A DNA stretch of 64,000 bases, taken from assembly GCF_003841465.1 (NCBI RefSeq), contig NZ_REFZ01000016.1, positions 1 through 64,000 on the forward strand. The letters run 5' to 3'. How positions within the stretch are numbered: position 1 is the first letter of the stretch; each line of letters starts with the position of its first letter. This document shows, one piece after another, positions 1 through 64,000 of this stretch. The notes under the pieces are model-generated. The model did no database searches. It was not told the origin of the DNA and saw only the letters and a list, made by a program, of their open reading frames with translations. The translations under genes and the position numbers were made by a program. This DNA comes from Natrarchaeobius oligotrophus (lineage in GTDB: Archaea > Halobacteriota > Halobacteria > Halobacteriales > Natrialbaceae).

Positions 1-100
1 GGGTGCGCTCGTTCTCCCAAACCTCATCACAATCCACGTCTAAGGTCTCTCTGAGCAGGTTGGCGAGTTGCATAGGCACTTCTCGCCACCACCTGCTCAT
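1..100 (-). CDS. N-terminal part of an IS6-type transposase (runs off the window)
   Basis: A minus-strand reading frame starts at ATG 98-100 behind a GAGG-like ribosome-binding site, has an in-frame stop just upstream, and remains open to the window edge, giving 33 residues. The start MSRWWREVP and the later VWENERT resemble from memory the N-termini of haloarchaeal IS6-family DDE transposases. The catalytic domain lies outside the window, so the family call is an inference. It sits on the far side of the left attachment repeat, so it is not part of the tRNA-Thr element. Confidence 0.45.
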   Translation of the reverse strand, partial: MSRWWREVPMQLANLLRETLDVDCDEVWENERT

Positions 101-529
101 TCCTCAAACCCTCATCTAGACAGTGCCAATTCAGTCAGTTGTGGTGTCTCTACGCAAACAGTCATAATTACCATGGAGTAGCTATCGATACCTTGGGCTT
201 AGGCCACAAGGCTGAGAAGAACTCCACTATCTCGAATGGGTCCAGTAGTATATATTTTTCTAAACTTTCTCGAGGAGAGTTACACAATATACCGTGTGCT
301 TCCTTTTGCCAATGTACGAACCACCCCCACTTCCCGAATCAAAGGGATCAAACCATAATTTTCGAAAAACGCTACCAGACGGAGGTTGGCTGCGCGCGCG
401 GGTGTCCTTTAAGGAGGGGATGATTCCGGCAAACTCCTCTTCGAAACGGGTATCCTTCCCACTGAAAACAGTCGAAAAAACTATGCTAGGGCGTCGCTGT
501 ATGGGAATTACGGTCTGCGACGAAGGAGC
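101..529. other. No convincing gene
   Basis: This stretch between the transposase start and the left attachment repeat holds only short overlapping frames without acidic haloarchaeal composition or recognisable domains. It should be the original downstream flank of tRNA-Thr before the element inserted. Confidence 0.5.
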
Positions 530-576
530 AAGCCTAGGCCGGGATTTGAACCCGGGCTCTCGTCCTTACCAAGGAC
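530..576 (-). repeat. Left attachment site (partial tRNA-Thr)
   Basis: These 47 bp are identical to 33212-33258. They cover the anticodon loop, the 3' side of the anticodon stem, the variable loop, T-arm, 3' acceptor strand and discriminator of tRNA-Thr. Identity stops after the sequence matching CCTTGGTAAGG of the anticodon arm, and the 5' half of a tRNA is absent, so this is an att remnant and not a gene. Confidence 0.93.
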
Positions 577-757
577 TTTTTCGAGATCGCCTCAAATCGG
601 CCACTTCACGGCTACTATCGCCGGTTCTCGACCTGATTTGTTCCTTCTCACCCCGAAATAACTACACGGACCTATAAGTAAGCGATGATACACTCTCGGG
701 AGTCACAGGAGCACGTTCCAGATAACACCACGCAGACCCAGCTCTGGCTACCGACCG

Positions 758-1267
758 CTACACACTCTCGATACATTCACTGTCTGGAATCGGTTCCAGC
801 GCAGAAACCGGCACTACGTAGTTGTAGTGGCCAAACTTCGACTTCTTTGGATCTCTGTCGAGAACCATTTCTTTTGTTGCCGCACCCAAGAATGTCACCG
901 TAGTGTCCTCCAGATGTGCGAGGACGTAGTAGTCGGAGTTGACCCGCGATTTCTTCACTGGTAAGGCGTACGGCTCCTTCTGACTCGTCTTGATGTCAAC
1001 TGTTCTTTCAACCCCTTCGGTTGAGATCTCAAAATCAACACCTCCGTCTGACCACCCTACGACCTCAGTATTGATTTGCAGATCAGCATAGATCGCGAAC
1101 GCCATCTCACCCATCAGCCCAATCATATGCCGGTTCTCAGGATCTACGCCCCAAGTGTCCGACTGGTTGTCCCAGTCCTCGTACTCTTCGAATGACTGGT
1201 TTCGCTCCTTTGCCTTCTTACGAACCAGCCGAGCATATCGGGGCGGTACTTCGATAGTGACTGTCAT
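758..1267 (-). CDS. Putative PD-(D/E)XK-fold nuclease
   Basis: A 169-residue acidic protein. After a basic N-terminal helix (about 10-30) it shows GEMAF with a Glu around residue 54, a GGVDFEI segment with an Asp around residue 76, and VDIKTS around 90. This E...D...(D)xK spacing is typical of the restriction-endonuclease-like fold. It is the second gene of a two-gene operon: its ATG overlaps the stop of the coiled-coil protein upstream by 4 nt, so the two are probably translated together. Placed just inside the left end of the element, it may act in defence or in element DNA processing. The fold call rests on motif pattern only and the substrate is unknown. Confidence 0.6.
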   Translation of the reverse strand: MTVTIEVPPRYARLVRKKAKERNQSFEEYEDWDNQSDTWGVDPENRHMIGLMGEMAFAIYADLQINTEVVGWSDGGVDFEISTEGVERTVDIKTSQKEPYALPVKKSRVNSDYYVLAHLEDTTVTFLGAATKEMVLDRDPKKSKFGHYNYVVPVSALEPIPDSECIESV

Positions 1268-2232
1268 TCGTGAACCTCCGTCCCCGTTCGGAAGCTGGTG
1301 AGTTCGTCGATGCGACCCTCCAAATCCTCGATCTCCTGGCGTAACTCTTCGGCCCCCTCACCCTCAGTCGCCGCGAGTTGTTCCTTGAGGCCCTGGAGAC
1401 GCGTCTCTTTGACTTCCTCGTCGACCTCCGCTTTGCGGACGTATTCGCTCTCCTCAATGTCGTAGACGTCGCTCTCGGACAACTCCGTGACCTCTAACGC
1501 ATCGACGACCTTGCTCCGGTCGATGCCTGTCACCCGCTCGCGGTCGATTCCTGCGGCTTCCAGCTTCGTCAATACCTCGTCTTCATCTTTCAGTGATCGG
1601 TTCCGACGAGTCGTGCGCTGGACAGATCCAAAGGGGCCGCTCACCGGTCGGTCGTGGTGAAGGCGGTTCAGCAGTACGCCAGCCACGTCCTGGCGGAGGT
1701 CGTTAGCGTTGCGCTGGACATCCGAGAGCAGGGTGTAGATGTTCACCAGCGCGTTCGTCTCCATCTCCGACAGTGTGGTCACGTCGTGGCGCTCAAGAGC
1801 GTCTACGAGCAACAGCGCGTCTGCATACACGTCCAAGTCCGGCTCCGACCGTTGATCTGTATCACCGGCGGGCTCGGCGTCGAGAAGCTGGCTGCAGGTC
1901 GGGCCGTCCTTCTCAATGATCAGGCCCGCGTCCTCGTCGATCTCGAACCGTGGGTGGAGACTCAACACCGCCGGGTACGGATCTGCGTCAGCAGGAAGTC
2001 GATCAAGCTCGAAGCCGTCATGCCCGTGGTTGATGCGCCGGTACAACGTCTCGAACTGGTCGCGCTGGAGTGGTCGCTTCTCGTCTCTGTCCTCGAAGTC
2101 GATGATGACACGTTGCTCCTGCACGTCGGTGACCCGAAATCGCTTGTGCGAGAGTGGGGTGATCAGCGTCGCTTCCTCGGGCAGGTCGTCGAGTTCGTCG
2201 AGGAGCGTGTGCCACGAGACGCTGAACGTCAT
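1264..2232 (-). CDS. Hypothetical protein with C-terminal coiled coil, partner of the nuclease gene
   Basis: A 322-residue acidic protein of no family I recognise. Residues 1-120 look like a mixed alpha/beta globular domain. A helical segment follows (about 130-200), then a short stretch rich in Asp-Arg around 215-250 that resembles helix-hairpin-like repeats, and a clear heptad coiled coil at about 265-315 (repeated LKEQL, LRQEIEDLEGRI). It is the first gene of an operon and overlaps the putative nuclease by 4 nt. A DNA-binding or scaffold partner of that nuclease is a reasonable inference, nothing more. Confidence 0.6.
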   Translation of the reverse strand: MTFSVSWHTLLDELDDLPEEATLITPLSHKRFRVTDVQEQRVIIDFEDRDEKRPLQRDQFETLYRRINHGHDGFELDRLPADADPYPAVLSLHPRFEIDEDAGLIIEKDGPTCSQLLDAEPAGDTDQRSEPDLDVYADALLLVDALERHDVTTLSEMETNALVNIYTLLSDVQRNANDLRQDVAGVLLNRLHHDRPVSGPFGSVQRTTRRNRSLKDEDEVLTKLEAAGIDRERVTGIDRSKVVDALEVTELSESDVYDIEESEYVRKAEVDEEVKETRLQGLKEQLAATEGEGAEELRQEIEDLEGRIDELTSFRTGTEVHE

Positions 2233-2307
2233 ATCAGCGATGAGGTGATCAGGGGCTAAAACCGTGAGGGACGCTTTTTTGGCCGATCGGAGCCGAGGTC
2301 GACGCCT

Positions 2308-2324
2308 CTGTTGGCACGACCGCG
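2308..2324 (+). repeat. Dispersed 17-bp element repeat, copy 1
   Basis: CTGTTGGCACGACCGCG lies in the divergent intergenic region between 2232 and 2404. It shares the invariant CTGTTGGCA core and a CGCG end with the other copies. Confidence 0.5.
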
Positions 2325-2403
2325 TCAGAATACTGCCACCGGTTAATCAGTTGGCGCTGTGGCAGGAGTATGTTCATCAAGCTGGCTCCAGTACACATAG
2401 CTG

Positions 2404-3063
2404 ATGGATGTCAGTACGCTGAAGACGTTGAAAGACGAGTACCCGACGTCCAGCTGGGCGCTATGGAGTTCGGAGTTTCCGAACGAGGGTTGTGTTGAAG
2501 AGGACCCTGCGGAGTTCTTCGAGTTCATCAACGAAAACCACGACCGTCTACGACCGTCGGTCGTCTTGCTCTCGCTGAACCCCTCTACCAAGTTGCCATC
2601 CGACTATCAGAATTTCCATTCGACGGAGCCGAAGCATCGGAACGATCAGTTTCGAGACCACGTTGAGGCGACCGAGCTTGAGGGTGCGTACATGACCGAT
2701 CTGGTTGAGCGGATCGTCGATGCGGATTCGGGCAACATTGACCCAATAGCGGATGACGTCGAGAACCTTTTCGATCAGCTTGACCTCCTCGATCAGGATA
2801 CCTACTACGTCCTTTGTTTTCACGAGAAGGTGTTCCAGACGTTGTTAGAGTTCTGTGATTCGAGACAACGAGAACTCGAACACGACATCAGGGCCTTCCG
2901 AGCCGTCCACGACGGATTTCAGCTGGAGTGTTACCGCGTCTGGTTCCACGCCAACTGGGGGGCGAATCGGGATAAAATCTACGCGTTACGGGAGCAACTG
3001 ACGTTCTTGAGTTCGCAGGTGATTGGTGGGGAAATCGCAGACCTCTCGCGGTGGATCGACTGA
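2404..3063 (+). CDS. Hypothetical protein, possibly uracil-DNA-glycosylase-superfamily-like
   Basis: A 219-residue protein read away from the nuclease pair. A hydrophobic strand followed by LSLNPS (about residues 56-61) and a later GAYMTDLV (about 93-100) resemble the spacing seen in uracil-DNA-glycosylase-like folds, where a strand-NP motif is followed by a short nucleotide-binding loop. A C-terminal WFHANWG segment (about 181-187) could supply another catalytic histidine. The similarity is weak and read by eye; the gene could equally be an unrelated alpha/beta protein. It stands alone with about 170 bp of non-coding DNA upstream. Confidence 0.4.
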   Translation: MDVSTLKTLKDEYPTSSWALWSSEFPNEGCVEEDPAEFFEFINENHDRLRPSVVLLSLNPSTKLPSDYQNFHSTEPKHRNDQFRDHVEATELEGAYMTDLVERIVDADSGNIDPIADDVENLFDQLDLLDQDTYYVLCFHEKVFQTLLEFCDSRQRELEHDIRAFRAVHDGFQLECYRVWFHANWGANRDKIYALREQLTFLSSQVIGGEIADLSRWID

Positions 3064-3259
3064 TCGTTTCCCGCCCCGGGACTGAGATCACCAACCTACC
3101 TTAACAAGGAATCAATATGGAGGAGTTGGTGATCTTTCGCTACCGTCGATTACTGGTTTGCTGACCCGGGCTGGAGATGGAAGCTGCGACCGAGCCCCGA
3201 TAATGACAGCATCGTCAGATTCTCCTATCAAACAAAGTCGCACAACTCTTCTGACGTCG

Positions 3260-4210
3260 CTATTCTGATTCTTTCTCGTATCGTTTAATGAGGAACGTGA
3301 GGAACGCAGAGGTCTGGTGAAGCAAAAGAAGACAATAGTCTTGATCAACTTCATCGTGCCAGCTTTTCCGATCTCCGGTTTTTTGTACGCCGGTACGAAG
3401 ACCACCCATTATTTGTTGCCACTCACCCACCATCGACTGGTTCGGCTCGAACAGTCCTTCCTTGTTTAACCGGTCAAGATAGGTCCCGACGGTCTGTGTT
3501 TCGTTTTCCCACCCTTGCTCCACACACATCTTCTGAACGACAGCCTCCACACTGTTGTAGAGCTTTTCAGCGATTATGGCAGAGAACTGACCGTCCTGAT
3601 ACTTATTCCATGCTTCGTTGTAGCCGCTCAATGGCTCTTTCCATTTCGTACCTTTCGTCAAGACTCGAAGATCCTGATCCGCCTGAACAATAGTTTCATC
3701 CGCGAGCTTTTCGAAGTGAAGGGGTTCATACCGATTAGGGTCATAACGTCTGGGCCGGGTTTTGCGAACACCACCTTCGACACGCGAACGATGAAGGTAC
3801 TTGTGATCTGGTCGTAATCTGAAGAGAATCCGGTGCTCACGAAGCACTCGACGGAGTTTACTGTCCATCTTTAACAAGTCCTCCTCGGAGTGATTACGAT
3901 TCGACCAAAGCGTGTTGAGCAGGATTTCCAGATAGAGAAGCACCTCATCGGTGTCTTCTTCCTTGATTAGGTGTGTCTGAGATGCCCTTGCTGGATCGAA
4001 ATTTCGCCACCGAAAATAGTCTGGCTCCTCTATGACTTCTGTTCGATATTCCATATACGTCTCATACACATCGTCATACGCAACTACATTTTCAAGAATC
4101 CGTGCAATCCGGTTTCGAGCAGGCTCAGTGAGATGCGGATGTACTCGGGGCTCTATCTCCTCATCACGCTTACCCCACGGAGTGAAATCACGATCAAATC
4201 CCCATGTCAT
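3260..4210 (-). CDS. AbiJ-like putative abortive-infection protein (HEPN-like C-terminus)
   Basis: A 316-residue single gene. The N-terminal half is helical and charged. From about residue 205 it resembles the C-terminal domain of AbiJ and related HEPN-fold proteins: helix KLYNSVEAVVQKMC, a loop VGTYLDRLN, then GGLRTGVQ and RKSWHDEV before a final hydrophobic helix. Proteins of this class are linked to RNA cleavage and growth arrest on virus infection. The RKSWH stretch may be a variant of the HEPN R-x(4-6)-H motif, but it is one residue short of the canonical spacing, so activity is uncertain. Its place among other defence genes supports the role. Confidence 0.5.
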   Translation of the reverse strand: MTWGFDRDFTPWGKRDEEIEPRVHPHLTEPARNRIARILENVVAYDDVYETYMEYRTEVIEEPDYFRWRNFDPARASQTHLIKEEDTDEVLLYLEILLNTLWSNRNHSEEDLLKMDSKLRRVLREHRILFRLRPDHKYLHRSRVEGGVRKTRPRRYDPNRYEPLHFEKLADETIVQADQDLRVLTKGTKWKEPLSGYNEAWNKYQDGQFSAIIAEKLYNSVEAVVQKMCVEQGWENETQTVGTYLDRLNKEGLFEPNQSMVGEWQQIMGGLRTGVQKTGDRKSWHDEVDQDYCLLLLHQTSAFLTFLIKRYEKESE

Positions 4211-4287
4211 CAGATGTATGGAGGTTTGATCGATTCAGACATTACACTTACGCCAGCTTTCATCCCCTCACCGGTTGATCTTCTATT

Positions 4288-4713
4288 ATGGAGATCGGGC
4301 TCGTGAGCTGTACGAAGAGCAAGCGTGAGCAAGCCGCAAAGCCCGCTGACCTCTATATGCCGTCGACGTTCTTCAGCAAGGCGCGTGAGTACGTCGAAGC
4401 CAATCACGACCGCTGGTACATCCTCTCCGCGAAACACCACCTGCTCGATCCGTCAGGCCCGCCTATCGAGCCCTACGATGAAACGCTGACGGGTGCACCG
4501 GTTGCCCGGAAACGTGAGTGGGCTGAAACCGTGTACGGCCAACTCGAAGCGGAAGGCATAGTTGATGACGACAACCAACTCGTCTTTCACGCAGGACGCG
4601 ACTACTACAGCGAACTCATCCCATTGTTGGAGGATACACCGGTCGACGTTGAAACCCCGACTGACGGCCTCCAGTTCGGTGAGACGCTCGCGTGGTACAA
4701 CGAACATCTCTGA
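4288..4713 (+). CDS. DUF6884 family protein
   Basis: A 141-residue protein that I recognise as DUF6884. It has an N-terminal GLVSCTKSK strand-loop, an ADLYMPSTFFSKAREY helix, then the signature WYILSAKHHLLDP and EPYDETL. The family is widespread in archaea, phages and mobile elements and its biochemical activity is unsettled. The N-terminal SCTKSK loop recalls the domain found in archaeosine-synthesis proteins. It precedes a GIY-YIG gene by 41 nt on the same strand, so the two probably form an operon. A TGT/DpdA-like gene at the other end of the element raises the possibility of a base-modification role (inference). Confidence 0.75.
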   Translation: MEIGLVSCTKSKREQAAKPADLYMPSTFFSKAREYVEANHDRWYILSAKHHLLDPSGPPIEPYDETLTGAPVARKREWAETVYGQLEAEGIVDDDNQLVFHAGRDYYSELIPLLEDTPVDVETPTDGLQFGETLAWYNEHL

Positions 4714-4754
4714 GAACCCGGACGATTTTGTGCCCCAGCTTCGAACCAGGTGAT

Positions 4755-5465
4755 ATGTCACGTCGTTCGGATCTTGACAGACTATACGATCTTCTCGATC
4801 AGCTCGAAGCAAACGTCGGTGGGAAGCAACGGCTCAAAGATTGTACGGGCTATATGGACTGGCCAGTGCGTGGCGTATATTTCTTCTTTGCCGAGGATGG
4901 AACACGAGATTCGACTGATCAGCTTCGACTCACCCGGATCGGCACACATGCAGTGTCCTCGGGTTCGGGTACATCGTTGTGGAATCGACTTCGGACACAC
5001 CGCGGAGCGAACAGCGGGACCTACGAAGGCGGAGGGAATCACCGTGGCTCGGTCTTCCGCAAGCGTGTCGGAGAGGCGATGATCGAACGCAACGGTATTC
5101 ACGACGAGTATCCGCACTGGGGCGACGGCTCCAGCGCCGACCGAGAACGTCGACTTTCGGAGTTAGAACATGAACGTCGCGTAAGCGGGTATATCCGTGA
5201 CCTTCCCTTCCTATGGGTTGACGTCGACGACGATCCAAGCCCGCAGAGTGATCGGGCCTACATCGAGCGTAACGCGATCGCGCTGGTCAGCAACTACCGA
5301 AAGGATTCTCTCGACTCTCGGAGCGACGACTGGTTGGGGCGTGATAGTCCCCGTAGCGAGATCAACGACTCGGGCCTGTGGAACATCAACCACGTCGGAG
5401 AACAGTACGACACGGCGTTTCTGGACCGATTGGCTGATGCCTTAGAGGAAACCTCCGGCCTCTGA
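4755..5465 (+). CDS. GIY-YIG-like nuclease domain protein
   Basis: A 236-residue protein. The start is placed at ATG 4755, preceded by AGGTGAT; a longer frame would run back into DUF6884. Residues about 38-75 read RGVYFFF and, after a loop, RIGTHA followed by LWNRLRTHRG. This matches the GIY-YIG arrangement of two short motifs plus a following Arg-rich helix. A later ERNAIALVSNY (about 173-183) fits the segment carrying the conserved metal-binding Glu. The remainder is acidic and unfamiliar. Co-directional with the DUF6884 gene, it may cut or process modified or foreign DNA (inference). Confidence 0.6.
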   Translation: MSRRSDLDRLYDLLDQLEANVGGKQRLKDCTGYMDWPVRGVYFFFAEDGTRDSTDQLRLTRIGTHAVSSGSGTSLWNRLRTHRGANSGTYEGGGNHRGSVFRKRVGEAMIERNGIHDEYPHWGDGSSADRERRLSELEHERRVSGYIRDLPFLWVDVDDDPSPQSDRAYIERNAIALVSNYRKDSLDSRSDDWLGRDSPRSEINDSGLWNINHVGEQYDTAFLDRLADALEETSGL

Positions 5466-5517
5466 GCTAACTGTGATCTGGAGGATGCTCTGACCGTCGT
5501 AGTTTTCTCCGGGGTAG

Positions 5518-5535
5518 CTGTTGGCACGAACCGCG
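5518..5535 (+). repeat. Dispersed element repeat, copy 2
   Basis: CTGTTGGCACGAACCGCG lies in the 283-bp non-coding stretch after 5465. It is close to copy 1 but has one extra base before CCGCG. No gene is visible in the rest of this gap. Confidence 0.5.
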
Positions 5536-5808
5536 CAGAGATGTCTCTCAGTTTGTTGTGGATGGAGGATTGAAGATTAGGTCATTCAACCGGAGGCCGA
5601 CATACGCGATGAGCGCCAGGATGGTCGGGGGCGCTACGGCGACAGTTGCGAACACGACGCTGAGACAACCGGAAGTGAGTATTTCCTTTGCCAGTTTCCA
5701 GGAGTAGTTTCGCCGTCTTGGTATTGTAGCAATAGCTAATTCAAGAAGGTGGCCCTAGATGATTTCCCACCGCAGAAAATAACTGGTCCCCCAATTAACG
5801 TCTCTCCT

Positions 5809-7761
5809 ATGCCCCTCTCGTTGGACGAACTAAACTCTCATTTATTCAAATGTGCAGACATTATTCGCGATGCTATCGACCCAACCGATTACAAGGAGTA
5901 TATTCTTCCACTCGTCTATTACAAGACCATTTCCGACGAGTTCGAAAATCAGTATCAGGATAATATCGACGAGTACGGCAAGCAGATCGCTCGGGATCCC
6001 GACCTTTATGATGTTCCTGTTGTTCCCGAAGGACACACGTGGGACGATATTTGTGCAATAACCGACAACGTTGATAAAGCACTCAATGAAGCTTTTGAAG
6101 CACTAATCAAGAAGAATCCCGAGTTGGAAGGGGCCTTCAGGGTCGATTTTGTCAATGCAAACGGGCTCAATGATGACCGCTTGACCGAGCTGATGGATCA
6201 TCTAAATAAGTACGATTTTGATCGCACTTCGATACCGCCGGATCTACTTGGTGATGCTTTCAGAGACCTCATTCACCATTTCGCTGAGGAGGAAGGTAAG
6301 AGAGGAGGCCAGTTCTATACACCACCAGAGATCTCAAAATTGAGTATCGCACTTTTGAACGATTTCGAAGATGGAGACGAATTTCACGATCCGACCGTTG
6401 GATCCGCTGGTATGTTGGTTGATGCCGCCCGCTACTACCGTGAAGAACAAGATAAGGACCCCTCAGAACTCCGACTGACGGGCCAAGAGATCAACTTAGA
6501 TATTGCCGCCATTGCCCGCTTGAATCTCTCCATCCATGATCTAAACGATGAAATCGCCAGAGGGGATTCACTATTGGATCCCCAGTTCACTCAGAATGGC
6601 GAGTTGGAACGATTTGACTACGTCGTCTCCAATTTTCCTTTTTCAATGGATTGGCCGAAAGACGAACTTCGGAATGACCAGTATGAGCGTTTCAATTGGA
6701 GCGACAAACTCCCCCGCGCTGATCGCGGTGATTACGCTTTCATCATGCATATCGCCAAGCACCTGAAACGTCCTAATTTAGACGGAACAGGGGGAAAAGC
6801 GGCTATCATCATTCCTCATGGTGTCCTCTTTCGGAAGCATGAGATGGCGTATAGGAAATATATGCTTGAGCATGATCTTGTTGAGGCGATAATTGGCCTT
6901 CCAGAGAAATTGTTCCCAAACACGGCTATTCCTTCAGCAATTCTCGTTCTAAACACTGACAAGCCAACTGAGAAGGAAGGTGAAGTACAGTTCATTCACG
7001 CAGCAGATCCCGATTTCTATGAGGAGCGGAAGAGCCAGAATAAATTGACTGAGGATGGGATTGATAGAATCGTAAGCCTGGTTCAGGACAATGCGACGAG
7101 ATATTCGATAAGTAAGACTGCTCAAATCGAAGAAATACGAGAGAATGATTACAACCTCAACATTACATTTTATGTTGATGGGGTGGACTTCCGAGAAGGA
7201 CAGGCACTCAATCGAGGTCTGAGTAAGCTTGATGAAGTGTCATACGACGGTCAGCTGAATCTCAAGGCAAACTCAACGTTTGATGCGATTCTCGGGAGAG
7301 TGATCCAAAAGCTCGATAATACGGTCTTGGTTTTAGGAAATTACGAGGGTGCTCATAAAGCGGAGCTCGTACGGGTGAAACGTGCGTTGGAGGAAAGGGG
7401 ATATGAAGCCCATCTTTTCGAAGATCTCCCTGATTTCCCCGGCCAAGATCTGTCAGGTAGCGTCGCCACCGCAATGCGGCTGGTCGGTTTCTGCGTAATG
7501 GTGGACCGTCAAGCTTCAGGCCACATAGACGAGTATCGGCTTGCAGAAAAACAACGAACTATCCTCGCAAGGTTAGTTTCGAACGAAGGTGGTTCGACCC
7601 GTATGATCGGGGGATCCGAACACGTTGATGTGAATTATATCAAAACTTTTGAGTTTGGGCTTTACCCACAAGAGGTGCTTGACGAAGCAGTGGATTGGGC
7701 TGATCAGATGCAAGAGAAACGTGAGCAGGTGTATAGTGACTTGTATGAGTGGCGTGACTAA
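5809..7761 (+). CDS. Orphan HsdM-like N6-adenine methylase fused to a TIR-like domain
   Basis: A 650-residue protein. I place the start at ATG 5809 because the following LSLDELNSHLFKCADIIRD aligns with HsdM N-termini; a GTG at 5749 would add 20 residues. Residues about 5-480 form an HsdM-type N6-adenine methylase with helical N-terminus, FYTPPEI, motif I as DPTVGSAGML (residue 194 on) and motif IV as NFPF (residue 275 on). Residues about 500-650 are not part of HsdM. VLVLGNYEG, a helix, YEAHLFEDLP, FCVMVDRQASGHIDEYRLAEK form a Rossmann/TIR-like segment with a candidate catalytic Glu after SGHI. No hsdS or hsdR accompanies it; the next gene is convergent and belongs to another system. Either methylation or TIR-type nucleotide signalling could be its output. 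Confidence 0.7.
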   Translation: MPLSLDELNSHLFKCADIIRDAIDPTDYKEYILPLVYYKTISDEFENQYQDNIDEYGKQIARDPDLYDVPVVPEGHTWDDICAITDNVDKALNEAFEALIKKNPELEGAFRVDFVNANGLNDDRLTELMDHLNKYDFDRTSIPPDLLGDAFRDLIHHFAEEEGKRGGQFYTPPEISKLSIALLNDFEDGDEFHDPTVGSAGMLVDAARYYREEQDKDPSELRLTGQEINLDIAAIARLNLSIHDLNDEIARGDSLLDPQFTQNGELERFDYVVSNFPFSMDWPKDELRNDQYERFNWSDKLPRADRGDYAFIMHIAKHLKRPNLDGTGGKAAIIIPHGVLFRKHEMAYRKYMLEHDLVEAIIGLPEKLFPNTAIPSAILVLNTDKPTEKEGEVQFIHAADPDFYEERKSQNKLTEDGIDRIVSLVQDNATRYSISKTAQIEEIRENDYNLNITFYVDGVDFREGQALNRGLSKLDEVSYDGQLNLKANSTFDAILGRVIQKLDNTVLVLGNYEGAHKAELVRVKRALEERGYEAHLFEDLPDFPGQDLSGSVATAMRLVGFCVMVDRQASGHIDEYRLAEKQRTILARLVSNEGGSTRMIGGSEHVDVNYIKTFEFGLYPQEVLDEAVDWADQMQEKREQVYSDLYEWRD

Positions 7762-7857
7762 GGCACGCACCTACCCCCTCGATTATAAGGCGCTTTATAA
7801 AACACGATTCACTAATTGGTATTACGCGATCATCGAAGATAGCTAAGACTGAACAGA

Positions 7858-8601
7858 TTAGATAGCCAGAGAGTTCCCGTTCACCCTGAGCCATTCACGG
7901 CGATCCTCGTAATCCGGGATGAGAGCACCAACCGTGTTCCAGAACGCGCCAGAGTGTTCATTGTGTACTGAATGAGCCAACTCATGAGCGATGACGTAAT
8001 CTTGGATTCGAACGGGTGCTCGAATCAACCGCCAGTTGAGGCGAACGGTTCCTCTGTCGTATTCACCCCACCGGCCATCGATCTCCCCGACCCACACTGG
8101 CACGGCGTCAAGCCCCAACCTCGACTCAAAACGTGACACTCGGTCCGGGAGTTCTTCCTCCGCACGCTCAATAAACCAGTCGACGACCGCTTGGTGCTTT
8201 CGGCGAACGCTCACATCGTCTACATCCCCGTCGAACCGATGGACGCGAAGGGTGAACGTCTGCTCGTCAAACGATAACCTTGGTTCTGGGACATCTGCCT
8301 CAACAGCCTTCAATGGATACTGTCGCCCCCGATACTGGAGTTTCTCCCCGCTCATGTACTCCTTCGGATACGGCGGCCCTTCTTGCTCTTTGAGTCCGTA
8401 GAGTTTCTGAAGCAGCCACTCTTGGCGAGATTCAAGCACGTCCTCAACATCACCTACTGTCGCGGTCATCGGGGCTGTAACGGTCAACTCCAAGGACTTG
8501 TCGATTGACAAACCTATTGTCTCCCGATTTTCGGACCAATCGACCGTGTAGGGCACGACCGTCTGGCCGATATGATGCCGGCGCTGTAGGCGTTCGCTCA
8601 T
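7858..8601 (-). CDS. YgjP-like (M48/WLM-type) zinc metallopeptidase linked to type I R-M
   Basis: A 247-residue protein of the COG1451 type. The zinc motif HELAH lies at about residue 208 (IAHELAHSVHNEHS), with WGEYDRGTVRLNWRL shortly before, as in YgjP/SprT-like proteins. Its start overlaps the stop of hsdR by 4 nt, so it is the last gene of the hsdM-hsdS-hsdR operon. Such metallopeptidases often accompany type I restriction operons and may tune the restriction subunit by proteolysis. That role is suggested by context only. Confidence 0.85.
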   Translation of the reverse strand: MSERLQRRHHIGQTVVPYTVDWSENRETIGLSIDKSLELTVTAPMTATVGDVEDVLESRQEWLLQKLYGLKEQEGPPYPKEYMSGEKLQYRGRQYPLKAVEADVPEPRLSFDEQTFTLRVHRFDGDVDDVSVRRKHQAVVDWFIERAEEELPDRVSRFESRLGLDAVPVWVGEIDGRWGEYDRGTVRLNWRLIRAPVRIQDYVIAHELAHSVHNEHSGAFWNTVGALIPDYEDRREWLRVNGNSLAI

Positions 8602-11558
8602 TGGTAGTGATTCCGGGCCAGTTCGATAACGCGGTTGGTTAGCTCTTTCCGTTCATCACCCGAAATGTCGATTTCAGAGCGATACAACTCTCCTGTCACC
8701 TCCTTCCGCATCCGGTTCTGTAACTGTGTCTTCTCTTTCCATTCCACCTTGGTCACAAACTGCTCAACAGTCCCGACCAAATCAGCGGTGAGTTCGATGA
8801 GATTTTCCTCGCCAGCATCGTGCTCGTCCAGTACGTCCTCAACGGCGTGGTAGAACGAGAGATCGGTCTCGTCCCGGAGCCCTTTGTTCCGCGCCTGCTT
8901 GTCGCGGGAGCGAATCTCGTCCATCAGTGCCCGAAGCTCCTCAATGGTTTCACGCTCGTTGTATCGCCCTTCCCGGTACTTTTCAATGAGCTCTTCGAGC
9001 CGATCTCTGAGAGAACCGTACTGCACTGGATCTTCGTCGAATCGAACGTTGAGCTCGTGCTTGATTGCATTTTGCATCTCACTCGCCCGAGCTTCGTCGC
9101 TTTCTAAGCCTTCAAGTTTCGCGTCGTACTCGACTTCCTCCATAATCGAGACGGGTTCATCGTTCAGGACCTCGATGCCCCGAGACGTGATGTGGTCCTG
9201 AATCAACTCACGGACCTTTGCTCCCGCTCCTTCGAGGTTCATCGTCTCATCGCGGTACCGCTCCTTCGCCTTCCCGTAGATCGTGCTGAGCCGCTCCAGA
9301 TCCTCCCGGTAGGGGTTCGCCATCGGATCAGGGAGGACGACGTCCATCAGCTGTGAGAACCGCTTGAACGCGTTCTTGAACTCGATTCGGCGGTCGTCAG
9401 GTTCGAGCGACTGAACGCACTGCTCCACATCATCGAGATCGTCGAAGAACGAGACCGCTTTGCTGTGTGCCGCCTCAAGATCGGGCTGTTTGTCCTCGAC
9501 CGGCACCATCGCCCGCTCGACGTCCTTCGAGCTGAACATCGCGAGCGCCTCCTTCAACTCGTCCGAGACACCGTAGTAGTCGATGATGAGGCCATGGGTC
9601 TTCTCCTCGAACGGCCGGTTCACGCGGGCGATCGCCTGCAACAGGCTGTGCTCACGTAGCGGCTTATCGAGGTACATCACCTGAGCCACCGGCGCGTCGA
9701 AGCCTGTCAGGAGCATGTCACAGACGATGAGCAGCTCGACCTCGCCGTTCGGATCGATGAACGATTCCTTGTACTGGCTCTTCTCGGAGTCGCTGGGAGT
9801 CCACTTCTTGATGTGCTCAGGGTCGTTGTGCCCCTCAGAGACTATGACTCGTGACTCCGGGCCGTTCAGGTTGTCGAGGGTCTCTTTGTACCGAATCGCC
9901 GCCTCCTTGCTTGTAGTGACGACCATACCCTTGAACGGCTCAGGTACGTCGTTCTCGTAGTGTTCGATGATGTCCAGTGCGACCCGGTCGATGCGAGGTT
10001 GGGCCTCTGCGAGATCTTGCGTGCGGGCGTATCGCTTCTGGATCTCCGCTTTCTCCTCGTCGGTCTTGTCCGAGAAGATGCGATCGAACAGGCGGTCAAG
10101 CGTCTCACCTTCGAGATGGATGTCTGCAAGACGGCCCTGATACAGGATCTCGACCGTCGCGCCGTCCTCCAGCGACTGATCGATCGTGTACGTGTCGATG
10201 TAGTTCCCGAACGTCCGGCGGGTGTTGCGCTCGTCCTTCTCGATGGGCGTCCCAGTGAATCCCACGTAGAAGGCATTAGGAAGCGCCGTCCGCATGTTGT
10301 TCGCGAGCTCCTTATCCTGCGTCCGGTGGGCCTCGTCGGCCATCACGTAGACGTTCTCGTTCCGGGAGAGCACCGGGAAGTCCTCTTCGTCGTCCGTGGT
10401 CTGGAATTTGTGAATCAGCGTCGTGATCGTCTCGCCCGCGTCGTACGAGAGTCGGTCGCGGAGATCCTCGATGCTCTCGGCCTTTTTCGGATTGGGGAAG
10501 CCGCAGCGTTCGAACGTCGCATGTATCTGGTCGTTGAGTGCCCGGCGATCCGTAACCAACAGGAGTGTTGGATCGTCCTCGTTCCGGCGGAGCTTCAGCG
10601 CGAGAAAGAGCATTGTGAGCGACTTGCCCGAACCCTGGGTGTGCCAGACGACACCGCCCTGTGCCTCGCGCCGACCGCGTTTGTCGATTCGTTCGAGCGC
10701 CTTCCGAACAGCCCGGTACTGCTGATACCGAGCGACCATTTTGATCGCGCCGCTCTGTCGGTTCTCGAACACCGTGAAGTGCCGTAGCTGGTCGAGCAGG
10801 CGCGAGGGTTCAAACAGTGCATACAGCATCCGGTACTGATCCGGGAGGTAGCCGTCGAGGTCGAACAGCTCGATGAGTTCGTCGTCCTCTAGCGGATAGA
10901 CGTCTCGCCAGGGCTTGTACTGGTCTTTCGGCGTTCCGTACGTACCCATGACCGCGCCTTCCATCCAGGCGGCGACCGAGAACTGGTTGTATCGGAACAG
11001 CTCCTCGGCTCCCTCAGACTCACCGTCGCGTTCGTTCTGGTACCGGGTGAGCTGATCGAGCGCCTCCGAACGCGGCTCTGGGATCTGGGGACTCTTGCAC
11101 TCGACGACGCCGAGCGGGATGCCGTTGACGAACAGCACGATGTCGGGCTTGACGACCTCGACCGGCCCTGCAACACGGAACTGGTTGAGCGCGAAGAAGT
11201 CGTTGTTCTCGGGGTTCTCGTAGTCGATGTACTGAACTGTTTGGTGCTGCTTCCCGTGACCTCGATCCTGCTCGACGGAGATGTGTCGGACGAGCTTTTC
11301 ATGGATCTGCTCGTTCTCGTCCATCGTGCTCGTCCCGGCGACCTGTGTGATCTCGCGGACGGCCTTGTTCAGATTGTTCTCGTTGAGCCACGGGTTCAGG
11401 CGCTCAACTGCATTGCGAAGACGCGGTTTGAGTACAGCCGAGGACTCCGTCTCCCGAGGATCGCGCCAAGTGGACCGTTGCTGGTCGACGACCTCCCAAC
11501 CGAGTTGCTGGAGTGCGCCAAGGGCGGGCCGTTCGGACTCGGCGTACTCGTCAGGCAT
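8598..11558 (-). CDS. hsdR: Type I restriction enzyme, restriction/translocase subunit
   Basis: A 986-residue HsdR of normal length. The N-terminal nuclease shows VKPDIVLFV and GVVECKSPQ (about 138-157), the PD-(D/E)XK site. The SF2 motor follows with Walker A QGSGKS (about 307), DEAH as ADEAHRTQ (about 414), FTGTPIEKD (about 440) and QAIARVNRPF (about 655). The C-terminal 300 residues are helical and should contact the methylase. It starts 2 nt after the hsdS stop. With HsdM and HsdS it cuts DNA lacking the host methylation pattern after ATP-driven translocation. All motor and nuclease motifs look intact. Confidence 0.95.
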   Translation of the reverse strand: MPDEYAESERPALGALQQLGWEVVDQQRSTWRDPRETESSAVLKPRLRNAVERLNPWLNENNLNKAVREITQVAGTSTMDENEQIHEKLVRHISVEQDRGHGKQHQTVQYIDYENPENNDFFALNQFRVAGPVEVVKPDIVLFVNGIPLGVVECKSPQIPEPRSEALDQLTRYQNERDGESEGAEELFRYNQFSVAAWMEGAVMGTYGTPKDQYKPWRDVYPLEDDELIELFDLDGYLPDQYRMLYALFEPSRLLDQLRHFTVFENRQSGAIKMVARYQQYRAVRKALERIDKRGRREAQGGVVWHTQGSGKSLTMLFLALKLRRNEDDPTLLLVTDRRALNDQIHATFERCGFPNPKKAESIEDLRDRLSYDAGETITTLIHKFQTTDDEEDFPVLSRNENVYVMADEAHRTQDKELANNMRTALPNAFYVGFTGTPIEKDERNTRRTFGNYIDTYTIDQSLEDGATVEILYQGRLADIHLEGETLDRLFDRIFSDKTDEEKAEIQKRYARTQDLAEAQPRIDRVALDIIEHYENDVPEPFKGMVVTTSKEAAIRYKETLDNLNGPESRVIVSEGHNDPEHIKKWTPSDSEKSQYKESFIDPNGEVELLIVCDMLLTGFDAPVAQVMYLDKPLREHSLLQAIARVNRPFEEKTHGLIIDYYGVSDELKEALAMFSSKDVERAMVPVEDKQPDLEAAHSKAVSFFDDLDDVEQCVQSLEPDDRRIEFKNAFKRFSQLMDVVLPDPMANPYREDLERLSTIYGKAKERYRDETMNLEGAGAKVRELIQDHITSRGIEVLNDEPVSIMEEVEYDAKLEGLESDEARASEMQNAIKHELNVRFDEDPVQYGSLRDRLEELIEKYREGRYNERETIEELRALMDEIRSRDKQARNKGLRDETDLSFYHAVEDVLDEHDAGEENLIELTADLVGTVEQFVTKVEWKEKTQLQNRMRKEVTGELYRSEIDISGDERKELTNRVIELARNHYQ

Positions 11559-11560
11559 GA

Positions 11561-12883
11561 TTAGTCGACGGAGACGCGGACTTTGCCGGTGAGGAGGTCC
11601 TGCAGTAGACCTCGTTTGAGGTCTTGGAGGTGCTGTTTGTTTTCACGTTCAATTTCAATTTCTCTCTCCACTGTCGAAAGCACCTCCGAAATACGATCTT
11701 GCTCCGAAATCGGTGGGCATATGATTGGAATCTCTCGCAACTCCCCGATATTTAGTGAGGCACGAGTCGAGCCTGTACTGAAGACATCGATCAAATCCTG
11801 GTAAATTTTGGTGGAAAGACAGTATTTCAACCATCTCGCATCAAGGTCAGTGGTTGGAGTAACTCGTGCCAAATCACGAGAGATATTCGCTTCTCCTATT
11901 TCCTCATTCAATTGAACAATATTGCCGACGGTTCCCTTTACAGAAACGAGTACTTCTCCCCCTTGGAGCTGACTTCGGGAATATTCTTCGTGGAGATCAG
12001 GTGTGATTTTATGAATCGACTCTCTTTGTATCTCTCCTGTTTCGTCTACGTCTTCGATATTGAGTAGGGGGATCCCATCTTCATCATGTTTGCCTGGTTG
12101 GACAACGCCATAGCAAATGGGATAATCATCCTGATTTAGATCATCAAGATCGGATATCTCCCAATGTTCGGGAATCTGAACCTGAAATGGACCGAGTTGT
12201 GTCTCCTTCCGGCCACTATTAGGAATTAGCTCATCAAACAAATCCTGTAGAAGACCATCTCTAAGTGCTTTGGTTTCTTTAATGATCTCGTCTGTCTGCT
12301 GTATTTGCTCGTCGACCGTCGAGAGGATGTCAGCGATGCGGCGCTGTTCGGGAAGCGGCGGGAGTGGAACCTGTATTCCGCCTTTGAACACGTCGCTCGG
12401 AACCCGTTGTCGGCCGGTAGATCCCTCCATGAGGGAAATAGTGACTGAACGAAACTCGGGTAAGTTCGAGAGATAGTAGACAAACCGCTCGTCGGTTACA
12501 CCATCCCGGGGATGGAATACAAGAAACTCCGTAGAACCGGAGCCAACCTCCGTACCCAGATCTTCTATGAACGCAATCTTCCCGTTTTCAGTACACGGTG
12601 TGATTTTGGCGTAGACAGTATCTCCGTTCTTGAACCACGTCGTCGTACAGTCGTCTTTCTCCCGCTGAGTCCAGTATTCGATGGTCTGCTTTTCTTCATC
12701 AACAGCGTCCATTGGGAGGTAATCGAACGGGCCGTTATCGGGTTTCTCGTATTTCGGATTGAGCTCTATCGCCTCGTCGAAAGGCACGTTGTCCCACTCA
12801 TCCGGTATGGGAATCTCACGAGGACCGAGTTTGACGGTCTTGTAGCCTTCCCGGAGATCAGACTGTTCCAAGGCTTCACTCAT
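11561..12883 (-). CDS. hsdS: Type I restriction enzyme, specificity subunit
   Basis: A 440-residue HsdS with two target-recognition domains, each followed by a conserved helix. The first half ends in PLPPLPEQRRIADILSTVDEQI (about 175-196) and the second in CPPISEQDRISEVLSTVEREI (about 395-415). This two-fold repeat is diagnostic. Its start overlaps hsdM by 4 nt. Base usage in the recognition domains (11640-12300) is more A/T-rich than in hsdM and hsdR, as expected for a part exchanged by recombination. It determines the split target sequence, which cannot be read from the gene. Confidence 0.95.
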   Translation of the reverse strand: MSEALEQSDLREGYKTVKLGPREIPIPDEWDNVPFDEAIELNPKYEKPDNGPFDYLPMDAVDEEKQTIEYWTQREKDDCTTTWFKNGDTVYAKITPCTENGKIAFIEDLGTEVGSGSTEFLVFHPRDGVTDERFVYYLSNLPEFRSVTISLMEGSTGRQRVPSDVFKGGIQVPLPPLPEQRRIADILSTVDEQIQQTDEIIKETKALRDGLLQDLFDELIPNSGRKETQLGPFQVQIPEHWEISDLDDLNQDDYPICYGVVQPGKHDEDGIPLLNIEDVDETGEIQRESIHKITPDLHEEYSRSQLQGGEVLVSVKGTVGNIVQLNEEIGEANISRDLARVTPTTDLDARWLKYCLSTKIYQDLIDVFSTGSTRASLNIGELREIPIICPPISEQDRISEVLSTVEREIEIERENKQHLQDLKRGLLQDLLTGKVRVSVD

Positions 12884-14442
12884 CGGTACTCTAACTCCTC
12901 CATGTACTGCTGCAGTTCATCGTCCGTCTTCCGACGCCTCTCGGCCAGCCGATCCAACTCCTCTAACTTCGCGCTTACGTCGATCGGCTCCTCAGGCTCG
13001 GTCGTGTCGACGTAGCGCGGCACGTTCAGGTTCCAGTCGTTCTCCTCGATCTCCTCCAGCTCGACGAGCCGACTGTGATGATCTTCCTCGCGTCCCGTCT
13101 GGAACGTGTCGGCAAGGTACTCGACGCCCTCGTCCGTCAGTTGATTTTGATTCGAGAGTTCCTCGAATACTTGCACGCCGGACTCTCGAAGCGTCTGATC
13201 CTCGGCGTAGATGAACTGAACCTTGCTCTCGCGTTCCTCGGGCTTGTCCTTATTCAGAATGAGGATACAGCCCGGTGACGAGGTGTTGTAGAATAGGTTC
13301 TCCGGGAGTGCAATCACAGCCTCGATTAGATCGTCTTCCAGAATCGGCTTGCGAATCTTTTTCTCGGACCGCGAACGGAACAGGACGCCGTTGTCCATGA
13401 CGACGCCCGCCTTTCCGGTCTCGTTGAGCGAGGCGATCATGAGCTGAATCCACGCCCAGTCGCCACGATTCGACGGCGGGAGCCCGTATGGGAAGCGGTT
13501 GTACGGCTCGTTGTCCTCTACCCAGTCCTTGTTCCACTCCTTCTGGTTCCACATCGGGTTCGCGATGACCCGGTCAAAGACCTCCAGTTCATCGTGCTTG
13601 GTGACGCGCTTGGGGTCGGTGATGGTGTCGCCCTTCTCGATCTTCGCGTCGTAGAGCTCGTGGAGAAGGACGTTCATCTGACCGATGGCCCACGTGTTCA
13701 GGTTCTTCTCCTGGCCGTACAGCGAGATGTCTGTCATATCGCCGCCCGATTCACGGATGTGCTCGGCGGAGTAGATGAGCATCCCACCGGAGCCACAGCA
13801 GGGGTCATAGACGCGGTGGCCCGGCTCCGGATTCACGCACTTGACGATGAGACGGACGACCTCGCGCGGCGTGTAGAACTCGCCGCCCTTCTTGCCAGCA
13901 TCGTCGGCGAACTCGCGGATGAGGTATTCGTAGGCTCGTCCGAAGATGTCGGGGTCTTCGAGATCCTCGTTCCGATAGCGGTGCTTCGAGAAGTGCGAGA
14001 CGAGATCGGAGAGCAGTGAGTCGGGCAACCGCTCTTTGTCGTTAAAATCGACCGTAGTGAGTACGCGGTCGGCAATGGGATCGTTTTCATCTTCGACCGC
14101 CGCGAGCGCCTTGTTCAGCGCCGCACCAACGTCGGTCTCCTGTGCCTTGATGTGATCCCACCGAGCGCGTTCTGGTATCCAGAACTCTTCGTGGAGGTCT
14201 CGGTCGTCCCTGGCGGTCTCTACTGGAATCCCGAGTTCCTCGGCGACTTCTTCGGTCTCCTCCTCGAAGCGGTCGTTGGCCCGTTTGAGGAACAGCAGCC
14301 CGAAGATGTAGTTCTTGTAATCCGCCGAGTCGATGCTTCCCCGAAGTTTGTCCGCAGCCGCCCACAGATGTTTTTCGAGTGTAGGAAGTGTAAGTAGATC
14401 CGGTTCCGTTCCAGGTAGCGTAGCCTGGTCCTTTTCAGCCAT
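12880..14442 (-). CDS. hsdM: Type I restriction enzyme, N6-adenine methylase subunit
   Basis: A 520-residue HsdM of usual length. It has the helical N-terminus WAAADKLRGSIDSADYKNYI, the FYTPREVVRLIV segment (about 188), motif I DPCCGSGGML (about 213) and motif IV as NPMW (about 296). The last is a variant of NPPF/Y seen in other HsdM subgroups. It is the first gene of hsdM-hsdS-hsdR-metallopeptidase. A TATA-like sequence about 27 bp before the ATG implies leaderless transcription. It shares family but little close similarity with the orphan methylase at 5809, so the two are not a recent duplication. Confidence 0.95.
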   Translation of the reverse strand: MAEKDQATLPGTEPDLLTLPTLEKHLWAAADKLRGSIDSADYKNYIFGLLFLKRANDRFEEETEEVAEELGIPVETARDDRDLHEEFWIPERARWDHIKAQETDVGAALNKALAAVEDENDPIADRVLTTVDFNDKERLPDSLLSDLVSHFSKHRYRNEDLEDPDIFGRAYEYLIREFADDAGKKGGEFYTPREVVRLIVKCVNPEPGHRVYDPCCGSGGMLIYSAEHIRESGGDMTDISLYGQEKNLNTWAIGQMNVLLHELYDAKIEKGDTITDPKRVTKHDELEVFDRVIANPMWNQKEWNKDWVEDNEPYNRFPYGLPPSNRGDWAWIQLMIASLNETGKAGVVMDNGVLFRSRSEKKIRKPILEDDLIEAVIALPENLFYNTSSPGCILILNKDKPEERESKVQFIYAEDQTLRESGVQVFEELSNQNQLTDEGVEYLADTFQTGREEDHHSRLVELEEIEENDWNLNVPRYVDTTEPEEPIDVSAKLEELDRLAERRRKTDDELQQYMEELEYR

Positions 14443-14464
14443 AGCTCAAGGATTATCTGCAGAC

Positions 14465-14473
14465 ATTATAATA
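14465..14473 (-). promoter_or_regulatory. TATA-box candidate for the hsdMSR operon
   Basis: TATTATAAT on the minus strand is centred 27 bp upstream of the hsdM ATG, the spacing expected for a leaderless haloarchaeal promoter. Confidence 0.6.
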
Positions 14474-14891
14474 GCAACGTCACGATCATAGACGGGTAGG
14501 AGCTGTTCGACAATACCGTCAAGACCGTTGCCTGTACCATTATTTCCGGGGCCGCCGTTTCTGTTGGCATTGAGGCGACGGGATTGAAACCCGGTTCCGA
14601 GCCCTGGGTTGTAGATGCCGCGCACATACATATGGGGCCACACATACGTACTGGTCGTCTCGGAAAGGCGGTAGCGGCCGAGTTCAACTCGACCGGCACG
14701 TGACCTCTGATCCGACTGACGCGGTTGCCCTAACGCCGGACAGCCCGATCACGTGCATCCCACCCGGAGCGCATCGTGACGACATACAGCCATCCGATGC
14801 CTTTCTACCCATCCTACAGCCCAACCACCACCCCGACCATTTTGCTCCCACAGATACGGCCGTCGTCGCCGTTTTTTGTTGGCTGATACAG
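14474..14891. other. Non-coding gap between hsdM and the NucS-like gene
   Basis: No gene with haloarchaeal composition is visible on either strand. The gap contains one dispersed-repeat copy at 14561 and the hsdM promoter side. Confidence 0.45.
14561..14578 (+). repeat. Dispersed element repeat, copy 3
   Basis: CTGTTGGCATTGAGGCGA has the full CTGTTGGCA-T-TG core and a degenerate CGCG end. Confidence 0.45.
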
Positions 14892-15989
14892 CTACTCGAA
14901 CAGCTCGTGACCGGCGTACTCTTCAATAGCACGCGGATGCAGGAATTGTACCAGGTCGACCATCTCTTGGGCTAACTCGCGGACTTCGATGTCGTTTCGA
15001 TCCACTTTGACGTCTCTATGTAGGACACCCATCGATCGGCTGGGATCGTCTATCATATCATATCCTTCCAACTCACCAATATTTTCGGCAAGGAATCGGC
15101 GGAGCTCCTCGTGTTGGTTCGATTCTGCATCCCAGATGTTCACACGGAATCGTACCACACCCTCCTCTTCGATGAGCGGCTTCATCCCATATTTCAGTGG
15201 TTCCGGGTGATCTGGGTGATTCGAACCAGTGCCCATCCCCCGCTTTTCGGTCGCCCTCGCTATCTGTTCTTTATCTTCTATATGTAGGTCATCCTTCAAT
15301 TGTGGGTAAATGTGGTCTCGTACGGCGATAATGAGATCAGAGTAGTCTTCGGCGTTGCTTGTGCTCGACACTGTACTGGTTGGCTCTTCACTCAGCGGCC
15401 GCCGGATGTTCTCGGTCAAGAGGAGTTCCATTTCACCCTCCGAGTAGACACTGTACTCGACACAGATCACGTCAATGTCGTGCTCTCGAAGAAAGTCGGC
15501 CATATTCAGTGAAACGTCGCGGAACTCCGTGCCCACCAAGATCAGCCGCTGGTTGTCGTTGAAATTATCTTCGTCGGCTGTGTCGTCCAAGCCGAAATAC
15601 GTTCGATGTCGATCACGGAGTGTTAGATCACCATCAAGTGGCTGTTCTGGCCCGTACTCACGTACGAACTCGCGATACCGCTGGTTCAGCTGTTCATAAT
15701 CTTCTTTCCGGATACCGCTGGCGTATTCAAGAGCTTGAGCGGCGATCTCGCGTGGGGCCCTCCCACGTTTGAGCTCGACGATTACGGTGTTCCCCTCCTC
15801 ATCAAGGCCCAAGATGTCGAAGATACCGCCCTCGTCTGGGGTCCCCTGACGCCCGATATACATCACGTCAACACCACCGATCGTTGCCCCATCCGTGCGT
15901 ATGAGCCGGTTTTCGAGGTTAGCCTCCTTGTCAAACTCTGACTCTGGGAGTCGTTTGAGATTCTCCTGTTCGACCATGTAGACTTCCAT
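14892..15989 (-). CDS. NucS/DUF91-type PD-(D/E)XK nuclease-like protein
   Basis: A 365-residue protein if started at ATG 15989 (VEQENLKRLPES follows); an upstream ATG at 16031 is less likely. Residues about 25-75 show GGIFDILGLDEEGNTVIVELKRG, the D...ExK active site of the DUF91/NucS C-terminal nuclease. It is followed by AAQALEYASGI, the helix typical of that family. The C-terminal half (about 200-365) is a separate alpha/beta domain I do not recognise. It is transcribed divergently from a small winged-helix regulator with shared operator-like sequence between them. It probably cuts branched or mismatched DNA or serves in defence (inference). Confidence 0.75.
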   Translation of the reverse strand: MEVYMVEQENLKRLPESEFDKEANLENRLIRTDGATIGGVDVMYIGRQGTPDEGGIFDILGLDEEGNTVIVELKRGRAPREIAAQALEYASGIRKEDYEQLNQRYREFVREYGPEQPLDGDLTLRDRHRTYFGLDDTADEDNFNDNQRLILVGTEFRDVSLNMADFLREHDIDVICVEYSVYSEGEMELLLTENIRRPLSEEPTSTVSSTSNAEDYSDLIIAVRDHIYPQLKDDLHIEDKEQIARATEKRGMGTGSNHPDHPEPLKYGMKPLIEEEGVVRFRVNIWDAESNQHEELRRFLAENIGELEGYDMIDDPSRSMGVLHRDVKVDRNDIEVRELAQEMVDLVQFLHPRAIEEYAGHELFE

Positions 15990-16042
15990 ACACTGCGCGT
16001 CTAACTCCACACATATCAATCTAATTAACAAGTTGTTATTTT

Positions 16043-16088
16043 AGACCGGTCTATCAAGTTGCTTATATAACATACCCCAGACCGGCCA
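16043..16088 (+). promoter_or_regulatory. Operator pair flanking a TATA box, divergent promoter region
   Basis: The perfect 10-bp palindrome AGACCGGTCT (16043-16052) is followed 36 bp later by AGACCGGCC (16079-16087). Between them lies TATATAA (16064-16070) at the right distance for the regulator gene at 16103. Two like sites around a TATA box, beside a winged-helix gene, suggest autorepression and joint control of the divergent nuclease. Confidence 0.6.
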
Positions 16089-16102
16089 AAAATAGTCGGG
16101 TG

Positions 16103-16366
16103 ATGGCACTGGTTGATGAGCGGAAAGTCGATGTCTTGGTCTATCTTCACGAGAACGGACCTGACACCGGATACTCAATCGTGGCGAGTGATGACGTTGA
16201 GTACACCAAGGGATACATCTACGATGTTCTTGGCGAGCTGGAAGACGAAGGGATGATCGAAGTTGCTGACCGCGAATCCAAAGGACGTAAACGGGTCACC
16301 TACCAGCTCACGGAGAATGGAACACTTCTGCTACGGGCACTTGATCGGGTCTCGTCCGAGGGGTGA
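16103..16366 (+). CDS. PadR/MarR-like winged-helix transcriptional regulator
   Basis: An 87-residue winged-helix protein that starts at ATG 16103; a GTG one codon upstream is possible. VLVYLHENGPDTGYSIVAS leads into YIYDVLGELEDEGMIEVA (recognition helix and following strand) and ends with GRKRVTYQLTENG, the wing. The arrangement is that of PadR-like and other haloarchaeal one-domain repressors. It likely binds the AGACCGGTCT sites just upstream and controls itself and the divergent NucS-like gene. Confidence 0.8.
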   Translation: MALVDERKVDVLVYLHENGPDTGYSIVASDDVEYTKGYIYDVLGELEDEGMIEVADRESKGRKRVTYQLTENGTLLLRALDRVSSEG

Positions 16367-16379
16367 GAGAACCCCACAG

Positions 16380-16598
16380 CTATAGACGGTCGTACAGAAC
16401 GTTCGTGATCTTGCCTTCCAGCGGAAGTAGAATCCCCAGCGACTCCACATCGTCGTCGTCATACGACAGCTGAACCGCCTGGGCCACACGGTCGTGCATC
16501 GCCACCAATTGTTCTGTCTCGATCTCACGTAGGTCAGTGGGCATCTCGTCGCCGTAAACATTGGTCACTACCTCGTGCTCGCGATCGGTCAGCTCCAT
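16380..16598 (-). CDS. Small hypothetical protein
   Basis: A 72-residue acidic, mostly helical protein that I do not recognise. The start is chosen at ATG 16598, behind GGGGTGA; an upstream extension would run into the previous gene. It is the last of nine tightly packed genes running from 19056 to here, 2 nt after the preceding stop. Confidence 0.55.
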   Translation of the reverse strand: MELTDREHEVVTNVYGDEMPTDLREIETEQLVAMHDRVAQAVQLSYDDDDVESLGILLPLEGKITNVLYDRL

Positions 16599-16600
16599 AC

Positions 16601-16831
16601 TCACCCCTCTGATAGTGGTCGGAGATCTCGCCATCGGAAGTGTTCAGTCTCTCCGTTCTCGAACTCGACGCCGAACAGGTACGAGTCGCGCACGTCGCCG
16701 GTAACCGCGTCTGCGTCGTCCTCGATCAGATCGATAACCTCGCCCGTTCGGTCGTGATACAGCTCAAAGTCGGGATCACCTTTGTCCGGGATGTCGATGC
16801 GGACCCGATCACCGACCTCGAATCGTCTCAT
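16601..16831 (-). CDS. Small SH3/KOW-like protein
   Basis: A 76-residue protein beginning RRFEVGDRVRIDIPDKGDPD and continuing with HDRTGEVI and LFGVEFENG. The pattern of short strands with Gly-Asp-x-Val turns resembles SH3-like or KOW-like barrels. Its function is unknown, and nucleic-acid or protein binding is a guess. It is the eighth gene of the small-protein operon. Confidence 0.55.
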   Translation of the reverse strand: MRRFEVGDRVRIDIPDKGDPDFELYHDRTGEVIDLIEDDADAVTGDVRDSYLFGVEFENGETEHFRWRDLRPLSEG

Positions 16832-16864
16832 CGACGTAACCATCACAGGGTTGGTACCTGTTCG

Positions 16865-17089
16865 TTACGGTCCAGCCAACCGCTCGCCCATCTCACGAGC
16901 GCGTTCGTCTATCTCGTCCCGATGCTCGATTTCAGCCAGCGACACCCGACCCGCCATCTGTTCCCAGCCACACCGGTCGTTACATTCGTAGTAGACCTTC
17001 CAACTCGACGCTTCTTCCTTCGTGCCGTAGACCAGTGACGCACCGCAGTCAGGACATGTCGCCGTGTCGTGTTTCTTGAACGTAATCAT
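16865..17089 (-). CDS. Zinc-ribbon protein
   Basis: A 74-residue protein with CPDC (about 13-16) and CNDRCGW (about 36-42), a four-cysteine zinc ribbon, then a charged helix. It overlaps the upstream gene by 4 nt. Tiny zinc-finger proteins are abundant in haloarchaeal plasmids and viruses, and this one has no assigned role. Confidence 0.6.
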   Translation of the reverse strand: MITFKKHDTATCPDCGASLVYGTKEEASSWKVYYECNDRCGWEQMAGRVSLAEIEHRDEIDERAREMGERLAGP

Positions 17090-17370
17090 TGCTCTCTCGG
17101 GTAGCTCCGGTCTTTCACGCGGACGCCAGCAAGTTGATGACTCCAGAACACGGCCTCGACGATCACTTCATCGGCACCTTCCGTACCAGGGTCAACCGCC
17201 TCTGGGCAACACTTCATGCACCAAGTCCGCCTCGGTGTCCAGCCACCTTTGTTGTACCAGGTGGCGTACATCGAGACCTTGTCGCCGTGCTGTATCCGAC
17301 GATTGCACGAATCGCAGATATTCCCGCTACGGATACCGTTGAGCGATGCTGCGGGATCTGGGAGGGTCAT
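17086..17370 (-). CDS. Putative zinc-binding protein with CxxC motifs
   Basis: A 94-residue protein. ICDSCNRRI (about 18-26) and WCMKCCPEA (about 50-58) form two CxxC knuckles. The layout resembles small treble-clef or HNH-like zinc proteins but lacks an obvious catalytic His-Asn pair. It overlaps its upstream and downstream neighbours by 4 nt each. Confidence 0.55.
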   Translation of the reverse strand: MTLPDPAASLNGIRSGNICDSCNRRIQHGDKVSMYATWYNKGGWTPRRTWCMKCCPEAVDPGTEGADEVIVEAVFWSHQLAGVRVKDRSYPREQ

Positions 17371-17555
17371 TCGTCGTATCCCCCCAGTTCGATCCCGAGC
17401 GCATCAGCTGTGTTCTCGAAATTTTCCTCGCTCACTTTGATCGCGGTCTCGACATACTCCTCGCGCCCCATCTTCTCACCGAGGGATCGGAAGACCGGAT
17501 ACCATTTGCGGAACCACCACACCATGAGGCGGATGAACCGATCAAGCATCGGCAC
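17367..17555 (-). CDS. Small hypothetical protein with hydrophobic N-terminus
   Basis: A 62-residue protein. Residues 4-22 (LDRFIRLMVWWFRKWYPVF) are aromatic and amphipathic and could lie on a membrane; the rest is an acidic helix. It overlaps the DUF6166-type gene upstream by 14 nt and the next gene by 4 nt. No family is recognised. Confidence 0.5.
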   Translation of the reverse strand: MPMLDRFIRLMVWWFRKWYPVFRSLGEKMGREEYVETAIKVSEENFENTADALGIELGGYDE

Positions 17556-17943
17556 TCACCTGCTTGTACCACGTGTCGAGATCGGCTGCCCGAAGTGTCC
17601 ACCCCTCCTCAGGCAGCTCGGCTACGACATCTCGCTTGAACCGCTGGTAGTGATCACAGGCGATCTCATCGTTAAACGCGTGTGCGAGCAACGCAATCGC
17701 GAGTTGTGCGGGGCCGCTTCCACCATAGCCCCACTCGAACCCGCTTCTCGAAGCCGACAGAAGATCGTGCCTGGAGTCGAGTGGCTCGCCGTCGACGCTG
17801 ACAGTGCACTCTTCGCCAACCGGTGCAGTCGGGTCTCGATAGCCACGGTAGACTGTTTCCGCCGAATCGGTCGTTGCTGAAGGCCGTGGAGCGGTACTCT
17901 GGGTGCTCGGACCCTGGGTTTCAGCTCCGACATCCCGGCTCAT
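17542..17943 (-). CDS. DUF6166-type protein
   Basis: A 133-residue protein. After a Ser/Thr-rich leader it carries YRGYRD, a strand with VSVDGEPLDSR, and FEWGYGGSGPAQLAIALL, which I recognise as the DUF6166 pattern common on haloarchaeal plasmids and integrated elements. It is followed by FNDEIACDHYQRFKRDVV. The function is unknown. It is the fourth gene of the operon and overlaps the SWIM gene upstream by 4 nt. Confidence 0.7.
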   Translation of the reverse strand: MSRDVGAETQGPSTQSTAPRPSATTDSAETVYRGYRDPTAPVGEECTVSVDGEPLDSRHDLLSASRSGFEWGYGGSGPAQLAIALLAHAFNDEIACDHYQRFKRDVVAELPEEGWTLRAADLDTWYKQVSADA

Positions 17944-18326
17944 CTCCCCGTCACCTCTCGAAGCCGTTCGACTGCGTCTTCGAGTTCAGTAGCCGTTTCG
18001 CCTAACTCATCAGCGGCCTGGATCAGTTCCTCGGCATCCTGCTGGATGTCGTCGGCCTGCTCGCTGAGTGATTCTTCGAGTGCATCGATGTCGACCTGTC
18101 CGACCTCTATCCTCACTCTACGAATGTGTTTACACTCCTCCACTTCCTCCCGGTACTGGAAATCGGGACAGGAGCAGGCAGGCTCTCGCAGGTCAACCGT
18201 GTATGCTGATCCAGATTGCGTTGTCACCTCGAAGAGCGCATCTCCCTCTTCGAAGACGGTCATGTGCTCGCGGGCAGCCCGAAGTGTCCGGGCGTCAACC
18301 TCGGGCTGGACTGACTCAGAGCTCAC
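17940..18326 (-). CDS. SWIM zinc-finger protein with coiled coil
   Basis: A 128-residue protein. Residues about 45-67 show CSCPDFQY then ECKHIRRV, the CxCx(n)CxH SWIM zinc motif found in nucleic-acid-associated proteins. The C-terminal half is a continuous acidic coiled coil. It is the third gene of the operon. DNA or protein interaction in element maintenance is likely but unproven. Confidence 0.75.
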   Translation of the reverse strand: MSSESVQPEVDARTLRAAREHMTVFEEGDALFEVTTQSGSAYTVDLREPACSCPDFQYREEVEECKHIRRVRIEVGQVDIDALEESLSEQADDIQQDAEELIQAADELGETATELEDAVERLREVTGR

Positions 18327-18820
18327 GCTTCGTTACCTCCGTTGTCGCGGACTGGAACCCAAACGGGCTCCTTCGAGGAGTATTTGAGCTGTCGCTCCAG
18401 ATGTGCATCTTCGTCGACGAGGTCGATTGCCTGTTTGGCGGCCTCCAGAGTCAACGACCCCGACCGGAACGTATGGCCCCGTTCCAGTGTCGAGGGATCG
18501 GTAGTGAGCCGCACATCGACTACCGGTCCGAACGACCGTTGGTTGACGCAGCCCGCCCGACTTGAGAATGGTCCGCGTAGCGTGATTTGCTCGCCATCGA
18601 CCATTCTAATGGTGAAACACCGTCCTGCGTAGCCACCATCGTTTCCTTCACCACTCCACGTGTAGTATTGAACAAATCCATCGTGGATCGCACAATAGAT
18701 CCGGTCCTCGTGTTCAAACCGAAGTTCGTCTCGCGACGGGATTTCATCGACGACCACCTGAAGCCGTGGATCGTTTGCGACTTCCTCTTTCCAGTCGATA
18801 CTGGCGTCCTCGATGATCAC
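18323..18820 (-). CDS. Hypothetical protein
   Basis: A 165-residue acidic protein, mostly predicted beta (alternating polar strands such as RIYCAIHDGFVQYYTW and RCFTIRMVDGEQITLRGPF) with a helical end. No family is recognised. Overlaps of 4 nt on both sides tie it to the operon. Confidence 0.55.
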   Translation of the reverse strand: MIIEDASIDWKEEVANDPRLQVVVDEIPSRDELRFEHEDRIYCAIHDGFVQYYTWSGEGNDGGYAGRCFTIRMVDGEQITLRGPFSSRAGCVNQRSFGPVVDVRLTTDPSTLERGHTFRSGSLTLEAAKQAIDLVDEDAHLERQLKYSSKEPVWVPVRDNGGNEA

Positions 18821-19056
18821 GCTTCGTCACCCCTGCACGAATCCGGTAGGTCGCGTTTCTGCAAGACCTCGACACCGCACAGGGTGCAGCGATAGAAGGA
18901 TTCGAGGTACTCCACTTGTTCTGGATGTCCTCGGTGGGGGTCGGGATGCTGACCTGGAACCCATTCCGTCTTATCAATCACCAGATGCGAACCTATCTGC
19001 TCCGCATCCGGGTGTCTGTTCGACAGCGTTTCCACTCTGGAACTCGTATCTGACAT
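18817..19056 (-). CDS. Small zinc-knuckle protein, first gene of a nine-gene operon
   Basis: A 79-residue protein with CTLCGVEV (about 57-64) and a later lone Cys near the end, plus paired His residues before it, suggesting one zinc site. It leads the run of nine overlapping genes down to 16380. A TATA-like ATATAACTAATATA block lies far upstream (about 19180), so the real leader may be long, or the true promoter is nearer and unseen. Confidence 0.55.
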   Translation of the reverse strand: MSDTSSRVETLSNRHPDAEQIGSHLVIDKTEWVPGQHPDPHRGHPEQVEYLESFYRCTLCGVEVLQKRDLPDSCRGDEA

Positions 19057-19363
19057 TGCTTCCTGGTCTCCAAGGGAAGCCTACCGAGTCCGGTGTCCCA
19101 TCACCGGCCTCAACTCCGGCACCGTTTGTCCAGAGCTGTGGCTCCTCGTGTAGGTTTCCCTATGTATTGATAGGATAGATGGTATATTAGTTATATCTAT
19201 TCCAGCAGAAACTAACGGTAAATTAGGATGTTGAGACTCTACAAACGTCGCTGTTGGCAGTGTCCGGTCGGATCCGGATATGATCCACTGGCACTGTGCT
19301 CGGGCCGGTGCGGCTGTAGACAGGGGTCCGTTTGGGTGGCGAGCATCGAAGCGATCAATGTCA
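19057..19363. other. Intergenic region upstream of the small-protein operon
   Basis: There is no convincing gene. The region includes an A/T-rich block around 19160-19200 and one dispersed-repeat copy at 19251. Confidence 0.5.
19251..19267 (+). repeat. Dispersed element repeat, copy 4
   Basis: CTGTTGGCAGTGTCCGG matches the core exactly with CCGG in place of CGCG. Confidence 0.45.
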
Positions 19364-20311
19364 TTAGCCGGATTGGAACTCTTCTTTAGTGAGGACCGTA
19401 TCCGGATCATCGCGGAGGGGGAGCCCGAATCCCATTACGTGGTCGATCGCTGAGAATCCATCCTCGCCACCGAGACCGGGCGTTCTTTCCACCTTCTCCC
19501 AGAGGTACTTACCACCATCTGGTCTGATCAGGTTATAAAGTGCAGTCAATACGACCTCGGAAAATTTGTAGCAAGCCCACGCGTCGACATGGTAGATGTC
19601 AAGTTGGCAGTCATATCCGTAGTCCTCTTTGGTCGTTTGCATCCGTGCGAAAGCAAAGTTCCACTCCCCCTCATCGGTTAATTTTTTGTCCAACTCCTGC
19701 GTTCTCCGGGTGTATTCTTTGTCCCCGTCTGAATCGAACATCATAATCTCTTTCGTGAGTAGCCGAAGGTCATCGGGAGTGACTGGGATTACTCGGAACC
19801 CGTGTTTAAAGTCATTGAGTAGATTTTTCGTACCATCGGCATAGTTCAGAATCGCGTTACATACTCCGCGATGTAGCCATGGATCTTCGTGAAACTCCAC
19901 CGATTGCGTCTCGTCGTCGATTGACGCGGGACAACCGAGCAATCCGATCGAAAGGGCCTCCAGCTCGTCGATAGTGTACTCTTCGTTGGTCATTATACTG
20001 GCCATCGTGTCTTCGTGCTCCAGCATGTTCTCGACCAGTGGGAATCCATCAGACTCCAGATTCTCAAGCACCGAGTTGATGTTGTTCCGGTAGGTTTCTT
20101 CTTTCACGACGAACCACGGCAAGTCTGGATTCCGAACTTTTGCCGCGAACACGTGGGTGTAAATGTCCGACAGTAACACCGCAGTATAGAGTGCCTCGAA
20201 CCGATCCTGCTCGTTGAATGGGTTGATTTTTTGGACCCGATTTTGCCAATATTTGAAAGGATAGTTGTACTCCCATAGGAATTTGAAGGGTGATTGTATT
20301 TCCGAAGACAT
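19364..20311 (-). CDS. Hypothetical protein, possibly HEPN-like
   Basis: A 315-residue acidic protein of no family I can name. It is largely helical with many aromatic residues. The segment LLNDFKHGFRVIP (about 166-178) resembles the N-x-x-KHG-x-R stretches seen in uncharacterised HEPN-like or C39-associated proteins, but that is a weak cue. It stands alone on the minus strand with non-coding DNA on both sides. Defence or regulation is possible given the surroundings. Confidence 0.5.
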   Translation of the reverse strand: MSSEIQSPFKFLWEYNYPFKYWQNRVQKINPFNEQDRFEALYTAVLLSDIYTHVFAAKVRNPDLPWFVVKEETYRNNINSVLENLESDGFPLVENMLEHEDTMASIMTNEEYTIDELEALSIGLLGCPASIDDETQSVEFHEDPWLHRGVCNAILNYADGTKNLLNDFKHGFRVIPVTPDDLRLLTKEIMMFDSDGDKEYTRRTQELDKKLTDEGEWNFAFARMQTTKEDYGYDCQLDIYHVDAWACYKFSEVVLTALYNLIRPDGGKYLWEKVERTPGLGGEDGFSAIDHVMGFGLPLRDDPDTVLTKEEFQSG

Positions 20312-20335
20312 AGTGGTAGATTAGAGAGAAGGTCC

Positions 20336-20716
20336 TTAAACCTGCAGCCAAGAACGAGATCTTACAATGGTGACGCCCCACTTCTCATCGTCAGCCGGCT
20401 GCTGGCTCTGCAGGCCGACTTTCGAGATCGTCATGTCTATGGCGTCGGCCTGGTCGTCGTGCTCGTCCGGGAAGGACACTCACTCGTCGACGACGTGCAG
20501 CCACTCGGCTGGCTCTGCTCGACGGTCATCCATCGACGACACCCGTTGTTGCCGGCTGTAGAGCTGGCTGGCGACGAGATCACGTTCGACGGCCCAGTTG
20601 TCTGCGTCCTGATCGAACGCCGCCAGCACTTGGATCAGGCCGGTATCTACGTCGTCTGCGTCAATGACGAGTACGTGATCCGGATGGCCCAATTCGTCGC
20701 CGCCTTCAACGAACAC
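20336..20716 (-). pseudogene. Truncated/interrupted gene with a terminase-like tail
   Basis: One minus-strand frame runs from GTG 20716 to a stop at 20336-20338 but contains an in-frame TGA at 20480-20482. The downstream part continues VSFPDEHDDQADAID, and the upstream part ends EWLHVVDE. Together they resemble the end of phage terminase large subunits (EW...C..FP..HDDQ.DA), with the TGA where a Cys codon would fit. The acidic composition holds across the stop, which argues for one original gene. A frame on the other strand spans the region but looks like an antisense shadow. Confidence 0.45.
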
Positions 20717-20855
20717 TCTATAAGACTAATCGAAAAGTAGGAAGTTCCACTTTCACTCCGTGGGTTGTCGTTTTTATCAACGACATGGTAGTCAGTGGTG
20801 TTGGTTTTTGATGATTTCACCCCTTTGAGGTGGGGCTGAAACCAACGGGAAAAAC

Positions 20856-21512
20856 ATGAGCGCAGGAATGACCGAAGCGGACGAGGAGTATAGTCCTCCA
20901 GAACCACCCGACGGACTCGACAACGATCCGGACGAATATGACGAACTCAACGGATTCCACGACGCCATCTCGTCATCCAAAGGACGGCGCATACTCACGC
21001 TGGAATTGGCGCTCTCCCTGGCTGCGTTGGTTGTTCTCCCGTTTGGCATCTCGACCGTCCAAGAAGCCGTGTGGGCAGTGGGAGGGGCGCCGCTCGGCGC
21101 ACTGGCAGTGCTCGTTGGAGGTGCGATTAGCATCTACGTCGTTACAGTCGTCCTCCACGAGCAGGTCCACCGCGTGGTCAACGAGTATTACGGATACGAC
21201 GTTGAGATCCGGTATGGCTTCCCGATCTCGTACGCGCTCGTAACGGAGCAGTGGATCGCCCGCGAGCACAACTTGGTGGCTCTCGTCACGCCGTTACTCG
21301 TCATCTCTCCGACGAGCTACGCGCTCTGCATCACGGTGTCGAGCCCGGCGCTGACAGTGATCTTCGGCTATGTATTCTTCATCAACACGGCGGCGTCATG
21401 TAGTGATCTCTACGCCTTCAGTGGTCTCGGGTCGCGTCCCAAGGGCTCGATGGGATGGATCGCAGACACGAATGACGGCATTCGTTCATTCATATACGAA
21501 CCGTCCTCTTGA
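20856..21512 (+). CDS. DUF3267-type membrane zinc metalloprotease
   Basis: A 218-residue protein. After an acidic leader (1-45) there are membrane segments at about 52-72 and 78-102. The zinc motif HEQVH (HExxH) sits inside VVTVVLHEQVHRVVNEYYG at about residue 107, followed by RYGFPISYALV and further hydrophobic segments. This matches the DUF3267 family of integral-membrane proteases. The second metal ligand cannot be assigned by eye. Targets are unknown. Confidence 0.75.
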   Translation: MSAGMTEADEEYSPPEPPDGLDNDPDEYDELNGFHDAISSSKGRRILTLELALSLAALVVLPFGISTVQEAVWAVGGAPLGALAVLVGGAISIYVVTVVLHEQVHRVVNEYYGYDVEIRYGFPISYALVTEQWIAREHNLVALVTPLLVISPTSYALCITVSSPALTVIFGYVFFINTAASCSDLYAFSGLGSRPKGSMGWIADTNDGIRSFIYEPSS

Positions 21513-21646
21513 CGGTTCTCATACCGCCGTCTCTTTTGGCATGGTCCGGTCAGGCCATCCAACTACGACCCCGACGTCACCATCGAATCCAACCACCGAC
21601 CGCGTCCAAGCTTTCATAATAACTGACTCGAACATCCCAGTAGGCG

Positions 21647-21976
21647 ATGGATCTTCCCGAGCTGCCCTACGACAACGTTCACAAGTTTCTGGCTACGATC
21701 GGGTTCGTCCTTGTCTTGACGGCAATCGCTATAGAGCCTGTATACCTCGAAAACCAAGAGATATTTTCAATCGGTGCCACTGCACTGATACTCGGGCTAC
21801 TGGGTTGGGGTATTGAAAGGGTATATATCCCGCCGTTACAGGAACTCGACAGGAAACCCAGTCTCAGTCATGGTGAGAAACAGTGGGGAAGAAGGTGGAG
21901 CAATAGGTTGCGTTGGTTCCGGTTCCTCGCACCGGTGTTGTTTCTGTTGGTAACTGCGGCTATTATCGTGCTGTGA
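21647..21976 (+). CDS. Small membrane protein
   Basis: A 109-residue protein with three hydrophobic segments (about 13-30, 41-58 and 90-108) and a basic loop between the second and third. A TATA-like CATAATAA about 30 bp before the ATG fits a leaderless promoter. There is no family assignment. A dispersed repeat follows its stop by about 10 bp. Confidence 0.6.
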   Translation: MDLPELPYDNVHKFLATIGFVLVLTAIAIEPVYLENQEIFSIGATALILGLLGWGIERVYIPPLQELDRKPSLSHGEKQWGRRWSNRLRWFRFLAPVLFLLVTAAIIVL

Positions 21977-21986
21977 GATGACGCAG

Positions 21987-22003
21987 CTGTTGGCAGTGGC
22001 GCG
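21987..22003 (+). repeat. Dispersed element repeat, copy 5
   Basis: CTGTTGGCAGTGGCGCG lies 10 bp past the stop of the membrane-protein gene. No gene was seen in the remaining gap to 22230. Confidence 0.5.
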
Positions 22004-22229
22004 TGTGCCGTAACCCGTTCTCTCACATTGCTTCCGGCAGAGGTTGTTAACCAGGATTCTGACGTTCACAACTGGTTAAGCACTCGACCCATCAGATGGG
22101 CGGTTACCGTCAAGATATTTATATTACCGTGGCCACACTGAATCTGGGATTACCAGAGGTCTTAGGGGTGCAAGATCTACAACCTATACATTAGTTGTGA
22201 AATCTGCATCCCTGAGCCGTCTTGCGGTT

Positions 22230-24086
22230 TTATCTATCAGGTATTGGAACATTTGCGTGCGGGTTTTTCTCTGATAAGCCGACATTTTTCCATTCCTTCT
22301 TGGCGTACCGACCGTCTCCGCGCTCGTCTTCGACATAGCCGTGTTTCCGGAGTACCTTGAGCGCCTCGTCTACGCTTCGCTTTTTGACACTGACGCTGTC
22401 GATGATCTCGTCCTTCGTTGCCGACCCCCTCTCTTCCAGGGCACGGGCAACCTCCTGCACAGACCTCGACCATCGCTTCGGGTTCTCCTCGACGACGGTT
22501 CGAGGAATCCAGTCAGGGATGTTTGCGGTGTAGACGTAGATGTCTGCGCCCGGTATCTCCTCCGTCCGACCGACTCGGAAGATCGCCTGGGCGACCTCAT
22601 TGTGGACGAGATGGCGGTAGTATTTGTCTCCGACCTTGCCGTAGCTCTTGTCGATGCCCGGTTCGCCGTTGCTCTCAACAGCGTACCCGTCGAGGGCGGC
22701 CAGACGCTGGATCTCTCGGTCGCCCGGATGAAGCGAACCGAGAACCGCGAGGAGCGTCTCGTCTTCGAGCTCGGAGTGCGAGCGCACTTTTCCGAGGTGG
22801 AGTTCCTTGTTCGAGACGTAGCGGCCGTTGATGATGCTCTGCTTCGCCTCGTTACTGGTGATCGTCGGTAGCATCCGGTCGTGCTCGTTCTTGATTTCCC
22901 AGAGGATGCCGTTGAACACGTCACGGTTCAGATTCTTCGCTTTTGCCGCCGACACCGTCCGGTCGGGTGTCAGCTGGACGATGTTGTAGTCCAAGACGTG
23001 CTCGATGAACTCGGCCCGCTCGTTGAGCGTCATAAATTCGTGGTACTCCAGGTCGAGACCGAGGCGGTTGCACCAGATCTCCGGCGTGGGCGTCCCATCC
23101 ATGGCGATCGTCGCCCACGCACTGGCCAGCGGCTCGGGCGGGGTACGAACGATGATCGATGGATCTGTCGTGTCGGTGCCCTCGTCGTACAGCAGCGTCT
23201 TACTCGCGAGCTCCGTTCGACGCATGTTGAGGCTGCCGTCGTCGGCGACGGGCTCGCCGTTGAGCACCGCAATCGCGAGCAGCGGGGCGTCGGCCCGTCC
23301 CCCTTGATCCGAGTAGCCAACATTCGGATCGGTCAGATCTACCTGTTCGTGGATCTCCGCGATCCATTCGGCTCGCTGGTCGTCGTCCGCGGCGATCAGG
23401 TCGTCGATCGAGGTCGCCCCGTCGAGATCCACGTGGTGCTCCAGGAGGACATTGATCGCTCGCGTGTACGCGTCCTGCTCAACCGTGTATTCGAACGCGC
23501 CGCCAGCGTCCTCGTCGAAGATCGTGACTCGTTCCTCGATGTATCGCTCGACGTTGCCGTGGATCGGGTGGCCGATCAGCAGGTCGACGTTATCGATCTC
23601 GAAGTCGCAGGCGACGGCGTACGGGCATTTGCCCTCGTGCTGGCAAGGCATGGCGTCGTCGAGGCGTTTGTGCATGTAGCTCGGCGTGATCTGGTTACTG
23701 TGGAGCATCTCGACCAGTTGGGACCACGTTTCCTCGCGGTACGGGATCTCGACGTCGTCGTGCTCGCCGGCTGCGGTCGGACAAACCTCGAAAAACTGCG
23801 GTAACATCTTGATCCGGTCGGAGTCCTGCCCCTCCTCGATCGCGTAGTCCTTGACCTGCTCACGGGTGTCTGTCTCGTTGGTGAGCACGGTGACCGGCCT
23901 GTCGACCGAGGGATCGGCGGCCAGCTTCCCAGCCGAATACGTCTTGCCCAGCATCATCAACACGGGGACCAAGTGGTAGCCGCCGTTAGTAGCGCAAGAG
24001 CGGATCAGATCGTACGTCTGTTCGCGTCTCTTTTCAAGCCCCGATTTAGACGACGCTGCGCTACCAGACTTGCTTGCCATCGACAT
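22230..24086 (-). CDS. Helicase-like replication candidate with C-terminal winged helix
   Basis: A 618-residue protein. A P-loop-like MMLGKTYSAGKL (about 44-55) and a later VTIFDEDAGG (about 187-196, DExx-like) suggest a degenerate SF2 NTPase. Between them are Cys residues CQHEGKCPYAVAC (about 148-160), a possible Fe-S or zinc cluster like those of XPD-type helicases. The last ~100 residues form a winged helix (VQEVARALEERGSATKDEII...RKHGYVED). The gene shares its ATG with the stop of a 59-aa gene and lies downstream of a tandem RHH regulator. Comparable proteins occur in haloarchaeal plasmids, so element replication is the likely job (inference). Confidence 0.65.
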   Translation of the reverse strand: MSMASKSGSAASSKSGLEKRREQTYDLIRSCATNGGYHLVPVLMMLGKTYSAGKLAADPSVDRPVTVLTNETDTREQVKDYAIEEGQDSDRIKMLPQFFEVCPTAAGEHDDVEIPYREETWSQLVEMLHSNQITPSYMHKRLDDAMPCQHEGKCPYAVACDFEIDNVDLLIGHPIHGNVERYIEERVTIFDEDAGGAFEYTVEQDAYTRAINVLLEHHVDLDGATSIDDLIAADDDQRAEWIAEIHEQVDLTDPNVGYSDQGGRADAPLLAIAVLNGEPVADDGSLNMRRTELASKTLLYDEGTDTTDPSIIVRTPPEPLASAWATIAMDGTPTPEIWCNRLGLDLEYHEFMTLNERAEFIEHVLDYNIVQLTPDRTVSAAKAKNLNRDVFNGILWEIKNEHDRMLPTITSNEAKQSIINGRYVSNKELHLGKVRSHSELEDETLLAVLGSLHPGDREIQRLAALDGYAVESNGEPGIDKSYGKVGDKYYRHLVHNEVAQAIFRVGRTEEIPGADIYVYTANIPDWIPRTVVEENPKRWSRSVQEVARALEERGSATKDEIIDSVSVKKRSVDEALKVLRKHGYVEDERGDGRYAKKEWKNVGLSEKNPHANVPIPDR

Positions 24087-24262
24087 TACAGCCTGTCGAT
24101 CTTCCGTTCGATCAAGTCGCCGGACCCGTGCTCGTACTCCCGAGTATCAGCCTCCAAGCTGACGATGCTGTATGCCGCATCGCGGTGCCTGAACAAGGCC
24201 TGTGGATTTCCGTCGTTCTTTTCCAACACCTGCCCCAGGCTTATCACTTCGTCATCCGACAT
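24086..24262 (-). CDS. 58-residue hypothetical protein between regulator and helicase
   Basis: A very short gene, MSDDEVISLGQV to LIERKIDRL. It is linked by one-base stop/start overlaps to both neighbours (TGATG with the RHH gene, TAATG with the helicase-like gene). This tight spacing is the main evidence that it is translated. It is acidic with a basic C-terminus. No family is recognised. Confidence 0.65.
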   Translation of the reverse strand: MSDDEVISLGQVLEKNDGNPQALFRHRDAAYSIVSLEADTREYEHGSGDLIERKIDRL

Positions 24263-24564
24263 CACTGATCACCCAACTCGTCAAGTTTTCTTTTTAACTC
24301 TATCCGATCCTCAATCAGTTGATGGACAAAGACTGAAAAAACAAAATCATGAGAGGCAATAAAATCGTCGTGCTCATCACTGACACTAACCGACGTGCGG
24401 ATAAGTTTGTGATCCTCGGTTGATCGATCTGTTTCGGTTGGTAGCTCTCGATTATTTTCAATTACCTCATCGATGGCGGTTTGTACCAACCCACTCAGGG
24501 TGAAAGCTTCGTCTTTTACGAAGCGATGATGGTCTTCACGTATGCGGACCTGTCTCGTTGGCAT
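24262..24564 (-). CDS. Tandem ribbon-helix-helix regulator
   Basis: A 100-residue protein. The start is chosen at ATG 24564 because PTRQVRIREDHHRFV begins an RHH strand there. Two similar RHH units are visible: RQVRIREDHHRFVKDEAFTL then SGLVQTAIDEVIE (about 3-36), and RTSVSVSDEHDDFIASHDFV then SVFVHQLIEDRIE (about 53-85). A single chain would therefore form the two-fold fold normally made by a dimer. Three GTACATA boxes sit directly before and over its start. By analogy with CopG-type plasmid control, it probably represses this operon, which also carries the helicase-like gene. Confidence 0.7.
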   Translation of the reverse strand: MPTRQVRIREDHHRFVKDEAFTLSGLVQTAIDEVIENNRELPTETDRSTEDHKLIRTSVSVSDEHDDFIASHDFVFSVFVHQLIEDRIELKRKLDELGDQ

Positions 24565-24567
24565 TCT

Positions 24568-24597
24568 GTACATAAAACTATGTACCACAGGTACATA
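24568..24597 (-). promoter_or_regulatory. GTACATA operator cluster
   Basis: GTACATA (24568-24574) and TATGTAC (24579-24585) form a perfect inverted repeat with a 4-bp spacer, and a third GTACATA follows at 24591-24597. The cluster begins 4 bp upstream of the RHH start codon, so a bound repressor would block initiation of this leaderless operon. Confidence 0.65.
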
Positions 24598-24628
24598 AGA
24601 TCTTCTGTTTTTTGATACATGAGTAAAG

Positions 24629-25024
24629 TCATTGATCGGCGCTCGTATCGGCTGTTCGCTGGACGATCCACTCGGCGATTCCCTGGGGGAGGTTTCGGCC
24701 ATCCTCCCTCATATCCCTTTGAATCGCTTCTGTGGTGTCCTCTGGGTCTCTGGTTTCGAGGTAAGTTTCAGCATATTTGGATGCGAATCGAATGGTTCGT
24801 TGAAGCGGGGTCCATTCCTGCATCGGTTCGCTGGGCTCTGGTCCATTATTTAGGAAGCGTTGGTACCCTCGTAGGTGGTCAAACAGAAGTCTACGACTGC
24901 TCTTGACCCACCATTCATCTCCAGTGGCTCGGGCGAAATCGTGGAGGCAGGCATATTGAAACGCGACATGGTCTGATTGATTCATCTGGTACAGTGCTCC
25001 GTCGTCGCTCGGGTCATGTGGCAT
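24629..25024 (-). CDS. Hypothetical protein
   Basis: A 131-residue acidic helical protein; ATG 25024 (PHDPSDDGALY) is preferred over upstream starts at 25054 and 25063. It contains WWVKSSRRLLFDHLRGYQRFL (about 37-58) and TIRFASKYAETYLETRDPED. No family is recognised. It ends about 30 bp before the operator of the regulator-helicase operon on the same strand. Confidence 0.55.
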   Translation of the reverse strand: MPHDPSDDGALYQMNQSDHVAFQYACLHDFARATGDEWWVKSSRRLLFDHLRGYQRFLNNGPEPSEPMQEWTPLQRTIRFASKYAETYLETRDPEDTTEAIQRDMREDGRNLPQGIAEWIVQRTADTSADQ

Positions 25025-25181
25025 GTTTGATGTCACCTCTTTTTGCCCCGTCATGCGTCGCAAGATACAAGCCCCGAGCGTGCTAAAACACGAACGAGGC
25101 GTCCACTTGGAGCAGCGGGCCTCAAATTGAGATCCAGCGGCCGATTTCCTGCTACAAGTTCCGGCCGTTGGTTTTGTACTG

Positions 25182-25334
25182 CTACTGAGTAGCTACCTCC
25201 GAGTAGTGTTCGAGCATCTTATCAAGAAGTTGATTATATGTTTCTCCACCTGATTTTTGGGCTCGCAGCCGATCTCTCACGTTTGGATCCAGCTTGATAC
25301 TGGTTCGATTTCGGGTCATTGTACCAGGCTTCAT
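25182..25334 (-). CDS. Small ribbon-helix-helix (CopG-like) protein
   Basis: A 50-residue protein with TRNRTSIKLDPNVRDRLRAQK followed by SGGETYNQLLDKMLEHY, the strand-helix-helix layout of minimal CopG-like regulators. A start at an internal ATG (25319) is also possible. An inverted repeat TATATATC/GATATATA directly upstream could be its operator and TATA region. It may control itself or the neighbouring genes. Confidence 0.7.
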   Translation of the reverse strand: MKPGTMTRNRTSIKLDPNVRDRLRAQKSGGETYNQLLDKMLEHYSEVATQ

Positions 25335-25361
25335 ATATATCTACACCCCGGGGGATATATA
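25334..25361 (-). promoter_or_regulatory. TATATATC/GATATATA inverted repeat
   Basis: Perfect 8-bp arms (25334-25341 and 25354-25361) are separated by 12 bp containing CCCCGGGG. The repeat abuts the start of the small RHH gene and supplies its TATA box, so it may be both promoter and operator. Confidence 0.5.
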
Positions 25362-25826
25362 CCAGTTTTCCGTGATGAAGGTCACTGGCCGTTCCTGCTG
25401 CACGAAGTATGAAAACTGTGTATCCTGTCCTCCATGAAGCAACTAAACTGGCTGACGGCGTTTGATAGCCGGTGTCAACCCCCCGATACAGGGTTCCGAC
25501 ATTTCAGGCTCGGATTCACGACGAGAGAGCACACTGCCAACAGGACCAATGGTACGAACTGCGCGAATCCACCGACATAGAAATCAGCGGTCAACTGGGA
25601 TTTCGACCAGGGGGTGGGCCGAGGCTTCTATCGTCGGGTGGGTGGGGGTGAAACAGACGGAGAGGGGGTGCTACCCTGATTTGAATTAGCTGGCTTCATT
25701 GAAAAGGTGCCTGGGAGTGCCCAGACATCCAGTTTCAGCGTGTTTAGGGGCGACGAACGAGGGGGGCTACTTCATCATGTCTCCACCCTCTCCGGCTCTA
25801 CGATGAGTGGACCGCTGGAAGCTTAG
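25362..25826. other. Long non-coding gap
   Basis: No acidic reading frame or known domain is visible on either strand. It contains one inverted-orientation dispersed repeat at 25527-25543 and G-rich tracts around 25610-25670. Confidence 0.4.
25527..25543 (-). repeat. Dispersed element repeat, copy 6
   Basis: On the minus strand it reads CTGTTGGCAGTGTGCTC. The core is intact and the CGCG end is lost. Confidence 0.4.
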
Positions 25827-26681
25827 TTAGTTCTCGTCGTCAAATTCATCCAGCGTGTCCATAGTGTCGAACTCGCACCGCCATGGATCGTCTTCGGCCG
25901 TTGGCTCCAGCGCATGCTCGATCTCCTCTTCGCTAAATGCTACCTCTGGTTCCCTGTAGCTGTACTCCGGTCGATCGTACTCTAACACTCGCCGCCGAAA
26001 TTTCTTCCCGAGTACAGTGTCCTCGTGTGGTCCAATACGCGCGCCATGCAGACGGAAATGAGGCCAGCCACGACCTTTTCCCGCTCCAGGATACGTATGT
26101 TTGTCGACAGTCACGAAACCAATTTCTCCATCTGGGTCCAGTTCCTCTTCAGACACTGGTGGCTCGTATAGTGGTTCGTGGTCATCATCCTGTTTCACTC
26201 GTGCTCGGTCGACCATCGTGTTCGAGAAGTAGCCGTTGGCATGGGTGGTTTCTCGACTCGGCTGAGCCCGAGCACAGACGAGTGCGGCGGCAATAGCGCA
26301 GAGACGGCGTGCCCATCCGTTGTCCTCCCACCTGTTTTTCGCGAGTTCTTCATACCGCAGGACGTGTTCGGTAGCTTCGTTCCCTGCGACCAAATCCTCG
26401 ACACACACGAGGATCGCACGAGACCAATAGTGACTTTCGTACTTTGGACCAGAGCGAACGAGTTCCCACGCCGCGAAGGCCGCAGTTTCATCGTCCGACC
26501 GACGCACCGCCTTCTGGAACAGGCTTGACATCACGTCCCGTCGATAGCCGCCCTTTGTCTCGTACCAAGGCATCTCCTCGTTGAAGTCATTCAATTCCTG
26601 CTCGTCCTCGTCATCCTCGTTGTCGACTGGATTACCGTGCAAATCCGTTTGCTGTCGCTCTTCATCGTTCTCCTTAGCCAT
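25827..26681 (-). CDS. RarA/MgsA C-terminal-domain-like protein without an ATPase domain
   Basis: A 284-residue protein. Residues about 50-150 (LFQKAVRRSDDETAAFAAWE, YWSRAILVCVEDL, LCAIAAALVCARAQPSRE) resemble the clamp-loader-like C-terminal helical domain of RarA/MgsA. In that protein, SALIKSIRGSD and a VIFASEDIG-like stretch occupy the same order. No Walker A or B is present, so this would be the tetramerisation/cluster domain alone. The last third is acidic and unfamiliar. Stand-alone copies are known in phages. A role at replication forks of the element is an inference. Confidence 0.55.
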   Translation of the reverse strand: MAKENDEERQQTDLHGNPVDNEDDEDEQELNDFNEEMPWYETKGGYRRDVMSSLFQKAVRRSDDETAAFAAWELVRSGPKYESHYWSRAILVCVEDLVAGNEATEHVLRYEELAKNRWEDNGWARRLCAIAAALVCARAQPSRETTHANGYFSNTMVDRARVKQDDDHEPLYEPPVSEEELDPDGEIGFVTVDKHTYPGAGKGRGWPHFRLHGARIGPHEDTVLGKKFRRRVLEYDRPEYSYREPEVAFSEEEIEHALEPTAEDDPWRCEFDTMDTLDEFDDEN

Positions 26682-26794
26682 AGGGTATTACCCATATGAA
26701 TATTGTAGTTGAAAGATTGTAAATACATCTATTACCTGACTATTCTGACGATAGTTGTGGTTCAGAATCGCCGACAGAGATCGGGTTCCCTCAC

Positions 26795-26811
26795 CGCGAC
26801 ACTGCCAACAG
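26795..26811 (-). repeat. Dispersed element repeat, copy 7
   Basis: On the minus strand it reads CTGTTGGCAGTGTCGCG, the best match to the consensus. Its presence here favours the downstream start (26896) for the next gene. Confidence 0.55.
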
Positions 26812-26895
26812 CCACGTAGGTTCGAGATCCGAAAGAACATTCCCTCCCTCGGAAACTGCGATACATTGATTTTCTATCTCTCACCAATACACTGT

Positions 26896-28236
26896 GTGTC
26901 AGTCGAAAAGCAACTACAGGAGCTGGTTCAGCGGCTCAATCACCTCCCAGATTCTGACGAGCCGCCGCCAACGACCCTCCAGATTCTCGGCCGCCATCAA
27001 CAGGAACAGGACTGGCAACGCCTTCTGTTTCACTTCCTCTCGTCCGAAGAACGCCATGGACTCAACTATGCGCTCTTAGAACACCTCTTGTCATCGCTCT
27101 CTGATCGAGATGACCTGGACTACACATTCTCTCGACTGGACTTACAGGACGTCCAGGTCGAAACCGAGGTCGTCACCTCCAACGATTCCCGCCCCGATGC
27201 GGTTCTCTGGCTACCAGGAGAGTGGTACATCTGCTGGGAGCTGAAACTCTGGGCGTCCGAGACCCATAAGCAAACAAAAGCGTACATCGATGCCTCATCA
27301 TTCCCGGCAATCGATCTATCGAAAGACGAAGTCCCAGTAGACAATCGCCATTACATCTACCTCGCCCCTGAGAATGCATCACCACCAGAAGCGACCGAGT
27401 TTGTTCAGGTCTCCTGGGAGTGGATCGCATCGGAACTCCAAGCGTTCCTCGCGAAGAGCCAGGGCGGGTATCCGGCACGGACGACAGCACAGCTCGACGA
27501 CTTCATCAGCACGATACAGCAGGAACTGACTATGACTGAATACCAAGAGAACCAACAAGAGAAAGCTCAGCTATACTTTGACTACTACGACGAGATTGAA
27601 GACGTACAGAGCGCGTTTGAGAATCAGTGGGATGCTTTCGCCGATAACTGGGGACTACGTCTCGCCCGAGAGTTGGATGGGGTCGAGATCGTAGAGATCC
27701 CCGATCTCCCCGATAATCACATCGCTATTGAACTGGACCCAGACTCCGACGATCGCACTCGATGGATTTTCCGCCAGGGAAGTTCGTGGGCGGGTATCGC
27801 CAAGGAACAGTGGAGGCGACGAACAGACGAAGGATCTGTGATCTATACTAAGCGAGATGATGACAACTACGCCCACATCACACTCTATCATCGACTGGAA
27901 AAGAACCGCCAAAAGGCGATCAAAGACGGGGTGCTGGAACTCACGCTTTGGCACGGTACAAGTAGTGACACAGAGTTCCACAAGATGGTCAAAGAGCGAG
28001 TCCGCAACAAGATCGCAGAGCGAGACTATGAACTCCCACCCGCCGTAAGCTTAGCTGGCGGTAGCGGTAGTGTCTTCTCGGCCACGTACAACATCCCCAT
28101 CACCGAGCACGACGACTTCTTTGATGCCTACACTGCGGCACTGGGAGACGCGTTCGTTGACTTGTCCGTTGAGAATCCCGAGATAATCACTATCATCGAC
28201 GAATCTTTCGATGAATCCATGACTGCATACTACTAA
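26896..28236 (+). CDS. PD-(D/E)XK-type nuclease family protein
   Basis: A 446-residue protein if started at GTG 26896, which leaves the upstream repeat non-coding; a longer frame opens at 26755. Residues about 35-120 show QEQDWQRLLFHFL, then SRPDAVLWLPGEWYICWELKLWA. The order (Gln/Glu helix, PD, ExK) is that of the PD-(D/E)XK superfamily, close in style to PDDEXK_4-like or YhcG-like proteins. A middle helical region (about 225-285) and a C-terminal alpha/beta domain (about 290-445) are unknown. It is probably a defence or repair nuclease. Confidence 0.7.
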   Translation: MSVEKQLQELVQRLNHLPDSDEPPPTTLQILGRHQQEQDWQRLLFHFLSSEERHGLNYALLEHLLSSLSDRDDLDYTFSRLDLQDVQVETEVVTSNDSRPDAVLWLPGEWYICWELKLWASETHKQTKAYIDASSFPAIDLSKDEVPVDNRHYIYLAPENASPPEATEFVQVSWEWIASELQAFLAKSQGGYPARTTAQLDDFISTIQQELTMTEYQENQQEKAQLYFDYYDEIEDVQSAFENQWDAFADNWGLRLARELDGVEIVEIPDLPDNHIAIELDPDSDDRTRWIFRQGSSWAGIAKEQWRRRTDEGSVIYTKRDDDNYAHITLYHRLEKNRQKAIKDGVLELTLWHGTSSDTEFHKMVKERVRNKIAERDYELPPAVSLAGGSGSVFSATYNIPITEHDDFFDAYTAALGDAFVDLSVENPEIITIIDESFDESMTAYY

Positions 28237-28401
28237 TCGATTTGTGTAATCCAGTAGCGAAGCCCCCCCTTACTATTGAACAAGCATTGGCGCACGAACG
28301 GTTTGACTCGTCTATAGTGGACTAAGCCGTTTGCTCAGGTTGTGGGTAGTTAGGAGACTGGACAAGTATGATGATGGTTCACTTCGAAGCCACGCGCATC
28401 A

Positions 28402-29751
28402 ATGGTACTCGCTGACGATCAGCAACTCGTTCGAGCATGGGACGCGTTCGAGGATAACGACTACCGGATGAAAGACAGCCAAGGGGAGGTTGTGACGATG
28501 GAAGAAGCCGACCAACGGCGAGAAGATCGGCTCCCTGTTCTTCGTGAACTCATCGATGATTTTCTGGCTGGCGATCTTCCATTGAGTGAGTTTAAGTCAG
28601 AGATCGATGGCCAGAACAAGCGGTTCCCCTACTGGGGGTTCAAAGGGATGAACGGAATGATGTTCTTCAATATGGTCTACAGCTCGGCTGGGGAGGAACG
28701 CCAAGACGAGCTGGCCGAGCTTTTGCATAACCTCATCCAGCCACCCGCTGACCAAACCGAAGCGAAGGAAAAAATACGTTCGCTCGAAGGCTTTGTTGAA
28801 CGACTCCGAAACGAGGTTGATGACCTTCGTAAGGCACCGCGCCCTGGATCGATACCCTACTTCCTCTCCTACTTTTGGCAAGTCCACGCCCCTGACGAGT
28901 ATCCGATCTACTACACCTCGATGGTGAACGCGTTGTCCGACTTGGCGATCTGGGAACCGGAAGACGATCTCGCAGATAGCTATGCTTCTTTCTGGGAGCT
29001 TAACGAGGAACTCCGCAAAGCATTAGGAGAGCACACCGGTCGAGACATACATCTCTGGACTGTCGAGCACGTGTTCTGGTACTGGCAACAGCGCGACGAG
29101 TTCGACGACGAGCCCGAACCAGCTGGAGGAACGACACAGATGACTACCCTCCCCGACAGCTACATCCCGCCGATCGTCTCCATTCTCCCGGATCTGGCCG
29201 AAAACACCGATGAGATTCAAAGCGTCGTCGACGGGATAGGCCACTCGGTAGAAACGCTGTTCGAGAATCGGTTGGCGCGTGCGTTCCGGATGGTAGGGTT
29301 CGAAGTTGACGAGATGGGGCAAGGGAGTGGTCGTAATCCGGATGGCATCGCGAAGGACCATATGCACAACTACGCAATCATCTACGACGCGAAATCCCGT
29401 CGAAACGGCTACAGTATGGGAACGGGCGATGAACGGCAGTTTCAGGATTACATCAACCGTGAGGTTCCCTCGCTCCGAGCCCAAGGGTTCCGAAACATCT
29501 ACTTTGCCGTCATCTCCGGAGACTTCACGGATGATGAGCGTGACGCGATTCGGACACTCAAAATCAGCACCGACATCCAGGAAGTCCGTCTGATCGAAGT
29601 CGAGGCGCTACTGATCCTTCTGGAGAACCGACTTCGTGATCCAAGCTTTGGACTCGGCCCTGGCGATCTCGGCGGTCCTGGTGTTCAGGACTTCTTCGCA
29701 GAGAGCGGGGTTCTTACGGCTGCTGATGTCCGTGAAGAGCTCGGAGTATAG
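28402..29751 (+). CDS. FokI-type cleavage-domain nuclease with an N-terminal DNA-binding-like region
   Basis: A 449-residue protein. The C-terminal third contains GRNPDGIAKD (about 312-321) and YAIIYDAKSRRNGYSMG (about 327-343), then ERQFQDYI. This closely follows the FokI cleavage domain (PDG..., VDTKAYSGGYN, MQRYV), the PD...DxK active site. The N-terminal half has FPYWGFKGMNG, PYFLSYFWQVHAPDEYPIYY and VEHVFWYWQQR, resembling recognition modules of McrB-like or type IIG proteins. No methylase partner is adjacent. It may therefore cut modified DNA, work with one of the element's methylases, or act on its own; the sequence cannot decide. Confidence 0.75.
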   Translation: MVLADDQQLVRAWDAFEDNDYRMKDSQGEVVTMEEADQRREDRLPVLRELIDDFLAGDLPLSEFKSEIDGQNKRFPYWGFKGMNGMMFFNMVYSSAGEERQDELAELLHNLIQPPADQTEAKEKIRSLEGFVERLRNEVDDLRKAPRPGSIPYFLSYFWQVHAPDEYPIYYTSMVNALSDLAIWEPEDDLADSYASFWELNEELRKALGEHTGRDIHLWTVEHVFWYWQQRDEFDDEPEPAGGTTQMTTLPDSYIPPIVSILPDLAENTDEIQSVVDGIGHSVETLFENRLARAFRMVGFEVDEMGQGSGRNPDGIAKDHMHNYAIIYDAKSRRNGYSMGTGDERQFQDYINREVPSLRAQGFRNIYFAVISGDFTDDERDAIRTLKISTDIQEVRLIEVEALLILLENRLRDPSFGLGPGDLGGPGVQDFFAESGVLTAADVREELGV

Positions 29752-29854
29752 GATCGAGGAGAGGGTTCAATAGTAGTACGACACCGCTTATAGTTAGTCA
29801 CAAAGACTTGACGGGGCCATCTATTTTAACCTCTATTCCTGTTTAGGGTGATCT

Positions 29855-30331
29855 ATGCCGGGGACATCTACAGACAAAATAACGACAGAGAGAATAATTG
29901 AACGTGAATCCGAACCAGGCCCGCCAGCAACGGAGTATGAATCAAAAATGGTGATGCTCCGAGCCGAACGCGGTGACAATATACAGATTGTCGATGTAGT
30001 TACGCGTCTCTCCCAGAACGCCGACATCCCGTCAGAGACAACGGTTATCAAGCGGACGACCCCGTATTTTGGACCTAAGCTCGTGCTGGCCGCTGACGAA
30101 GAGAGCTATCTACTGACGGCACCAGGACCGGATACACAGCTTCTACTATGGGTTGGCAACTATTTGGATGACGGCGAACGATACGGGTGGGACAAACTCG
30201 CTGAGGTTACCGCACAGTTCGCTGAGGATCAACCACAGTACGATCTCTGTCCAGAATGTGGTCAACCGATGCAAACGATAGAACACGAACGCAAAGCGGC
30301 TGTCGGACGGTGTCCCGGTCCAGAACTTTAG
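29855..30331 (+). CDS. Hypothetical protein with C-terminal zinc knuckle
   Basis: A 158-residue protein. A central beta-rich region (about 50-105) is followed by CPECGQPM (about 132-139) and a later GRCPGPEL at the C-terminus, giving a probable three- or four-ligand zinc knuckle. A TATA-like ATTTTAAC about 30 bp upstream suggests a leaderless transcript. It runs toward the TGT-like gene, with only 6 bp between the stops. Unrecognised family. Confidence 0.55.
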   Translation: MPGTSTDKITTERIIERESEPGPPATEYESKMVMLRAERGDNIQIVDVVTRLSQNADIPSETTVIKRTTPYFGPKLVLAADEESYLLTAPGPDTQLLLWVGNYLDDGERYGWDKLAEVTAQFAEDQPQYDLCPECGQPMQTIEHERKAAVGRCPGPEL

Positions 30332-30337
30332 GGAATC

Positions 30338-31558
30338 TTAGAAGTCGCTGACCCCCGATTGAAACCGTTCTTCGTCGAAGCCGTCTCGTGCTTGTTCGTA
30401 TGCCGACTGCGTCTGGTCAGTCACACCGAGTTTCTCAATAACTTGTGGATACGCCTGGTCGGATGCCAGTGCGTCTCGAAGGTCTTTGGCCGCTAACGCC
30501 TTCTGCTCGCCGTTGACCAGCTTCTGTAAGCGGTATTTGGCGTTTGTAGGCGAGCGGCGAACGCGAGTGGCTACACCTTCTGCGTCAAAGGCGGTCTTGT
30601 CGGGGAACACGTCCGAGAGGTCACTCACTGGGATGTCACGGTAGACCCAGTCTGTCCTGTCGAACAAGCGGAACTCGGGTTCGCCGTCCTCTCCTTGTTC
30701 TGCTTCCATCTTTTCGAACGCCTCTTCAGGCATTCGGGGTGACACATGGCATCCCCCGATGATGTCGAAACCAAGACCCAGGGAAGAGATGTCGGAAGCG
30801 GGTCGTACACCGAGTGCCTGCTGTCTCGTTCCCGGTGAGGGGTTGATAGCGTAGAACAGTGTGTGTTCTTCGATACCTCGGTTAGCTATACTCTGCATCA
30901 ACGGCTCGACCATCGCCAGCTGGGTTCCCGTCGTCACCTTACACCGGTCGAAATCGAAGGCATAGGTCGTCACGTCGTGAGCTTCGTAGACACCCAACAA
31001 GTCGTCGATGAACTCCCACCCCAATCGTGGAATAAGGCCCATAACGGGTACCTCGGGATGGCGCTCTTGGACCTGGTTTAGGAAAGCGACGACGCTCTTT
31101 TTGAATGAGCGATAGGACGGGTCGCTGAGATCGTCTTCGACGTTCCTCACCAGCTTCGGCATCAACGGGACGGTGATTATGTCCGAGTAGGCGGCGTGGA
31201 TGTCCGCCAGATACCGTGCATGAGCCACGCCAAGAGTGCTCGTTTCGGTGTATTTCGTGAAGGTGATCTTCAACGAGTCATCTGTAGCACTCGAAAACTG
31301 GCTTTCGAGGTCGGAGTTGATCTGGCTTCCATCCGGGTCGCGCATCGCCTCATCGAGATCGTCCCCTCCCACGGTTCGATACAGCTCACTCACACCATCA
31401 CTGTCAGGGTGGAACTCCTCGTGTTCACGGAGTTTGCCAGGGATCGTAGCTGCGGTAGGGGTCTGCACCTTCTTACCCCCTACTCGAACGTTTCGTAGCG
31501 GGAAGATGCCGTTCTGGTCGAAGTCATTGACGGTGGTGATTTTCAGGTCCGTCATCAT
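30338..31558 (-). CDS. TGT/DpdA-like putative base-exchange enzyme (TIM barrel)
   Basis: A 406-residue protein from ATG 31558; the second Met codon at 31555 is equally likely. The N-terminal FPLRNVRVGGKKVQTPTAAT (about 14-33) recalls tRNA-guanine transglycosylase starts (R-x-V...V-x-TP). Barrel-like strands follow: ITVPLMPK, VPVMGLIPR, TTYAFDFD, TLFYAIN. ALGVRPASDISSLGLGFDII (about 250-270) parallels the GVG-PEDL-AV-LGVDMFDC stretch of TGT. The second catalytic Asp position is altered, so it would be a divergent member, perhaps like the phage DNA-modifying DpdA. The last ~100 residues are helical. The call is motif-based and moderate. Confidence 0.45.
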   Translation of the reverse strand: MMTDLKITTVNDFDQNGIFPLRNVRVGGKKVQTPTAATIPGKLREHEEFHPDSDGVSELYRTVGGDDLDEAMRDPDGSQINSDLESQFSSATDDSLKITFTKYTETSTLGVAHARYLADIHAAYSDIITVPLMPKLVRNVEDDLSDPSYRSFKKSVVAFLNQVQERHPEVPVMGLIPRLGWEFIDDLLGVYEAHDVTTYAFDFDRCKVTTGTQLAMVEPLMQSIANRGIEEHTLFYAINPSPGTRQQALGVRPASDISSLGLGFDIIGGCHVSPRMPEEAFEKMEAEQGEDGEPEFRLFDRTDWVYRDIPVSDLSDVFPDKTAFDAEGVATRVRRSPTNAKYRLQKLVNGEQKALAAKDLRDALASDQAYPQVIEKLGVTDQTQSAYEQARDGFDEERFQSGVSDF

Positions 31559-31739
31559 ACCCTGGTTGACGGTTTCACAACACTTAAGAGTTGGTTCACC
31601 GAGGTGAAAGTAAAATAATCTGGTCGATACCGCAGGACGGCGGTATGATTGGGTGCCAAAACAAAGGGGGTGTTCTACTGAATCTTGCCTCTGGCTCTCA
31701 CGACAATACACGTATGAGGACGGATGTGAGCTATCTCAT

Positions 31740-31756
31740 CGCGACAATGCCAACAG
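31740..31756 (-). repeat. Dispersed element repeat, copy 8
   Basis: On the minus strand it reads CTGTTGGCATTGTCGCG. It lies in the 300-bp gap 31559-31858 upstream of the TGT-like gene; nothing else was identified in that gap. Confidence 0.5.
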
Positions 31757-31858
31757 CCACACAGGTACGAGCTTCGGTGGTACGTCAACCGTCTACCGAG
31801 GGTGATGAGTTCTGGCCGGACGGTGATCGCCCGTTACTCACCGCTTCGGGGTGAGCGG

Positions 31859-33058
31859 CTACCAGATCTGTTCGGCGGCGTCGTTACGGGTTTCAGCGTC
31901 GGAGTGAAGATATTTCATCGTCGTTGTGACCGACTTGTGACGGAGCTGCTCTTTCGCGTGGTGTGGGCCGATGTGGTTCGCCCAGTAGGTCGCAACCCCA
32001 TGCCGGATCGAGTACCAGGTAATATCCTTGTGATCAGGGATAGGAAGGTCGCCCTGCTCAACGAGGCGGCTCAGTAGATAGTTACACGACTTGGAACTGT
32101 ACTTGCTTCCTTGCTTCGTAAGCCACAGTTCGTCTCGACCGTTGTACTTGTCGTAGGTTGCTCGTTCCTCTAACCATCGTTTGAGGACCCTTGACGTGCG
32201 CTTCTTGATGGAACAGTTCCAGTGCGCCTCGTTCTTCGTGGACTCGTCCTTGGGTATGTTGAGCTCGTTGTTCTCAAGATTGACCCAGTCCGTGGTGGCT
32301 CGCCCCACTTCGATGGGACGGAGTCCAGTATCCAGCGTCACAGCGATTATCGACGGCTCCTTCCACGAGTTCGCCTGTTCGAAGTGTTCGGGACCAACCT
32401 CCGACTTGGGCACGCCGAGACGCTGTGAAACATGGGTTTTCAACCGATCACGCTCCTCGGCGGACATATTGCTGTTGTAGCTCTTGACCGAGTTGTATTC
32501 CAATGCCGCCTGATAGAGCGGCTTGAACGCGGTTCTACGGAGATAATCCCGTTCGTCACCAGTCGCCTGACTCAGTTCGGGTTTCGGCTCCCAGTCGTAG
32601 TCGGTTCCGTGGATATGGTTCTGGTACTTGAACAGTCGCTGAACCGCTTTCCCGTAGTGAATCACGCTGGAATCGGCCATCCCGTCTGAGCGATTGAGGA
32701 GACGGATGAAGCGGTCAGCGTGATCCGGTGTGAAGTCTGTCGTGTAGGCGTCTTCGTCCTCCCAAAGCCATCGGAAGACGATTTCCAGCTTGTAGTGTGT
32801 CGACTGAAGAGTGCTCTCTGCGAGGCCCTGCCCCTTCTCTGGGTGCTTACCGTATGTGGCGAGCCACGAGAGAAGATCTTTTTTGAAGTCCCGGTAGTCG
32901 TCGACCATATTGAGCCCGTAGTTTTCGAGGTCCTCGCGTGAGCGTTCACTAGCAAGGGGAAAGTCGAACTCAACTTGTTCTGGAGCCGGGGGAAGACCAT
33001 CCCGCGGAGTGCCGTCCCCGGAGGGGAGATTGTCGAGCGGATCGGGTTGGTTGGTCAT
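31859..33058 (-). CDS. int: Tyrosine-recombinase integrase of the element
   Basis: A 399-residue integrase started at ATG 33058. A SAM-like N-terminal core-binding region (about 60-170) precedes the catalytic domain: LDTGLRPIEVGR with the first Arg (about 257), WYSIRHGVATYW (about 352) with the second Arg, QLRHKSVTTTMKYLH (about 372-386) with His and the nucleophilic Tyr. The box-II His position is occupied by Tyr, a tolerated variant in archaeal integrases. It lies 154 bp from the tRNA-Thr target on the same strand, as usual for tRNA-integrating elements. Confidence 0.93.
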   Translation of the reverse strand: MTNQPDPLDNLPSGDGTPRDGLPPAPEQVEFDFPLASERSREDLENYGLNMVDDYRDFKKDLLSWLATYGKHPEKGQGLAESTLQSTHYKLEIVFRWLWEDEDAYTTDFTPDHADRFIRLLNRSDGMADSSVIHYGKAVQRLFKYQNHIHGTDYDWEPKPELSQATGDERDYLRRTAFKPLYQAALEYNSVKSYNSNMSAEERDRLKTHVSQRLGVPKSEVGPEHFEQANSWKEPSIIAVTLDTGLRPIEVGRATTDWVNLENNELNIPKDESTKNEAHWNCSIKKRTSRVLKRWLEERATYDKYNGRDELWLTKQGSKYSSKSCNYLLSRLVEQGDLPIPDHKDITWYSIRHGVATYWANHIGPHHAKEQLRHKSVTTTMKYLHSDAETRNDAAEQIW

Positions 33059-33211
33059 CCGCGCGCACCCCGTTTTGTTTGTGTGCCATGACACTTTTCA
33101 GAATCGCAAGACTGCGCGGCTATCGGGTTGTAGTTTTTTCGGACGTTATTGGACATCGTTGGTCTCTCCTGAGAAGGGCGAAATCAGTCGAGAGAGACGC
33201 TAAGGCCGCTG

Positions 33212-33258
33212 AAGCCTAGGCCGGGATTTGAACCCGGGCTCTCGTCCTTACCAAGGAC
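33212..33258 (-). repeat. Right attachment site within tRNA-Thr
   Basis: The 47 bp identical to 530-576 form the 3' portion of the intact tRNA-Thr gene. Crossover occurred within this block, so the element supplies the present 3' half of the tRNA. Confidence 0.93.
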
Positions 33259-33284
33259 GCGCTTTACCGCTAAGCTACCCAGGC
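33213..33284 (-). tRNA. tRNA-Thr(GGT), integration target
   Basis: 72 nt. Acceptor GCCTGGG pairs with CCTAGGC. The anticodon arm is CGTCC-TTGGTAA-GGACG, anticodon GGT. The T-arm is CCGGG-TTCAAAT-CCCGG and the discriminator is T. The gene is intact although the integrated element ends inside it. Confidence 0.96.
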
Positions 33285-33405
33285 GCGTACGTGTTCGTTG
33301 ACTCGAGTCGTCTTTATGGGTTTCGATTCGCCCGCGGGCGTGGCAGGTGATGGCGCAATTCGAACGACGACGATTCGGAGTTCGTCGCCGGCACGCTGGG
33401 TCGAG

Positions 33406-34146
33406 TCAGTGATCCGTCGCGGAGGTTACCCGATCCGTCCCGGATTCCTCGAGCAGGATGTCGGATCGGGAGGCTGGGAGGTCGGCGAGACAGGTCGCGA
33501 CGGGGGGAAACGACGGGCCGACGCCGTCGACGAGGTCGTTGGCGAGCGAGAGCAGTTGCGGCGAGGGGCGTTCGTCGACGGCGGCCGCGCCCGCGAGGAC
33601 GGCGAGTTCGAGGACGTCTCGCTCGAGGTTGGCGTCGAGCGCCGCGAGGTCCGTCGCCGGAGCGGCGTCCGATCGTGTCGACTCGCGTCGCGTCTGGTCG
33701 CGTCCGAACGCCTGCACCGTCTGGACCGCCTTCTGGGCGGCGTCGGTTCGCGCGAGCAAGTAGAAGCCACGGGCGACGAGGATGTCCGCGGCCAGAATTT
33801 CGAGGTCGGCCGTCTCGCCCGCGGCGTCGTCGTCGTCCGTCCAGGGCTCCCGGTGGGCCAGCATTCGGGTGAGGTTCAGCCCCTCGTAGATGAGCTGGAC
33901 GCCCGCAGCGTGGGTGAAAACGGCGTCGTCGTCGACGATCGACCGATCGAGATCGACGCCGCCGGCTCGGCGCTCGAGCGGACCGACCGCGTCGGGGCTG
34001 GCCCTGGCGGTGCTTTCGATCGTGAATACGGCGGGGATCATCGATGCGTCGTCGAGGACCGATTCGACGAGATCGTGCAACCGCGGTGGTTCGACGTCCG
34101 CAACGGCTTCGGTGGCGGCACGCCGACAGTTGTCGGCCTCGTCCAT
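33406..34146 (-). CDS. DUF7114-type haloarchaeal protein
   Basis: A 246-residue all-helical protein from ATG 34146. Features such as DEADNCRRAATEAVADVEP, GVQLIYEGLNLTRMLA and LEILAADILVARGFYLLARTDAA match, from memory, the haloarchaeal DUF7114 family, distantly like polyprenyl-synthase helices but without DDxxD. It is divergent from the enoyl-CoA hydratase gene with about 60 bp between starts. Function unknown. It is the first chromosomal gene right of the element. Confidence 0.65.
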   Translation of the reverse strand: MDEADNCRRAATEAVADVEPPRLHDLVESVLDDASMIPAVFTIESTARASPDAVGPLERRAGGVDLDRSIVDDDAVFTHAAGVQLIYEGLNLTRMLAHREPWTDDDDAAGETADLEILAADILVARGFYLLARTDAAQKAVQTVQAFGRDQTRRESTRSDAAPATDLAALDANLERDVLELAVLAGAAAVDERPSPQLLSLANDLVDGVGPSFPPVATCLADLPASRSDILLEESGTDRVTSATDH

Positions 34147-34206
34147 TAGCGGAAACTTACGAGGGGGGAAGCAAAGACCTTTGGAAACGCTCGACCGACT
34201 CGGCTC

Positions 34207-34910
34207 ATGATCGACGTCGCGATCGATACCGATCGATCGATCCGGATCGTCACGCTGGATCGTCCCGACGCGCGAAACGCGCTGACGGTCGCGGGACTCG
34301 AGGAACTCGAGCGGGCGATCGACGACGCCGACGAGTCGGTGATCGCGATCGAAGGTCGGGGCTCGGCGTTCTGTGCGGGCGCGGATCTCGAGGTCGTCGG
34401 GAACTCGACGAGGAGGACGCCGTCGAGTTCGCGGCGCTCGGCCAGCGGGTTGCGCGAACGATCGAGGAGTCGCCGGCCGTCGTCGTCGCAGAAATCGACG
34501 GACCGGCTCGGGGCGGCGGACTGGAACTCGCGCTGGCTTGTGACGTCCGCGTCGGCACTCCGGAGTCGACATACGGCGAGCCGGGCGTCACCTTCGGGCT
34601 GTTCGGGGCGTGGGGTGGGACCGTTCGCTTACCGCGCGTCGTCGGCGAGGGAAACGCCCTCGAGTTCGCGCTCATCGGGCGAGCGATCGACGCCGACGAC
34701 GCCCTCCGCATGGGGCTGCTCTCGCGACTCGAGGACGATCCGCGAGCGGTGACGGCGTCGATCGCGGCGAACCCCGACGACGCGTTGCGGACGGTGAAGC
34801 GACGGATTCGAGACGACGACGAGCGGAGGCCACAGGAGCGACGTGAGGCGCGAGCGTTCGCCGACCTCGTCTCGTCACACGCGGCCGGTCTCGACGACGC
34901 GCTCGAGTAA
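34207..34910 (+). pseudogene. Enoyl-CoA hydratase/isomerase, frameshifted
   Basis: The first frame reads TLDRPDARNALT and GRGSAFCAGADLEVV (crotonase oxyanion-hole signature), and then loses sense at about 34399. A different frame continues ELDEEDAVEFAALGQ, EIDGPARGGGLELALACDVRV, FGLFGAWGGTVRLPRVVG to the stop at 34908-34910. One missing base near 34398-34400 (a probable CCGG reduced to CGG) restores a normal ~235-residue crotonase. It is either a real inactivation or a sequencing error. The intact enzyme would hydrate enoyl-CoA in fatty-acid or amino-acid breakdown. Confidence 0.85.
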
Positions 34911-35011
34911 GGCACGGATCTCTCCGGACGGCGTCGATGGGGCGAATCGCTCGAGCATCGTGCTCGGACCGCTGGACCGGTCCGATCGTCGGGCCCGACC
35001 GGCGTCACAGC

Positions 35012-35806
35012 TCACTCGAGGGGCTCCGGTGCGGGCGGCACCAGTCGTTTGTGCTCGCTACGTTCGTACAGTCCGCGGACCTTCTCGACCGTCTTCTCTT
35101 CGATCTCGAGCAGTCGAGCGGTTGCGGCGACCGACAGCGGTCCGTCGACGTGGGCGACGAGGATCGAGTCGAGGGTATCGTAGTCGATGCCCAGCTCGTC
35201 CTCGTCGGTCTGATCCGCCCAGAGTTCGGCGGTGGGCGTCTTCTCGACGAGATCGTTCGGAACGCCGACGTAACGGGCGAGCTGGCGGACCTGCTGTTTG
35301 TAGAGATTTCCGATCGGGTGGCAGTCGACGGCTCCGTCGCCGTACTTGGTGAAGTAGCCGACGGCGGCTTCGCTTCGGTTGCCGGTGCCGACGACGAGGC
35401 GGTTTTCGTGGTTGGCAACGAGGTAGTTCACGACGCCGCGGACGCGCGCTCTGGCGTTGCCGACCGCCTCGTGGTCGCCCTCGGCTTCGGGATACGCTGA
35501 AAGCAGCGAGTCGACGATCGGTTCGACCTCGACGACGTCGTACCCGATCTCGAGATCCCGTGCGACCCGTTCGGCGTCGCTCATGTTCTCGTCGCTGCTG
35601 ACGGTCGCCGGAAGGACGAGGCCGTGAAGGCTCTCCGAGCCGAGGGCCTCGACGGTCAGGTAGGCGGTGAGCGTGCTGTCGATGCCGCCGGAGAGGCCGA
35701 GAACGGCACCGTCCGCGCCGGCAGCGTCGACGCTGTCGCGGATGAAGTCGGTAATGTGTTCGCGTTGCAGTTCCAGTTCCTCCTCCGAGAAGCGAAGGTC
35801 GATCAT
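35012..35806 (-). CDS. nadE: NAD+ synthetase (ammonia-dependent)
   Basis: A 264-residue NadE of the short, glutaminase-free type. The ATP-PPase loop SGGIDST is at residues 39-45. LVVGTGNRSEAAVGYFTKYGDGAVD (about 134-158) and LYKQQVRQLAR follow, with EKTPTAELWADQTDEDELG near 190, the NaAD/ATP site. It makes NAD+ from deamido-NAD+ and ammonia. Single gene; the family is unmistakable. Confidence 0.96.
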   Translation of the reverse strand: MIDLRFSEEELELQREHITDFIRDSVDAAGADGAVLGLSGGIDSTLTAYLTVEALGSESLHGLVLPATVSSDENMSDAERVARDLEIGYDVVEVEPIVDSLLSAYPEAEGDHEAVGNARARVRGVVNYLVANHENRLVVGTGNRSEAAVGYFTKYGDGAVDCHPIGNLYKQQVRQLARYVGVPNDLVEKTPTAELWADQTDEDELGIDYDTLDSILVAHVDGPLSVAATARLLEIEEKTVEKVRGLYERSEHKRLVPPAPEPLE

Positions 35807-36132
35807 CGACTGTCGATACGGGGTCGTCGTCCTAATAGGCTCGCGTTCGCGGAAAAAAGTGGACGTTCGTGCACATGTGGGCCGTTCGATGAGGCTCTCC
35901 TCGAGAACACTGTGTGGAAGTGCGGCGAGCGGTTACACTCGGTTGCGTCGAGCGCCGGTGGTGAGCAACTCGGGGAGTTGCAGTTCTCGGCGCGAACGGC
36001 GCGAGTGATCGCCGGCGAGGTGGACGGCCGCCGTCGAACGACGACACGAGTGAAAGAGTGACCGAGCGGCGGTGGTGAGCCGAGCGTCTCGCTTCGTCAC
36101 GAAACGACGAGTACCGAAAGAGCGCCGGCGGC
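35807..36132. other. Non-coding region between nadE and idsA
   Basis: No reading frame with a recognisable protein is seen. The composition is chromosomal and no repeat or RNA gene was identified. Confidence 0.45.
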
Positions 36133-37236
36133 TCAGTAGCCGCGTTCGATCAGGTAATCCGCGAGCTCGAGTAACAGCTCGCGCGCGTCGTTGTCCGGGA
36201 GGACCTCGAGTCGCGCTTTCCCCTGTTCGACGAGGTCGCGAGCCATCTCGTTCGCGTACCCGATCGAGCCCGATTCCTCGAGCGTCGCGACCGCGTCGTC
36301 GATTTCGGCTTCGGACACCGCGTCGACGTCGGTCGTGTCGACCAGGTTCTCGACGTCGACGCCCTGGTCACGGGCGTGGACGGTGATCAGGGTCTGTTTG
36401 TTCTCGACGAGGTCGCTGCCACGCTGTTTGCCGAGTTCCTCGCTCGGAACGGTCAGATCGAGAACGTCGTCCTGAATCTGGAACGCCCGGCCGATGTCGA
36501 GGCCGTAGCCGTAGAGCGCGTCGATCGTCTCGTCGTCGGCCCCCATCAGGACGGCCGGAAGACACGCCGATGCGGCGTACAGGACGGCGGTCTTCTGTTC
36601 GACCATCTCGAGGTACTCCTCGGTCGAGACGTCCTCGCGCTTTTCGAAGGAGACGTCGAGCGACTGGCCCTCGCAGATCTTCGTACAGGTCGTCGCGAGC
36701 ACGTCGAGAGCTTCGACCGTCCGGTCGGGCTTTGCGCCCGTCTCGAGCATGATCTCGAACGCTTTCGAGTAGAGCGTATCGCCCGCGAGGATCGCCGTCT
36801 CGAGGTCGTACTCCCGATGGACGGCGGGCACGCCCCGACGGAGGTCGTCGTCGTCCATGATGTCGTCGTGGATCAGGGTGAACGACTGGATGACCTCGAC
36901 GCTGACGGCGGCGTTCATCACGTCGATGACGGCCGACGACTGTGCGCTCGCGTCCCGACCGCCGACGGCGGTTCCGTCCGGTTGCGCGTCGTCCAGCGTC
37001 GGAAACGATCGGTAGTCGACCGAAAGCGGCGAGACGTCCGCGAGCGCCTCGGCCGTCGTGAGCAACACCGTCGGACGCAGTCGCTTTCCGCCGGCGTCGA
37101 GCAGATACCGCGACGCCTCGTAGAGTCGCTCCGGCCGTCGAATCGGGAGATTTTCGGGAATCGCCTCGTTGACTCGCTCGCGGCGCTTTCGAACCGCCTC
37201 GAGCACCGCTTCCTCTCGTGCCTGAGGACTGGTCAT
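36133..37236 (-). CDS. idsA: Geranylgeranyl/farnesyl diphosphate synthase
   Basis: A 367-residue isoprenyl diphosphate synthase started at ATG 37236, one base after the RNase J stop. The KRLRPTVLL motif is at about residue 51, the first Asp-rich motif as HDDIMDDDD (about 127-135), and the second as QIQDDVLDL (about 258). The chain-length region upstream of the first DDxxD fits C20 synthases that provide geranylgeranyl diphosphate for archaeal lipids. Coupling to RNase J (rnj-idsA) is the usual euryarchaeal order. Confidence 0.94.
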   Translation of the reverse strand: MTSPQAREEAVLEAVRKRRERVNEAIPENLPIRRPERLYEASRYLLDAGGKRLRPTVLLTTAEALADVSPLSVDYRSFPTLDDAQPDGTAVGGRDASAQSSAVIDVMNAAVSVEVIQSFTLIHDDIMDDDDLRRGVPAVHREYDLETAILAGDTLYSKAFEIMLETGAKPDRTVEALDVLATTCTKICEGQSLDVSFEKREDVSTEEYLEMVEQKTAVLYAASACLPAVLMGADDETIDALYGYGLDIGRAFQIQDDVLDLTVPSEELGKQRGSDLVENKQTLITVHARDQGVDVENLVDTTDVDAVSEAEIDDAVATLEESGSIGYANEMARDLVEQGKARLEVLPDNDARELLLELADYLIERGY

Positions 37237-37237
37237 G

Positions 37238-38590
37238 TCAGTCGACGAGCTGGATGAGATTACCGTTTCGCGTGATGTGGAGGTCACGTCCCATCCGGTA
37301 ACCTTCGCTCTCGGCGAGGTCGACGTAGCCCGAGAAGCCCTTGAGATCCTGGTGGGCCGGAACGATGTTCTGGGGCTGCAAGGCGTCGAGCATCTCGTAG
37401 TGGCCCTCCTGGTTCAGGTGGCCGGAGACGTGGATGTCGTCGTACACGCGTGCGCCTTGCATGCCGAGCAGCTTCTCGGCCTGGTAGCGCTGGCCCTCGT
37501 TCGTCGGCTCGGGGATGACCCGGGCCGAGAAGACGACTTTGTCGCCGTCGTCGAGTTCGTACGGCGTTTCGCCGCGAGCCATCCGGGTGAGCATCGCGCG
37601 GGGTTCGCCCTGGTGGCCGGTCACGACGGGGAGGAAGTTCTCCTTGCCCTCGTTCATGATTCGTTTGAACGTTCGGTCGACGGACTTGCGGTGACCGAAC
37701 ATTCCCAGATCGCTGGGGAAATCGACGAAGTCGAGGCGTTCGGCGGTTCCGGAGTACTTCTCCATCGATCGGCCGAGCAGGACGGGCTGGCGGCCGATGT
37801 CTTTGGCGAACTCGACGAGCGACGTCACCCGGGCGATGTGACTCGAGAACGTCGTCGCGACGATGCCGCCGTCGTAGTCCTCCATGCTGTAGAGAACGTC
37901 GCGCAGGTGCTCGCGGGCGACGTTCTCGCTCGGGGTTCTCCCTTTCTTGTTCGCGTTGGTGCAGTCCTCGATGTAACAGAGGACGCCGTTGCCCTCGCGA
38001 CCGATCTCGCGGAACCGGTCCATGTCGATCGGATCACCGATGACCGGCGTGTGGTCCATGCGCTTGTCGAGGCCGTAGACGATCGCGCCCTCGGGCGTGT
38101 GGAGGACGGGATTGATCGCGTCGATGATCGAGTGGGTGACGTTGACGAACTCGAGTTCGACCTGACCGCTGTCGCCGATCGACATCGTCTCGCCGGCGTC
38201 CATCTTGATCAGGTCGTTTTCGACGCCGAACTTCTGTTCGCCCTCGATCTGCTGTTTGACGAGTTCGATCGTAAACGGCGTCGCGACGACCGGCGCGTTG
38301 TACCGGTGTGCGAGCTTCGAGATCGCGCCGATGTGGTCCAGGTGACCGTGCGTCGGGACGATCGCCTGAACGTCGCCCTCGAGGTCGCTCATGACCCGGT
38401 CGTCGGGAATCGCGCCCATGTCGATCAGGTCGAGGCTGTGCATCCGCTCGGTTTCGACGTTGTCGTGGATCAGAACCTGCGAGAGGTTCAGTCCCATGTC
38501 GAAGATAACGACGTCGTCACCGGCGCGGACGGCAGTCATCTGCCGCCCGACTTCTTCGTATCCGCCTATCGTTGCGATTTCGATTTCCAT
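37238..38590 (-). CDS. rnj: Ribonuclease J (archaeal aRNase J)
   Basis: A 450-residue metallo-beta-lactamase/beta-CASP RNase. THGHLDHIG (about 80-88) carries the metal-binding motif. The beta-CASP region includes [13 protein letters not shown] and, at the C-terminus, [15 protein letters not shown] and IVPAHQDL with the conserved His residues. It is a 5'-3' exoribonuclease acting in RNA maturation and decay. It is transcribed with idsA, one base apart. Confidence 0.95.
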
Positions 38591-39056
38591 GGTTCTGTAG
38601 CACTGAAAGCCGCGTGGTGGACTCTCATCGAAACGGTCCGCGGACTCCCGGTCGTCGGCCCCGGCGTCTTACAGCACGTCGGCCATCCCGCTATGCGTCC
38701 CGGAGGGGCCTCCGACGGCCCGCGACAGGGCCTGGACGCACTTGCCCGCGGGTCTCGCTACCGGCCTCTACACGCCGGGGTGTTAAAAACACAGTGGGTT
38801 GGCTCCCCGACGAATCGTCGCCCGACGAGGTATCAGGTGTCGGCGACTCGCGACGCGCCGAATGCTCCGATCGGCCGGCTGGCGAATGTTCCCTCGGATC
38901 CGTGTAAACGCAGTAGTCCGGGCTGAGCGTTGAAAAGAGGACGGGCGTAATCCAAATCGGGATATCAATTGCTGATTTTTAATTTTCACCCATTTTGAAG
39001 CACAATCGGATCTGAAATGCGAAGCTTTCTAAACTCTCGTTCGGAAATGCCCTTCA
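38591..39056. other. Divergent intergenic region rnj / transporter
   Basis: No gene is recognised. TTTCTAAAC about 30 bp before 39057 is a TATA candidate for the transporter. The stretch 38760-38910 has no acidic frame. Confidence 0.45.
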
Positions 39057-41375
39057 ATGACGAAGGATCTCGAGCGTGACCTCGGATTACTCGCCGTTAT
39101 CGCGATCAGTATGGGGGCGATGATCGGGAGCGGGATCTTTATTCTGCCGGGAATCGCGATGGCCGAAGCCGGACCGGCGGTGATTCTCGCGTTCGTAATC
39201 GCGGCGATTCTCGTCGTTCCGGCGGCGCTTTCCATCGCGGAACTCGGAACGGCGATGCCCGAAGCCGGCGGGGACTACGTCTTCATCGAACGTGGACTCG
39301 GTCCGTCGTTCGGGACGATCGCTGGGCTCGGCACCTGGCTCATGCTGATGCTCAAGGGATCGCTCGCGCTGTACGGCGGCATGTTCTACATCAACTTCAT
39401 CTACCAGCTTCCGACGTGGAATCTGGCGATCCCCGTGATCGGGGCGTCGCTACCGATTCCCGGCGTCCGAGCGCTCGGGATCACGTTCGCGCTCGTGCTC
39501 ATCGCGGTCAACCTCATCGGCGTCAAGCAGACGGGCGGTCTCCAGCTCATCATGGTTATCGTCATGCTGATCATCCTCTCGGGATTCGTCGCCGCCTCGA
39601 TCATCCAGGTGGAGGGCGCCAACTTCGAGGGCTTTTTCGACGAGGGCATCGACGGCATTCTCACCGCGACGGCGCTCGTCCTCGTCTCTTATGCCGGAGT
39701 GACGAAGGTCGCCGCAGTCGCCGAAGAGATCGAGAATCCCGGCCGAAATCTTCCGCTCGGGCTGCTCGGCTCGCTGATCGCGACCAGTTTCCTCTACGCG
39801 CTGCTCGTGTTCGTGCTGGTCGGCGTGATGGAAGGCGGCGAACTGGCCGATACGGAAGAGCCAATGGCCGAAGCGACCAGTCTGCTTTTCGGTCACGTGA
39901 CGATGACCGTCCCCGGGCTCGGCAGCGGCGTTCCAGTCGGCTCTTTGGCCGTCGTGACGATAATCCTCGCCGCGTTGCTCGCGCTCGTCAGCACCGCTAA
40001 CGCGGGGATCCTGACCGCTTCGCGGTACCCGCTCGCGCTGAGTCGAGACAAACTCTTTCTGGAGAAGTTCGAGTACATCCACCCGCGATTCAACACACCG
40101 TCGGTCGCGATCCTCACGACGGGTGCGGTCATCGTCTTCATCGTCGCCACCCAGGAGGTCGACGAGATCGCCAAGATGGCCGGCGCGTTCCAGATTCTGG
40201 TTTACATCCTCGTCTGTGGCGCCCTGATCGCCTTCCGGGAGCGCGATCTCGAGTGGTACGACCCCGACTTCGATACGCCGGGCTACCCGTGGGTGCAGCT
40301 GTTCGGAATCGTTTCGGGCGTGTTCATCATCTCCCAGATGGAACTCAGGGAGATCGTCGGCTCGATCGCCATCGTGATTATCGGGTTCGTCTGGTTCAAG
40401 CTCTACGCGCAGAGTCGCATCGAACGCGAAGGCGTCGCGAAGGGGCTCGCCCGTCGCGAAGCCGGCCGCCAGTTCGTCCGCGACACCGAAGAGCAACTCG
40501 AGCGCGAGGACACCTACGAGATCCTCATCCCGATCCGACAGGACGTCACTCGCGATCAGGAGGACGCGCTGATTCAACTGGCCGCGCCGATCGTTCGCCG
40601 CCGAGGCGGACGCATCCGCGTCGTTCGCTTCGACGAGGTGCCGGACCAGGTTCCCCTCGATACGGCCGCCGAGGACGTCTCCGAATCCGACCTCGAGTTC
40701 GAACAACGAACCGACGAACTCGTTCGCTACCTCGAGATTCCGGTCGAAGTCGGCGAGATCGTCAGTCACGACACCCGGCACGCGGTCGTCAACTTCGCGG
40801 ATCGGACGGGGGCGGACCTAGTGCTCGCCCGACAGGAGGCGACGAGCCGGCTCGGAACCCTGTTCGGACGCGACACCGACTGGATCATGGAACACGCTCC
40901 CTGTGACGTCGTCTTCGTCCAGCACGAACAGCGCGTCGACGTCGACGAGATCGCGGTCGTCACCGATCGCAGTCCGTTCAACGACCCGCTCAAGGTCGAA
41001 CTCGCGGACGCGATGGCCGACGTCCTCGGCGCGCGGCTCAGGTTCCTCTTTGCCGTCTCCGAGAACGCCCCCGACGAACTGGTCGAGACGATCGAAGAGT
41101 ACCACGACGAACTCGACGACCTCTGTACCGTCCCGGTCGAGTCCGCCATCGTCCGAACGGACGACGAGGTCGACGACCTCTCTCGCGAACTCGAGTCGGC
41201 CGACGTCGTCATGCTGAGCACCGTCACCCACCGACGGCTGCCGGATCTGGTCGTCGAACAACGGTCGGATCGGCTGGCTGCGGCGATCGAACAGCCCGTG
41301 TTGTTCGTCCACTCGAAAAAGACCCGTCGCGGCTCGTTCCTGCGACCGATCCTCGAGCGCGTCCTCTTCGACTGA
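39057..41375 (+). CDS. APC-family amino-acid transporter fused to universal stress protein domains
   Basis: A 772-residue protein. Residues about 8-430 form a 12-segment APC permease: AISMGAMIGSGIFILPG is the first-helix substrate motif, with AEEIENPGRNLPLG and STANAGILTASRYPLALSRD later. After a charged linker (about 445-480) two Usp-like domains follow (about 485-620 and 625-770), including YEILIPIRQD, DLVLARQEATSRLGTLFG and EIAVVTDRSPFNDPLKVELA. Fusions of cationic amino-acid transporters with stress domains are frequent in haloarchaea; the tail probably senses nucleotide or energy state. Leaderless-type promoter upstream. Confidence 0.92.
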   Translation: MTKDLERDLGLLAVIAISMGAMIGSGIFILPGIAMAEAGPAVILAFVIAAILVVPAALSIAELGTAMPEAGGDYVFIERGLGPSFGTIAGLGTWLMLMLKGSLALYGGMFYINFIYQLPTWNLAIPVIGASLPIPGVRALGITFALVLIAVNLIGVKQTGGLQLIMVIVMLIILSGFVAASIIQVEGANFEGFFDEGIDGILTATALVLVSYAGVTKVAAVAEEIENPGRNLPLGLLGSLIATSFLYALLVFVLVGVMEGGELADTEEPMAEATSLLFGHVTMTVPGLGSGVPVGSLAVVTIILAALLALVSTANAGILTASRYPLALSRDKLFLEKFEYIHPRFNTPSVAILTTGAVIVFIVATQEVDEIAKMAGAFQILVYILVCGALIAFRERDLEWYDPDFDTPGYPWVQLFGIVSGVFIISQMELREIVGSIAIVIIGFVWFKLYAQSRIEREGVAKGLARREAGRQFVRDTEEQLEREDTYEILIPIRQDVTRDQEDALIQLAAPIVRRRGGRIRVVRFDEVPDQVPLDTAAEDVSESDLEFEQRTDELVRYLEIPVEVGEIVSHDTRHAVVNFADRTGADLVLARQEATSRLGTLFGRDTDWIMEHAPCDVVFVQHEQRVDVDEIAVVTDRSPFNDPLKVELADAMADVLGARLRFLFAVSENAPDELVETIEEYHDELDDLCTVPVESAIVRTDDEVDDLSRELESADVVMLSTVTHRRLPDLVVEQRSDRLAAAIEQPVLFVHSKKTRRGSFLRPILERVLFD

Positions 41376-41629
41376 TCGCGGACGGCGGCTGCCTCCACCG
41401 TGCCGGAGTACGTTGCACCCGACTCCGTGCCGTAGTACGTGGCGCTCGACTCCTCGCCGCGGTGTGTCACAAACGGCTTTCGTGACCACTGATTCGCGTC
41501 CCGAGCGCCTCGAGACCACCCAAACGATGACGCTGCGCGTCGAACCGCTCGGACGATCCGCTGTCCGTCATTGCCGGTGCAATCGTAGATGGGGCGCGAT
41601 CCGCCGGGACGCCGGGACGGCAATCCGCA

Positions 41630-42871
41630 TCAAACCCGATCGATCTCGGCGTCCTCGAGGGACGCTCCCGCGCCGTCGAACGTCTCGAGCGTGATTCCGA
41701 GTCGATCCGCGAGCAGATACCCGACCGAGACGCGCGCGTTCCGGTTCAGTCCGCGGATCGCGAACCGGTCGCCGGCGTCGAACGTCTCGCTCTCGAATCG
41801 GAGGTCTTCGACGACCCGCCCGTTTACCGTGATCGAGAGCCGTTCCGTCTCGATCGCCTCGCCGGCGCGGTGAGCAACGACGCCGGCGTCCTCCGTGTCG
41901 TCGTACGCGAAGGCGAGCGTCGCCCGCGGCGGGACGAGTCGGTCGATCGACTCGGCCGGTCGGTCCGCCTCCGCGACGACGACGGCTTCGATTGCGGCGT
42001 CGTCACCGTAAACGGTCGGCGAACCGTCCCAGACGTCGTCGACGTGTGCCTCGAACTCGTCGAGGCGACTCTCGAGTCCGTCCGCGGTCGACGACGAACC
42101 GGAGTGGGGACCGACCGCGGTTGCTCGACGGACGTAGCCGTCGTCCGTTGCGTCGATCGCGGTCCCCCACCGACCGCCCGCCGGAAGCCACGACGACGCC
42201 GAACGCGGTACCGTGGTTCGAATTCCTGCGCCGAGAGCGTCGGTTACGCGCGCGAACGCGTCGTCGGCCTCGTGGCGACGCGAACGCTCGCCTGCTTTCG
42301 CGTCGAGAAACGCCCTCGTGCGCGCGATCGCGTCCTCGAGCGCCCGATCGGAATTCGATTCGACCGTCGTCTGGACGACGCCTTCGCTCGAGACCGCGGC
42401 GATCCGCGGATGGTCCCGACGGCGAAACAGCGCCTGCGCGTCGTCCGTAATGAGCGGGTCGTATCCCGACGCCTCGAGGCCCGCCGCCGCATCATCGATC
42501 GACACGTCGCCCGCGTAGATCGTCGTGATCGGCCCCGATCCCTGGATCAACATGCCGTCGATCTCGTCGACGTCGTGACCGAACCAGTCGCCGAACGCCC
42601 AGAACTCGACCGCCGTCGCGGCCAAGTGAACCGAAAGCGTTCCGCCGCGCTCGAGCGTTCGCCCGACGTCGACGTACCGGCTCGCCGACTCCAGTCCGGA
42701 GCGGGCGCCGTCCGGCGCCGGAAGCCACTCGCGGTAGACCGGCGGTTCGGGGTCGGGAACGCCGGCGCTCCGTCGGCGCGCGGTGAGCCCCGAACCCGGC
42801 GTCGCACAGCCCGCCACACCCACCACTCCCGCCGCAACACCCGTTCGGAGAACGGCTCGTCTCGAGTACAT
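41630..42871 (-). CDS. Tat-exported lipoprotein, haloarchaeal hypothetical
   Basis: A 413-residue protein from ATG 42871. The N-terminus YSRRAVLRTGVAAGVVGVAGCA has a twin-arginine motif, a short hydrophobic core and a lipobox ending at Cys about residue 22. The mature protein should thus be folded, exported and lipid-anchored. The body has two similar alpha/beta halves with no catalytic motif I can name. It sits between the isoprenoid kinases and the transporter. Known relatives are, as far as I recall, only haloarchaeal hypotheticals. Confidence 0.75.
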   Translation of the reverse strand: MYSRRAVLRTGVAAGVVGVAGCATPGSGLTARRRSAGVPDPEPPVYREWLPAPDGARSGLESASRYVDVGRTLERGGTLSVHLAATAVEFWAFGDWFGHDVDEIDGMLIQGSGPITTIYAGDVSIDDAAAGLEASGYDPLITDDAQALFRRRDHPRIAAVSSEGVVQTTVESNSDRALEDAIARTRAFLDAKAGERSRRHEADDAFARVTDALGAGIRTTVPRSASSWLPAGGRWGTAIDATDDGYVRRATAVGPHSGSSSTADGLESRLDEFEAHVDDVWDGSPTVYGDDAAIEAVVVAEADRPAESIDRLVPPRATLAFAYDDTEDAGVVAHRAGEAIETERLSITVNGRVVEDLRFESETFDAGDRFAIRGLNRNARVSVGYLLADRLGITLETFDGAGASLEDAEIDRV

Positions 42872-42961
42872 CACTGGCTGAGGTTCGCCCGGCGAGCTAA
42901 AACGAGATCGGTTTCGTTCGCCGCGGACCGAGACTGGTCGGCCGGCGGCGACGGGGCGATC

Positions 42962-43705
42962 TCACCGAACGGTCGTTCCCGGCGTCTTCCCCGCGAGAAA
43001 CGCCGAAACGTCCTCGATCCCGAAGATCGACGCCTCGGCGTCGAGTTCGAGCAGGGTCTCGACTTTCGCGGCCATCCCGCCGGTGACGTCGGTCGAGTCG
43101 CTGTCGCCGAGGACGGCCGCGACCTCCTCGAGCGACGCGATCTCGTCGATCACCGCGTCCGCGTCGTCGAGCACGCCCGGCACCGTCGAACAGAGCCCGA
43201 CCCGATCGGCCGCGAGGTCGAGAGCCAGCGCGGCGACGAGCTCGTCCCCGCTGACGACGGTCACACCCCGGCCGGTGTGAGCGACGAGGTCGCCGTGGAG
43301 GACGGGGACGAACCCTTCCGCGACCATCGTCTCGACCTGTCCGGTCGGGAGCACGAGCCGCCCCGCTTCGTCCCTGTGGGCCGTCGAGAACGGGTGGACG
43401 GGAACGGCCGGGACGTCGCGATCGACGAGGCGGCTCAGGACGAACTCGTTCAGCGTCTTCATCGCGCCGTGGACGTCGTGGACTGCGGCCACGTCGTGCG
43501 TTCCCGCGGTCGTCGTCACGCCGTGCTCGCTTGCGTTCGCGTGGCCGAAGCTTCCGCCGCCGTGAACGATCACGAGGCTGGATGCCGAGCCGGATCGGAG
43601 CCCGTCCGCGATCGCGTCGGCTGCGGTCTCGAGGGATTCCCCGTCGAGCGTTTCGGGACGATCCTTGTCGGTGATCGCGCTCCCGCCGAGTTTCAGGACG
43701 ATCAT
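42962..43705 (-). CDS. ipk: Isopentenyl phosphate kinase
   Basis: A 247-residue amino-acid-kinase-fold enzyme. LKLGGSAITDK is at the N-terminus, VHGGGSFGHANASEHG (about 48-63) carries the catalytic His, and VVSGDELVAALAL and DVTGGMAAKVETLLEL follow. It converts isopentenyl phosphate to IPP in the archaeal mevalonate route. Its start overlaps the mevalonate kinase stop by 4 nt. Confidence 0.94.
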   Translation of the reverse strand: MIVLKLGGSAITDKDRPETLDGESLETAADAIADGLRSGSASSLVIVHGGGSFGHANASEHGVTTTAGTHDVAAVHDVHGAMKTLNEFVLSRLVDRDVPAVPVHPFSTAHRDEAGRLVLPTGQVETMVAEGFVPVLHGDLVAHTGRGVTVVSGDELVAALALDLAADRVGLCSTVPGVLDDADAVIDEIASLEEVAAVLGDSDSTDVTGGMAAKVETLLELDAEASIFGIEDVSAFLAGKTPGTTVR

Positions 43706-44688
43706 TCGAGGCGTTTCACCCCCTCGCCCGTGAGCGCGGCCCGGAACGCGTTTTCACAGCCCGGCGTGAACGAGAGTGCGGTTTCGGTCTCCGGCGTCGG
43801 ATCGAGGGCGACGATGCAGCCGCCGCCGCCCGCGCCCGTCAGCTTCGCGCCCAGCGCGTCGGCGTCACGGGCCGCCCAGACCATCGCGTCGAGCGACCGC
43901 GAGGAGACGCCGAGCGCCGACAGCAGCCCGTGGTTGAAGTTCATCAACCGCCCGACCTCCTCGAGGTCGCCGGCAGCGAGCGCGTCTTCGCCGTTTCTGA
44001 CGACGTCCCCGATGGCCTCGACCGTGTCTGCTGCGAACTCGTACTGCTCGCGCAGGCCGCGAACGCCGGCGACGAGCTCGCCCGTGTCCCCGGCGCCGCC
44101 GTCGAACCCGATCACGATCGGCAGGTCGGGCGACTCGAGCGACCGACAGTCGTCGCCCTCGACGCGGACCGCGCCGCCGGTCGCAGAGCAGAACGTGTCC
44201 GCGCGCGAGGCCTGGCCCTCCTGGACATCGTACTCCGTGCGGTAGGCGCGCTCCGCCAGCTCGTCCGGCTCGAGCGTGGTGCCGAGTGCGCGCGTCCCGG
44301 CGTCGATCGCGGCGACGGCGACCGCCGCCGAGGAACCGAGGCCGGCGCCGAGCGGGATGTCGCTTTCGATCGTCACGTCGAAGCCGACCTCGTCGTCGCC
44401 GGTCACGTCCCGGACCTGCTCGATCGCGCTGTCGACGTACTGGGTTGCCGCCGTCAGCAGCGACTCGGAGACGTTTACGTCCGGCCGGTCGTCCGTCGTC
44501 GCGCCGTACTCGACCGTGAATCCGTCCAGGCTGAGGTCCTCGGCGTGGACGCGCAGCCTGCCGTCGTCGCGCCGTTCGACGCCCACCCGCGCCCGCCGCT
44601 CGATCGCACACGGCACGGCGGGCTCGCCGTAGACCACCGCGTGCTCTCCGAACAGGTACACCTTGCCGGGAGCGCTCGAGAGTGTCAT
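43702..44688 (-). CDS. mvk: Mevalonate kinase
   Basis: A 328-residue GHMP kinase. APGKVYLFGEHAVVYGEPAV is at the N-terminus, PLGAGLGSSAAVAVA (about 110-124) is the ATP loop, and KLTGAGGGGCIVAL (about 283-296) is the third GHMP motif. It phosphorylates mevalonate as the first committed step to archaeal isoprenoids. It is the first gene of a pair with ipk. The fni/idi2 gene that often follows in archaea is absent here. Confidence 0.95.
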   Translation of the reverse strand: MTLSSAPGKVYLFGEHAVVYGEPAVPCAIERRARVGVERRDDGRLRVHAEDLSLDGFTVEYGATTDDRPDVNVSESLLTAATQYVDSAIEQVRDVTGDDEVGFDVTIESDIPLGAGLGSSAAVAVAAIDAGTRALGTTLEPDELAERAYRTEYDVQEGQASRADTFCSATGGAVRVEGDDCRSLESPDLPIVIGFDGGAGDTGELVAGVRGLREQYEFAADTVEAIGDVVRNGEDALAAGDLEEVGRLMNFNHGLLSALGVSSRSLDAMVWAARDADALGAKLTGAGGGGCIVALDPTPETETALSFTPGCENAFRAALTGEGVKRLE

Positions 44689-44788
44689 AGCCGGCCGTTC
44701 GCACGACGACGGTTAATAGCTGTCTTCTCGCGGCGGATCGCGACGCCGTGTAGTCGGACTTATGCCGGTGACGTCCGAATCCGGCCGT

Positions 44789-45718
44789 ATGTCCCTCGTC
44801 TTGCCGAGCGAACTCGTGGTCGACCGTTTTCTGCCGACCGTCCGGGCGATGCTCGCGATCCGTTTGGCCGATCGGGGCATGACCCAACAGGAGATCGCTG
44901 CAAATCTCGGCGTGACCCAGGCCGCGGTGAGCAAGTACGTAAGCGGAGACGGCGGGGGCGACGATCGGTTTCGCGACGATCCCGAGACCGTCGCGACCGT
45001 CGAGCGCATCGCGGACGGCCTCTCGACCGGGGAGATGGACGGCTACGACGCGCTGGCCGAACTCCTCTCGCTCGTACACAGCCTCGAGGACCGCGGCCCC
45101 ATCTGCGAGCTCCACGAGGAGGCGATGCCCGAACTCAGGGGACTCGGCTGTGACCTCTGCGTTCGCGGGCTCGACTCGGACGTCAGGGCCGAACGCGACG
45201 TGCTCGCGGACGTCCGGACGGCCGCTCGAACGCTCGCGTCGACGCCGGCGATGGCCGAGATCGTCCCCAACGTCGGCACCAACGTCGGAATGGCGCTGCC
45301 GGACGCCCGCGACGAGACCGACGTCGCCGCCGTTCCCGGCCGGATCTACGCGATGAGCGGCCGGATCGAGATTCCCGCCAATCCCGAGTTCGGCGCGTCC
45401 CAACACGTCGCGACGGCCGTTCTCGCCGCCCGCGACGTCGACCCCGACGTTCGGGCTGCGATCAACGTCGCGACGGACGAGGCGTTGCTCGAGGCGGCTC
45501 GATCGATCGGAATCGACCCGCTCGAGTTCGACGCCGACTACGAGGATCGTCGCGAACACCTCGAGAACCGGTTTCGCGACCGCGGCCGCGTTCCGCGCGT
45601 GGCCTACCACCGCGGTGCGTTCGGCATCGAACCGACGACGTACGTGTTCGGACCCGCCGCCAGCGACGCGGCGGAGCTGATCGTCGAGTTACTCGACGGT
45701 CCGGCCGCCAAGCGGTGA
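44789..45718 (+). CDS. thiR: HTH/ThiN-domain thiamine regulator
   Basis: A 309-residue protein from ATG 44789 (SLVLPSELVVDRFLP); an upstream ATG at 44762 would add nine residues. Residues about 12-60 form a helix-turn-helix (DRGMTQQEIAANLGVTQAAVSKYV). A linker with PICELHEEAMPELRGLGCDLC follows, then a ThiN domain (about 145-305; NVGTNVGMALPDA, GRIYAMSGRIEIPANPEFGASQHVA). This is the architecture of archaeal ThiR, a repressor of thiamine genes that senses thiamine phosphate. Divergent from mvk. Confidence 0.88.
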   Translation: MSLVLPSELVVDRFLPTVRAMLAIRLADRGMTQQEIAANLGVTQAAVSKYVSGDGGGDDRFRDDPETVATVERIADGLSTGEMDGYDALAELLSLVHSLEDRGPICELHEEAMPELRGLGCDLCVRGLDSDVRAERDVLADVRTAARTLASTPAMAEIVPNVGTNVGMALPDARDETDVAAVPGRIYAMSGRIEIPANPEFGASQHVATAVLAARDVDPDVRAAINVATDEALLEAARSIGIDPLEFDADYEDRREHLENRFRDRGRVPRVAYHRGAFGIEPTTYVFGPAASDAAELIVELLDGPAAKR

Positions 45719-45859
45719 GCGCGGACGTTCGCCGATCGTCTCGTCGGAGCACTACCACCGTTCGAGAATCGCGTTAATTAGAACGCTCGCGTCGACCGTC
45801 CGGACCGCCGGAACCGCCAGAATCATATTTCGAATTCGATTACGGTCTCGTATCCGTTA

Positions 45860-47065
45860 ATGTCCGTCCCGCGCGGTCCGTCGATCGCGGTCGTCGCCGT
45901 CCTGGGAGTCGTCGCTTTCGGCGTCGCGGGTGCCGCTCTCGTCGGCGTCCTCGAGAGCGATCCCGATGCGGAGGCGCTGGTCACCGACGTGATCGACGAC
46001 GACGGCGGCGTCGATACCGTTCGCGCCACCGAGATTTCGACCCACGAGCTGTACGACGTCGACGAAGACGAGCCCCGCGTGCTCACGACGAAGGCGGAGA
46101 TCGAAGTGCGGCCACCGGATCATCGACGCACGACGGTGATCTCGAGCACCGGACCGGAGATCGACGCCGGCGACGTGACGGTCGTCAACGGCTCGACGCG
46201 AACCCACTACTTCGCCGACAGCGAGCGGATGATGGTCGACGACGAGAGCGACTGGGAGGCGATCCAGCACTCGCCGGAGACGCTGTTCGAGTCGTTCGAC
46301 GTCGAGTACGTCGGCACCGACGACGTCGACGGTCGGGAGGCCCACGTCGTCGAGATCGAGCCGGCGACCGACGCTGCCGCGATCGACGGCGTGAGCATCC
46401 TCGTCGGCGAGACGGAGTACGTGCTGGGAGCGGACGCGAACGCGGACGCGTCGAACGCGAGTCGGACGACGACGTGGTGGATAGACGTCGAGGCCGGATT
46501 CCCGATCAAAGAGCGAATCGTCACCGAACACGAGAACCCCCGCGAGCACGTTCTCCAGCGCGAGCGGACCGTCCGAACGGTCACCTACGAGAACGTTCGG
46601 TTCGACGAGCCGATCCCCGACGAGCGGTTCGCGTTCGACCCGCCGGACGGAACCGAGATCTACGAACCCGCCGAATCCTTCGACGTCTCGACGTTCGCGG
46701 AGGCCGACGACGCCGTTCCGTTTCCGATCGCGGAGCCGACGCCACCGGACGGGTTCGAACTCGAGCTGGTGACGGCGAACGAGTTCGAGGGTGATTCGAC
46801 CGTACAGTTTCTCTACCGGGACGGCGACGACCTCGAGGACGACTCGCTGCTGGGACGAATCACGGAACGACCGCCGGCGTACGATCCCGAGGACGTTCGG
46901 GAGGAGGGCGTCGGCGACGTCGACGGCTCGCTCGTCTCGACGTCGATGGGAACGACGCTCGTCTGGCACTGCGGGGACGTCCGGTACGAACTGACGCCGG
47001 ACGTCGACGGCGACGGGGAGGCCCTCGCGGTCGCGGTGGCCGAGTCGACGGGCTGTCCGCCGTGA
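45860..47065 (+). CDS. LolA/DUF2092-like exported protein
   Basis: A 401-residue protein with an uncleaved or cleavable N-terminal hydrophobic segment (about 8-31). The body is built from beta strands: YFADSERMMVDDESDW, VEYVGTDDVDGREAHVVEIEP, TTTWWIDVEAGFPIKERIVTEH, FDEPIPDERFAFDPPDG. These match LolA-like lipoprotein-carrier folds common in haloarchaea. The C-terminal ~120 residues form an extra domain. It probably acts outside the membrane; ligand unknown. Confidence 0.75.
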   Translation: MSVPRGPSIAVVAVLGVVAFGVAGAALVGVLESDPDAEALVTDVIDDDGGVDTVRATEISTHELYDVDEDEPRVLTTKAEIEVRPPDHRRTTVISSTGPEIDAGDVTVVNGSTRTHYFADSERMMVDDESDWEAIQHSPETLFESFDVEYVGTDDVDGREAHVVEIEPATDAAAIDGVSILVGETEYVLGADANADASNASRTTTWWIDVEAGFPIKERIVTEHENPREHVLQRERTVRTVTYENVRFDEPIPDERFAFDPPDGTEIYEPAESFDVSTFAEADDAVPFPIAEPTPPDGFELELVTANEFEGDSTVQFLYRDGDDLEDDSLLGRITERPPAYDPEDVREEGVGDVDGSLVSTSMGTTLVWHCGDVRYELTPDVDGDGEALAVAVAESTGCPP

Positions 47066-47168
47066 TCGGGTCGGAGTTTGCGTCTCGAGGCGTTCGGTCG
47101 GCGTTTCCGCGGACGCGATTCGCCCGGATCGGCGTCCGGACGAACGATCACCGTCGCTCGAGCGGGGT

Positions 47169-47294
47169 TCAAAACAGCGCGAGGAGCAGTCGAAGCGGGA
47201 TGCCGATCGCGAATATCGCGATCAGTGCGGCCGTCGCGAGCAACACGACCGGCGGCAGTATCCCCTCTTCGAACTCGAACAGGATGTCGACCAT
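47169..47294 (-). CDS. Very small membrane protein
   Basis: A 41-residue protein, MVDILFEFEEGILPP followed by one membrane segment. It lies downstream of rpsB on the same strand with a 92-bp gap. Comparable tiny membrane proteins are, to my recollection, annotated next to rpsB in related genomes. Function unknown. Confidence 0.6.
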   Translation of the reverse strand: MVDILFEFEEGILPPVVLLATAALIAIFAIGIPLRLLLALF

Positions 47295-47386
47295 GGAACC
47301 GATTTTTCGAGCGAAGACGTAACTCCTTCGCTTCGAGACGTCCCGAATCGAACGGTCCGCGAAAACGAGCGCTCCGAAATACGCGA

Positions 47387-48211
47387 TCAGACGCCGCTTT
47401 CGAAGTCCTCGAGCGAGTACGCGGGTTCGGCACCGCGGCGGTCGAGGACCTCGTTGGCGAGCAGCCAGTAGACGACCGACAGCGCCTTGCGCCCCTTGTT
47501 GTTCGTGGGGACGACGAGGTCGACGTTGCTGAGCTGGTTGTTCGAGTCGCACATCGCGATCACCGGGATACCGACGGTGATCGCCTCCTTGACGGCCTGG
47601 GCGTCGCCGATCGGGTCAGTGACGACGACGACGTCGGGTTCGATGTAGCCGTCATACTTCGGGTTCGTCAGCGTTCCCGGGATGAACCGGCCGGTGCGCG
47701 CGCGAGCGCCGACGGCTTCAGCGAACTTCTCGGCCGGGAAGCGACCGTACTGGCGGCTCGAGGTGACGAGAATCTGTTCGGGTGCGTAGTTCGAGAGGAA
47801 GTCCGCGGCGGTGCGGATGCGTCCGTCGGTCTTCGAGACGTCGAGGACGTAGAGACCGTCGGTTCGGACGCGGTGGATGAACCGCTCCATGTCCGCGGTC
47901 TTTTGCTGGGTGCCGATGTGAACCCCGGCACCGAGGTAGTCCTCGACCGGGATGAGGAGGTCCGCCTCCTCGTCGGACATCACGTCGTCGTCGAGTGCGG
48001 GGCCGGCGTTTTCGGCCTCCGCTTCGGTTTCCTCGGTCGCTGGTTCTGCGTCGGCGTCGGCCGCTCCGGCCGACTCCTCTGTGGACTGTTCGTCGACTGG
48101 CTCGACGTCCTCGTCGGGTTCGGAGGCGGGACCGGCCCCTTCGGCCGGTTCCTCCTCGATCTCCTCTTCGGCGGCGTCGAGCCCTTCCTGGGTTGCGTCG
48201 TTGTCTGTCAT
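47387..48211 (-). CDS. rpsB: Ribosomal protein uS2
   Basis: A 274-residue S2. A ~75-residue Glu/Asp-rich haloarchaeal extension precedes the S2 body: [62 protein letters not shown]. The start at ATG 48211 overlaps the enolase stop by 4 nt. Small-subunit component. Confidence 0.96.
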
Positions 48212-49419
48212 GTCGCGTCGTCTGCGATTCTGATGAGCTCGTTGAGCTTTGCGGTTCGCTCGCCGCCGACGGCGCCCGTCTTGATGAACGGGACGTCGGT
48301 CGCTACGGCGAGGTGTGCGATAGTCGCGTCTTCGGTTTCGCCCGAGCGGTGAGAGACGATCGACTCGTAGCCGTTCGCCGTCGCGAGTTCGATCGCGTCG
48401 AAGGCGTCGGTCAGCGTCCCGATCTGGTTGGGCTTGATCAGGATGCTGTTTGCCGCTCCGACGTCGATTCCCTCCGCGAGTCGGTCCGTGTTGGTGACGA
48501 ACAGGTCGTCGCCACAGATCAGCGCCGCGCTGTCGACCACGTCCGTCAGTTCGGCGAACGCGTCGTAGTCGTTCTCGTCGAGGGGATCCTCGACGTAGAC
48601 GAGATCGTACTCGTCGACGAGATCCGCGATGTAGTCGATCTGTTCGTCGGTGTCGCGGCTGATACCCGCCGATTCGTACTCGTACGTTTCCGAGTCGGCG
48701 TCGTACATCTCGGCGGCCGCGACGTCGAGTCCGAACCGGATCTCGAAGCCGACCTCGTCTTCGACCAGCGAAACGGCCTCGTCGACGATCTCGAAGGCGG
48801 TCTCGTCGTCGATCGAGGGGGCCCACGCGCCTTCGTCGCCCTTGCCGCTCGGAACCCCGCGTTCGGCGAGCAGATCCGAGACGGCCGCGTGGACGGCCGC
48901 GTTCGCGAAGACGGCGTCTTCGACGTTCGGCGCGCCGACGGGCGCGGCGAGAAACTCCTGGATGTCGGTCGCGTCCGCGGCGTGTTCGCCGCCGCCGACG
49001 ACGTTTCCGAGCGGGATCGGGAAGTTCTCGCCCCGGAACGTTCCGCCCAGGTGCTGAAACAGCGGTGCACCGAGGACGTCGGCTCCGGCCTTGGCGGCGG
49101 CCATCGAGATGGCGACCGCGCTGTTGGCACCGATCTTCGAGAAGTCGTTCGTCCCGTCGGCGGCCCGCAAGATCGCGTCGACCTCGCGCTGGTTGCCGGC
49201 GTAGGCTTCGCCGACGAGGCGCGGAACCGCGTGTTCGCGAGCCGCGGCGATCGCCTCGCCCGGCGGTCGCTCGATGGCCTCGTACTCGCCGGTGCTCGCC
49301 CCGCTGGGCGCTGCGGCGCGGCCGAAACCGCCGCTTTCGGTCACGACGTCGGCCTCGACGGTCGGATTTCCGCGCGAGTCGAGGATTCGCCTGAGCCGAA
49401 CGTCGGTGATGAGCGTCAT
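48208..49419 (-). CDS. eno: Enolase
   Basis: A 403-residue enolase. [12 protein letters not shown] is at the N-terminus, [10 protein letters not shown] is the substrate loop (about 198-207), [15 protein letters not shown] carries a metal ligand, [17 protein letters not shown] the catalytic Lys, and [17 protein letters not shown] follows. It interconverts 2-phosphoglycerate and phosphoenolpyruvate. It is embedded in the ribosomal/RNAP operon as in most euryarchaea, 2 nt after rpoK. Confidence 0.97.
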
Positions 49420-49421
49420 CC

Positions 49422-49601
49422 TCAGTTCTCACCCCGTTTGACGGTGAAGGGTAACACGCCGGCGTCGTACTCTTCGGCGGCGATCAGGATCGGCTGGGTC
49501 TGATCGGTTTCGATCAGTACCGGCGCGCCGTACGACACCTGGAGCGCTCGCGCGCCGAGAATCCGTGCCTTCTCGTAGCGGTTGTGGTGTTGCTGTTGCA
49601 T
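49422..49601 (-). CDS. rpoK: RNA polymerase subunit K (Rpo6)
   Basis: A 59-residue subunit, [25 protein letters not shown], the archaeal homologue of RPB6/omega. The start at ATG 49601 follows the rpoN stop by one base. It helps assemble the RNA polymerase clamp. Confidence 0.95.
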
Positions 49602-49602
49602 A

Positions 49603-49797
49603 TTACTGGTACGGAGAGACGACGTCGACCAGGTCGGTGTGACTGACGAGCATGCGCCGACAGCAGTAGCGGTCGACGCCGAGTTCGTCGAGCACCTGCT
49701 GTGGGTCCTCGTCCCCCTCGTTCGCTCGTTCGTCGAACTCTTCCCAGTGTTCGCCGACGACGTTACCACAGGTGAAACACCGAACCGGTACCATCAT
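49603..49797 (-). CDS. rpoN: RNA polymerase subunit N (Rpo10)
   Basis: A 64-residue subunit with the RPB10 signature PVRCFTCGN and the pair CCRRML, together a four-Cys zinc site. The start may be either of two adjacent ATGs (49797 or 49794). Confidence 0.95.
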
Positions 49798-49809
49798 ACC
49801 TGCATCACC

Positions 49810-50208
49810 TCAGCGGTACGATTTCTGGTAGCGAGCCCGAGCGCCCGGGCCGCCCCACTTTTTCGGTTCGGACTGGCGAACGTCGTTGACCAGCAGCGAA
49901 CGGTCGAACTCCATGTACGCATCGCGGAGTTCGGCGTCGTTGGTGTGCTGGACGATGCCGCGGGCGATGGCGGTGCGGACGGCGTCAGCCTGTCCGCTGA
50001 TGCCGCCACCCTCGACGCGGACGTCGATGTCCATCTCGCTGCGAAGCTCCTCGCCGGCGATGCGAAACGGCTCGAGCATCTTCAGCCGGGACATCTCCGG
50101 TTCGATCAGTTCGACCGGCTTGGAGTTGATGCGAACGCGGCCCTCGCCCTCGCTGACGGTCGCGCGGGCGACGGCGGTCTTTTTCTTTCCGCTCGTGTTC
50201 GTTACCAT
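49810..50208 (-). CDS. rpsI: Ribosomal protein uS9
   Basis: A 132-residue S9. [28 protein letters not shown] and the basic C-terminal [17 protein letters not shown] reach the decoding site. Its start overlaps rplM by 7 nt. Confidence 0.96.
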
Positions 50209-50651
50209 GTGACGTTAGCACCGAGTTGTTCGGAAACTTCGCCCAGGTGGACGAAGCGAATGTTCGAGAGTCGATCCAGCGACGTGTCCGCGAGGATTTC
50301 GGCCTCGCGGCCGTCGTCGTCCTCGTAGGGGTTGCCGACGTAGACGCGGACGTTTTCGAACGCCTCGCGACCGCGGGGCTTCTTGTACGGAAGCATTCCG
50401 CGGACGGAGCGCTTGAAGATCGTGTCCGGTCGCTTCGGGTAGTACGGACCGCTGTCCGATCCGAGCTGGAGTCGCTTCCGGTACGTCTCGAAGACGTCCT
50501 CTTTGTCGCCGGTAATGACGGCGTCTTCGGCGTTGACGATGGCGACGCGTTCGCCGGCGAGTGCGCGCTGGGCGACCTCGCTTGCGACGCGTCCGAGGAT
50601 GCAGTCGCGGGCGTCGACGACGACGTCGGCGTCGAACTCGGCGACGCTCAT
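50202..50651 (-). CDS. rplM: Ribosomal protein uL13
   Basis: A 149-residue L13. [46 protein letters not shown]. It overlaps L18e by 4 nt in the same operon. Confidence 0.96.
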
Positions 50652-51001
50652 CGAATCACCCGGACGTTGGATCCTTCTGGGTTCTCTTCGAGCGCTTGCT
50701 CGAGCGATACGGGTTCGCCGACCTGTTCGATCTTCGTCTCCGCCGAGGACGAAAAGTCGACGGCCGCGACGGTGACGTTCTTCTGTAGTGCGCCGGAGCC
50801 CAGCACCTTGCCGGGAACGACGACTGTCTCTTCTTCGCGTGCGTACCGCTCGATGCGGCCCAGGTTCACCTCTGCGTGGGTGCGCCGGGGCTTTTCGAGT
50901 CGATCCGCAACGTCGCGCCAGACGTCGGCGTCCGCTTTGCGGGACGTCGACTTCAGCTCGGCGATGAGATCGTTGAGCCTCGGGTTAGTCTTGCTACTCA
51001 T
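50648..51001 (-). CDS. rpl18e: Ribosomal protein eL18
   Basis: A 117-residue L18e. [46 protein letters not shown]. It is the first gene of the L18e-L13-S9-RpoN-RpoK-eno-S2 run and follows tRNA-Leu(CAG). Confidence 0.95.
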
Positions 51002-51085
51002 TGATGTCCTCCAAATACTGCAACTGCTCGCGCTCGAGAACGCACCGCGTCTCGAGCGACGGTGGAATCGGTCCGAGAGAAGCCG

Positions 51086-51108
51086 TGCAGGGAGCAGGAT
51101 TTGAACCT
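51086..51108 (-). repeat. Duplicated 3' end of tRNA-Leu (relic)
   Basis: These 23 bp are identical to 51212-51234, the 3' acceptor strand plus part of the T-arm of tRNA-Leu(CAG). No 5' tRNA half accompanies it. The 103 bp between the copies contain no gene. It looks like an attachment relic or local slippage. Confidence 0.8.
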
Positions 51109-51211
51109 CCGGGAGGCGGTCGGTCTCGCGGGTGCTCGACCGCTGCGACTCCCGTGGCTCAAATCTGTCTGTTCCATTTTTACGGCTCTTCCGTCGGCCG
51201 AGCCGGAAAAA

Positions 51212-51296
51212 TGCAGGGAGCAGGATTTGAACCTGCGGACTCCTACGAGACAGCGCCCTGAACGCTGCGCCGTTGGCCAGACTTGGCTATCCCTGC
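51212..51296 (-). tRNA. tRNA-Leu(CAG)
   Basis: 85 nt. Acceptor GCAGGGA/TCCCTGC, anticodon loop TTCAGGG (anticodon CAG), a long variable arm as expected for Leu, and T-arm GCAGG-TTCAAAT-CCTGC. It lies between rpoD and rpl18e. Confidence 0.95.
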
Positions 51297-51427
51297 TCGC
51301 ACTTCCCTCTATCCGTCGCCCCTTCAAACCCCTTTCGATTCCAGTGGCCGATCCGCCGCCGGTCTCGTCGCTCGCGGCGTCAGCGTACGGATCGCGCGGG
51401 TCGGGTAGGGGGCGTCGGGTCATTGTC

Positions 51428-52177
51428 CTACAACTGTACTGCGTCTTCGAGTTCGGTCGCGCGGGCCGCCAGCGTGTCGGCGGCTCGCGTGACCAGCTCC
51501 TCGACGGTGAACGAACCGTCGGTCTCGACGTGGAAGACGAAGGCGTTCGGGACGTCCTCGACTTCCAGTTCCTTGCCCGGATAGCGCGTCGTGAGGTCGT
51601 GGTCGAACTCCTCGGTCGTGACGAGTTCGCCGTCGATCTCGACGACGCCGCGGACGATGTGGCTCTCGGGCTCTTCGAACTCGGGGGCGTCGCCGACGAC
51701 CTCGACGCGCTGGAGATGTCGGTAGCCGACGGCCACGCCGCCCTGGTGTTTGGCGTGACCTTTGCCACGCTCGAGAACGGCGTCCGCTTCCGCCTCGAGT
51801 CGCTGGCCGTCTTTGAGTTCGATGATCGGGACGTTCTCGTCCGCGGGCTGGACGAGCGGTTCGCTCGAGACGAGATCGCCGGAGTAGGCGGTTCTCGGCC
51901 CTTCGACGTCGATCGAGAGCGTGACGGTTTCGTCCTCGCCGAACTCGCCCTCGGGCGGGGTCGAAAGCGGAACGAGACCCAGTCGAAGTGCGAGTTGCTC
52001 GTCGAACATGACCGACGAGTTCTCGACGAATCGAACGGTGTCGATCGCCATCGTCGGGACGTCGGCGATCATCGCTCGCCGGATGCCGTTGGCGAACGCG
52101 GGCGTTACGCCTCGGACGAGAAACCGCGCCTCGCGGTCGTCCCGTTCGACGAACTCGACGTCGTACGCGTCTGTCAT
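51428..52177 (-). CDS. rpoD: RNA polymerase subunit D (Rpo3)
   Basis: A 249-residue subunit of the alpha/RPB3 family. [24 protein letters not shown] is at the N-terminus and a middle domain separates the dimerisation halves. The cysteines of the Fe-S/zinc domain are missing, as in other haloarchaea. It assembles RNA polymerase with subunits L, N and P. Confidence 0.95.
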
Positions 52178-52181
52178 GGAT

Positions 52182-52571
52182 CTAGTAGCCGCCCTTGCCT
52201 TTGGGTGCGCGCGATCCGTCGTGCGGGATCGGAGTCACGTCCTCGATTCGGCCGATTTCGATACCGGATCGGGCGAGCGCACGGATCGTCGCCTGCGCGC
52301 CCGGTCCGGGGGACTTCTGGAGGTTTCCGCCGGGGCCGCGCACGCGAACGTGCAGGCCCGTGATGCCGGCGGCTTTGACCTCCTCGGCGACGGACTCGGC
52401 CATCTGCATGGCCGCGTACGGCGACGCCTCGTCGCGGTTTTGCTTGACGGCCGTCCCGCCTGAGGACTTCGCGATCGTCTCCGACCCCGTCAGGTCGGTG
52501 ACGGTCATGATGGTGTTGTTGAACGATGCGTGCACGTGGGCGATTCCCCACTTATCGTCGTCTTGGCTCAT
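52182..52571 (-). CDS. rpsK: Ribosomal protein uS11
   Basis: A 129-residue S11. [40 protein letters not shown]-terminal APKGKGGY. It lies 4 nt before rpoD. Confidence 0.96.
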
Positions 52572-52572
52572 G

Positions 52573-53094
52573 TTACTGACCCTCCGCGCGTTCCGGATGT
52601 AGTTCGTCCGCGAGCGGGCTGTTCTCGTCGAACGCGACGAGGTCCTCCTCGTCGACGTCGACGACGTACGAGGGGATGCGGTGGCGCTGGCCGCCGATCA
52701 CGACGTGGCCGTGCGTGATGAACTGGCGAGCCTGCTGGGTCGTGTTCGCGAGACCCTTGCGGTAGACGACCGTCTGTAGCCGTCGCTCGAGAACGTCCTC
52801 GATCTCGAGCGAGAGGACGTCGCCGAGTTCGTCCGCCTCGTCGAGGATGCCGACGCGCTTGAGCCGACCGAGGAACTCCCCGGATCGGCGGACGACGGTC
52901 TCATCGCCCTGTGGCTGGCCGAGCAGCTCTCGGGCCTCGCGTCGGTACGAACGGAGCTCGGACTGTGCACGCCAGAGCTCCTCTTTGTTCTTCAGCCCGT
53001 AGCGGTCGACCAGCGAGTGCTCGGAGGCGATTCGCTCGCCCTGGTACGGGTGGTTCGGCGTCTCGTACTGTTTGGTGTCGGTGCCCAGTGGCAT
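52573..53094 (-). CDS. rpsD: Ribosomal protein uS4
   Basis: A 173-residue S4. The S4 RNA-binding domain is visible as [14 protein letters not shown] and [14 protein letters not shown] (about 105-135). The basic N-terminus is typical of the archaeal form. It shares one base with the S13 stop. Confidence 0.96.
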
Positions 53095-53606
53095 TACTCG
53101 TCATCCTCCTCGGCGGCTTCCTCGGCCTCCTCGCGGATCTCCTCGACGTTGACGCCGATGGTGCCCTCCGTTCGACCGGTGGACTTGGTCCGCTGGCCGC
53201 GGACCTTCTGGCCGCGCTTGTGGCGGACGCCCTTGTACGAGTCGATCATCTTCATCCGGTTGATGTCGTGTTGACGGGTCAACTGGAGATCGTTCCCGAT
53301 CTCGTGGGTCGTTTCGCCGGTGTAGAAGTCGTGCTGGCGGTTGTTGAGCCAGTCGGGCACTTCGTCGGCGTAGTTCTCTACGAGCGTGACGACCTCGTCG
53401 ATGACGTCGTCGTCGAGTGCACCGAACGTCGCCGTTCGATCCACGCCGGCCTCGTCGGCGATGATCCGGGCGGTCCGTCGACCGATCCCGTTCATCTCCG
53501 AGAGCGAGCGCTCGACGGACTTCGTCCCGTCGAGGTCGGTCTGACCGATCCGGACGAAGTATCGAAGGTCGTCGTCCTGTTGTTCTTGAGGTTCTTCCTC
53601 GCTCAT
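53094..53606 (-). CDS. rpsM: Ribosomal protein uS13
   Basis: A 170-residue S13 from ATG 53606. [58 protein letters not shown]. It has a Glu-rich C-terminal tail as in halophiles. First gene of S13-S4-S11-RpoD. Confidence 0.96.
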
Positions 53607-53681
53607 GATGTGGTGTATGTGTGTCTGGTCTGCGCGCGTTGCAAATCGTGGCCGGCACAATCGCCGGCCTCGAGTATCCGA

Positions 53682-53764
53682 CGTCGTGGCGGGGATTCGA
53701 ACCCCGGAGGCTTGACGCCACATGGTTAGCAACCATGCGCCTTGGGCCGCTTGGCTACCACGAC
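53682..53764 (-). tRNA. tRNA-Ser(GCT)
   Basis: 83 nt. Acceptor GTCGTGG/CCACGAC, anticodon arm CATGG-TTGCTAA-CCATG (anticodon GCT), long variable arm and T-arm CGGGG-TTCGAAT-CCCCG. Discriminator G. It lies upstream of the S13 operon. Confidence 0.95.
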
Positions 53765-54059
53765 ACCGTGTCTCTATCGTCGCCCTTCCGGACTCGGGGA
53801 CCGCATCCCCTACACGTATCGCACCAGAACCTACCCCCGTCGGGTACTTAAGCGCAACGAAACGCCCGAACTGTCGAGCGAATCGGACCGATCGCGACGG
53901 GCACGCTGGACCGCGATTTTCGACCGCCGTCGGCGGAACCGATTCCGCCGGTCGGCGCTCGATCGGAGACCGCAGCCGTCGATCCGCCCCTTCGTACGGC
54001 CGGCGATCACGACTGGACGGCGACAGTGTATTATCGATCGACCAACTAACGCGTCGTAG

Positions 54060-54983
54060 ATGTCTCGGTCCCGGGCCGCGGTCCGGATCGCGATCGCGCT
54101 CGTCGGAATCGCGGCGGTCGCGATGGCCGCGGCGACGATCACCTCCACGATCGAACCCGCCGGGAGCGACGGCCACGGCGGCGAGGAGACGGGGTCGCCG
54201 ATCGGGATTCCCCAGGAGGAGCCCGCCGAGACGGCACTCGAGGTGCCGGCGGTCGTCGAGTACCTGCTCTTCGCCCTGGTGATCCTGCTCGCGGCCGTCG
54301 CGGCCTGGTACTTTATCGCACACCGACGCGAGCTGGTCAAGACGATCGCGGTCGTTCTGGCCGTTTCGCTCCTGCTGGCCGCGATCGTCTACGCGCTGCT
54401 ACGGTCGAACCTGTGGGAGTCGGTCCCCTCGCCGCAGCCGATGGAGGAGCCGAACGAGAGCCTCGGCGGGCAGCCGGGCGACGGAGACGATCAGCGGCGC
54501 CAGCCCTTCTCGGTCGGGCCGCTGGTCGTGTTGCTCGCGGTCCTCACCGCGATCTTCGCCGGCGCGATCGCCTGGTCAGACCGGAACGATCGGACGGCTC
54601 CCCGCGAGGACGACGGCGTCGAACCGGCGGACGCGGCCGAGGGGAGTCGCGCCGAGGTCGGTGCGGCCGCCGGTCGCGCAGCCGAGCGAATCGAGTCGAG
54701 CGACGACGTCGACAACGAGGTGTATCGCGCCTGGCTCGAGATGACGCGCCCGCTCGAGGTGGATCGCCCCGACTCGAGTACGCCCGGCGAGTTCGCGGCC
54801 GCGGCCGTCGAGACGGGGCTGGCACGCGAGGACGTCGACGAACTCACGTCGCTGTTCGAGTCGGTCCGATACGGCGATCGGGAGACGACCGACGAGCGAG
54901 AGCGCCGGGCGGTCACCGTCCTGCGACGGATCGAAGCCGAGTACGCCGACGCTGACGATCGGACGGACGGTGAGACGCCGTGA
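54060..54983 (+). CDS. DUF4129 membrane protein
   Basis: A 307-residue protein with membrane segments at about 8-30, 63-87, 92-112 and 148-167. The cytoplasmic tail (about 215-300) has the DUF4129 pattern: NEVYRAWLEMTRPL, TPGEFAAAAVETGLAREDVDELTSLFESVRYG. It is the first of three overlapping genes (DUF4129, DUF58, third membrane protein), a cluster normally linked to a MoxR ATPase and cell-surface or transglutaminase-like functions. No MoxR gene is in view. Confidence 0.85.
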   Translation: MSRSRAAVRIAIALVGIAAVAMAAATITSTIEPAGSDGHGGEETGSPIGIPQEEPAETALEVPAVVEYLLFALVILLAAVAAWYFIAHRRELVKTIAVVLAVSLLLAAIVYALLRSNLWESVPSPQPMEEPNESLGGQPGDGDDQRRQPFSVGPLVVLLAVLTAIFAGAIAWSDRNDRTAPREDDGVEPADAAEGSRAEVGAAAGRAAERIESSDDVDNEVYRAWLEMTRPLEVDRPDSSTPGEFAAAAVETGLAREDVDELTSLFESVRYGDRETTDERERRAVTVLRRIEAEYADADDRTDGETP

Positions 54984-56977
54984 GCGAACGCGACCTCGGC
55001 CCCGGGGTCAGACCCTTCCACGTCGTCGTCGCGGTCGGCTCGTTCGCCGGCGCGATCGCGATCCTCGCCGGAACCGGGACGGTGACGATGACCCGGGCGG
55101 TCGTCGCTCTCGTCGGCGCCGTCGCGCTCGTTGGCGCGGCGGCCAGTCTCGGCCGTCGCCGCGACGCCCGGGAGTGTACGTCCACGCCGGATTCCGAGCG
55201 CCACCACCCGACCCCGGTTCCGGGTGAACACCTCACCGACGCCGTCGAAGCGTTCACCGCGACGACGGCGCGTGGCTCGTTCGTCAGTCGACGCACGGTC
55301 GACGGGCTCAGAACCGCCGCCGTCGCCGTCCTCACTCGGTTCGAGGGGCTTTCGGAGGACGACGCACGGGCCGCAGTCGGCGACGGCTCCTGGACGGACG
55401 ATCCGATCGCCGCCGCGTTCCTCTCGGAGGACGTCGAGTTCCCGTCACGATCGATCCGCGACCGCCTCGCCGATCGGTTCCGGAGAGACGATCGGTTTCG
55501 TCGCGGTATCCGCCGGACGGCGGCCGCGATCGCCGAGATCGGCTACGTCGGACTGAACGACCGAACCGTTCCGGACACCGTCACCCTCCGCCACCGGCGC
55601 TCGAGCGCGGACGACGACGTCGACGTCAGAACCACGGACGAACGCCTCCCCGAGGGCGAGGTGTCGTCGTTTCCCGTCAGTGCGACCGGCCACTGGGCCG
55701 GAATCGGCGTCGTCGCGCTGGCGGCGATCGGCGTCGGGGCCGTCGCGGAACTGCCCGCAGTGGTGCTCGCCGGCGTCGTCGGGATCGGCTACGCCGGCTT
55801 CGCCCGCACCGGCTCGTCGCCGCGGCCGACGCTCGAGATCGACCGAACGCTGAGCGACGACGAGCCCGAACCGGGCGACGAAATCGACGTCACCCTCGCG
55901 ATCACGAACGCGGGCGATCGGCCGCTGTTCGACCTCCGGTTCGTCGACGGCGTACCCGCGGCGCTTTCGGTCACCGACGGCTCTCCGCGGCTGGGCACCG
56001 CGCTTCGACCCGGCGAGCGGGTCACCCTCGAGTACAGCGTCACGGCCGCACCGGGCACCCACGAGTTCGATCCGGCGCTCGTCCTGACGCGAGATCTCTC
56101 CCGGTCGGCCGAGGGTGCCTTCCACGTCGGCGCTCCGACGACTGTGGTCTGCGAGCCCCGTCTGCGTCCGATCGCCGCCGGCGTGCCGCTACGGGCGGCC
56201 ACGACGACGTTCGCCGGCCGCCTCACGACGTCGGCCGGCGGTGCGGGCACCGAGTTCCACTCGGTCCGCGAATATCGCCGAAACGACCCGCTCAACCGCA
56301 TCGACTGGAAGCGCCGCGCTCGAACCGGCGAGCTCTCGACGATCGAGTTCCACCAGGAGCGAGCCGCGCGCGTCGTCGTGCTCGTCGACGCCCGGAAGGC
56401 GTCGTACCTCGCGCCGTCGACCGGCGCGGTCCACGCCGTCGACCGCGCGACCGACGCCGCCGCCCGGATCGCCGCGACGCTGCTCGAGTCGGGCGACACC
56501 GTCGGGCTGGCGGCGCTCGGCCCGACGGAACGGCCCGGCGACGCCGGCGAGGACGTCTGCTGGATTCCGCCCGCGTCGGGGAGTCGCCACCGCGTCCGCC
56601 TGCGCGAGGCGCTCGCGTCCCACCCGCAGTTTTCCTCGACGCCCCCGCTCGAGGAGGCTCGCTGGATCACCCAGCTGCGAACGCTCCGCCGGCGGTTACC
56701 CGCGGAGACGCAGGTCGTCCTGCTCACCCCGCTGTGCGACAGGGGGAGCGTCGTCGTCGCCCGCCGGCTCGCCTCCCGCGGGCACGCGGTGACGGTCGTC
56801 AGCCCGGACCCGACCGCCGAGCGCACGACGAGCCAGCAGCTCGCGCGCGTCGCCAGGCGGGTTCGACGGTTCGATCTCCAGCGCGCCGGAATTCCGGTCG
56901 TCGACTGGGGGACCGACGACTCGATCGACGAGGTCTTCGCCCGCCGCCTCGCGGCGATCGACGGGGGTGGTCGATGA
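54980..56977 (+). CDS. DUF58 protein with vWA-like domain
   Basis: A 665-residue protein starting at GTG 54980, overlapping the previous stop by 4 nt. The N-terminal membrane pair (about 14-50) is followed by a variable domain and a second membrane pair (about 235-272). A beta-sandwich (about 285-385) comes next, then the DUF58 core: FHSVREYRRNDPLNRIDWKRRARTGELSTIEFHQERAARVVVLVDAR (split here at about 425-475). The core is a vWA-like fold. It probably works with a MoxR ATPase in maturation of metal-dependent or surface proteins. Confidence 0.88.
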   Translation: MSERDLGPGVRPFHVVVAVGSFAGAIAILAGTGTVTMTRAVVALVGAVALVGAAASLGRRRDARECTSTPDSERHHPTPVPGEHLTDAVEAFTATTARGSFVSRRTVDGLRTAAVAVLTRFEGLSEDDARAAVGDGSWTDDPIAAAFLSEDVEFPSRSIRDRLADRFRRDDRFRRGIRRTAAAIAEIGYVGLNDRTVPDTVTLRHRRSSADDDVDVRTTDERLPEGEVSSFPVSATGHWAGIGVVALAAIGVGAVAELPAVVLAGVVGIGYAGFARTGSSPRPTLEIDRTLSDDEPEPGDEIDVTLAITNAGDRPLFDLRFVDGVPAALSVTDGSPRLGTALRPGERVTLEYSVTAAPGTHEFDPALVLTRDLSRSAEGAFHVGAPTTVVCEPRLRPIAAGVPLRAATTTFAGRLTTSAGGAGTEFHSVREYRRNDPLNRIDWKRRARTGELSTIEFHQERAARVVVLVDARKASYLAPSTGAVHAVDRATDAAARIAATLLESGDTVGLAALGPTERPGDAGEDVCWIPPASGSRHRVRLREALASHPQFSSTPPLEEARWITQLRTLRRRLPAETQVVLLTPLCDRGSVVVARRLASRGHAVTVVSPDPTAERTTSQQLARVARRVRRFDLQRAGIPVVDWGTDDSIDEVFARRLAAIDGGGR

Positions 56978-57675
56978 GCGACTCGAGTCCACCCGCCCCG
57001 GCCGGTACCAGCCGCCGATTCCAGTCGGGGGACGAGCAGCCGGGAACCGAACGATCGGGAACCGAGTCCGCTACCGACTCGTCGACCGACGGGGCATCGA
57101 CCGACGGGGCATCGACCGACGGGACGGATCTCGAGACCGCCGAAAAACGCCGAACCGACGGGGTCGAGCTCACCCGACGACCGACGAAGATCGCGGGCGG
57201 CGTCTCGATCGGCGCGATCGTGATCGCGACGGCCGCCGTCGTCGCGACGTCCGCGACCGGCGGACTGCTCGCGGTCGCCGGCGTCGGGCTGGTCGCGGTC
57301 GGACTGTTCGGCGGCCGGCCCGTCGGTCGCCGCCGCCTCGTCGATTACGGCTCGCTCGCCACCTTCGCCGGGGTCGTCGTCGCCGGCCTCGAGGGTGCCG
57401 CCATCGAGCCGACGCTGCTCGCGACCGTCGCCGTCGTCGTGGCCTGGGACCTCGGAGGGAGCGCGATCGATCTGGGCGAACAGCTCGGCCGCGAGGCGGA
57501 CACGCGCCGACTCGAGGTGGTCCACGCGGTCTCGAGCGCGCTGGTCGGTCTCGCGACGGTGACGGTCGGGTTCGGAACGTACGCCGTCGCCGCCGGCGGC
57601 CAGCCGGTCGGCGCGGTCGTCCTGTTGTTGCTCGCGGCCACGTTCGCGACGCTGGCGCTCGGAACGCGGCCGTAG
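56974..57675 (+). CDS. Multi-pass membrane protein of the DUF4129-DUF58 cluster (DUF7519-type)
   Basis: A 233-residue protein from ATG 56974, overlapping DUF58 by 4 nt. The Ser/Thr/Asp-rich N-terminus includes three near-identical STDGA units. Five or six hydrophobic segments follow from about residue 70. Haloarchaeal homologues in this position are, to my memory, labelled DUF7519. It probably forms a membrane complex with its two neighbours. Confidence 0.7.
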   Translation: MSDSSPPAPAGTSRRFQSGDEQPGTERSGTESATDSSTDGASTDGASTDGTDLETAEKRRTDGVELTRRPTKIAGGVSIGAIVIATAAVVATSATGGLLAVAGVGLVAVGLFGGRPVGRRRLVDYGSLATFAGVVVAGLEGAAIEPTLLATVAVVVAWDLGGSAIDLGEQLGREADTRRLEVVHAVSSALVGLATVTVGFGTYAVAAGGQPVGAVVLLLLAATFATLALGTRP

Positions 57676-57833
57676 TCGCGGACGTGCGGATCGACTGCGT
57701 CGGACGGGACGTGTTCGAGAGAGAACTGACGGACGAAGAGACGAGAACGCGATGGGAGGGACGCCGACCTGCTACGACGCGAGAAGACGAGTCGAACGTG
57801 GCCGCGTCGAATGTGATCGGCTCGAGAACGCGT

Positions 57834-58838
57834 TCAGGCGGGAGCGTCGAGGTACTTCTCGTTGAGTTCCCACTCGCCGTCGGCGTTTTTGATCATGTAC
57901 TCGCCGTAGTAGGGAACGCGGTTCGCGACGGTTTCGCGGAACGCCTCGCGGATTTCGGATTTCGTCATCTCGCCCATCGGGCGGAGGTCGTCGTTGCGGT
58001 TGAGACAGCCCTTGAGATACCCCTCGTGGGTGACGCGGACGCGGTGACAGTTGGCACAGAACGTCGGGTTCTCGACCGGATCGACGATCTCGACCATCCC
58101 GACGCCCGGTTCGTCCCGCGAGCGGGCGTCCGAGCCGTCGGCCGCGACCCAGTACCGCCGACGGTCGTGCATCTCCCGATGTTCGATCTCGAGCGCCCGC
58201 TCTGCGAGCCAGTCGTGGACGCGCTCGATCTCGATGTTCCACTCCGGTTTTCCCGTCAGCTCGGGCATGTACTCGATCAGTTGCAGCTGCAGTCCCTCGT
58301 TTTCGGCCACGTGGTCGACCATCTCCGGAACGTAGCCTGCCGTGTGCTCGAAGACGACCATGTTGAGCTTTACGGGGTCGAGCCCCGCCTCGAGCGCCGC
58401 GTCGACGCCCTCGAGCACCTTCTCGTACGCGCCGCTTTTCGTGACGGCGGCGAAGTCCTCCGGATCGAGAGCGTCCTGGGAGACGTTGACGCGATCCAGG
58501 CCGGCGTCCACGAGCGCCTCGGCGCGCCCGGGGAGAAACGTTCCGTTCGTCGTCAGCGAGACCTCCATCTGGTCGGGCGTTCGGTCGACGATCTCCTCGA
58601 GATCCTGTCGCAGCATCGGCTCGCCGCCGGTGAACTTGACCGCGTCGACGTCGAACTCGGCCGCAACCTCGAGAAAGCGCACGACGTCGTCGGTTTCCAT
58701 CTCGTCGTCCTGTGGGTCCATCGGACCGCGCGTGTCCCCGAGTCCCTCATTGTGACAGTAGATGCAGTCGAAGTTGCACCGATCGGTGAGCGAGACGCGA
58801 ACGCCGGTTACCTCGCGCCCGAACTCGTCGGTGAGCAT
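57834..58838 (-). CDS. moaA: GTP 3',8-cyclase, molybdenum cofactor biosynthesis
   Basis: A 334-residue radical-SAM enzyme. The CNFDCIYC cluster is at residues 21-28, [10 protein letters not shown] at about 71, and the second cluster [18 protein letters not shown] at about 252-269. The C-terminus is FTD/GG-like. It catalyses the first step from GTP to precursor Z. Single gene. Confidence 0.95.
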
Positions 58839-59005
58839 ATCACCCCGTTGCAGACGGATCCGCTTAAACTCGCCGGATATTTCGATCGTTCGTAACCTAT
58901 TTTGGTTTCGGATCGGACGGGCGAACCAACTCCGATCGATACGGGACCATCGCCGTTGATCAAAAGACGTATTGGGTTTCGAACCTGTTCTCTCGAGCAG
59001 AGACC

Positions 59006-59221
59006 ATGGTTGGTTCCCCGTCCCACTGGCTCCGGTCGAAACCCTTCGAACGGCAGATACTGATCCTCGCGCTGATTCTCGATCCGATCGGGTTCGTCGC
59101 GGGCTACCTCTTGGCCCCGTCGTTCGACGTCGACCCGATACTCGGCGGCGTGTACGGACTGATCGCCGCCAGCATGCCGCTTTCGATGTGGATTGTTCGG
59201 TACCAGCGAGCCCACTCGTGA
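59006..59221 (+). CDS. Small membrane protein
   Basis: A 71-residue protein with two membrane segments (about 18-36 and 44-62), separated by an acidic loop. It lies just upstream of another small membrane protein on the same strand; both may be co-transcribed. Family unknown. Confidence 0.55.
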
Positions 59222-59237
59222 GCCTCGAGGCCGATAC

Positions 59238-59447
59238 ATGAGCACACCACGGACCGAAACCGGCCCGTTCGTTCCCCTGGTCGTCCTCTTCGTACTGGTT
59301 GCCGTCGCGATGGTCCCGCTGCTCGCGATGGGGCTATCGCTTCGCGTCGCCGCCGGCGTCCTCCTCGGAGTGGCGCTCGCTGTGCACCTCTATCTACTCG
59401 CCAGAATCCTCGCGGCTCTCGAGGCGCTTGCGGACGATCCGGGGTGA
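59238..59447 (+). CDS. Small membrane protein
   Basis: A 69-residue protein from ATG 59238. Two hydrophobic segments (about 11-30 and 34-58) are separated by a Leu-Arg turn. It starts 16 nt after the previous gene. Function unknown. Confidence 0.55.
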
Positions 59448-59568
59448 GACGTCGCCGGCCTTCGAGATTCACTCCGGCGACCATCATCCTCGCCATCGAA
59501 AACGAATATCTGTGCATCTAACCCTTTTTTTCGGTCGATGGGAGAGAAGGGAACGGTATCGGGCGGGA

Positions 59569-59829
59569 ATGGGGAGGCTCACGCTGGCTGTGGCACTCGA
59601 GCACAACGGGATACGGACGAAATTCTCCGAGCGGGCGACGGAGTTTCGGATGGTCGGATCGGGGATCACGATGCGACCGAACGCGACGCGGATACTGGAA
59701 CGGCTCGGTATCGCGAGTGACCGCAGAGACGTCGGGGTGATGAACGAACACCGGCACGCGATGGCACCTCGAGCGGTCGAGCGAAGCGGCTCGGTAACTT
59801 TTATTACGAATCGGATATCCGAGATTTGA
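59569..59829 (+). pseudogene. Remnant of an FAD-dependent monooxygenase
   Basis: The frame reads MGRLTLAVALEHNG, SERATEFRMVGSGI and RPNATRILERLGI, which is the FAD-binding start of aromatic/PHBH-type monooxygenases (G-x-G-x-x-G-LTLA...). The normal first Gly of the Rossmann motif is lost (RAGMGRL), and the frame stops after about 85 residues. An intact enzyme would have roughly 370-400 residues. The rest is missing, so this is a decayed fragment. Confidence 0.65.
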
Positions 59830-59962
59830 GTTTCCGGAGAACAGACCAATGTCAGAAGTTAGTGGATCTGGGTGAAAAACGAGCGAAAACAACGAAAGCT
59901 CCGCTCCAGATTCTGTACAGAGGGGAATTCTCTGTACTCTTAAGAAACAATAAAGTTCAGAA

Positions 59963-60137
59963 TGGGGTCGGAGGGATTTGAACCCCCGATCGACTGATAT
60001 CTCCGGTGCGCCTCGGAACTCCAGAGGGTCATCACACGGACACTGATCAGGTGTCCGATCAGTATATCAGTCTGGAGTGTCGTCCCGGGCGCGGTGCCTC
60101 TGGAGTCAGTCGCCATGCCTGGCTTGGCCACGACCCC
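59963..60137 (-). tRNA. tRNA-Trp(CCA) with intron
   Basis: The exons give acceptor GGGGTCG/CGACCCC, discriminator A, D-arm GCCAAGCCAGGCATGGC, anticodon arm ACTGA-CTCCAGA...TCAGT (anticodon CCA), and T-arm GGGGG-TTCAAAT-CCCTC. An intron of about 101 nt interrupts just after the anticodon, as in Haloferax tRNA-Trp. Removal needs the archaeal splicing endonuclease. Confidence 0.93.
59999..60099 (-). ncRNA. tRNA-Trp intron carrying a C/D-box guide RNA
   Basis: On the minus strand the intron contains the C box GTGATGA, CTGA boxes (ACTGATATACTGA) and a CTCCAGA stretch complementary to, or copying, the anticodon region. This matches the known haloarchaeal intron-encoded box C/D RNA that guides 2'-O-methylation of tRNA-Trp. 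The exact intron ends may shift by a base. Confidence 0.75.
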
Positions 60138-60182
60138 TCGAGAATCAGTTGGGCGATGGTGCCTAAAGTGGTTTCGATTCGG

Positions 60183-61091
60183 TTACAGCCACGGGGCTCT
60201 CCCGTCGGTTTCGGTCGAGTCGTCGGCTGGATATCGTTCGTCGTCGGCCTCCGTCTCGTCCGAGTCCGAGCCGGTTCCCGGAAGTCCACTGTCGGCCAGC
60301 GGTCCCGTTCCGACGGCCGGAAGGAAGCCACCGTCGTCGTCCTCGGCGTCGGAGTCGTCGTCACGGTCGACGGTCAGATCGAGGGCGAACAGCGCGGCGA
60401 CCACGAGCGCGGCCAGCGGGGCCTGACCGAAGGCGAACCCGAGCAGGGATAGCGGCAGCAGGCCGAGCGCGACGGCGCTGCCGAACCGGAATCGGTCGAG
60501 GTCCATGTACTCCCGCAGGTACGGGCCGGTGAGGGCGACCGCCAGCGCGAATGCGACGCCGACGACCGCGGCGAGAGTCGCGTTTGCCATCAGCGCGGGG
60601 TCGTCCATCACGACGAACGACGCGCCGTTGAGATCGAGACTCGCGAGCAGTCCCAATCCGATGATGACTGCGGGATTCGGGAGGTAGTCGCCGATGGTCG
60701 CACTGGCCGTTTTGGCCGCGATGGCGAGGATCACGAGCGCTGCGAACCGTTCGATGATCGCATCGTCGACGACGCTTCCGATGGCGGGTGCCAGCGCAGC
60801 CTGGAGGAACGCGAGCGCGATGAGCGGGATGCCGACCAGTAACACGATCGTCGCCTGTTCGCGCGGCGTGCCGCTCATGTCCGCGAGAATCACCGCGACG
60901 GTGGCGCTGCCACCGAAGATGAGGAGGCCGATCTGGATCGCGCTCAGCGGATCGTCGAGTGCGCCCGCCAGGATCAACGCCGGGAAGACGCCATCGATGA
61001 GCGGCAGCATCATTACCAGCGCCAGCAGCTTCGCGTCACCGCCGACGAGTCGCTCGAGGCGAAGGGCGACCGGGTGTTCAGAGGTGCTCAT
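60183..61091 (-). CDS. DUF5794-type multi-pass membrane protein
   Basis: A 302-residue protein with about eight to ten hydrophobic segments between residues 20 and 235 and an acidic tail. The N-terminus STSEHPVALRLERLVGGDAK and LPLIDGVFPALILAG match what I recall of haloarchaeal DUF5794. Transport or sensing is possible but unproven. It ends 45 bp from the tRNA-Trp gene. Confidence 0.75.
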   Translation of the reverse strand: MSTSEHPVALRLERLVGGDAKLLALVMMLPLIDGVFPALILAGALDDPLSAIQIGLLIFGGSATVAVILADMSGTPREQATIVLLVGIPLIALAFLQAALAPAIGSVVDDAIIERFAALVILAIAAKTASATIGDYLPNPAVIIGLGLLASLDLNGASFVVMDDPALMANATLAAVVGVAFALAVALTGPYLREYMDLDRFRFGSAVALGLLPLSLLGFAFGQAPLAALVVAALFALDLTVDRDDDSDAEDDDGGFLPAVGTGPLADSGLPGTGSDSDETEADDERYPADDSTETDGRAPWL

Positions 61092-61575
61092 TACTCACGG
61101 ACGATGGCCGTGACCCGAGGCCGGCGGGTGGTGTGACGGACGATATCCTCCCCGGTGAGAAAGCCACCAGTTCGTCCAGTTGCGGCCTCGCGCTGTGAGC
61201 ATAAATGTCGTTTTCCCGAAGTTAAAACTGGAGGCGGAGTTCGCGTTCGTCCGACCACCGATTCGGGAGTCGCTGATACTCACAGCGTGCATACTGGAAC
61301 GGAGGCCGGGATTCTCAATAAACGTTGTGTGAGAACCGATTCCACGATTCGTTAGTCGAGTAACAATACTGTCCAGAAGCGGGTGGCGATGTACGCATCT
61401 GTAGCGGAGGGGCTGAAACCCTGCGCCACACCGGTCGCTGGCGGCGATTTCGAGGAAACAGCATCCGCCGGTGACTCGAGGATCGTCCCCAAAACGACCG
61501 GGCGCCTCGAGCCGGGGCCGGCCGGCGCGAAAATCGCAGGGTATTCAAACGACACCGGCGTACATCCGGCTGCGT
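61092..61575. other. Intergenic region before tRNA-Leu(CAA)
   Basis: No convincing gene. Short frames here lack typical composition or overlap each other. No repeat was recognised. Confidence 0.4.
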
Positions 61576-61658
61576 GCGAGGGTAGCCAAGCGGCCAACGG
61601 CGGCGGACTCAAGATCCGCTCTCGTAGGAGTTCGTGGGTTCGATTCCCTCCCCTCGCA
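61576..61658 (+). tRNA. tRNA-Leu(CAA)
   Basis: 83 nt. Acceptor GCGAGGG/CCCTCGC, anticodon arm GCGGA-CTCAAGA-TCCGC (anticodon CAA), long variable arm, T-arm GTGGG-TTCGATT-CCCTC. Its 3' end is duplicated downstream. Confidence 0.95.
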
Positions 61659-61705
61659 TCGCAAGATGCAGAAGGTCCTACGCGGGATCTTCCCTCGCAA
61701 AGCTT
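61630..61705 (+). repeat. 76-bp direct repeat, copy 1 (tRNA-Leu 3' end plus flank)
   Basis: The last 29 nt of tRNA-Leu(CAA) and the 47 bp after it recur exactly at 61842-61917, 212 bp downstream. Confidence 0.93.
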
Positions 61706-61841
61706 TACGGCAGATACGGTACCAGCGGTTGTGCGAGCGGCAAGCTCGAGATCCGCTCTCGGAGGATCTTCGCGAGCGGTAGCGAGCGAAGGCAGGGAAG
61801 TCGTAGCGTGCGAACGAAGTGAGCACGATCGTCTTCCCGAG

Positions 61842-61917
61842 GTTCGTGGGTTCGATTCCCTCCCCTCGCATCGCAAGATGCAGAAGGTCCTACGCGGGAT
61901 CTTCCCTCGCAAAGCTT
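61842..61917 (+). repeat. 76-bp direct repeat, copy 2
   Basis: Exact copy of 61630-61705 without a 5' tRNA half. A looser match of the anticodon-stem region lies at 61745-61760 (AGATCCGCTCTCG). It is a local duplication or attachment relic; the 136 bp between the copies hold no gene. Confidence 0.93.
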
Positions 61918-62067
61918 CTCCGGCAGATAGCTCGAAGAGAGTGGCGTAGCCACCGGCCTCGAGAACGAGCGAGACGCATTCGGCGCGCGGACCGTTCTCC
62001 GGGGCACTCTCGTCGTCGACGACTCGAGGAGGGGTGGCGTTTTATTCGTGGACGCTCATGTGCTCGT

Positions 62068-62532
62068 ATGGCGACAGACGACGTGGGCAACGAAGGGATG
62101 GGGGAGGCGATCGACATTTTGCTCGTCGAACCCAACCCCGGTGACACTCGTCTCTTCACGGAGAAGTTTCGCGACGCGAAGCTCATGAACGCCGTTCACG
62201 CCGTTCCCGACGGCGAGCAGGCGCTGGATTTCGTCCACCAGTGGGGCGAGTTCACGGACGCGCCCCGTCCGGACCTCGTGTTGCTCGAGCCACAGCTTCC
62301 CGGCTCGAGTGGGATGGAGATTCTCTCGGAGCTGAAAAACGAACCCGCACTCAGCGAGATCCCCGTAATCGTGCTCACGAGTTCGGAGACCGGCAAAGAG
62401 ATCGTCAAATCCCACGACTTCGACGCCGACGAGTACCTTCAGAAACCGGTCGAAACCGAGGAGTTCATCGAGTTCGTCCGGAACGTCGAGGAGTTCTGGT
62501 TCGCGATCGTCAGAAGCGAGGACGGCGAGTGA
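62068..62532 (+). CDS. Atypical response-regulator receiver protein
   Basis: A 154-residue single receiver domain from ATG 62068. ILLVEPNPGDTRLF has Pro in place of the usual acidic-pair residue. The phospho-acceptor loop reads LVLLEPQLPGSSGMEIL, with Glu at the Asp position. VIVLTSS and the Lys of YLQKPVE are normal. The layout belongs to haloarchaeal Rcp1-like receivers. With Glu for Asp it may be permanently active or phosphorylation-independent. It stands alone without an output domain. Confidence 0.85.
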   Translation: MATDDVGNEGMGEAIDILLVEPNPGDTRLFTEKFRDAKLMNAVHAVPDGEQALDFVHQWGEFTDAPRPDLVLLEPQLPGSSGMEILSELKNEPALSEIPVIVLTSSETGKEIVKSHDFDADEYLQKPVETEEFIEFVRNVEEFWFAIVRSEDGE

Positions 62533-62709
62533 ACGAACGAGCGACGGTCTCGGCCCGAGAGTTCGCGTTCGTCGTCTCCGGTTCGGCTGCGTTCGCCCCG
62601 CGGCGATCCCTGGTCGGTTGGTTTGGCGTTCGAACCGCGTTCGTCGGTGTTCCCGACCGTGCGGCCGACATTCCGATCGCTTTTCACCGCGGACGCCGGA
62701 GAGAGCGCA

Positions 62710-63516
62710 ATGAGCGACCACGGATCGGATCGACGTCGATCGGCCGTCGCGGCGGAGGCGGCGAAGGCGGGTGCGGCGGTGGCCGAAGACTCGTTTCGCA
62801 CGACGCTCGAGATCGAGACGAAGTCGGGAAAGACCGACGTCGTCACGCAGGCGGATCGGGACGCACAGGATGCGGTCATCGACTACGTCAGCGGGGCGTT
62901 TCCGGACGAGCCGATCGTGGGCGAAGAGGACGACGCGCTCAAACGCGTTCCCGAGGACGGACCGGCGTGGATCGTCGACCCGATCGACGGGACGAGCAAC
63001 TACGTCGACGGCTGTCGGACGTTCGCAACGGCGGTCGCGGCGGTCGTCGACGGCGAGCCAATCGGCGCGGCGATCGTCTGTCCGGCGCTGGGAGACGTCT
63101 ACCGACTGGGGCCGGACGGCGCGTTCCGTAACGGCGATCGGCTCTCGGTGAGCGAGCGGGCTGATCCCCGGACGGCGACGGTTTGCCCGACGCTCTGGTG
63201 GGACTTCGATCGGCGCGATCAGTTCGCGACGGCGACGAGCGTAGTGGTCCGTCGCTTCGGAGATCTGCGTCGATACGGTTGTGCCCAGTACGAACTGGGG
63301 CTGGTCGCGTCGGGTGCTCTCGAGGGCGTCGTCACGAATCTGCGGGCGCATCCGTGGGATTCCGTCGCCGGCGTCGGTCTGATTCGCGAGGCGGGCGGCG
63401 TCGTGACCGACCTCGAAGGGGACCGGTGGCGACACGACAGCCGGGGGCTGATCGCCTCGAACGGCGAAATTCACGACGAACTGCTCGAGGCGGCACGGGC
63501 GATCGACGGCGAGTGA
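62710..63516 (+). CDS. Inositol-monophosphatase-like phosphatase
   Basis: A 268-residue protein from ATG 62710. KSGKTDVVTQADRDAQ, then IVGEEDDA, WIVDPIDGTSNYVDG (about 93-107, metal-binding DPxDGT), and C-terminal RAHPWDSVAGVGLIREAGG are the IMPase/FBPase-IV signatures. It hydrolyses a sugar or inositol phosphate with Mg2+. Which one cannot be told from the sequence. Confidence 0.92.
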   Translation: MSDHGSDRRRSAVAAEAAKAGAAVAEDSFRTTLEIETKSGKTDVVTQADRDAQDAVIDYVSGAFPDEPIVGEEDDALKRVPEDGPAWIVDPIDGTSNYVDGCRTFATAVAAVVDGEPIGAAIVCPALGDVYRLGPDGAFRNGDRLSVSERADPRTATVCPTLWWDFDRRDQFATATSVVVRRFGDLRRYGCAQYELGLVASGALEGVVTNLRAHPWDSVAGVGLIREAGGVVTDLEGDRWRHDSRGLIASNGEIHDELLEAARAIDGE

Positions 63517-63567
63517 TCGGGAGCGAAAACCGGAAACGGTAAGCGACGTCCACGACGGATATCGGGT

Positions 63568-64000
63568 ATGTACGAGTCCATCGAGCGGTACGGCCCGGCT
63601 CGAGTGTGGGCCGGGGTCGTCGCCGTGCTCGCGGTTCTGGTGACGCTCGCCGCGGTCACGTTCCCCCAGCGGGTGTACGTCGATCTCATCTGGCAGTACT
63701 ACTGGGGCCCGGTCGTCGCGGACGCACACGGGTGGAACTGCGTCGCATGGGCCGGCGGCGAACAGCTCCCGTGTCACGAAGCGGGTGCCGACGCCGGACC
63801 GACCGCGTCGCCCGGGTACACGTTCGTATCGTACGCCGGCTACGTCCCGACGCTGATCCTGTTTCTGGTCGGGATCGTGTTGCTCGTCCGCCGGCTGAAC
63901 ATCGACCGGTATCGCGCCGGCTTCTACGCGCTGTTTCCGTTCATGCTCTTCGGCGGAGCGCTTCGGGTCGTCGAGGACGCGAACGTGGCCGCCTTCCGCG
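63568..64000 (+). CDS. DUF63 family membrane protein (N-terminal part)
   Basis: The start at ATG 63568 gives 144 residues before the window ends. Hydrophobic segments lie at about 15-32, 87-110 and 118-135. [23 protein letters not shown] is the DUF63 signature of haloarchaeal integral-membrane proteins. Function unknown. It continues beyond the window. Confidence 0.85.

Follow-up and report, generated by a model that had tools for sequence, protein, structure and literature searches.

Genomic islands and ICEs that act as defence hot spots are modular: a conserved backbone offers fixed slots in which defence cargo can be exchanged. It is largely unexplained how defence systems travel between such islands and the slots of mobile elements and, within the limits of our literature search, we know of no defence hot spot with a common element-specific sequence at its slot borders. 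Short repeated sites are known from other systems. In Tus/Ter polar fork barriers, several copies of one asymmetric site fall into two groups of opposite orientation. Chi, KOPS and the polar architecture-imparting sequences are short, polar and spelled in a species- or replicon-specific manner, and Chi promotes crossovers near itself. Integron attC sites stand at the borders of gene cassettes that form arrays of exchangeable cargo. Likenesses to all of these are found in the locus described here, which lies in the first 64,000 nucleotides of a Natrarchaeobius oligotrophus contig (NZ_REFZ01000016.1; hereafter the window). In the open papers that we searched, neither its motif nor elements of this kind are described.

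The motif in the gaps of a tRNA-Thr element

The left half of the window carries an integrated element of 32.7 kb (element A) bounded by attachment repeats. The left repeat (530..576) is 47 bp long and identical to the 3′ part of tRNA-Thr, and the right one (33212..33258) lies inside the tRNA-Thr gene (33213-33284). Within the window, the sequence CTGTTGGCA has nine exact matches against 0.12 expected, and none of 100 dinucleotide shuffles reached nine; shuffling thus fails to reproduce the motif, an outcome that an earlier note on this DNA had left to be checked. Eight of the nine copies are located in non-coding gaps of element A. Their positions and strands are exactly those given in that note, and all eight are outside called genes, as it had proposed. 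It had also placed the sole copy right of the element within a gene, and that copy, at 49121, is indeed inside an open reading frame and hence coding. The description of the repeat as 17 bp long needs correction: the core is present in all eight copies, but the extension is looser than claimed, since CTGTTGGCANTGNCGCG is exact at only three sites (21987, 26795 and 31740), with one mismatch at 14561, two each at 2308 and 19251, and more than three at 5518 and 25527.

Copies gather in integrated elements rather than throughout the genome. The 4.6-Mb genome contains 29 copies of CTGTTGGCA, eight of them in element A and eight more in a second, related element (element B; contigs C17 and C33). The other 13 are mostly in high-G+C DNA, so that eight copies in 33 kb of element A compare with 13 in the ~4.5 Mb outside A and B.

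The sites alternate with recognizable modules. Site 1 (2308..2324, plus strand; core 2308-2316) has backbone genes to its left and cargo to its right. The left part of the backbone encodes a DUF6998 and a 322-aa protein, followed by a DUF6884 and a 236-aa protein (4755..5465, plus strand). Site 2 (5518..5534, plus) separates the 236-aa gene from type I restriction cargo (5749..14442), which comprises a second HsdM, a YgjP-like peptidase, HsdR, HsdS and HsdM, and site 3 (14561..14577, plus) lies between the last of these and a NucS-like backbone gene. Site 4 (19251..19267, plus) marks the right end of a conserved block of small backbone genes, among whose products are winged-helix (F-93/PadR), SWIM and zinc-ribbon proteins. 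Site 5 (21987..22003, plus), present in element A only, adjoins the 3′ end of the central gene (22230..24086, minus), whose product is a helicase-like P-loop protein; its GK and DE motifs are invariant, and its C-terminus matches winged helices. Site 6 (25527..25543, minus), the first with opposite polarity, is left of the gene for a 284-aa backbone protein (25827..26681, minus). Site 7 (26795..26811, minus) lies between that gene and a PD-(D/E)XK nuclease gene, and site 8 (31740..31756, minus) between cargo and the tyrosine integrase gene (31859..33094, minus), the last component of the backbone.

Two backbone proteins have no Pfam family. The 236-aa protein is ~70-90% identical across haloarchaea, also outside these elements. 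Its fairly confident structural model matched nothing in PDB, and a GIY-YIG likeness seen by eye found no match in Pfam, PDB sequence search, Foldseek or VIA-align. The 284-aa protein was modeled poorly (pLDDT 64). It corresponds to a 459-aa version in two related elements, G039 (C4:93052-94431) and G111 (C1:199171-200550), in which two stretches each match the 284-aa protein, as if two diverged copies had fused.

Related elements and their spellings of the motif

Element B is integrated at a tRNA-Ala gene and occupies C17 (~62 kb to its end) and C33. Homology of element A to C17 runs out at 19174 and that to C33 begins at 19166, and the two contigs therefore appear to be continuous. Its motif copies are counterparts of sites 1-4 and 6-8, plus one extra. 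A protein search revealed three more CTGTTGGCA elements: G039 from the same genus, G111 from the same family, and G159, identified through its match to L185 as Salinarchaeum laminariae R26. The 236-aa protein is present in all five and in G280, an element introduced below; in addition, a fragment 91% identical to it, located where another contig of the N. oligotrophus genome ends (C13:902-1183), is possibly the remnant of a third element.

Across the five elements, all 33 CTGTTGGCA-type sites are intergenic according to a simple codon-based gene caller. Their profile consists of nine invariant or nearly invariant core positions and one outlying G amid variable flanks; this G, four bases 5′ of the core, is itself invariant in 33 of 33 sites (GNNNCTGTTGGCA). 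Moreover, the core is kept in full at equivalent junctions of elements whose flanks have diverged. The profile looks like that of a protein site. The parts exchanged between related elements are largely defence systems. Type I restriction cargo is found in A, G111 and G159, and a type IIG enzyme and an SNF2/HKD helicase in B and G039; B also has an AAA protein bearing a DpnI_C domain, and nucleases of the PD-(D/E)XK and FokI-like kinds occur as well. One restriction cassette recurs in A, G111, G159 and element G281; it is placed after site 2 in A and G111 but after site 1 in G159. G159 also has a single 1119-aa gene between two inverted sites.

Other haloarchaeal elements with this backbone spell the motif differently at the equivalent junctions. 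G280, which has the same backbone and sits at a tRNA-Leu, lacks CTGTTGGCA and instead has CCTGCTGTCAG, with seven of the nine copies in its genome located in the element. These form inverted pairs 60-160 bp apart in the gaps of site 1, site 2 and the central gene, and there is a single copy at site 4. The spelling at these junctions is CTGCTGTCAG; Halolamina rubra (L184) shares both it and the pairing but has different restriction cargo. The interval of ~73 bp between inverted CTGCTGTCAG copies looks similar in the two genera (L184:9479-9551 and G280:C2:308067-308142), so the pair may be a composite site with conserved internal parts. TTGATGGCAT is found in seven gaps in Halolamina pelagica (L186/G302) and in six gaps in G255, followed downstream by TCAGC, which resembles the TGTCGCG of the window copies. 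In G281, CTGCTATCA occurs at three junctions, with near-copies at two more, and is perhaps that element's spelling, although it did not pass the shuffle test. De novo motifs stood out from shuffled sequence at P<1/300, on the number of copies in L184 and on the number of gaps in the other three elements (A, G280, L186). The pattern common to the spellings is [CT]TGNT[AG][GT]CA.

Searches also returned sequences that we set aside. No element protein is encoded by the pattern hits from IMG/VR (L208-L216), and three of these contigs have CTGTTGGCA copies that belong to repeats of tailed-phage genes. A plasmid BLAST search with one site region gave no match. In two low-G+C provirus-like regions (L203-L206; G349 C23 and G408 C7), which also contain a distant relative of the 165-aa protein, GAGGTGAGAATC is present in 5-7 copies, always on one strand; it might be an operon-internal or extended Shine-Dalgarno-like motif with no relation to the junction sites.

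Homology junctions, site orientation and candidate readers

Alignments between elements repeatedly break at the sites. A and G039 are 92% identical over 1786 bp (531-2316), and the identity ends exactly at the last base of the site 1 core; downstream of 2316 the two elements have unrelated cargo. Nucleotide homology between A and B covers 2197-2322, 4303-5533 and 14556-19174, with three of the ends at the motif. At site 2, the alignments with B and G111 stop at 5533-5536 and that with G281 resumes at 5538; at site 3, homology with B begins at 14556; at site 4, homology with B, G111 and G039 stops within ~25 bp. G111 homology ends at ~26831 near site 7, where G039 and G111 also part 14 bp from the core. 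The only stretch that A and B have in common around site 8 is 31734-31773, that is, the site and about 15 bp on either side. Considering all pairs, 16 of 90 unique non-coding homology junctions lie at most 20 bp from a site, compared with 4.8 expected for random non-coding positions (P about 2e-4), a count biased by the fact that a conserved site near a gene can by itself end an alignment. Adding the coding junctions, with the null unchanged, leaves a weak excess: 11 of 189 junctions fall within 10 bp of a site (P=0.03) and 16 of 189 within 20 bp (P=0.04), and beyond 20 bp it is not significant. In flank comparisons of orthologous pairs, for which the threshold is noisy, similarity was confined to the 5′ side in 14 cases and to the 3′ side in two, with both sides similar in eight and neither in 24. 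The sites mark junctions between conserved backbone and exchangeable, mostly defence cargo, and almost all such junctions have one. The right border of slot 1 cargo (4287) coincides with the DUF6884 start codon in A, G039 and G111 and lies near it in B; this border has no motif.

The orientation of the sites is also ordered. Element A has five plus-strand sites to the left of its central helicase-like gene and three minus-strand sites to the right of it; A and B together have nine plus and seven minus. Most copies thus point toward this gene. The switch at the central gene is seen in A, B, G111, G302 and G255, each in its own orientation. The central gene of G255 encodes a different P-loop protein with a winged-helix-like end. 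G039, G159 and G302 have one exception each. With orthologous sites counted once, 15 obey the rule and three do not (sign test about 0.004, by our own tally). Orientation of orthologous sites may persist by descent, so that only non-shared sites provide independent support. The G280 and L184 pairs and the tentative G281 sites fall outside the rule, and the inverted CTGCTGTCAG pairs and the opposite polarity of CTGCTATCA weaken the case for a purely directional role.

All copies within an element change their spelling in parallel, which bears on what might read them. Two Halolamina species differ in spelling while one spelling spans host families, making a host factor an unlikely reader. The integrase is likewise unlikely, since its type does not track spelling: one motif is shared by A, B and G159 despite their different integrases, whereas related integrases accompany different motifs in B and G281 and in G159 and G280. 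With these two set aside, the reader is probably an element-encoded DNA-binding protein. Several candidates were considered and rejected, as the identity of the PadR-like winged-helix, zinc-ribbon and SWIM proteins does not track spelling, nor does that of the 284-aa, 236-aa and central helicase-like proteins; among backbone proteins, none has a divergence that follows it. For the RHH and zinc-finger proteins suggested by the earlier note, we found no tie to the motif.

Competing explanations and comparison with known systems

That the junction motifs are functional, element-specific sites is well supported. Their placement at backbone/cargo junctions, their polarity about a central gene and their variant spellings go beyond what the earlier note saw. 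It had offered three readings: a regulator-binding site, a partition or packaging signal, and a spread small repeat. A binding site for an element protein fits best on sequence grounds, as the sites are element-specific, stay conserved while their flanks diverge and change spelling jointly within an element. The spread repeat found no support, with neither a transposon signature nor copy expansion outside the elements. We tentatively favour the view that the motif is a polar binding site, roughly 17-36 bp long, for a putative element-encoded DNA-binding protein acting in replication or recombination, and that it also serves as a preferred crossover point for cargo exchange. Each element keeps identical sites in the gaps between conserved backbone modules and interchangeable cargo and, in most elements, the sites flanking the central helicase-like gene face each other. 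The protein might use them as directional landmarks in replication or repair of element DNA, comparable to fork-pausing or Chi-like sites, and breaks or stalled ends at the sites could become preferred crossovers when related elements exchange cargo. We infer the protein, the process and a causal part of the sites in crossovers that may otherwise merely have been retained there.

A rather unlikely alternative is a true site-specific recombination site, at which a recombinase or site-specific endonuclease would swap cargo cassettes, either integron-like or by cassette exchange. It would account for the many comparisons in which homology stops at a site, for restriction cargo that follows different sites in A/G111 and G159, for the inverted sites around the 1119-aa gene, and for neighbouring sites on each arm being direct repeats. 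However, the tRNA integrase is the only recombinase found and its type does not track the motif, the right border of slot 1 has no site, cargo lies on either side of the motif, and comparisons within one motif type turned up neither an excised intermediate nor one with an empty slot. Slightly less probable still is an operator or insulator through which a regulator controls or separates backbone and cargo transcription. Most sites do lie in gaps with at least one promoter region, and element-specific spelling would fit a co-evolving regulator, but the sites differ greatly in their distance from gene starts and in their strand, and no HTH protein tracks spelling. Moreover, the gap is convergent and promoter-free at site 5 in A and at site 2 in B, G039 and G111, and this last observation argues against a simple operator.

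The remaining possibilities are more remote. We consider it improbable that the motif is a MITE or a transposon end without function: the inverted pairs of G280 and L184, with their copies 60-160 bp apart, look like terminal repeats, but conservation reaches outside the pairs, copies are confined to elements, element A has single copies and no pairs, and elements with diverged flanks retain the complete core at a given junction. A structured RNA or transcription terminator has very little in its favour; short hairpins follow some sites by eye, but the mean folding z-score of the 33 sites is about 0 on both strands and Rfam finds only the tRNA.

Comparison with known systems sharpens these judgments. 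The five plus and three minus sites of element A match the two orientation groups of Tus/Ter; unlike Ter, the spelling here differs between closely related elements and the sites are at cargo junctions, and the Pfam matches of element genes include no Tus or RTP homologue. Compared with Chi and KOPS, copies are few, intergenic only and confined to the element; their orientation switches at the central helicase-like gene, which may or may not correspond to an origin or terminus about which such sequences are skewed. Parting from attC, whose boxes are GTTRRRY and RYYYAAC, the motif lacks these boxes (its GTTGGCA breaks GTTRRRY at the last two positions in all copies) and any foldable hairpin (folding z about 0 with RNA parameters, in place of an imperfect palindrome); cargo lies on either side, and instead of IntI there is only the tRNA integrase, whose match to the NCBIfam archaeal XerA/integron-integrase model scores 51.7 bits against a cutoff of 220. 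MITE and IS ends differ from a motif that has single copies in A and 16 of its 29 genome copies in two elements; no target duplication was evident by eye at the G280 pairs. Unlike promoter operators of one regulon, the sites have no fixed position relative to promoters. Unlike parS-type partition sites, they are asymmetric rather than palindromic, and no ParA or ParB is among the Pfam matches of element genes; a partition or packaging signal of another kind is conceivable.

In overall organization these elements resemble modular defence hot spots, with which they share a conserved backbone, fixed slots and exchangeable defence cargo. It is conceivable, if doubtful, that element-specific polar sites and a cognate DNA-binding protein exchange defence cassettes at these slots as a non-integron archaeal system. 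If so, spelling would diversify between element lineages and might decide which elements can be exchange partners. In any case, the element-specific junction sequence is a concrete handle that delimits cassettes and predicts slots in unannotated elements. It also points to a predicted DNA-binding protein that should be retrievable with a 36-bp probe, and the parallel change of spelling among an element's copies amounts to a natural experiment by which this reader could be found. Relative to the hot spots described in genomic islands and ICEs, the elements combine a familiar architecture of backbone, slots and defence cargo with a common sequence at the slot borders.

Follow-up and report, generated by a model that had tools for sequence, protein, structure and literature searches.

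A recurrent haloarchaeal fusion of an HsdM-type methylase core with a mobile C-terminal domain suggests a single-protein immune sensor

Whether an HsdM-type methylase that ends in a domain of another kind still belongs to a type I restriction-modification (RM) system is the question raised by one gene in the 64,000-nucleotide stretch of Natrarchaeobius oligotrophus DNA analysed here (contig NZ_REFZ01000016.1, positions 1 to 64,000; hereafter the window). A preliminary description had proposed a compact DNA-sensing defence protein, in which the methylase is joined to a separate Rossmann/TIR-like tail and has neither HsdS nor HsdR adjacent. Chance alone does not explain the fusion, and it seems to be undescribed, since no paper found in the literature searched describes it; its recurrence as a lone gene in other haloarchaea suggests an undescribed single-protein immune sensor. 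The features discussed below are collected in Table 1.

Table 1. Positions of the fusion gene, its parts and the surrounding features in the window
Feature	Position	Strand	Evidence
HsdM-effector-like fusion gene, 650 aa	5809..7761	+	ORF, Pfam, homology, dN/dS 0.12 vs pHGLR3 copy
HsdM_N domain, residues 8-132	5830..6204	+	PF12161 E 2e-22
N6_Mtase domain, residues 145-461	6241..7191	+	PF02384 E 4e-79; pLDDT ~90
SAM-binding motif I DPTVGSAGML, residues 194-203	6388..6417	+	sequence, alignment
Catalytic motif IV NFPF, residues 275-278	6631..6642	+	alignment; PacII M1 pocket roles
Junction/linker, residues 458-489, at the position of the HsdS-docking tail of canonical HsdM	7180..7275	+	tail profile, similarity crossover
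C-terminal effector-like domain, residues 490-650, modular, TIR-like on weak evidence	7276..7758	+	
Glu575 codon (SGHIDEY)	7531..7533	+	alignment of 21 domains
YgjP-like metallopeptidase of cassette	7858..8601	-	PF01863 E 6e-44
HsdR of cassette	8598..11558	-	
HsdS of cassette	11561..12883	-	32% identical to pHGLR3 copy
Canonical HsdM of cassette	12880..14442	-	docking tail present
47-bp copy of tRNA-Thr 3' end, attachment site	530..576		
Matching 47-bp attachment site inside tRNA-Thr (33213-33284 -)	33212..33258		
Island tyrosine integrase	31859..33094	-	PF00589 E 1e-15

The gene is one unbroken open frame of 650 residues. Its ATG at 5809 is backed by the annotated start of the corresponding fusion in plasmid pHGLR3 of Haloferax gibbonsii LR2-5 and agrees with the point at which nucleotide homology between the window and the plasmid begins (5808); an alternative in-frame GTG upstream, at 5749, is less likely. 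The two copies are 90% identical with a dN/dS of 0.12: the gene is genuine and unbroken, and purifying selection acts on it. Its product has a two-part layout, in which residues 3-457 are HsdM and residues from about 490 to 650 form a distinct domain. A full-length AlphaFold model, computed with an alignment of 15 canonical HsdM relatives, reached a pLDDT of about 90 over residues 1-457, while most of residues 459-620 stayed below 50. Together with the two Pfam matches and the DPTVGSAGML and NFPF motifs, the high score of the first part confirmed the HsdM-type assignment made earlier. The closest solved relatives of this half are the PacII methylase subunits M1 and M2 (PDB 7vru, E 1e-78).

The M subunits of PacII use their C-terminal tails to build a four-helix bundle with HsdS, and deletion of the tails abolishes M-M-S assembly (PMC9613975). 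A profile of this HsdS-docking tail scored 12.8-60.9 bits in all 32 canonical HsdM proteins under leave-one-out conditions, and no more than 2 bits in any of the five fusions known to us (described below), so that the tail is absent from the whole set. Similarity to canonical HsdM ends sharply at residue ~455, and from there on the fusions continue with their common linker and the C-terminal domain. This shows that an HsdM core shed its HsdS-docking tail and acquired a mobile C-terminal domain in its place. Two carrier genomes (G276 and G281, 99% complete) encode no HsdS anywhere, and in both the fusion is the sole strong full-length N6_Mtase match, the other matches being partial or weak. Because these two genomes lack any HsdS, the fusion protein cannot need one, and the earlier proposal that it acts without HsdS was upheld for at least these two.

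The claim that no HsdS or HsdR is adjacent, in contrast, was not confirmed: a complete type I RM cassette begins 97 bp downstream of the fusion on the opposite strand (7858-14442). Its HsdS is paired with an HsdM of its own, which is canonical and retains the docking tail, and the fusion has no HsdS to itself. pHGLR3 repeats the arrangement, with HsdR and HsdM 95-96% identical to those of the window and HsdS only 32% identical. Across the five fusion loci, the same cassette adjoins the fusion in the window and in pHGLR3, lies ~7 kb off in genome G241, and is absent in the other two. A known partner HsdS close by in other genomes, which had been named in advance as grounds for doubting the proposal, was thus found as far as position is concerned (in Haloferax, and at ~7 kb in G241), but this HsdS comes with a separate HsdM, and the fusion lacks a tail with which to dock. 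Two of the four fusion genomes carry the cassette, compared with 16 of 391 genomes (post hoc hypergeometric P about 0.009). Natronosalvus has the cassette but no fusion, and so do 14 of the 16 cassette genomes. The association agrees with a free HsdM serving as bait but is not obligatory. A different arrangement was seen in Halorussus, where two different HsdM genes flank HsdS and are followed by HsdR and YgjP (L004, 6971-14945); with its NFPF and NFPY motifs, this locus is a possible archaeal M1-M2-S type I system, comparable with the m6A/m4C type of PacII.

We searched a profile of the C-terminal domain against 391 genomes of the class and found three further HsdM fusions (genomes G241, G276 and G281; loci L108-L110), whereas two families that we went on to search (146 and 125 genomes) yielded no additional one. 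The fusion, sought elsewhere as the preliminary description had suggested, is therefore recurrent, with five members, all intact, in four haloarchaeal genomes and on one Haloferax plasmid. L109 and L110 are 91% identical though their hosts belong to different families; therefore, the fusion gene moves horizontally, and the 90% identity between the window and the Haloferax plasmid points the same way. Their dN/dS is 0.19, so that both close pairs are under purifying selection, and by part it is 0.04 for the C-terminal domain and 0.39 for HsdM_N. Between diverged members, identity is 59-69% in the C-terminal domain, 43-46% in the MTase domain and about 31% in HsdM_N, and the linker is common to the window and L108 (43.6% identity). 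In the HsdM tree, the HsdM part of the fusion groups in a haloarchaeal clade with L005 and L080, which are canonical operon members (support 99/100), and stands well apart from the HsdM of the neighbouring cassette (38-40% identity). The five group together without support (69/10), which is compatible with one or two fusion origins or with replacement of the HsdM half. Around L108-L110, ~10 kb were scanned; apart from the RM cassette near L108, there were no obvious defence neighbours. No nuclease is fused to the protein, and none is conserved beside it in these three loci.

The methylase half differs between members at the residues that hold the target base. In PacII M1 the base pocket consists of F171, N276 and F279 (PMC9613975). 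Judged from sequence, the fusions of the window and pHGLR3 keep both the pocket Phe (GGQF in the GGxF loop) and NFPF, whereas in three of the five members NFPF has become DFPV or DFPI: L108 has DFPV and an Asn in place of the pocket Phe, and L109 and L110 have DFPI. The SAM motif DPTVG is present in all five. The three members that lost pocket residues have long HsdM branches in the tree, and HsdM_N is the fastest-evolving region (31-33% identity between diverged members). The methylase half is thus degenerating in part of the family. A mutated pocket beside a kept SAM motif is more in keeping with a sensor that binds a ligand than with a methylase, while the copies of the window and pHGLR3, in which NFPF is intact, may methylate DNA.

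The second half is a module in its own right. It forms the C-terminus behind at least five different N-termini, including proteins without a methylase: it closes a family of 356-363-residue proteins (L111, L112 and L119), a zinc-ribbon-like protein encoded next to a Schlafen/AlbA gene (L120), a 228-residue protein (L121) and, on two Priestia plasmids, the product of the fourth gene in a DUF2326 operon (L106 and L107), and it extends the large subunit of carbamoyl-phosphate synthase (CarB) throughout genus g77 and in g102 and g103. A more distant haloarchaeal family matches it at E values of 4e-4 to 1e-6. The domain has a motif of its own, VLGxY ... DRxxSGHxxEY ... STxMIGxxE. In an alignment of 21 domains, E575 is the single residue identical throughout; this is the Glu of SGHIDEY that the preliminary description had singled out. 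The CarB copies keep this Glu, while the conserved G510, G571 and H572 are changed in them. The family to which the domain belongs shares this one invariant Glu and extends across archaea and Bacillota; the copy here bears no Pfam name.

Several of the loci that carry the domain deserve a record of their own. The gene directly upstream of the zinc-ribbon-like carrier (L120, 9353-11800) combines Schlafen/AlbA_2 with a weak GIY-YIG match. On the Priestia megaterium plasmids, the four genes of the DUF2326 ATPase operon occupy 2492-6438 (L106) and 2513-6471 (L107). In the carB carriers (L113-L118 and L125-L145, in G313, G340, G254, G214 and others), a core metabolic enzyme bears a module of the immune type.

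As for the kinship of this domain, the earlier description was right that a separate tail exists, here a distinct domain of ~160 residues conserved in unrelated proteins; its TIR label was not confirmed. Pfam TIR_2 scored 14.5 bits against the domain (E 0.05), below its cut-off of 28, and no match to TIR_2, TIR or ThsB_TIR exceeded the Pfam curated cut-off. For comparison, we built TIR profiles from haloarchaeal genomes. E575 falls on the catalytic-Glu column of the TIR profiles with the alignment in register, at an hhalign probability of 4% at best; in two of three TIR sets the profile scores beat 41 of 41 shuffled controls, again at a probability of no more than 4%. A single-sequence AlphaFold model of residues 489-650 showed alternating strands and helices in TIR-like order, but with a pLDDT of 41, and a Foldseek search with this model returned no match; the full-length model has helices in this region (pLDDT <50), unlike the strand-helix order of the single-sequence model. 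A search of PDB sequences with the domain profile gave only designed-repeat and chance matches. Kinship with nucleoside deoxyribosyltransferases was also considered and rejected, the profile score being no better than that of shuffles. A TIR assignment is plausible from this weak similarity but unproven, and we treat the "TIR-like" label as a lead.

The fusion and the cassette lie in a 32.7-kb integrative island (530-33258), which has a GC content of 0.545 compared with 0.662 outside and holds several restriction or candidate-defence genes, including a NucS-like PDC-S11 gene and a PD-(D/E)XK PDC-S26 gene. A protein with a FokI-like cleavage domain is encoded at 28402-29751 (PF09254, E 4e-6). 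Directly upstream of the fusion, an overlapping pair of DUF6884 (PDC-M57A) and PDC-M57B genes (4288-5465) forms a PADLOC candidate defence system; an operon of this pair with the fusion was rejected, given a gap of 343 bp and different upstream genes in pHGLR3. The defence setting proposed earlier is supported by this island, while DNA sensing is one option among several, since a bait that attracts anti-restriction proteins, or a sensor of S-adenosylmethionine, fits equally.

We tentatively favour, at somewhat less than even confidence, a stand-alone immune receptor in a single protein, made of a retired type I methylase subunit and a nucleotide-acting C-terminal effector. The HsdM half, with its SAM motif kept, would be the sensor, most probably as bait for anti-restriction factors such as the DNA mimics Ocr and ArdA or SAM-degrading enzymes; alternatively, it may respond directly to foreign DNA or to a loss of SAM. 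Ocr and ArdA attach to type I methylases, PacII among them, and block them; a free HsdM would be natural bait for such proteins. Once triggered, the C-terminal domain would be switched on and, through Glu575, might cleave or modify a nucleotide such as NAD+, so that the cell stops. This arrest is modelled on the guardians PrrC and PARIS, whose reply to an inhibitor of restriction is to arrest growth or kill the cell (PMC12707154). The fuller version, in which an HsdS-free (pseudo-)methylase decoy or SAM/DNA sensor is coupled to a new effector family common to archaeal and bacterial conflict systems and co-opted by carbamoyl-phosphate synthase, is possible but more doubtful. Weak TIR evidence and unusable models of the domain count against the receptor, and the genus-wide presence of the domain on carbamoyl-phosphate synthase argues against an always-toxic enzyme, though G510, G571 and H572 are lost there. 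The intact NFPF of the window and pHGLR3 copies also counts against it, as does the absence of obvious defence neighbours, other than the cassette near L108, in the ~10 kb scanned around L108-L110.

Because an essential synthase carries the domain, the strongest rival holds that it is a nucleotide-binding regulator or sensor, which reads a metabolite and controls, without toxicity, whatever protein it is attached to, be it methylase, pseudo-methylase or carbamoyl-phosphate synthase. Across g77 and in g102/g103, the domain is a fixed C-terminal part of an allosterically regulated enzyme of nucleotide synthesis, and its TIR similarity is weak, both as such a regulator would have it; however, the altered CarB copies may be a derived inactive form, and other copies stand with conflict-system genes (the DUF2326 operon and the Schlafen/AlbA gene) and in a defence island. 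On balance we think this regulator rather unlikely.

The remaining explanations are less probable still. A solitary DNA methylase, in which the C-terminal domain serves targeting or oligomerisation in HsdS's stead for a type II-like modification, would account for the SAM motif and NFPF kept in the window and pHGLR3, yet pocket residues are gone in three members, the domain occurs on proteins without any methylase and no nuclease is fused or conserved alongside in L108-L110; we regard it as improbable. Much the same, with slightly greater reserve, applies to the view of the fusion as an alternative M subunit, acting in trans with HsdS from the neighbouring cassette and bringing a new activity to its recognition sites. 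The proximity of the same cassette at three loci, the post hoc co-occurrence and the intact NFPF of the window would suit such a subunit, whereas the tail missing from all five members, the separate clade and low identity of its HsdM part, the two carrier genomes without HsdS and the many cassettes without the fusion all weigh against it. Finally, recombination in a type I operon could have left an accidental fusion or a decaying pseudogene, as the sharp crossover at residue ~455 and the recombination-rich island might suggest. An accident was largely ruled out by the conserved, diverged intact copies, which are spread across families with dN/dS of 0.12 and 0.19, and the linker common to the window and L108 argues likewise; we judge this origin extremely improbable.

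The methylase core of type I systems is a preferred target of viral DNA mimics. Should the immune-receptor reading be true, archaea would have in this fusion an equivalent of the integrated decoys found in plant immune receptors, and the guard idea would become directly testable within a single protein.

Compared with known systems, the fusion resembles type I HsdM (PacII M1/M2, 7vru) in the order of domains and in the motifs across residues 3-457, but it lacks the HsdS-docking tail, has an extra C-terminal domain and no obligatory HsdS or HsdR, and is degenerate at the pocket in three of five members. Its resemblance to the TIR immune NADases (Thoeris ThsB, SpbK) would lie in the order of strands and helices predicted by a single low-confidence model and in where the invariant Glu sits, whereas its domain stays below the Pfam TIR cut-off, has its own motif and gives no confident fold match. 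The MADS methyltransferase MAD2 (NF047738) is likewise an HsdM-like methylase in a defence setting, but the fusion scores far below the MAD2 cut-off (56.5 bits against 720), and no MADS operon was seen beside the gene. The DUF2326 operon of Priestia megaterium has a fourth gene that ends in the same C-terminal domain (HMM 66-73 bits), although it is a multi-gene ATPase system without a methylase and its domain is 23-25% identical to that of the window. PrrC (with EcoPrrI) and PARIS would be similar in principle if the HsdM half is bait, since there inhibition of restriction triggers the effector (PMC12707154), and at three of five loci the fusion stands beside or near the same type I cassette; unlike them, it would hold bait and effector in one polypeptide, with a candidate effector unrelated to the anticodon nuclease PrrC.

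Follow-up and report, generated by a model that had tools for sequence, protein, structure and literature searches.

Introduction

Why should a mobile element of a haloarchaeon carry a protein that resembles tRNA-guanine transglycosylase (TGT), and what could such a protein do there? The question is raised by an open reading frame, P0001, on the minus strand (30338..31555) of the window, by which we mean the whole 64,000-nucleotide stretch of Natrarchaeobius oligotrophus DNA analysed here. A preliminary description, made from the sequence alone, had taken the product for a TGT or DpdA-like enzyme that might, together with a DUF6884 protein of the same element, place 7-deazaguanine bases in DNA or tRNA. 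Our analysis indicates that P0001, 405 amino acids long and probably a divergent TGT-superfamily protein, represents an undescribed archaeal family, here called FAM, which would add a divergent branch to a known superfamily, in a setting where none was expected.

Results

The reading frame that the preliminary description placed here is genuine: it is conserved, with dN/dS values of 0.041 against the 90% identical copy of Halosimplex aquaticum, 0.058 against that of genome G384 and 0.051 against that of genome G237. Translation would begin at one of two adjacent ATG codons (31558 and 31555), the stop codon lies at 30338-30340, and both quoted motifs are found in the protein, LRNVRVGGKKVQTP at residues 20-33 and ALGVRPASDISSLGLGFDII at residues 247-266.

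The hosts of FAM are haloarchaea and methanogens, and the family is sparsely spread among them. A single-sequence query recovered open-frame homologues in 12 of 293 genomes at the order level, while profile queries found FAM in 13 of 391 genomes of a second order-level draw, in 14 of 391 at the class level and in 20 of 392 at the phylum level, these draws overlapping one another. One plasmid record among 72,556 carries the gene (Haloarcula sp. JP-L23), and no relative was found among viral contigs queried with several different lead sequences or, by tblastn, among 50,697 phage records. Broken FAM genes are present at four loci (L120, 9343-10509; L041, 9875-10210; L042, 9704-10048; L126, 9853-10059), and such interrupted or fragmentary copies point to loss of FAM in some lineages.

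Neither Pfam, PHROGs, NCBIfam nor PADLOC gave a match to P0001 at E<=10, and PADLOC searched with all 25 aligned family members gave one weak match only, to Cas5 (E 0.045). In the 25-row alignment, where identity to P0001 ranges from 18 to 88%, T32, P33, P130, Y190, N238, G262, D264 and N348 are identical in every row and E57, G173, P176, G267, H270 and P318 in 24 of the 25. Open-access literature on DUF6884, UPF0175, Hma, TGT and archaeal defence, 7-deazaguanine and Panacea contains, in the excerpts available, no description of the family.

The window copy sits in an integrated element of about 32.7 kb, bounded by two exact copies of a 47-bp attachment repeat (530..576 at the far end, 33212..33258 at the tRNA) which is the 3' part of a tRNA-Thr (GGT) gene, the integration target (33213..33284, minus strand). 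A tyrosine integrase (31859..33094, minus strand; PF00589, E 1.4e-15) lies between the tRNA gene and P0001, and other FAM copies likewise belong to integrative elements or plasmids, which carry integrase and Orc1-like genes. The same element contains type I restriction-like genes HsdR, HsdS and HsdM (8598..14442, minus strand), identified by reading the sequence and located at least 16 kb from FAM; two HsdM-type methylase genes flank the HsdR- and HsdS-like genes, one at 5749-7761 on the plus strand with N6_Mtase and HsdM_N domains and one at 12880 on the minus strand. In the sister element of G237, HsdR and HsdM are 94-98% identical to those of the window and HsdS only 32%, which matches the expectation for exchanged specificity. 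A FokI-type nuclease-domain gene (28402..29751, plus strand; PF09254, E 3.6e-6) adjoins the pair formed by FAM and a zinc-ribbon gene, and it and a PD-(D/E)XK nuclease gene (PF14281, 26791-28236) directly precede that pair. In G237 the PD-(D/E)XK gene is absent and the FokI-type gene is reduced to a stretch of 55 amino acids; the FokI-type gene is a variable neighbour of FAM and not a conserved part.

Is the resemblance to TGT homology? We compared a 25-row FAM alignment by hhalign with a broad TGT set of 44 sequences, consisting of archaeal TGTs, the E. coli TGT and three haloarchaeal TGT-like groups. The two profiles align collinearly from end to end (FAM 3-403 against TGT 1-412) at 95-96% in global mode, so that the TGT likeness proposed from the sequence now stands as homology at the profile level; the individual values were 68% local and 94.6% global in one run and 61.9% and 96.1% in a second. 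Haloarchaeal FAM rows alone gave 90.8% global and methanogen rows alone 91.6%. A reversed TGT set, used as control, reached 1.2% local and 0.2% global. Moreover, 100 column shuffles gave local scores of 14.8 +/- 2.6 with a maximum of 22.7, against a real score of 44.1, and a global maximum of 9.2 against a real score of 50.9, while two TIM-barrel decoys, HMGL and DHPS, stayed at or below 0.2% with FAM and 0.4% with TGT.

The score tracks the breadth of the TGT profile, ranging over seven template sets from 0.6 to 68% local and from 1.2 to 94.6% global. Given as local/global percentages, the core set of 31 sequences reached 4.1/4.9, core+680 20.4/63.0, core+420 0.6/1.2, core+344 11.2/10.4, 680+420 10.2/17.4, 680+420+344 7.6/6.1 and all groups together 68.0/94.6; two sets made of a single group each, x680 and x344, gave 2.8/0.1 and 0.3/0.0, and an earlier 'broad' set gave 38.2/79.3. 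These sets were assembled stepwise, with the scores known along the way. Early runs with a haloarchaea-only FAM alignment or with archaeal TGT alone gave 0.5-2.4% local, and we attach little weight to them because the same method then gave just 6.6% for a positive control, TGT against phage DpdA; once the broad set was used, this control reached 88%.

When 861 non-family sequences were searched with the FAM profile by hmmsearch, TGTs took ranks 1-5 and then 7, 9, 14 and 16, an enrichment with a Mann-Whitney p of 1e-12 that ignores the kinship among the TGTs; in the best alignments viewed, the matched segment follows the barrel and N348 falls on the Asn of the TGT 'HN'. The PF01702 model matched none of the 25 FAM members at E<=1, and P0001 is absent from the matches of that model to its own genome at E<=10. 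Against the PDB, the best TGT found by HMMER was the archaeosine TGT 1iq8 with E 0.58, which is not significant alone and stands below the unrelated RNase TTHA0252 (E 0.16). Because narrower TGT profiles score much lower, we grade membership of FAM in the TGT superfamily as likely, short of proof, on this comparison of sequence profiles.

If FAM derives from a TGT, does it keep the TGT active site? Across 12 hhalign runs N348 fell on the 'HN' Asn of TGT in all 12, and T32-P33 fell on the TGT 'TP' in all 9 runs that reach this region. The placement of the GxDxFD motif is less regular: it aligned with GFDIIG or GFDALG in 4 of the 12 runs and with an implausible stretch in 2, and was unaligned in 6. 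In the 4 plausible runs D264 matches the first Asp of GxDxFD, and the column of the nucleophile is occupied by the near-invariant Gly267. The base-binding Asp of the TGT DSGG motif, where it is aligned, falls mostly on residues 92-94 of FAM, which vary. D264 is the only invariant Asp of the family (25 of 25), with D125 being Asp in 22 of 25. Thus the two Asp positions on which a transglycosylase would depend are both lost, as far as an alignment of low confidence tells.

TGTs have a structural zinc site of the form C-x-C-x2-C...H, and this motif is present in the TGT sequences compared here. The 25-row FAM alignment contains no conserved Cys, and the zinc ligands of TGT are thus absent. Since both the conserved Asp pair and the zinc Cys are missing, FAM is, judged from its residues, not a standard transglycosylase. 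The polar residues E57 (24/25), N238, D264 and H270 (24/25), invariant or nearly so, hint at an active site peculiar to the family.

Structure models, based on two near-identical sequences (P0001 and the Halosimplex aquaticum copy), are too poor to decide the fold, with a pLDDT of 33 for the full 405 residues and a pLDDT of 46.7 and pTM of 0.48 for residues 88-300. Both low-confidence models have an alternating strand-helix core, and that of residues 88-300 has a barrel-like strand-helix order, its fold matches being a mixture of TIM barrels with Z values of 5-7. The top Foldseek matches are dehydroquinases, lyases and glycosidases; no canonical TGT chain is among the best 50 fold matches listed, and the presence of DpdA 7ui4 (Z 5.5, 170 aligned, rank 37) is compatible with a TGT fold and uninformative.

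The reading of FAM as a DpdA or other base-inserting enzyme is not supported, in view of the apparent loss of the Asp pair and the lack of a DpdA profile match: P0001 is not listed for PF23859 (DpdA) at E<=10, and hhalign of FAM against 9 phage DpdA sequences gave 0.4-1.8%. The DUF6884 protein (4288..4713, plus strand; PF21818, E 8.6e-40) does lie between the attachment repeats, within the same element, as had been claimed. This protein also matches the PADLOC candidate defence model PDC-M57A (E 7.9e-31). The idea that it is a functional partner of FAM was reasonable in view of annotations in the literature: the available excerpts of PMC11888242 annotate DpdC proteins with DUF6884, those of PMC12839542 annotate them with PF03883, and those of PMC11701544 describe DUF6884 as a distant relative of YaaA (PF03883). 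However, DUF6884 accompanies FAM in just one of seven compared regions, the sister element of G237, whose FAM is 99% identical, and is absent near FAM in G384, H. aquaticum, G067, G199, G274 and JP-L23, over a span of about 9 kb on each side for H. aquaticum and roughly 10-40 kb a side elsewhere. This co-occurrence rules out DUF6884 as a conserved companion, whereas the zinc-ribbon gene adjoins FAM in all seven of the same regions.

Other haloarchaeal genes with TGT domains were also noticed. Proteins of 665 amino acids (L132, 1009-3003, minus strand, with relatives L133-L143) combine a TGT domain (PF01702, E 3.1e-27) with DUF5591 (E 1.8e-20), and in many of the same genomes (for example G026, G137 and G041) a second TGT-like gene, of 414-440 amino acids, lies about 2 kb away. 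These gene sets look like a better candidate than FAM for an archaeal 7-deazaguanine system acting on DNA or tRNA. A recurring family of 344 amino acids (L145-L161; PF01702, E 1.2e-28 for L145) has a TGT domain without the C-terminal domains of archaeosine TGT, L159 being a longer, ordinary TGT.

What, then, does accompany FAM? The window partner is a zinc-ribbon-like protein of 158 amino acids (29855..30331, plus strand) with a C-terminal C-x2-C..H..C pattern, encoded tail-to-tail with FAM such that 6 bp separate the two stop codons. We tallied partners at the level of open reading frames over 33 family loci. Each of the 30 with a FAM frame of at least 244 amino acids has one partner type, a zinc-ribbon gene in 13 and a UPF0175 gene in 17, with no locus having both or neither. 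The fragments L041, L042 and L126 were excluded, L126 still keeping its PIN gene, while L120 was counted although its FAM is interrupted; since W, L028, L001 and L030, L119 and L121, and L114 and L117 are near-duplicates, the independent cases are fewer than 30.

In all 13 zinc-ribbon loci the stop codons of the two genes lie -4 to 30 bp apart. The zinc-ribbon protein is rare, occurring in 4 of 126 genomes, in three of them at the FAM gene; the fourth (G017) has a solitary copy with no FAM beside it (L225, G017:C19, 1393-1896, plus strand). Its invariant residues C132, C135, H144 and C153 suggest one metal site. Among the 17 UPF0175 loci, a PIN gene adjoins UPF0175 in 16, and in the remaining one, L033, a neighbouring gene gave a weak, sub-threshold hit to HEPN (E 0.0036). 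D5, E83 and D105 are conserved throughout the 11 aligned PIN rows, and E41 in almost every one. UPF0175 forms the C-terminal domain of a partner protein with an extra N-terminal region, and the member at L113 matches SocA_Panacea weakly (E 0.05).

In a tree of the family, whose root is not fixed, all 14 haloarchaeal rows group together (100/99); inside this group the 11 zinc-partner rows form a clade (95/91) lying within UPF0175 rows. This monophyly fits a single partner swap.

In methanogens the genes are arranged as one operon in the order UPF0175, PIN, FAM, or with UPF0175 and PIN divergent from FAM, and a number of these cassettes lie in or beside defence genes. At L121 the order is hmaA (E 6.6e-194), UPF0175, PIN, FAM, hmaB (E 2.4e-132), a 138-aa open reading frame and hmaC (E 1.4e-111); the Hma operon there is intact (4714-17446), with the cassette between hmaA and hmaB. 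At L113 the genes beside FAM encode, by profile, an HmaB/DUF1156-type methylase and HmaC, and DUF1156-type sequence, as read from the sequence only, lies downstream at L114, L117 and L119. Type I restriction or specificity genes are near the cassette at L112, L122 and L123, and a DrmMI/type IIG-like gene is beside it at L116. Among the neighbours inspected at L115, L118, L120, L124 and L125, none was a defence gene of these kinds.

Discussion

How do these observations fit together? The explanation that best covers the whole, to which we give an even chance, is that FAM is a re-tooled TGT-fold protein common to all versions of a toxin-antitoxin-like conflict module, an accessory of archaeal defence loci. 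FAM would be a (beta/alpha) barrel with the N-terminal 'TP' hairpin and the C-terminal helical segment of TGT and without the Asp pair or the zinc ligands. From the tree, we infer that the ancestral module joined FAM to a PIN ribonuclease and a UPF0175/Panacea-like antitoxin, in or beside restriction-type defence operons, and that in the window's haloarchaeal clade both partners were replaced by the zinc-ribbon protein. The TGT fold may serve FAM for binding an RNA (tRNA) or a nucleobase. As a whole, the module may be a backup or abortive layer, in which the antitoxin would restrain the nuclease partner as long as no infection occurs and the main system is intact; control or activation of FAM would, in the window, have passed to the zinc-ribbon protein. 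Direct support exists for the family, the partner association, the methanogen defence context and a TGT-type homology at the profile level. Since neither UPF0175 nor PIN lies beside the window FAM, the toxin-antitoxin reading rests on the relatives.

With respect to function, our first choice would be backup or abortive action, probably directed at tRNA, and action on 7-deazaguanine viral DNA would be the bolder alternative. We prefer the former because the partners of the relatives are of ribonuclease and antitoxin types and because the loci that house them are adenine-methylating defence systems, a kind that has backup suicidal RNase modules according to the available excerpts of PMC12839542. 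More tentatively, the TGT-fold FAM could be an immune sensor or effector that, with a Panacea/UPF0175 antitoxin and PIN, guards methanogen restriction and Hma systems; haloarchaeal mobile elements would have swapped both partners for the zinc-ribbon protein, and FAM would recognise tRNA or 7-deazaguanine and trigger or perform the attack. We regard this fuller scenario as possible and somewhat doubtful.

Other explanations have to be weighed against the conflict module. The integrative elements and plasmids in which FAM occurs, with their integrases and Orc1-like genes, and the prediction of UPF0175-PIN pairs as type II toxin-antitoxin systems (PMC6929052, available excerpts) would suit a plain addiction or maintenance system in which FAM is a non-catalytic RNA-binding regulator, with no part in virus defence. 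This is unlikely, given that one methanogen cassette interrupts an Hma operon and others neighbour restriction genes, and that the window type has neither UPF0175 nor PIN. The idea that FAM is a putative sensor or glycosylase that recognises or removes 7-deazaguanine in viral DNA, leading to attack on the virus, draws on the TGT fold, on the possible active site formed by E57, N238, D264 and H270, on the defence loci and on the existence of haloviruses with such DNA (HVTV-1 DNA carries dPreQ1 according to the available part of PMC6884629); the ribonuclease-type partners in methanogens speak against it, and we judge it improbable.

FAM might also be an active transglycosylase of the DpdA kind, placing preQ0 or archaeosine precursors from the host in the DNA of the element as a mark of self. 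This would agree with the superfamily homology, the TGT genes of the host genome, the appearance of DpdA 7ui4 among the listed fold matches and the presence in the element of DUF6884, the domain named for dpdC in the accessible text of PMC11888242. Yet the catalytic Asp pair is not conserved, no DpdA profile matches and DUF6884 is not a conserved companion; moreover, the available excerpts of PMC6884629 and PMC11888242 tie the DNA-modifying families to preQ0 genes or DpdB/C, a linkage not seen for FAM, DUF6884 being the part tested by profile. This makes base insertion quite improbable. Finally, FAM could be a TIM barrel unrelated to TGT, with the profile match a chance effect of common barrel features, as the weak single-sequence evidence, the dependence of the score on profile breadth and the top Foldseek matches might suggest. 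Against this stand the two real TIM-barrel families that score at most 0.4%, the value of about 91% global that each half of the family gives against TGT, and the matching places, at both ends of the protein, of the N-terminal TP and of N348 on 'HN'; we hold a chance match to be highly improbable.

It is instructive to set the conflict module beside known systems. FAM is like the TGT superfamily (PF01702, comprising archaeosine TGT and bacterial TGT, and also DpdA) in its full-length collinear alignment, in the N-terminal '..TP' hairpin, in the GxD motif of the last strand and in the C-terminal helical segment with the Asn of 'HN'. It is unlike that superfamily in matching neither PF01702 nor PF23859, in having no conserved catalytic Asp pair and no zinc ligands, and in its constant neighbours, which are toxin-antitoxin-like or zinc-ribbon genes. 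With UPF0175/DUF3368-PIN (VapBC-like) modules, the FAM loci of methanogens and some haloarchaea share the UPF0175 gene and a PIN protein with acidic residues; they differ in that FAM is always there as a third gene and in the extra N-terminal region of the UPF0175 protein, and the window type lacks both partners. Convergent gene pairs, moreover, are unusual for toxin-antitoxin systems.

A further comparison is with the backup suicidal effectors of BREX and DUF499/Hma-type systems in PMC12839542, which, in the excerpts available, are RNase-type accessory genes in or beside the core operon, as is the cassette at L121. The modules described in those excerpts are of OLD/TOPRIM, HEPN, PIN and Schlafen types, with TGT only in HerA-centred BRC systems, and a cassette of PIN, UPF0175 and a TGT-like protein is not seen among them.

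If the proposed module is real, the TGT superfamily would gain a branch with a re-made active site, set in immunity instead of base insertion. The proposal would also put a name to an obligate pair of genes and a cassette of three, both amenable to tests in Haloferax and Methanosarcina. FAM would also bear on the response of the host to haloviruses with 7-deazaguanine DNA, such as HVTV-1 as characterised in the available part of PMC6884629.
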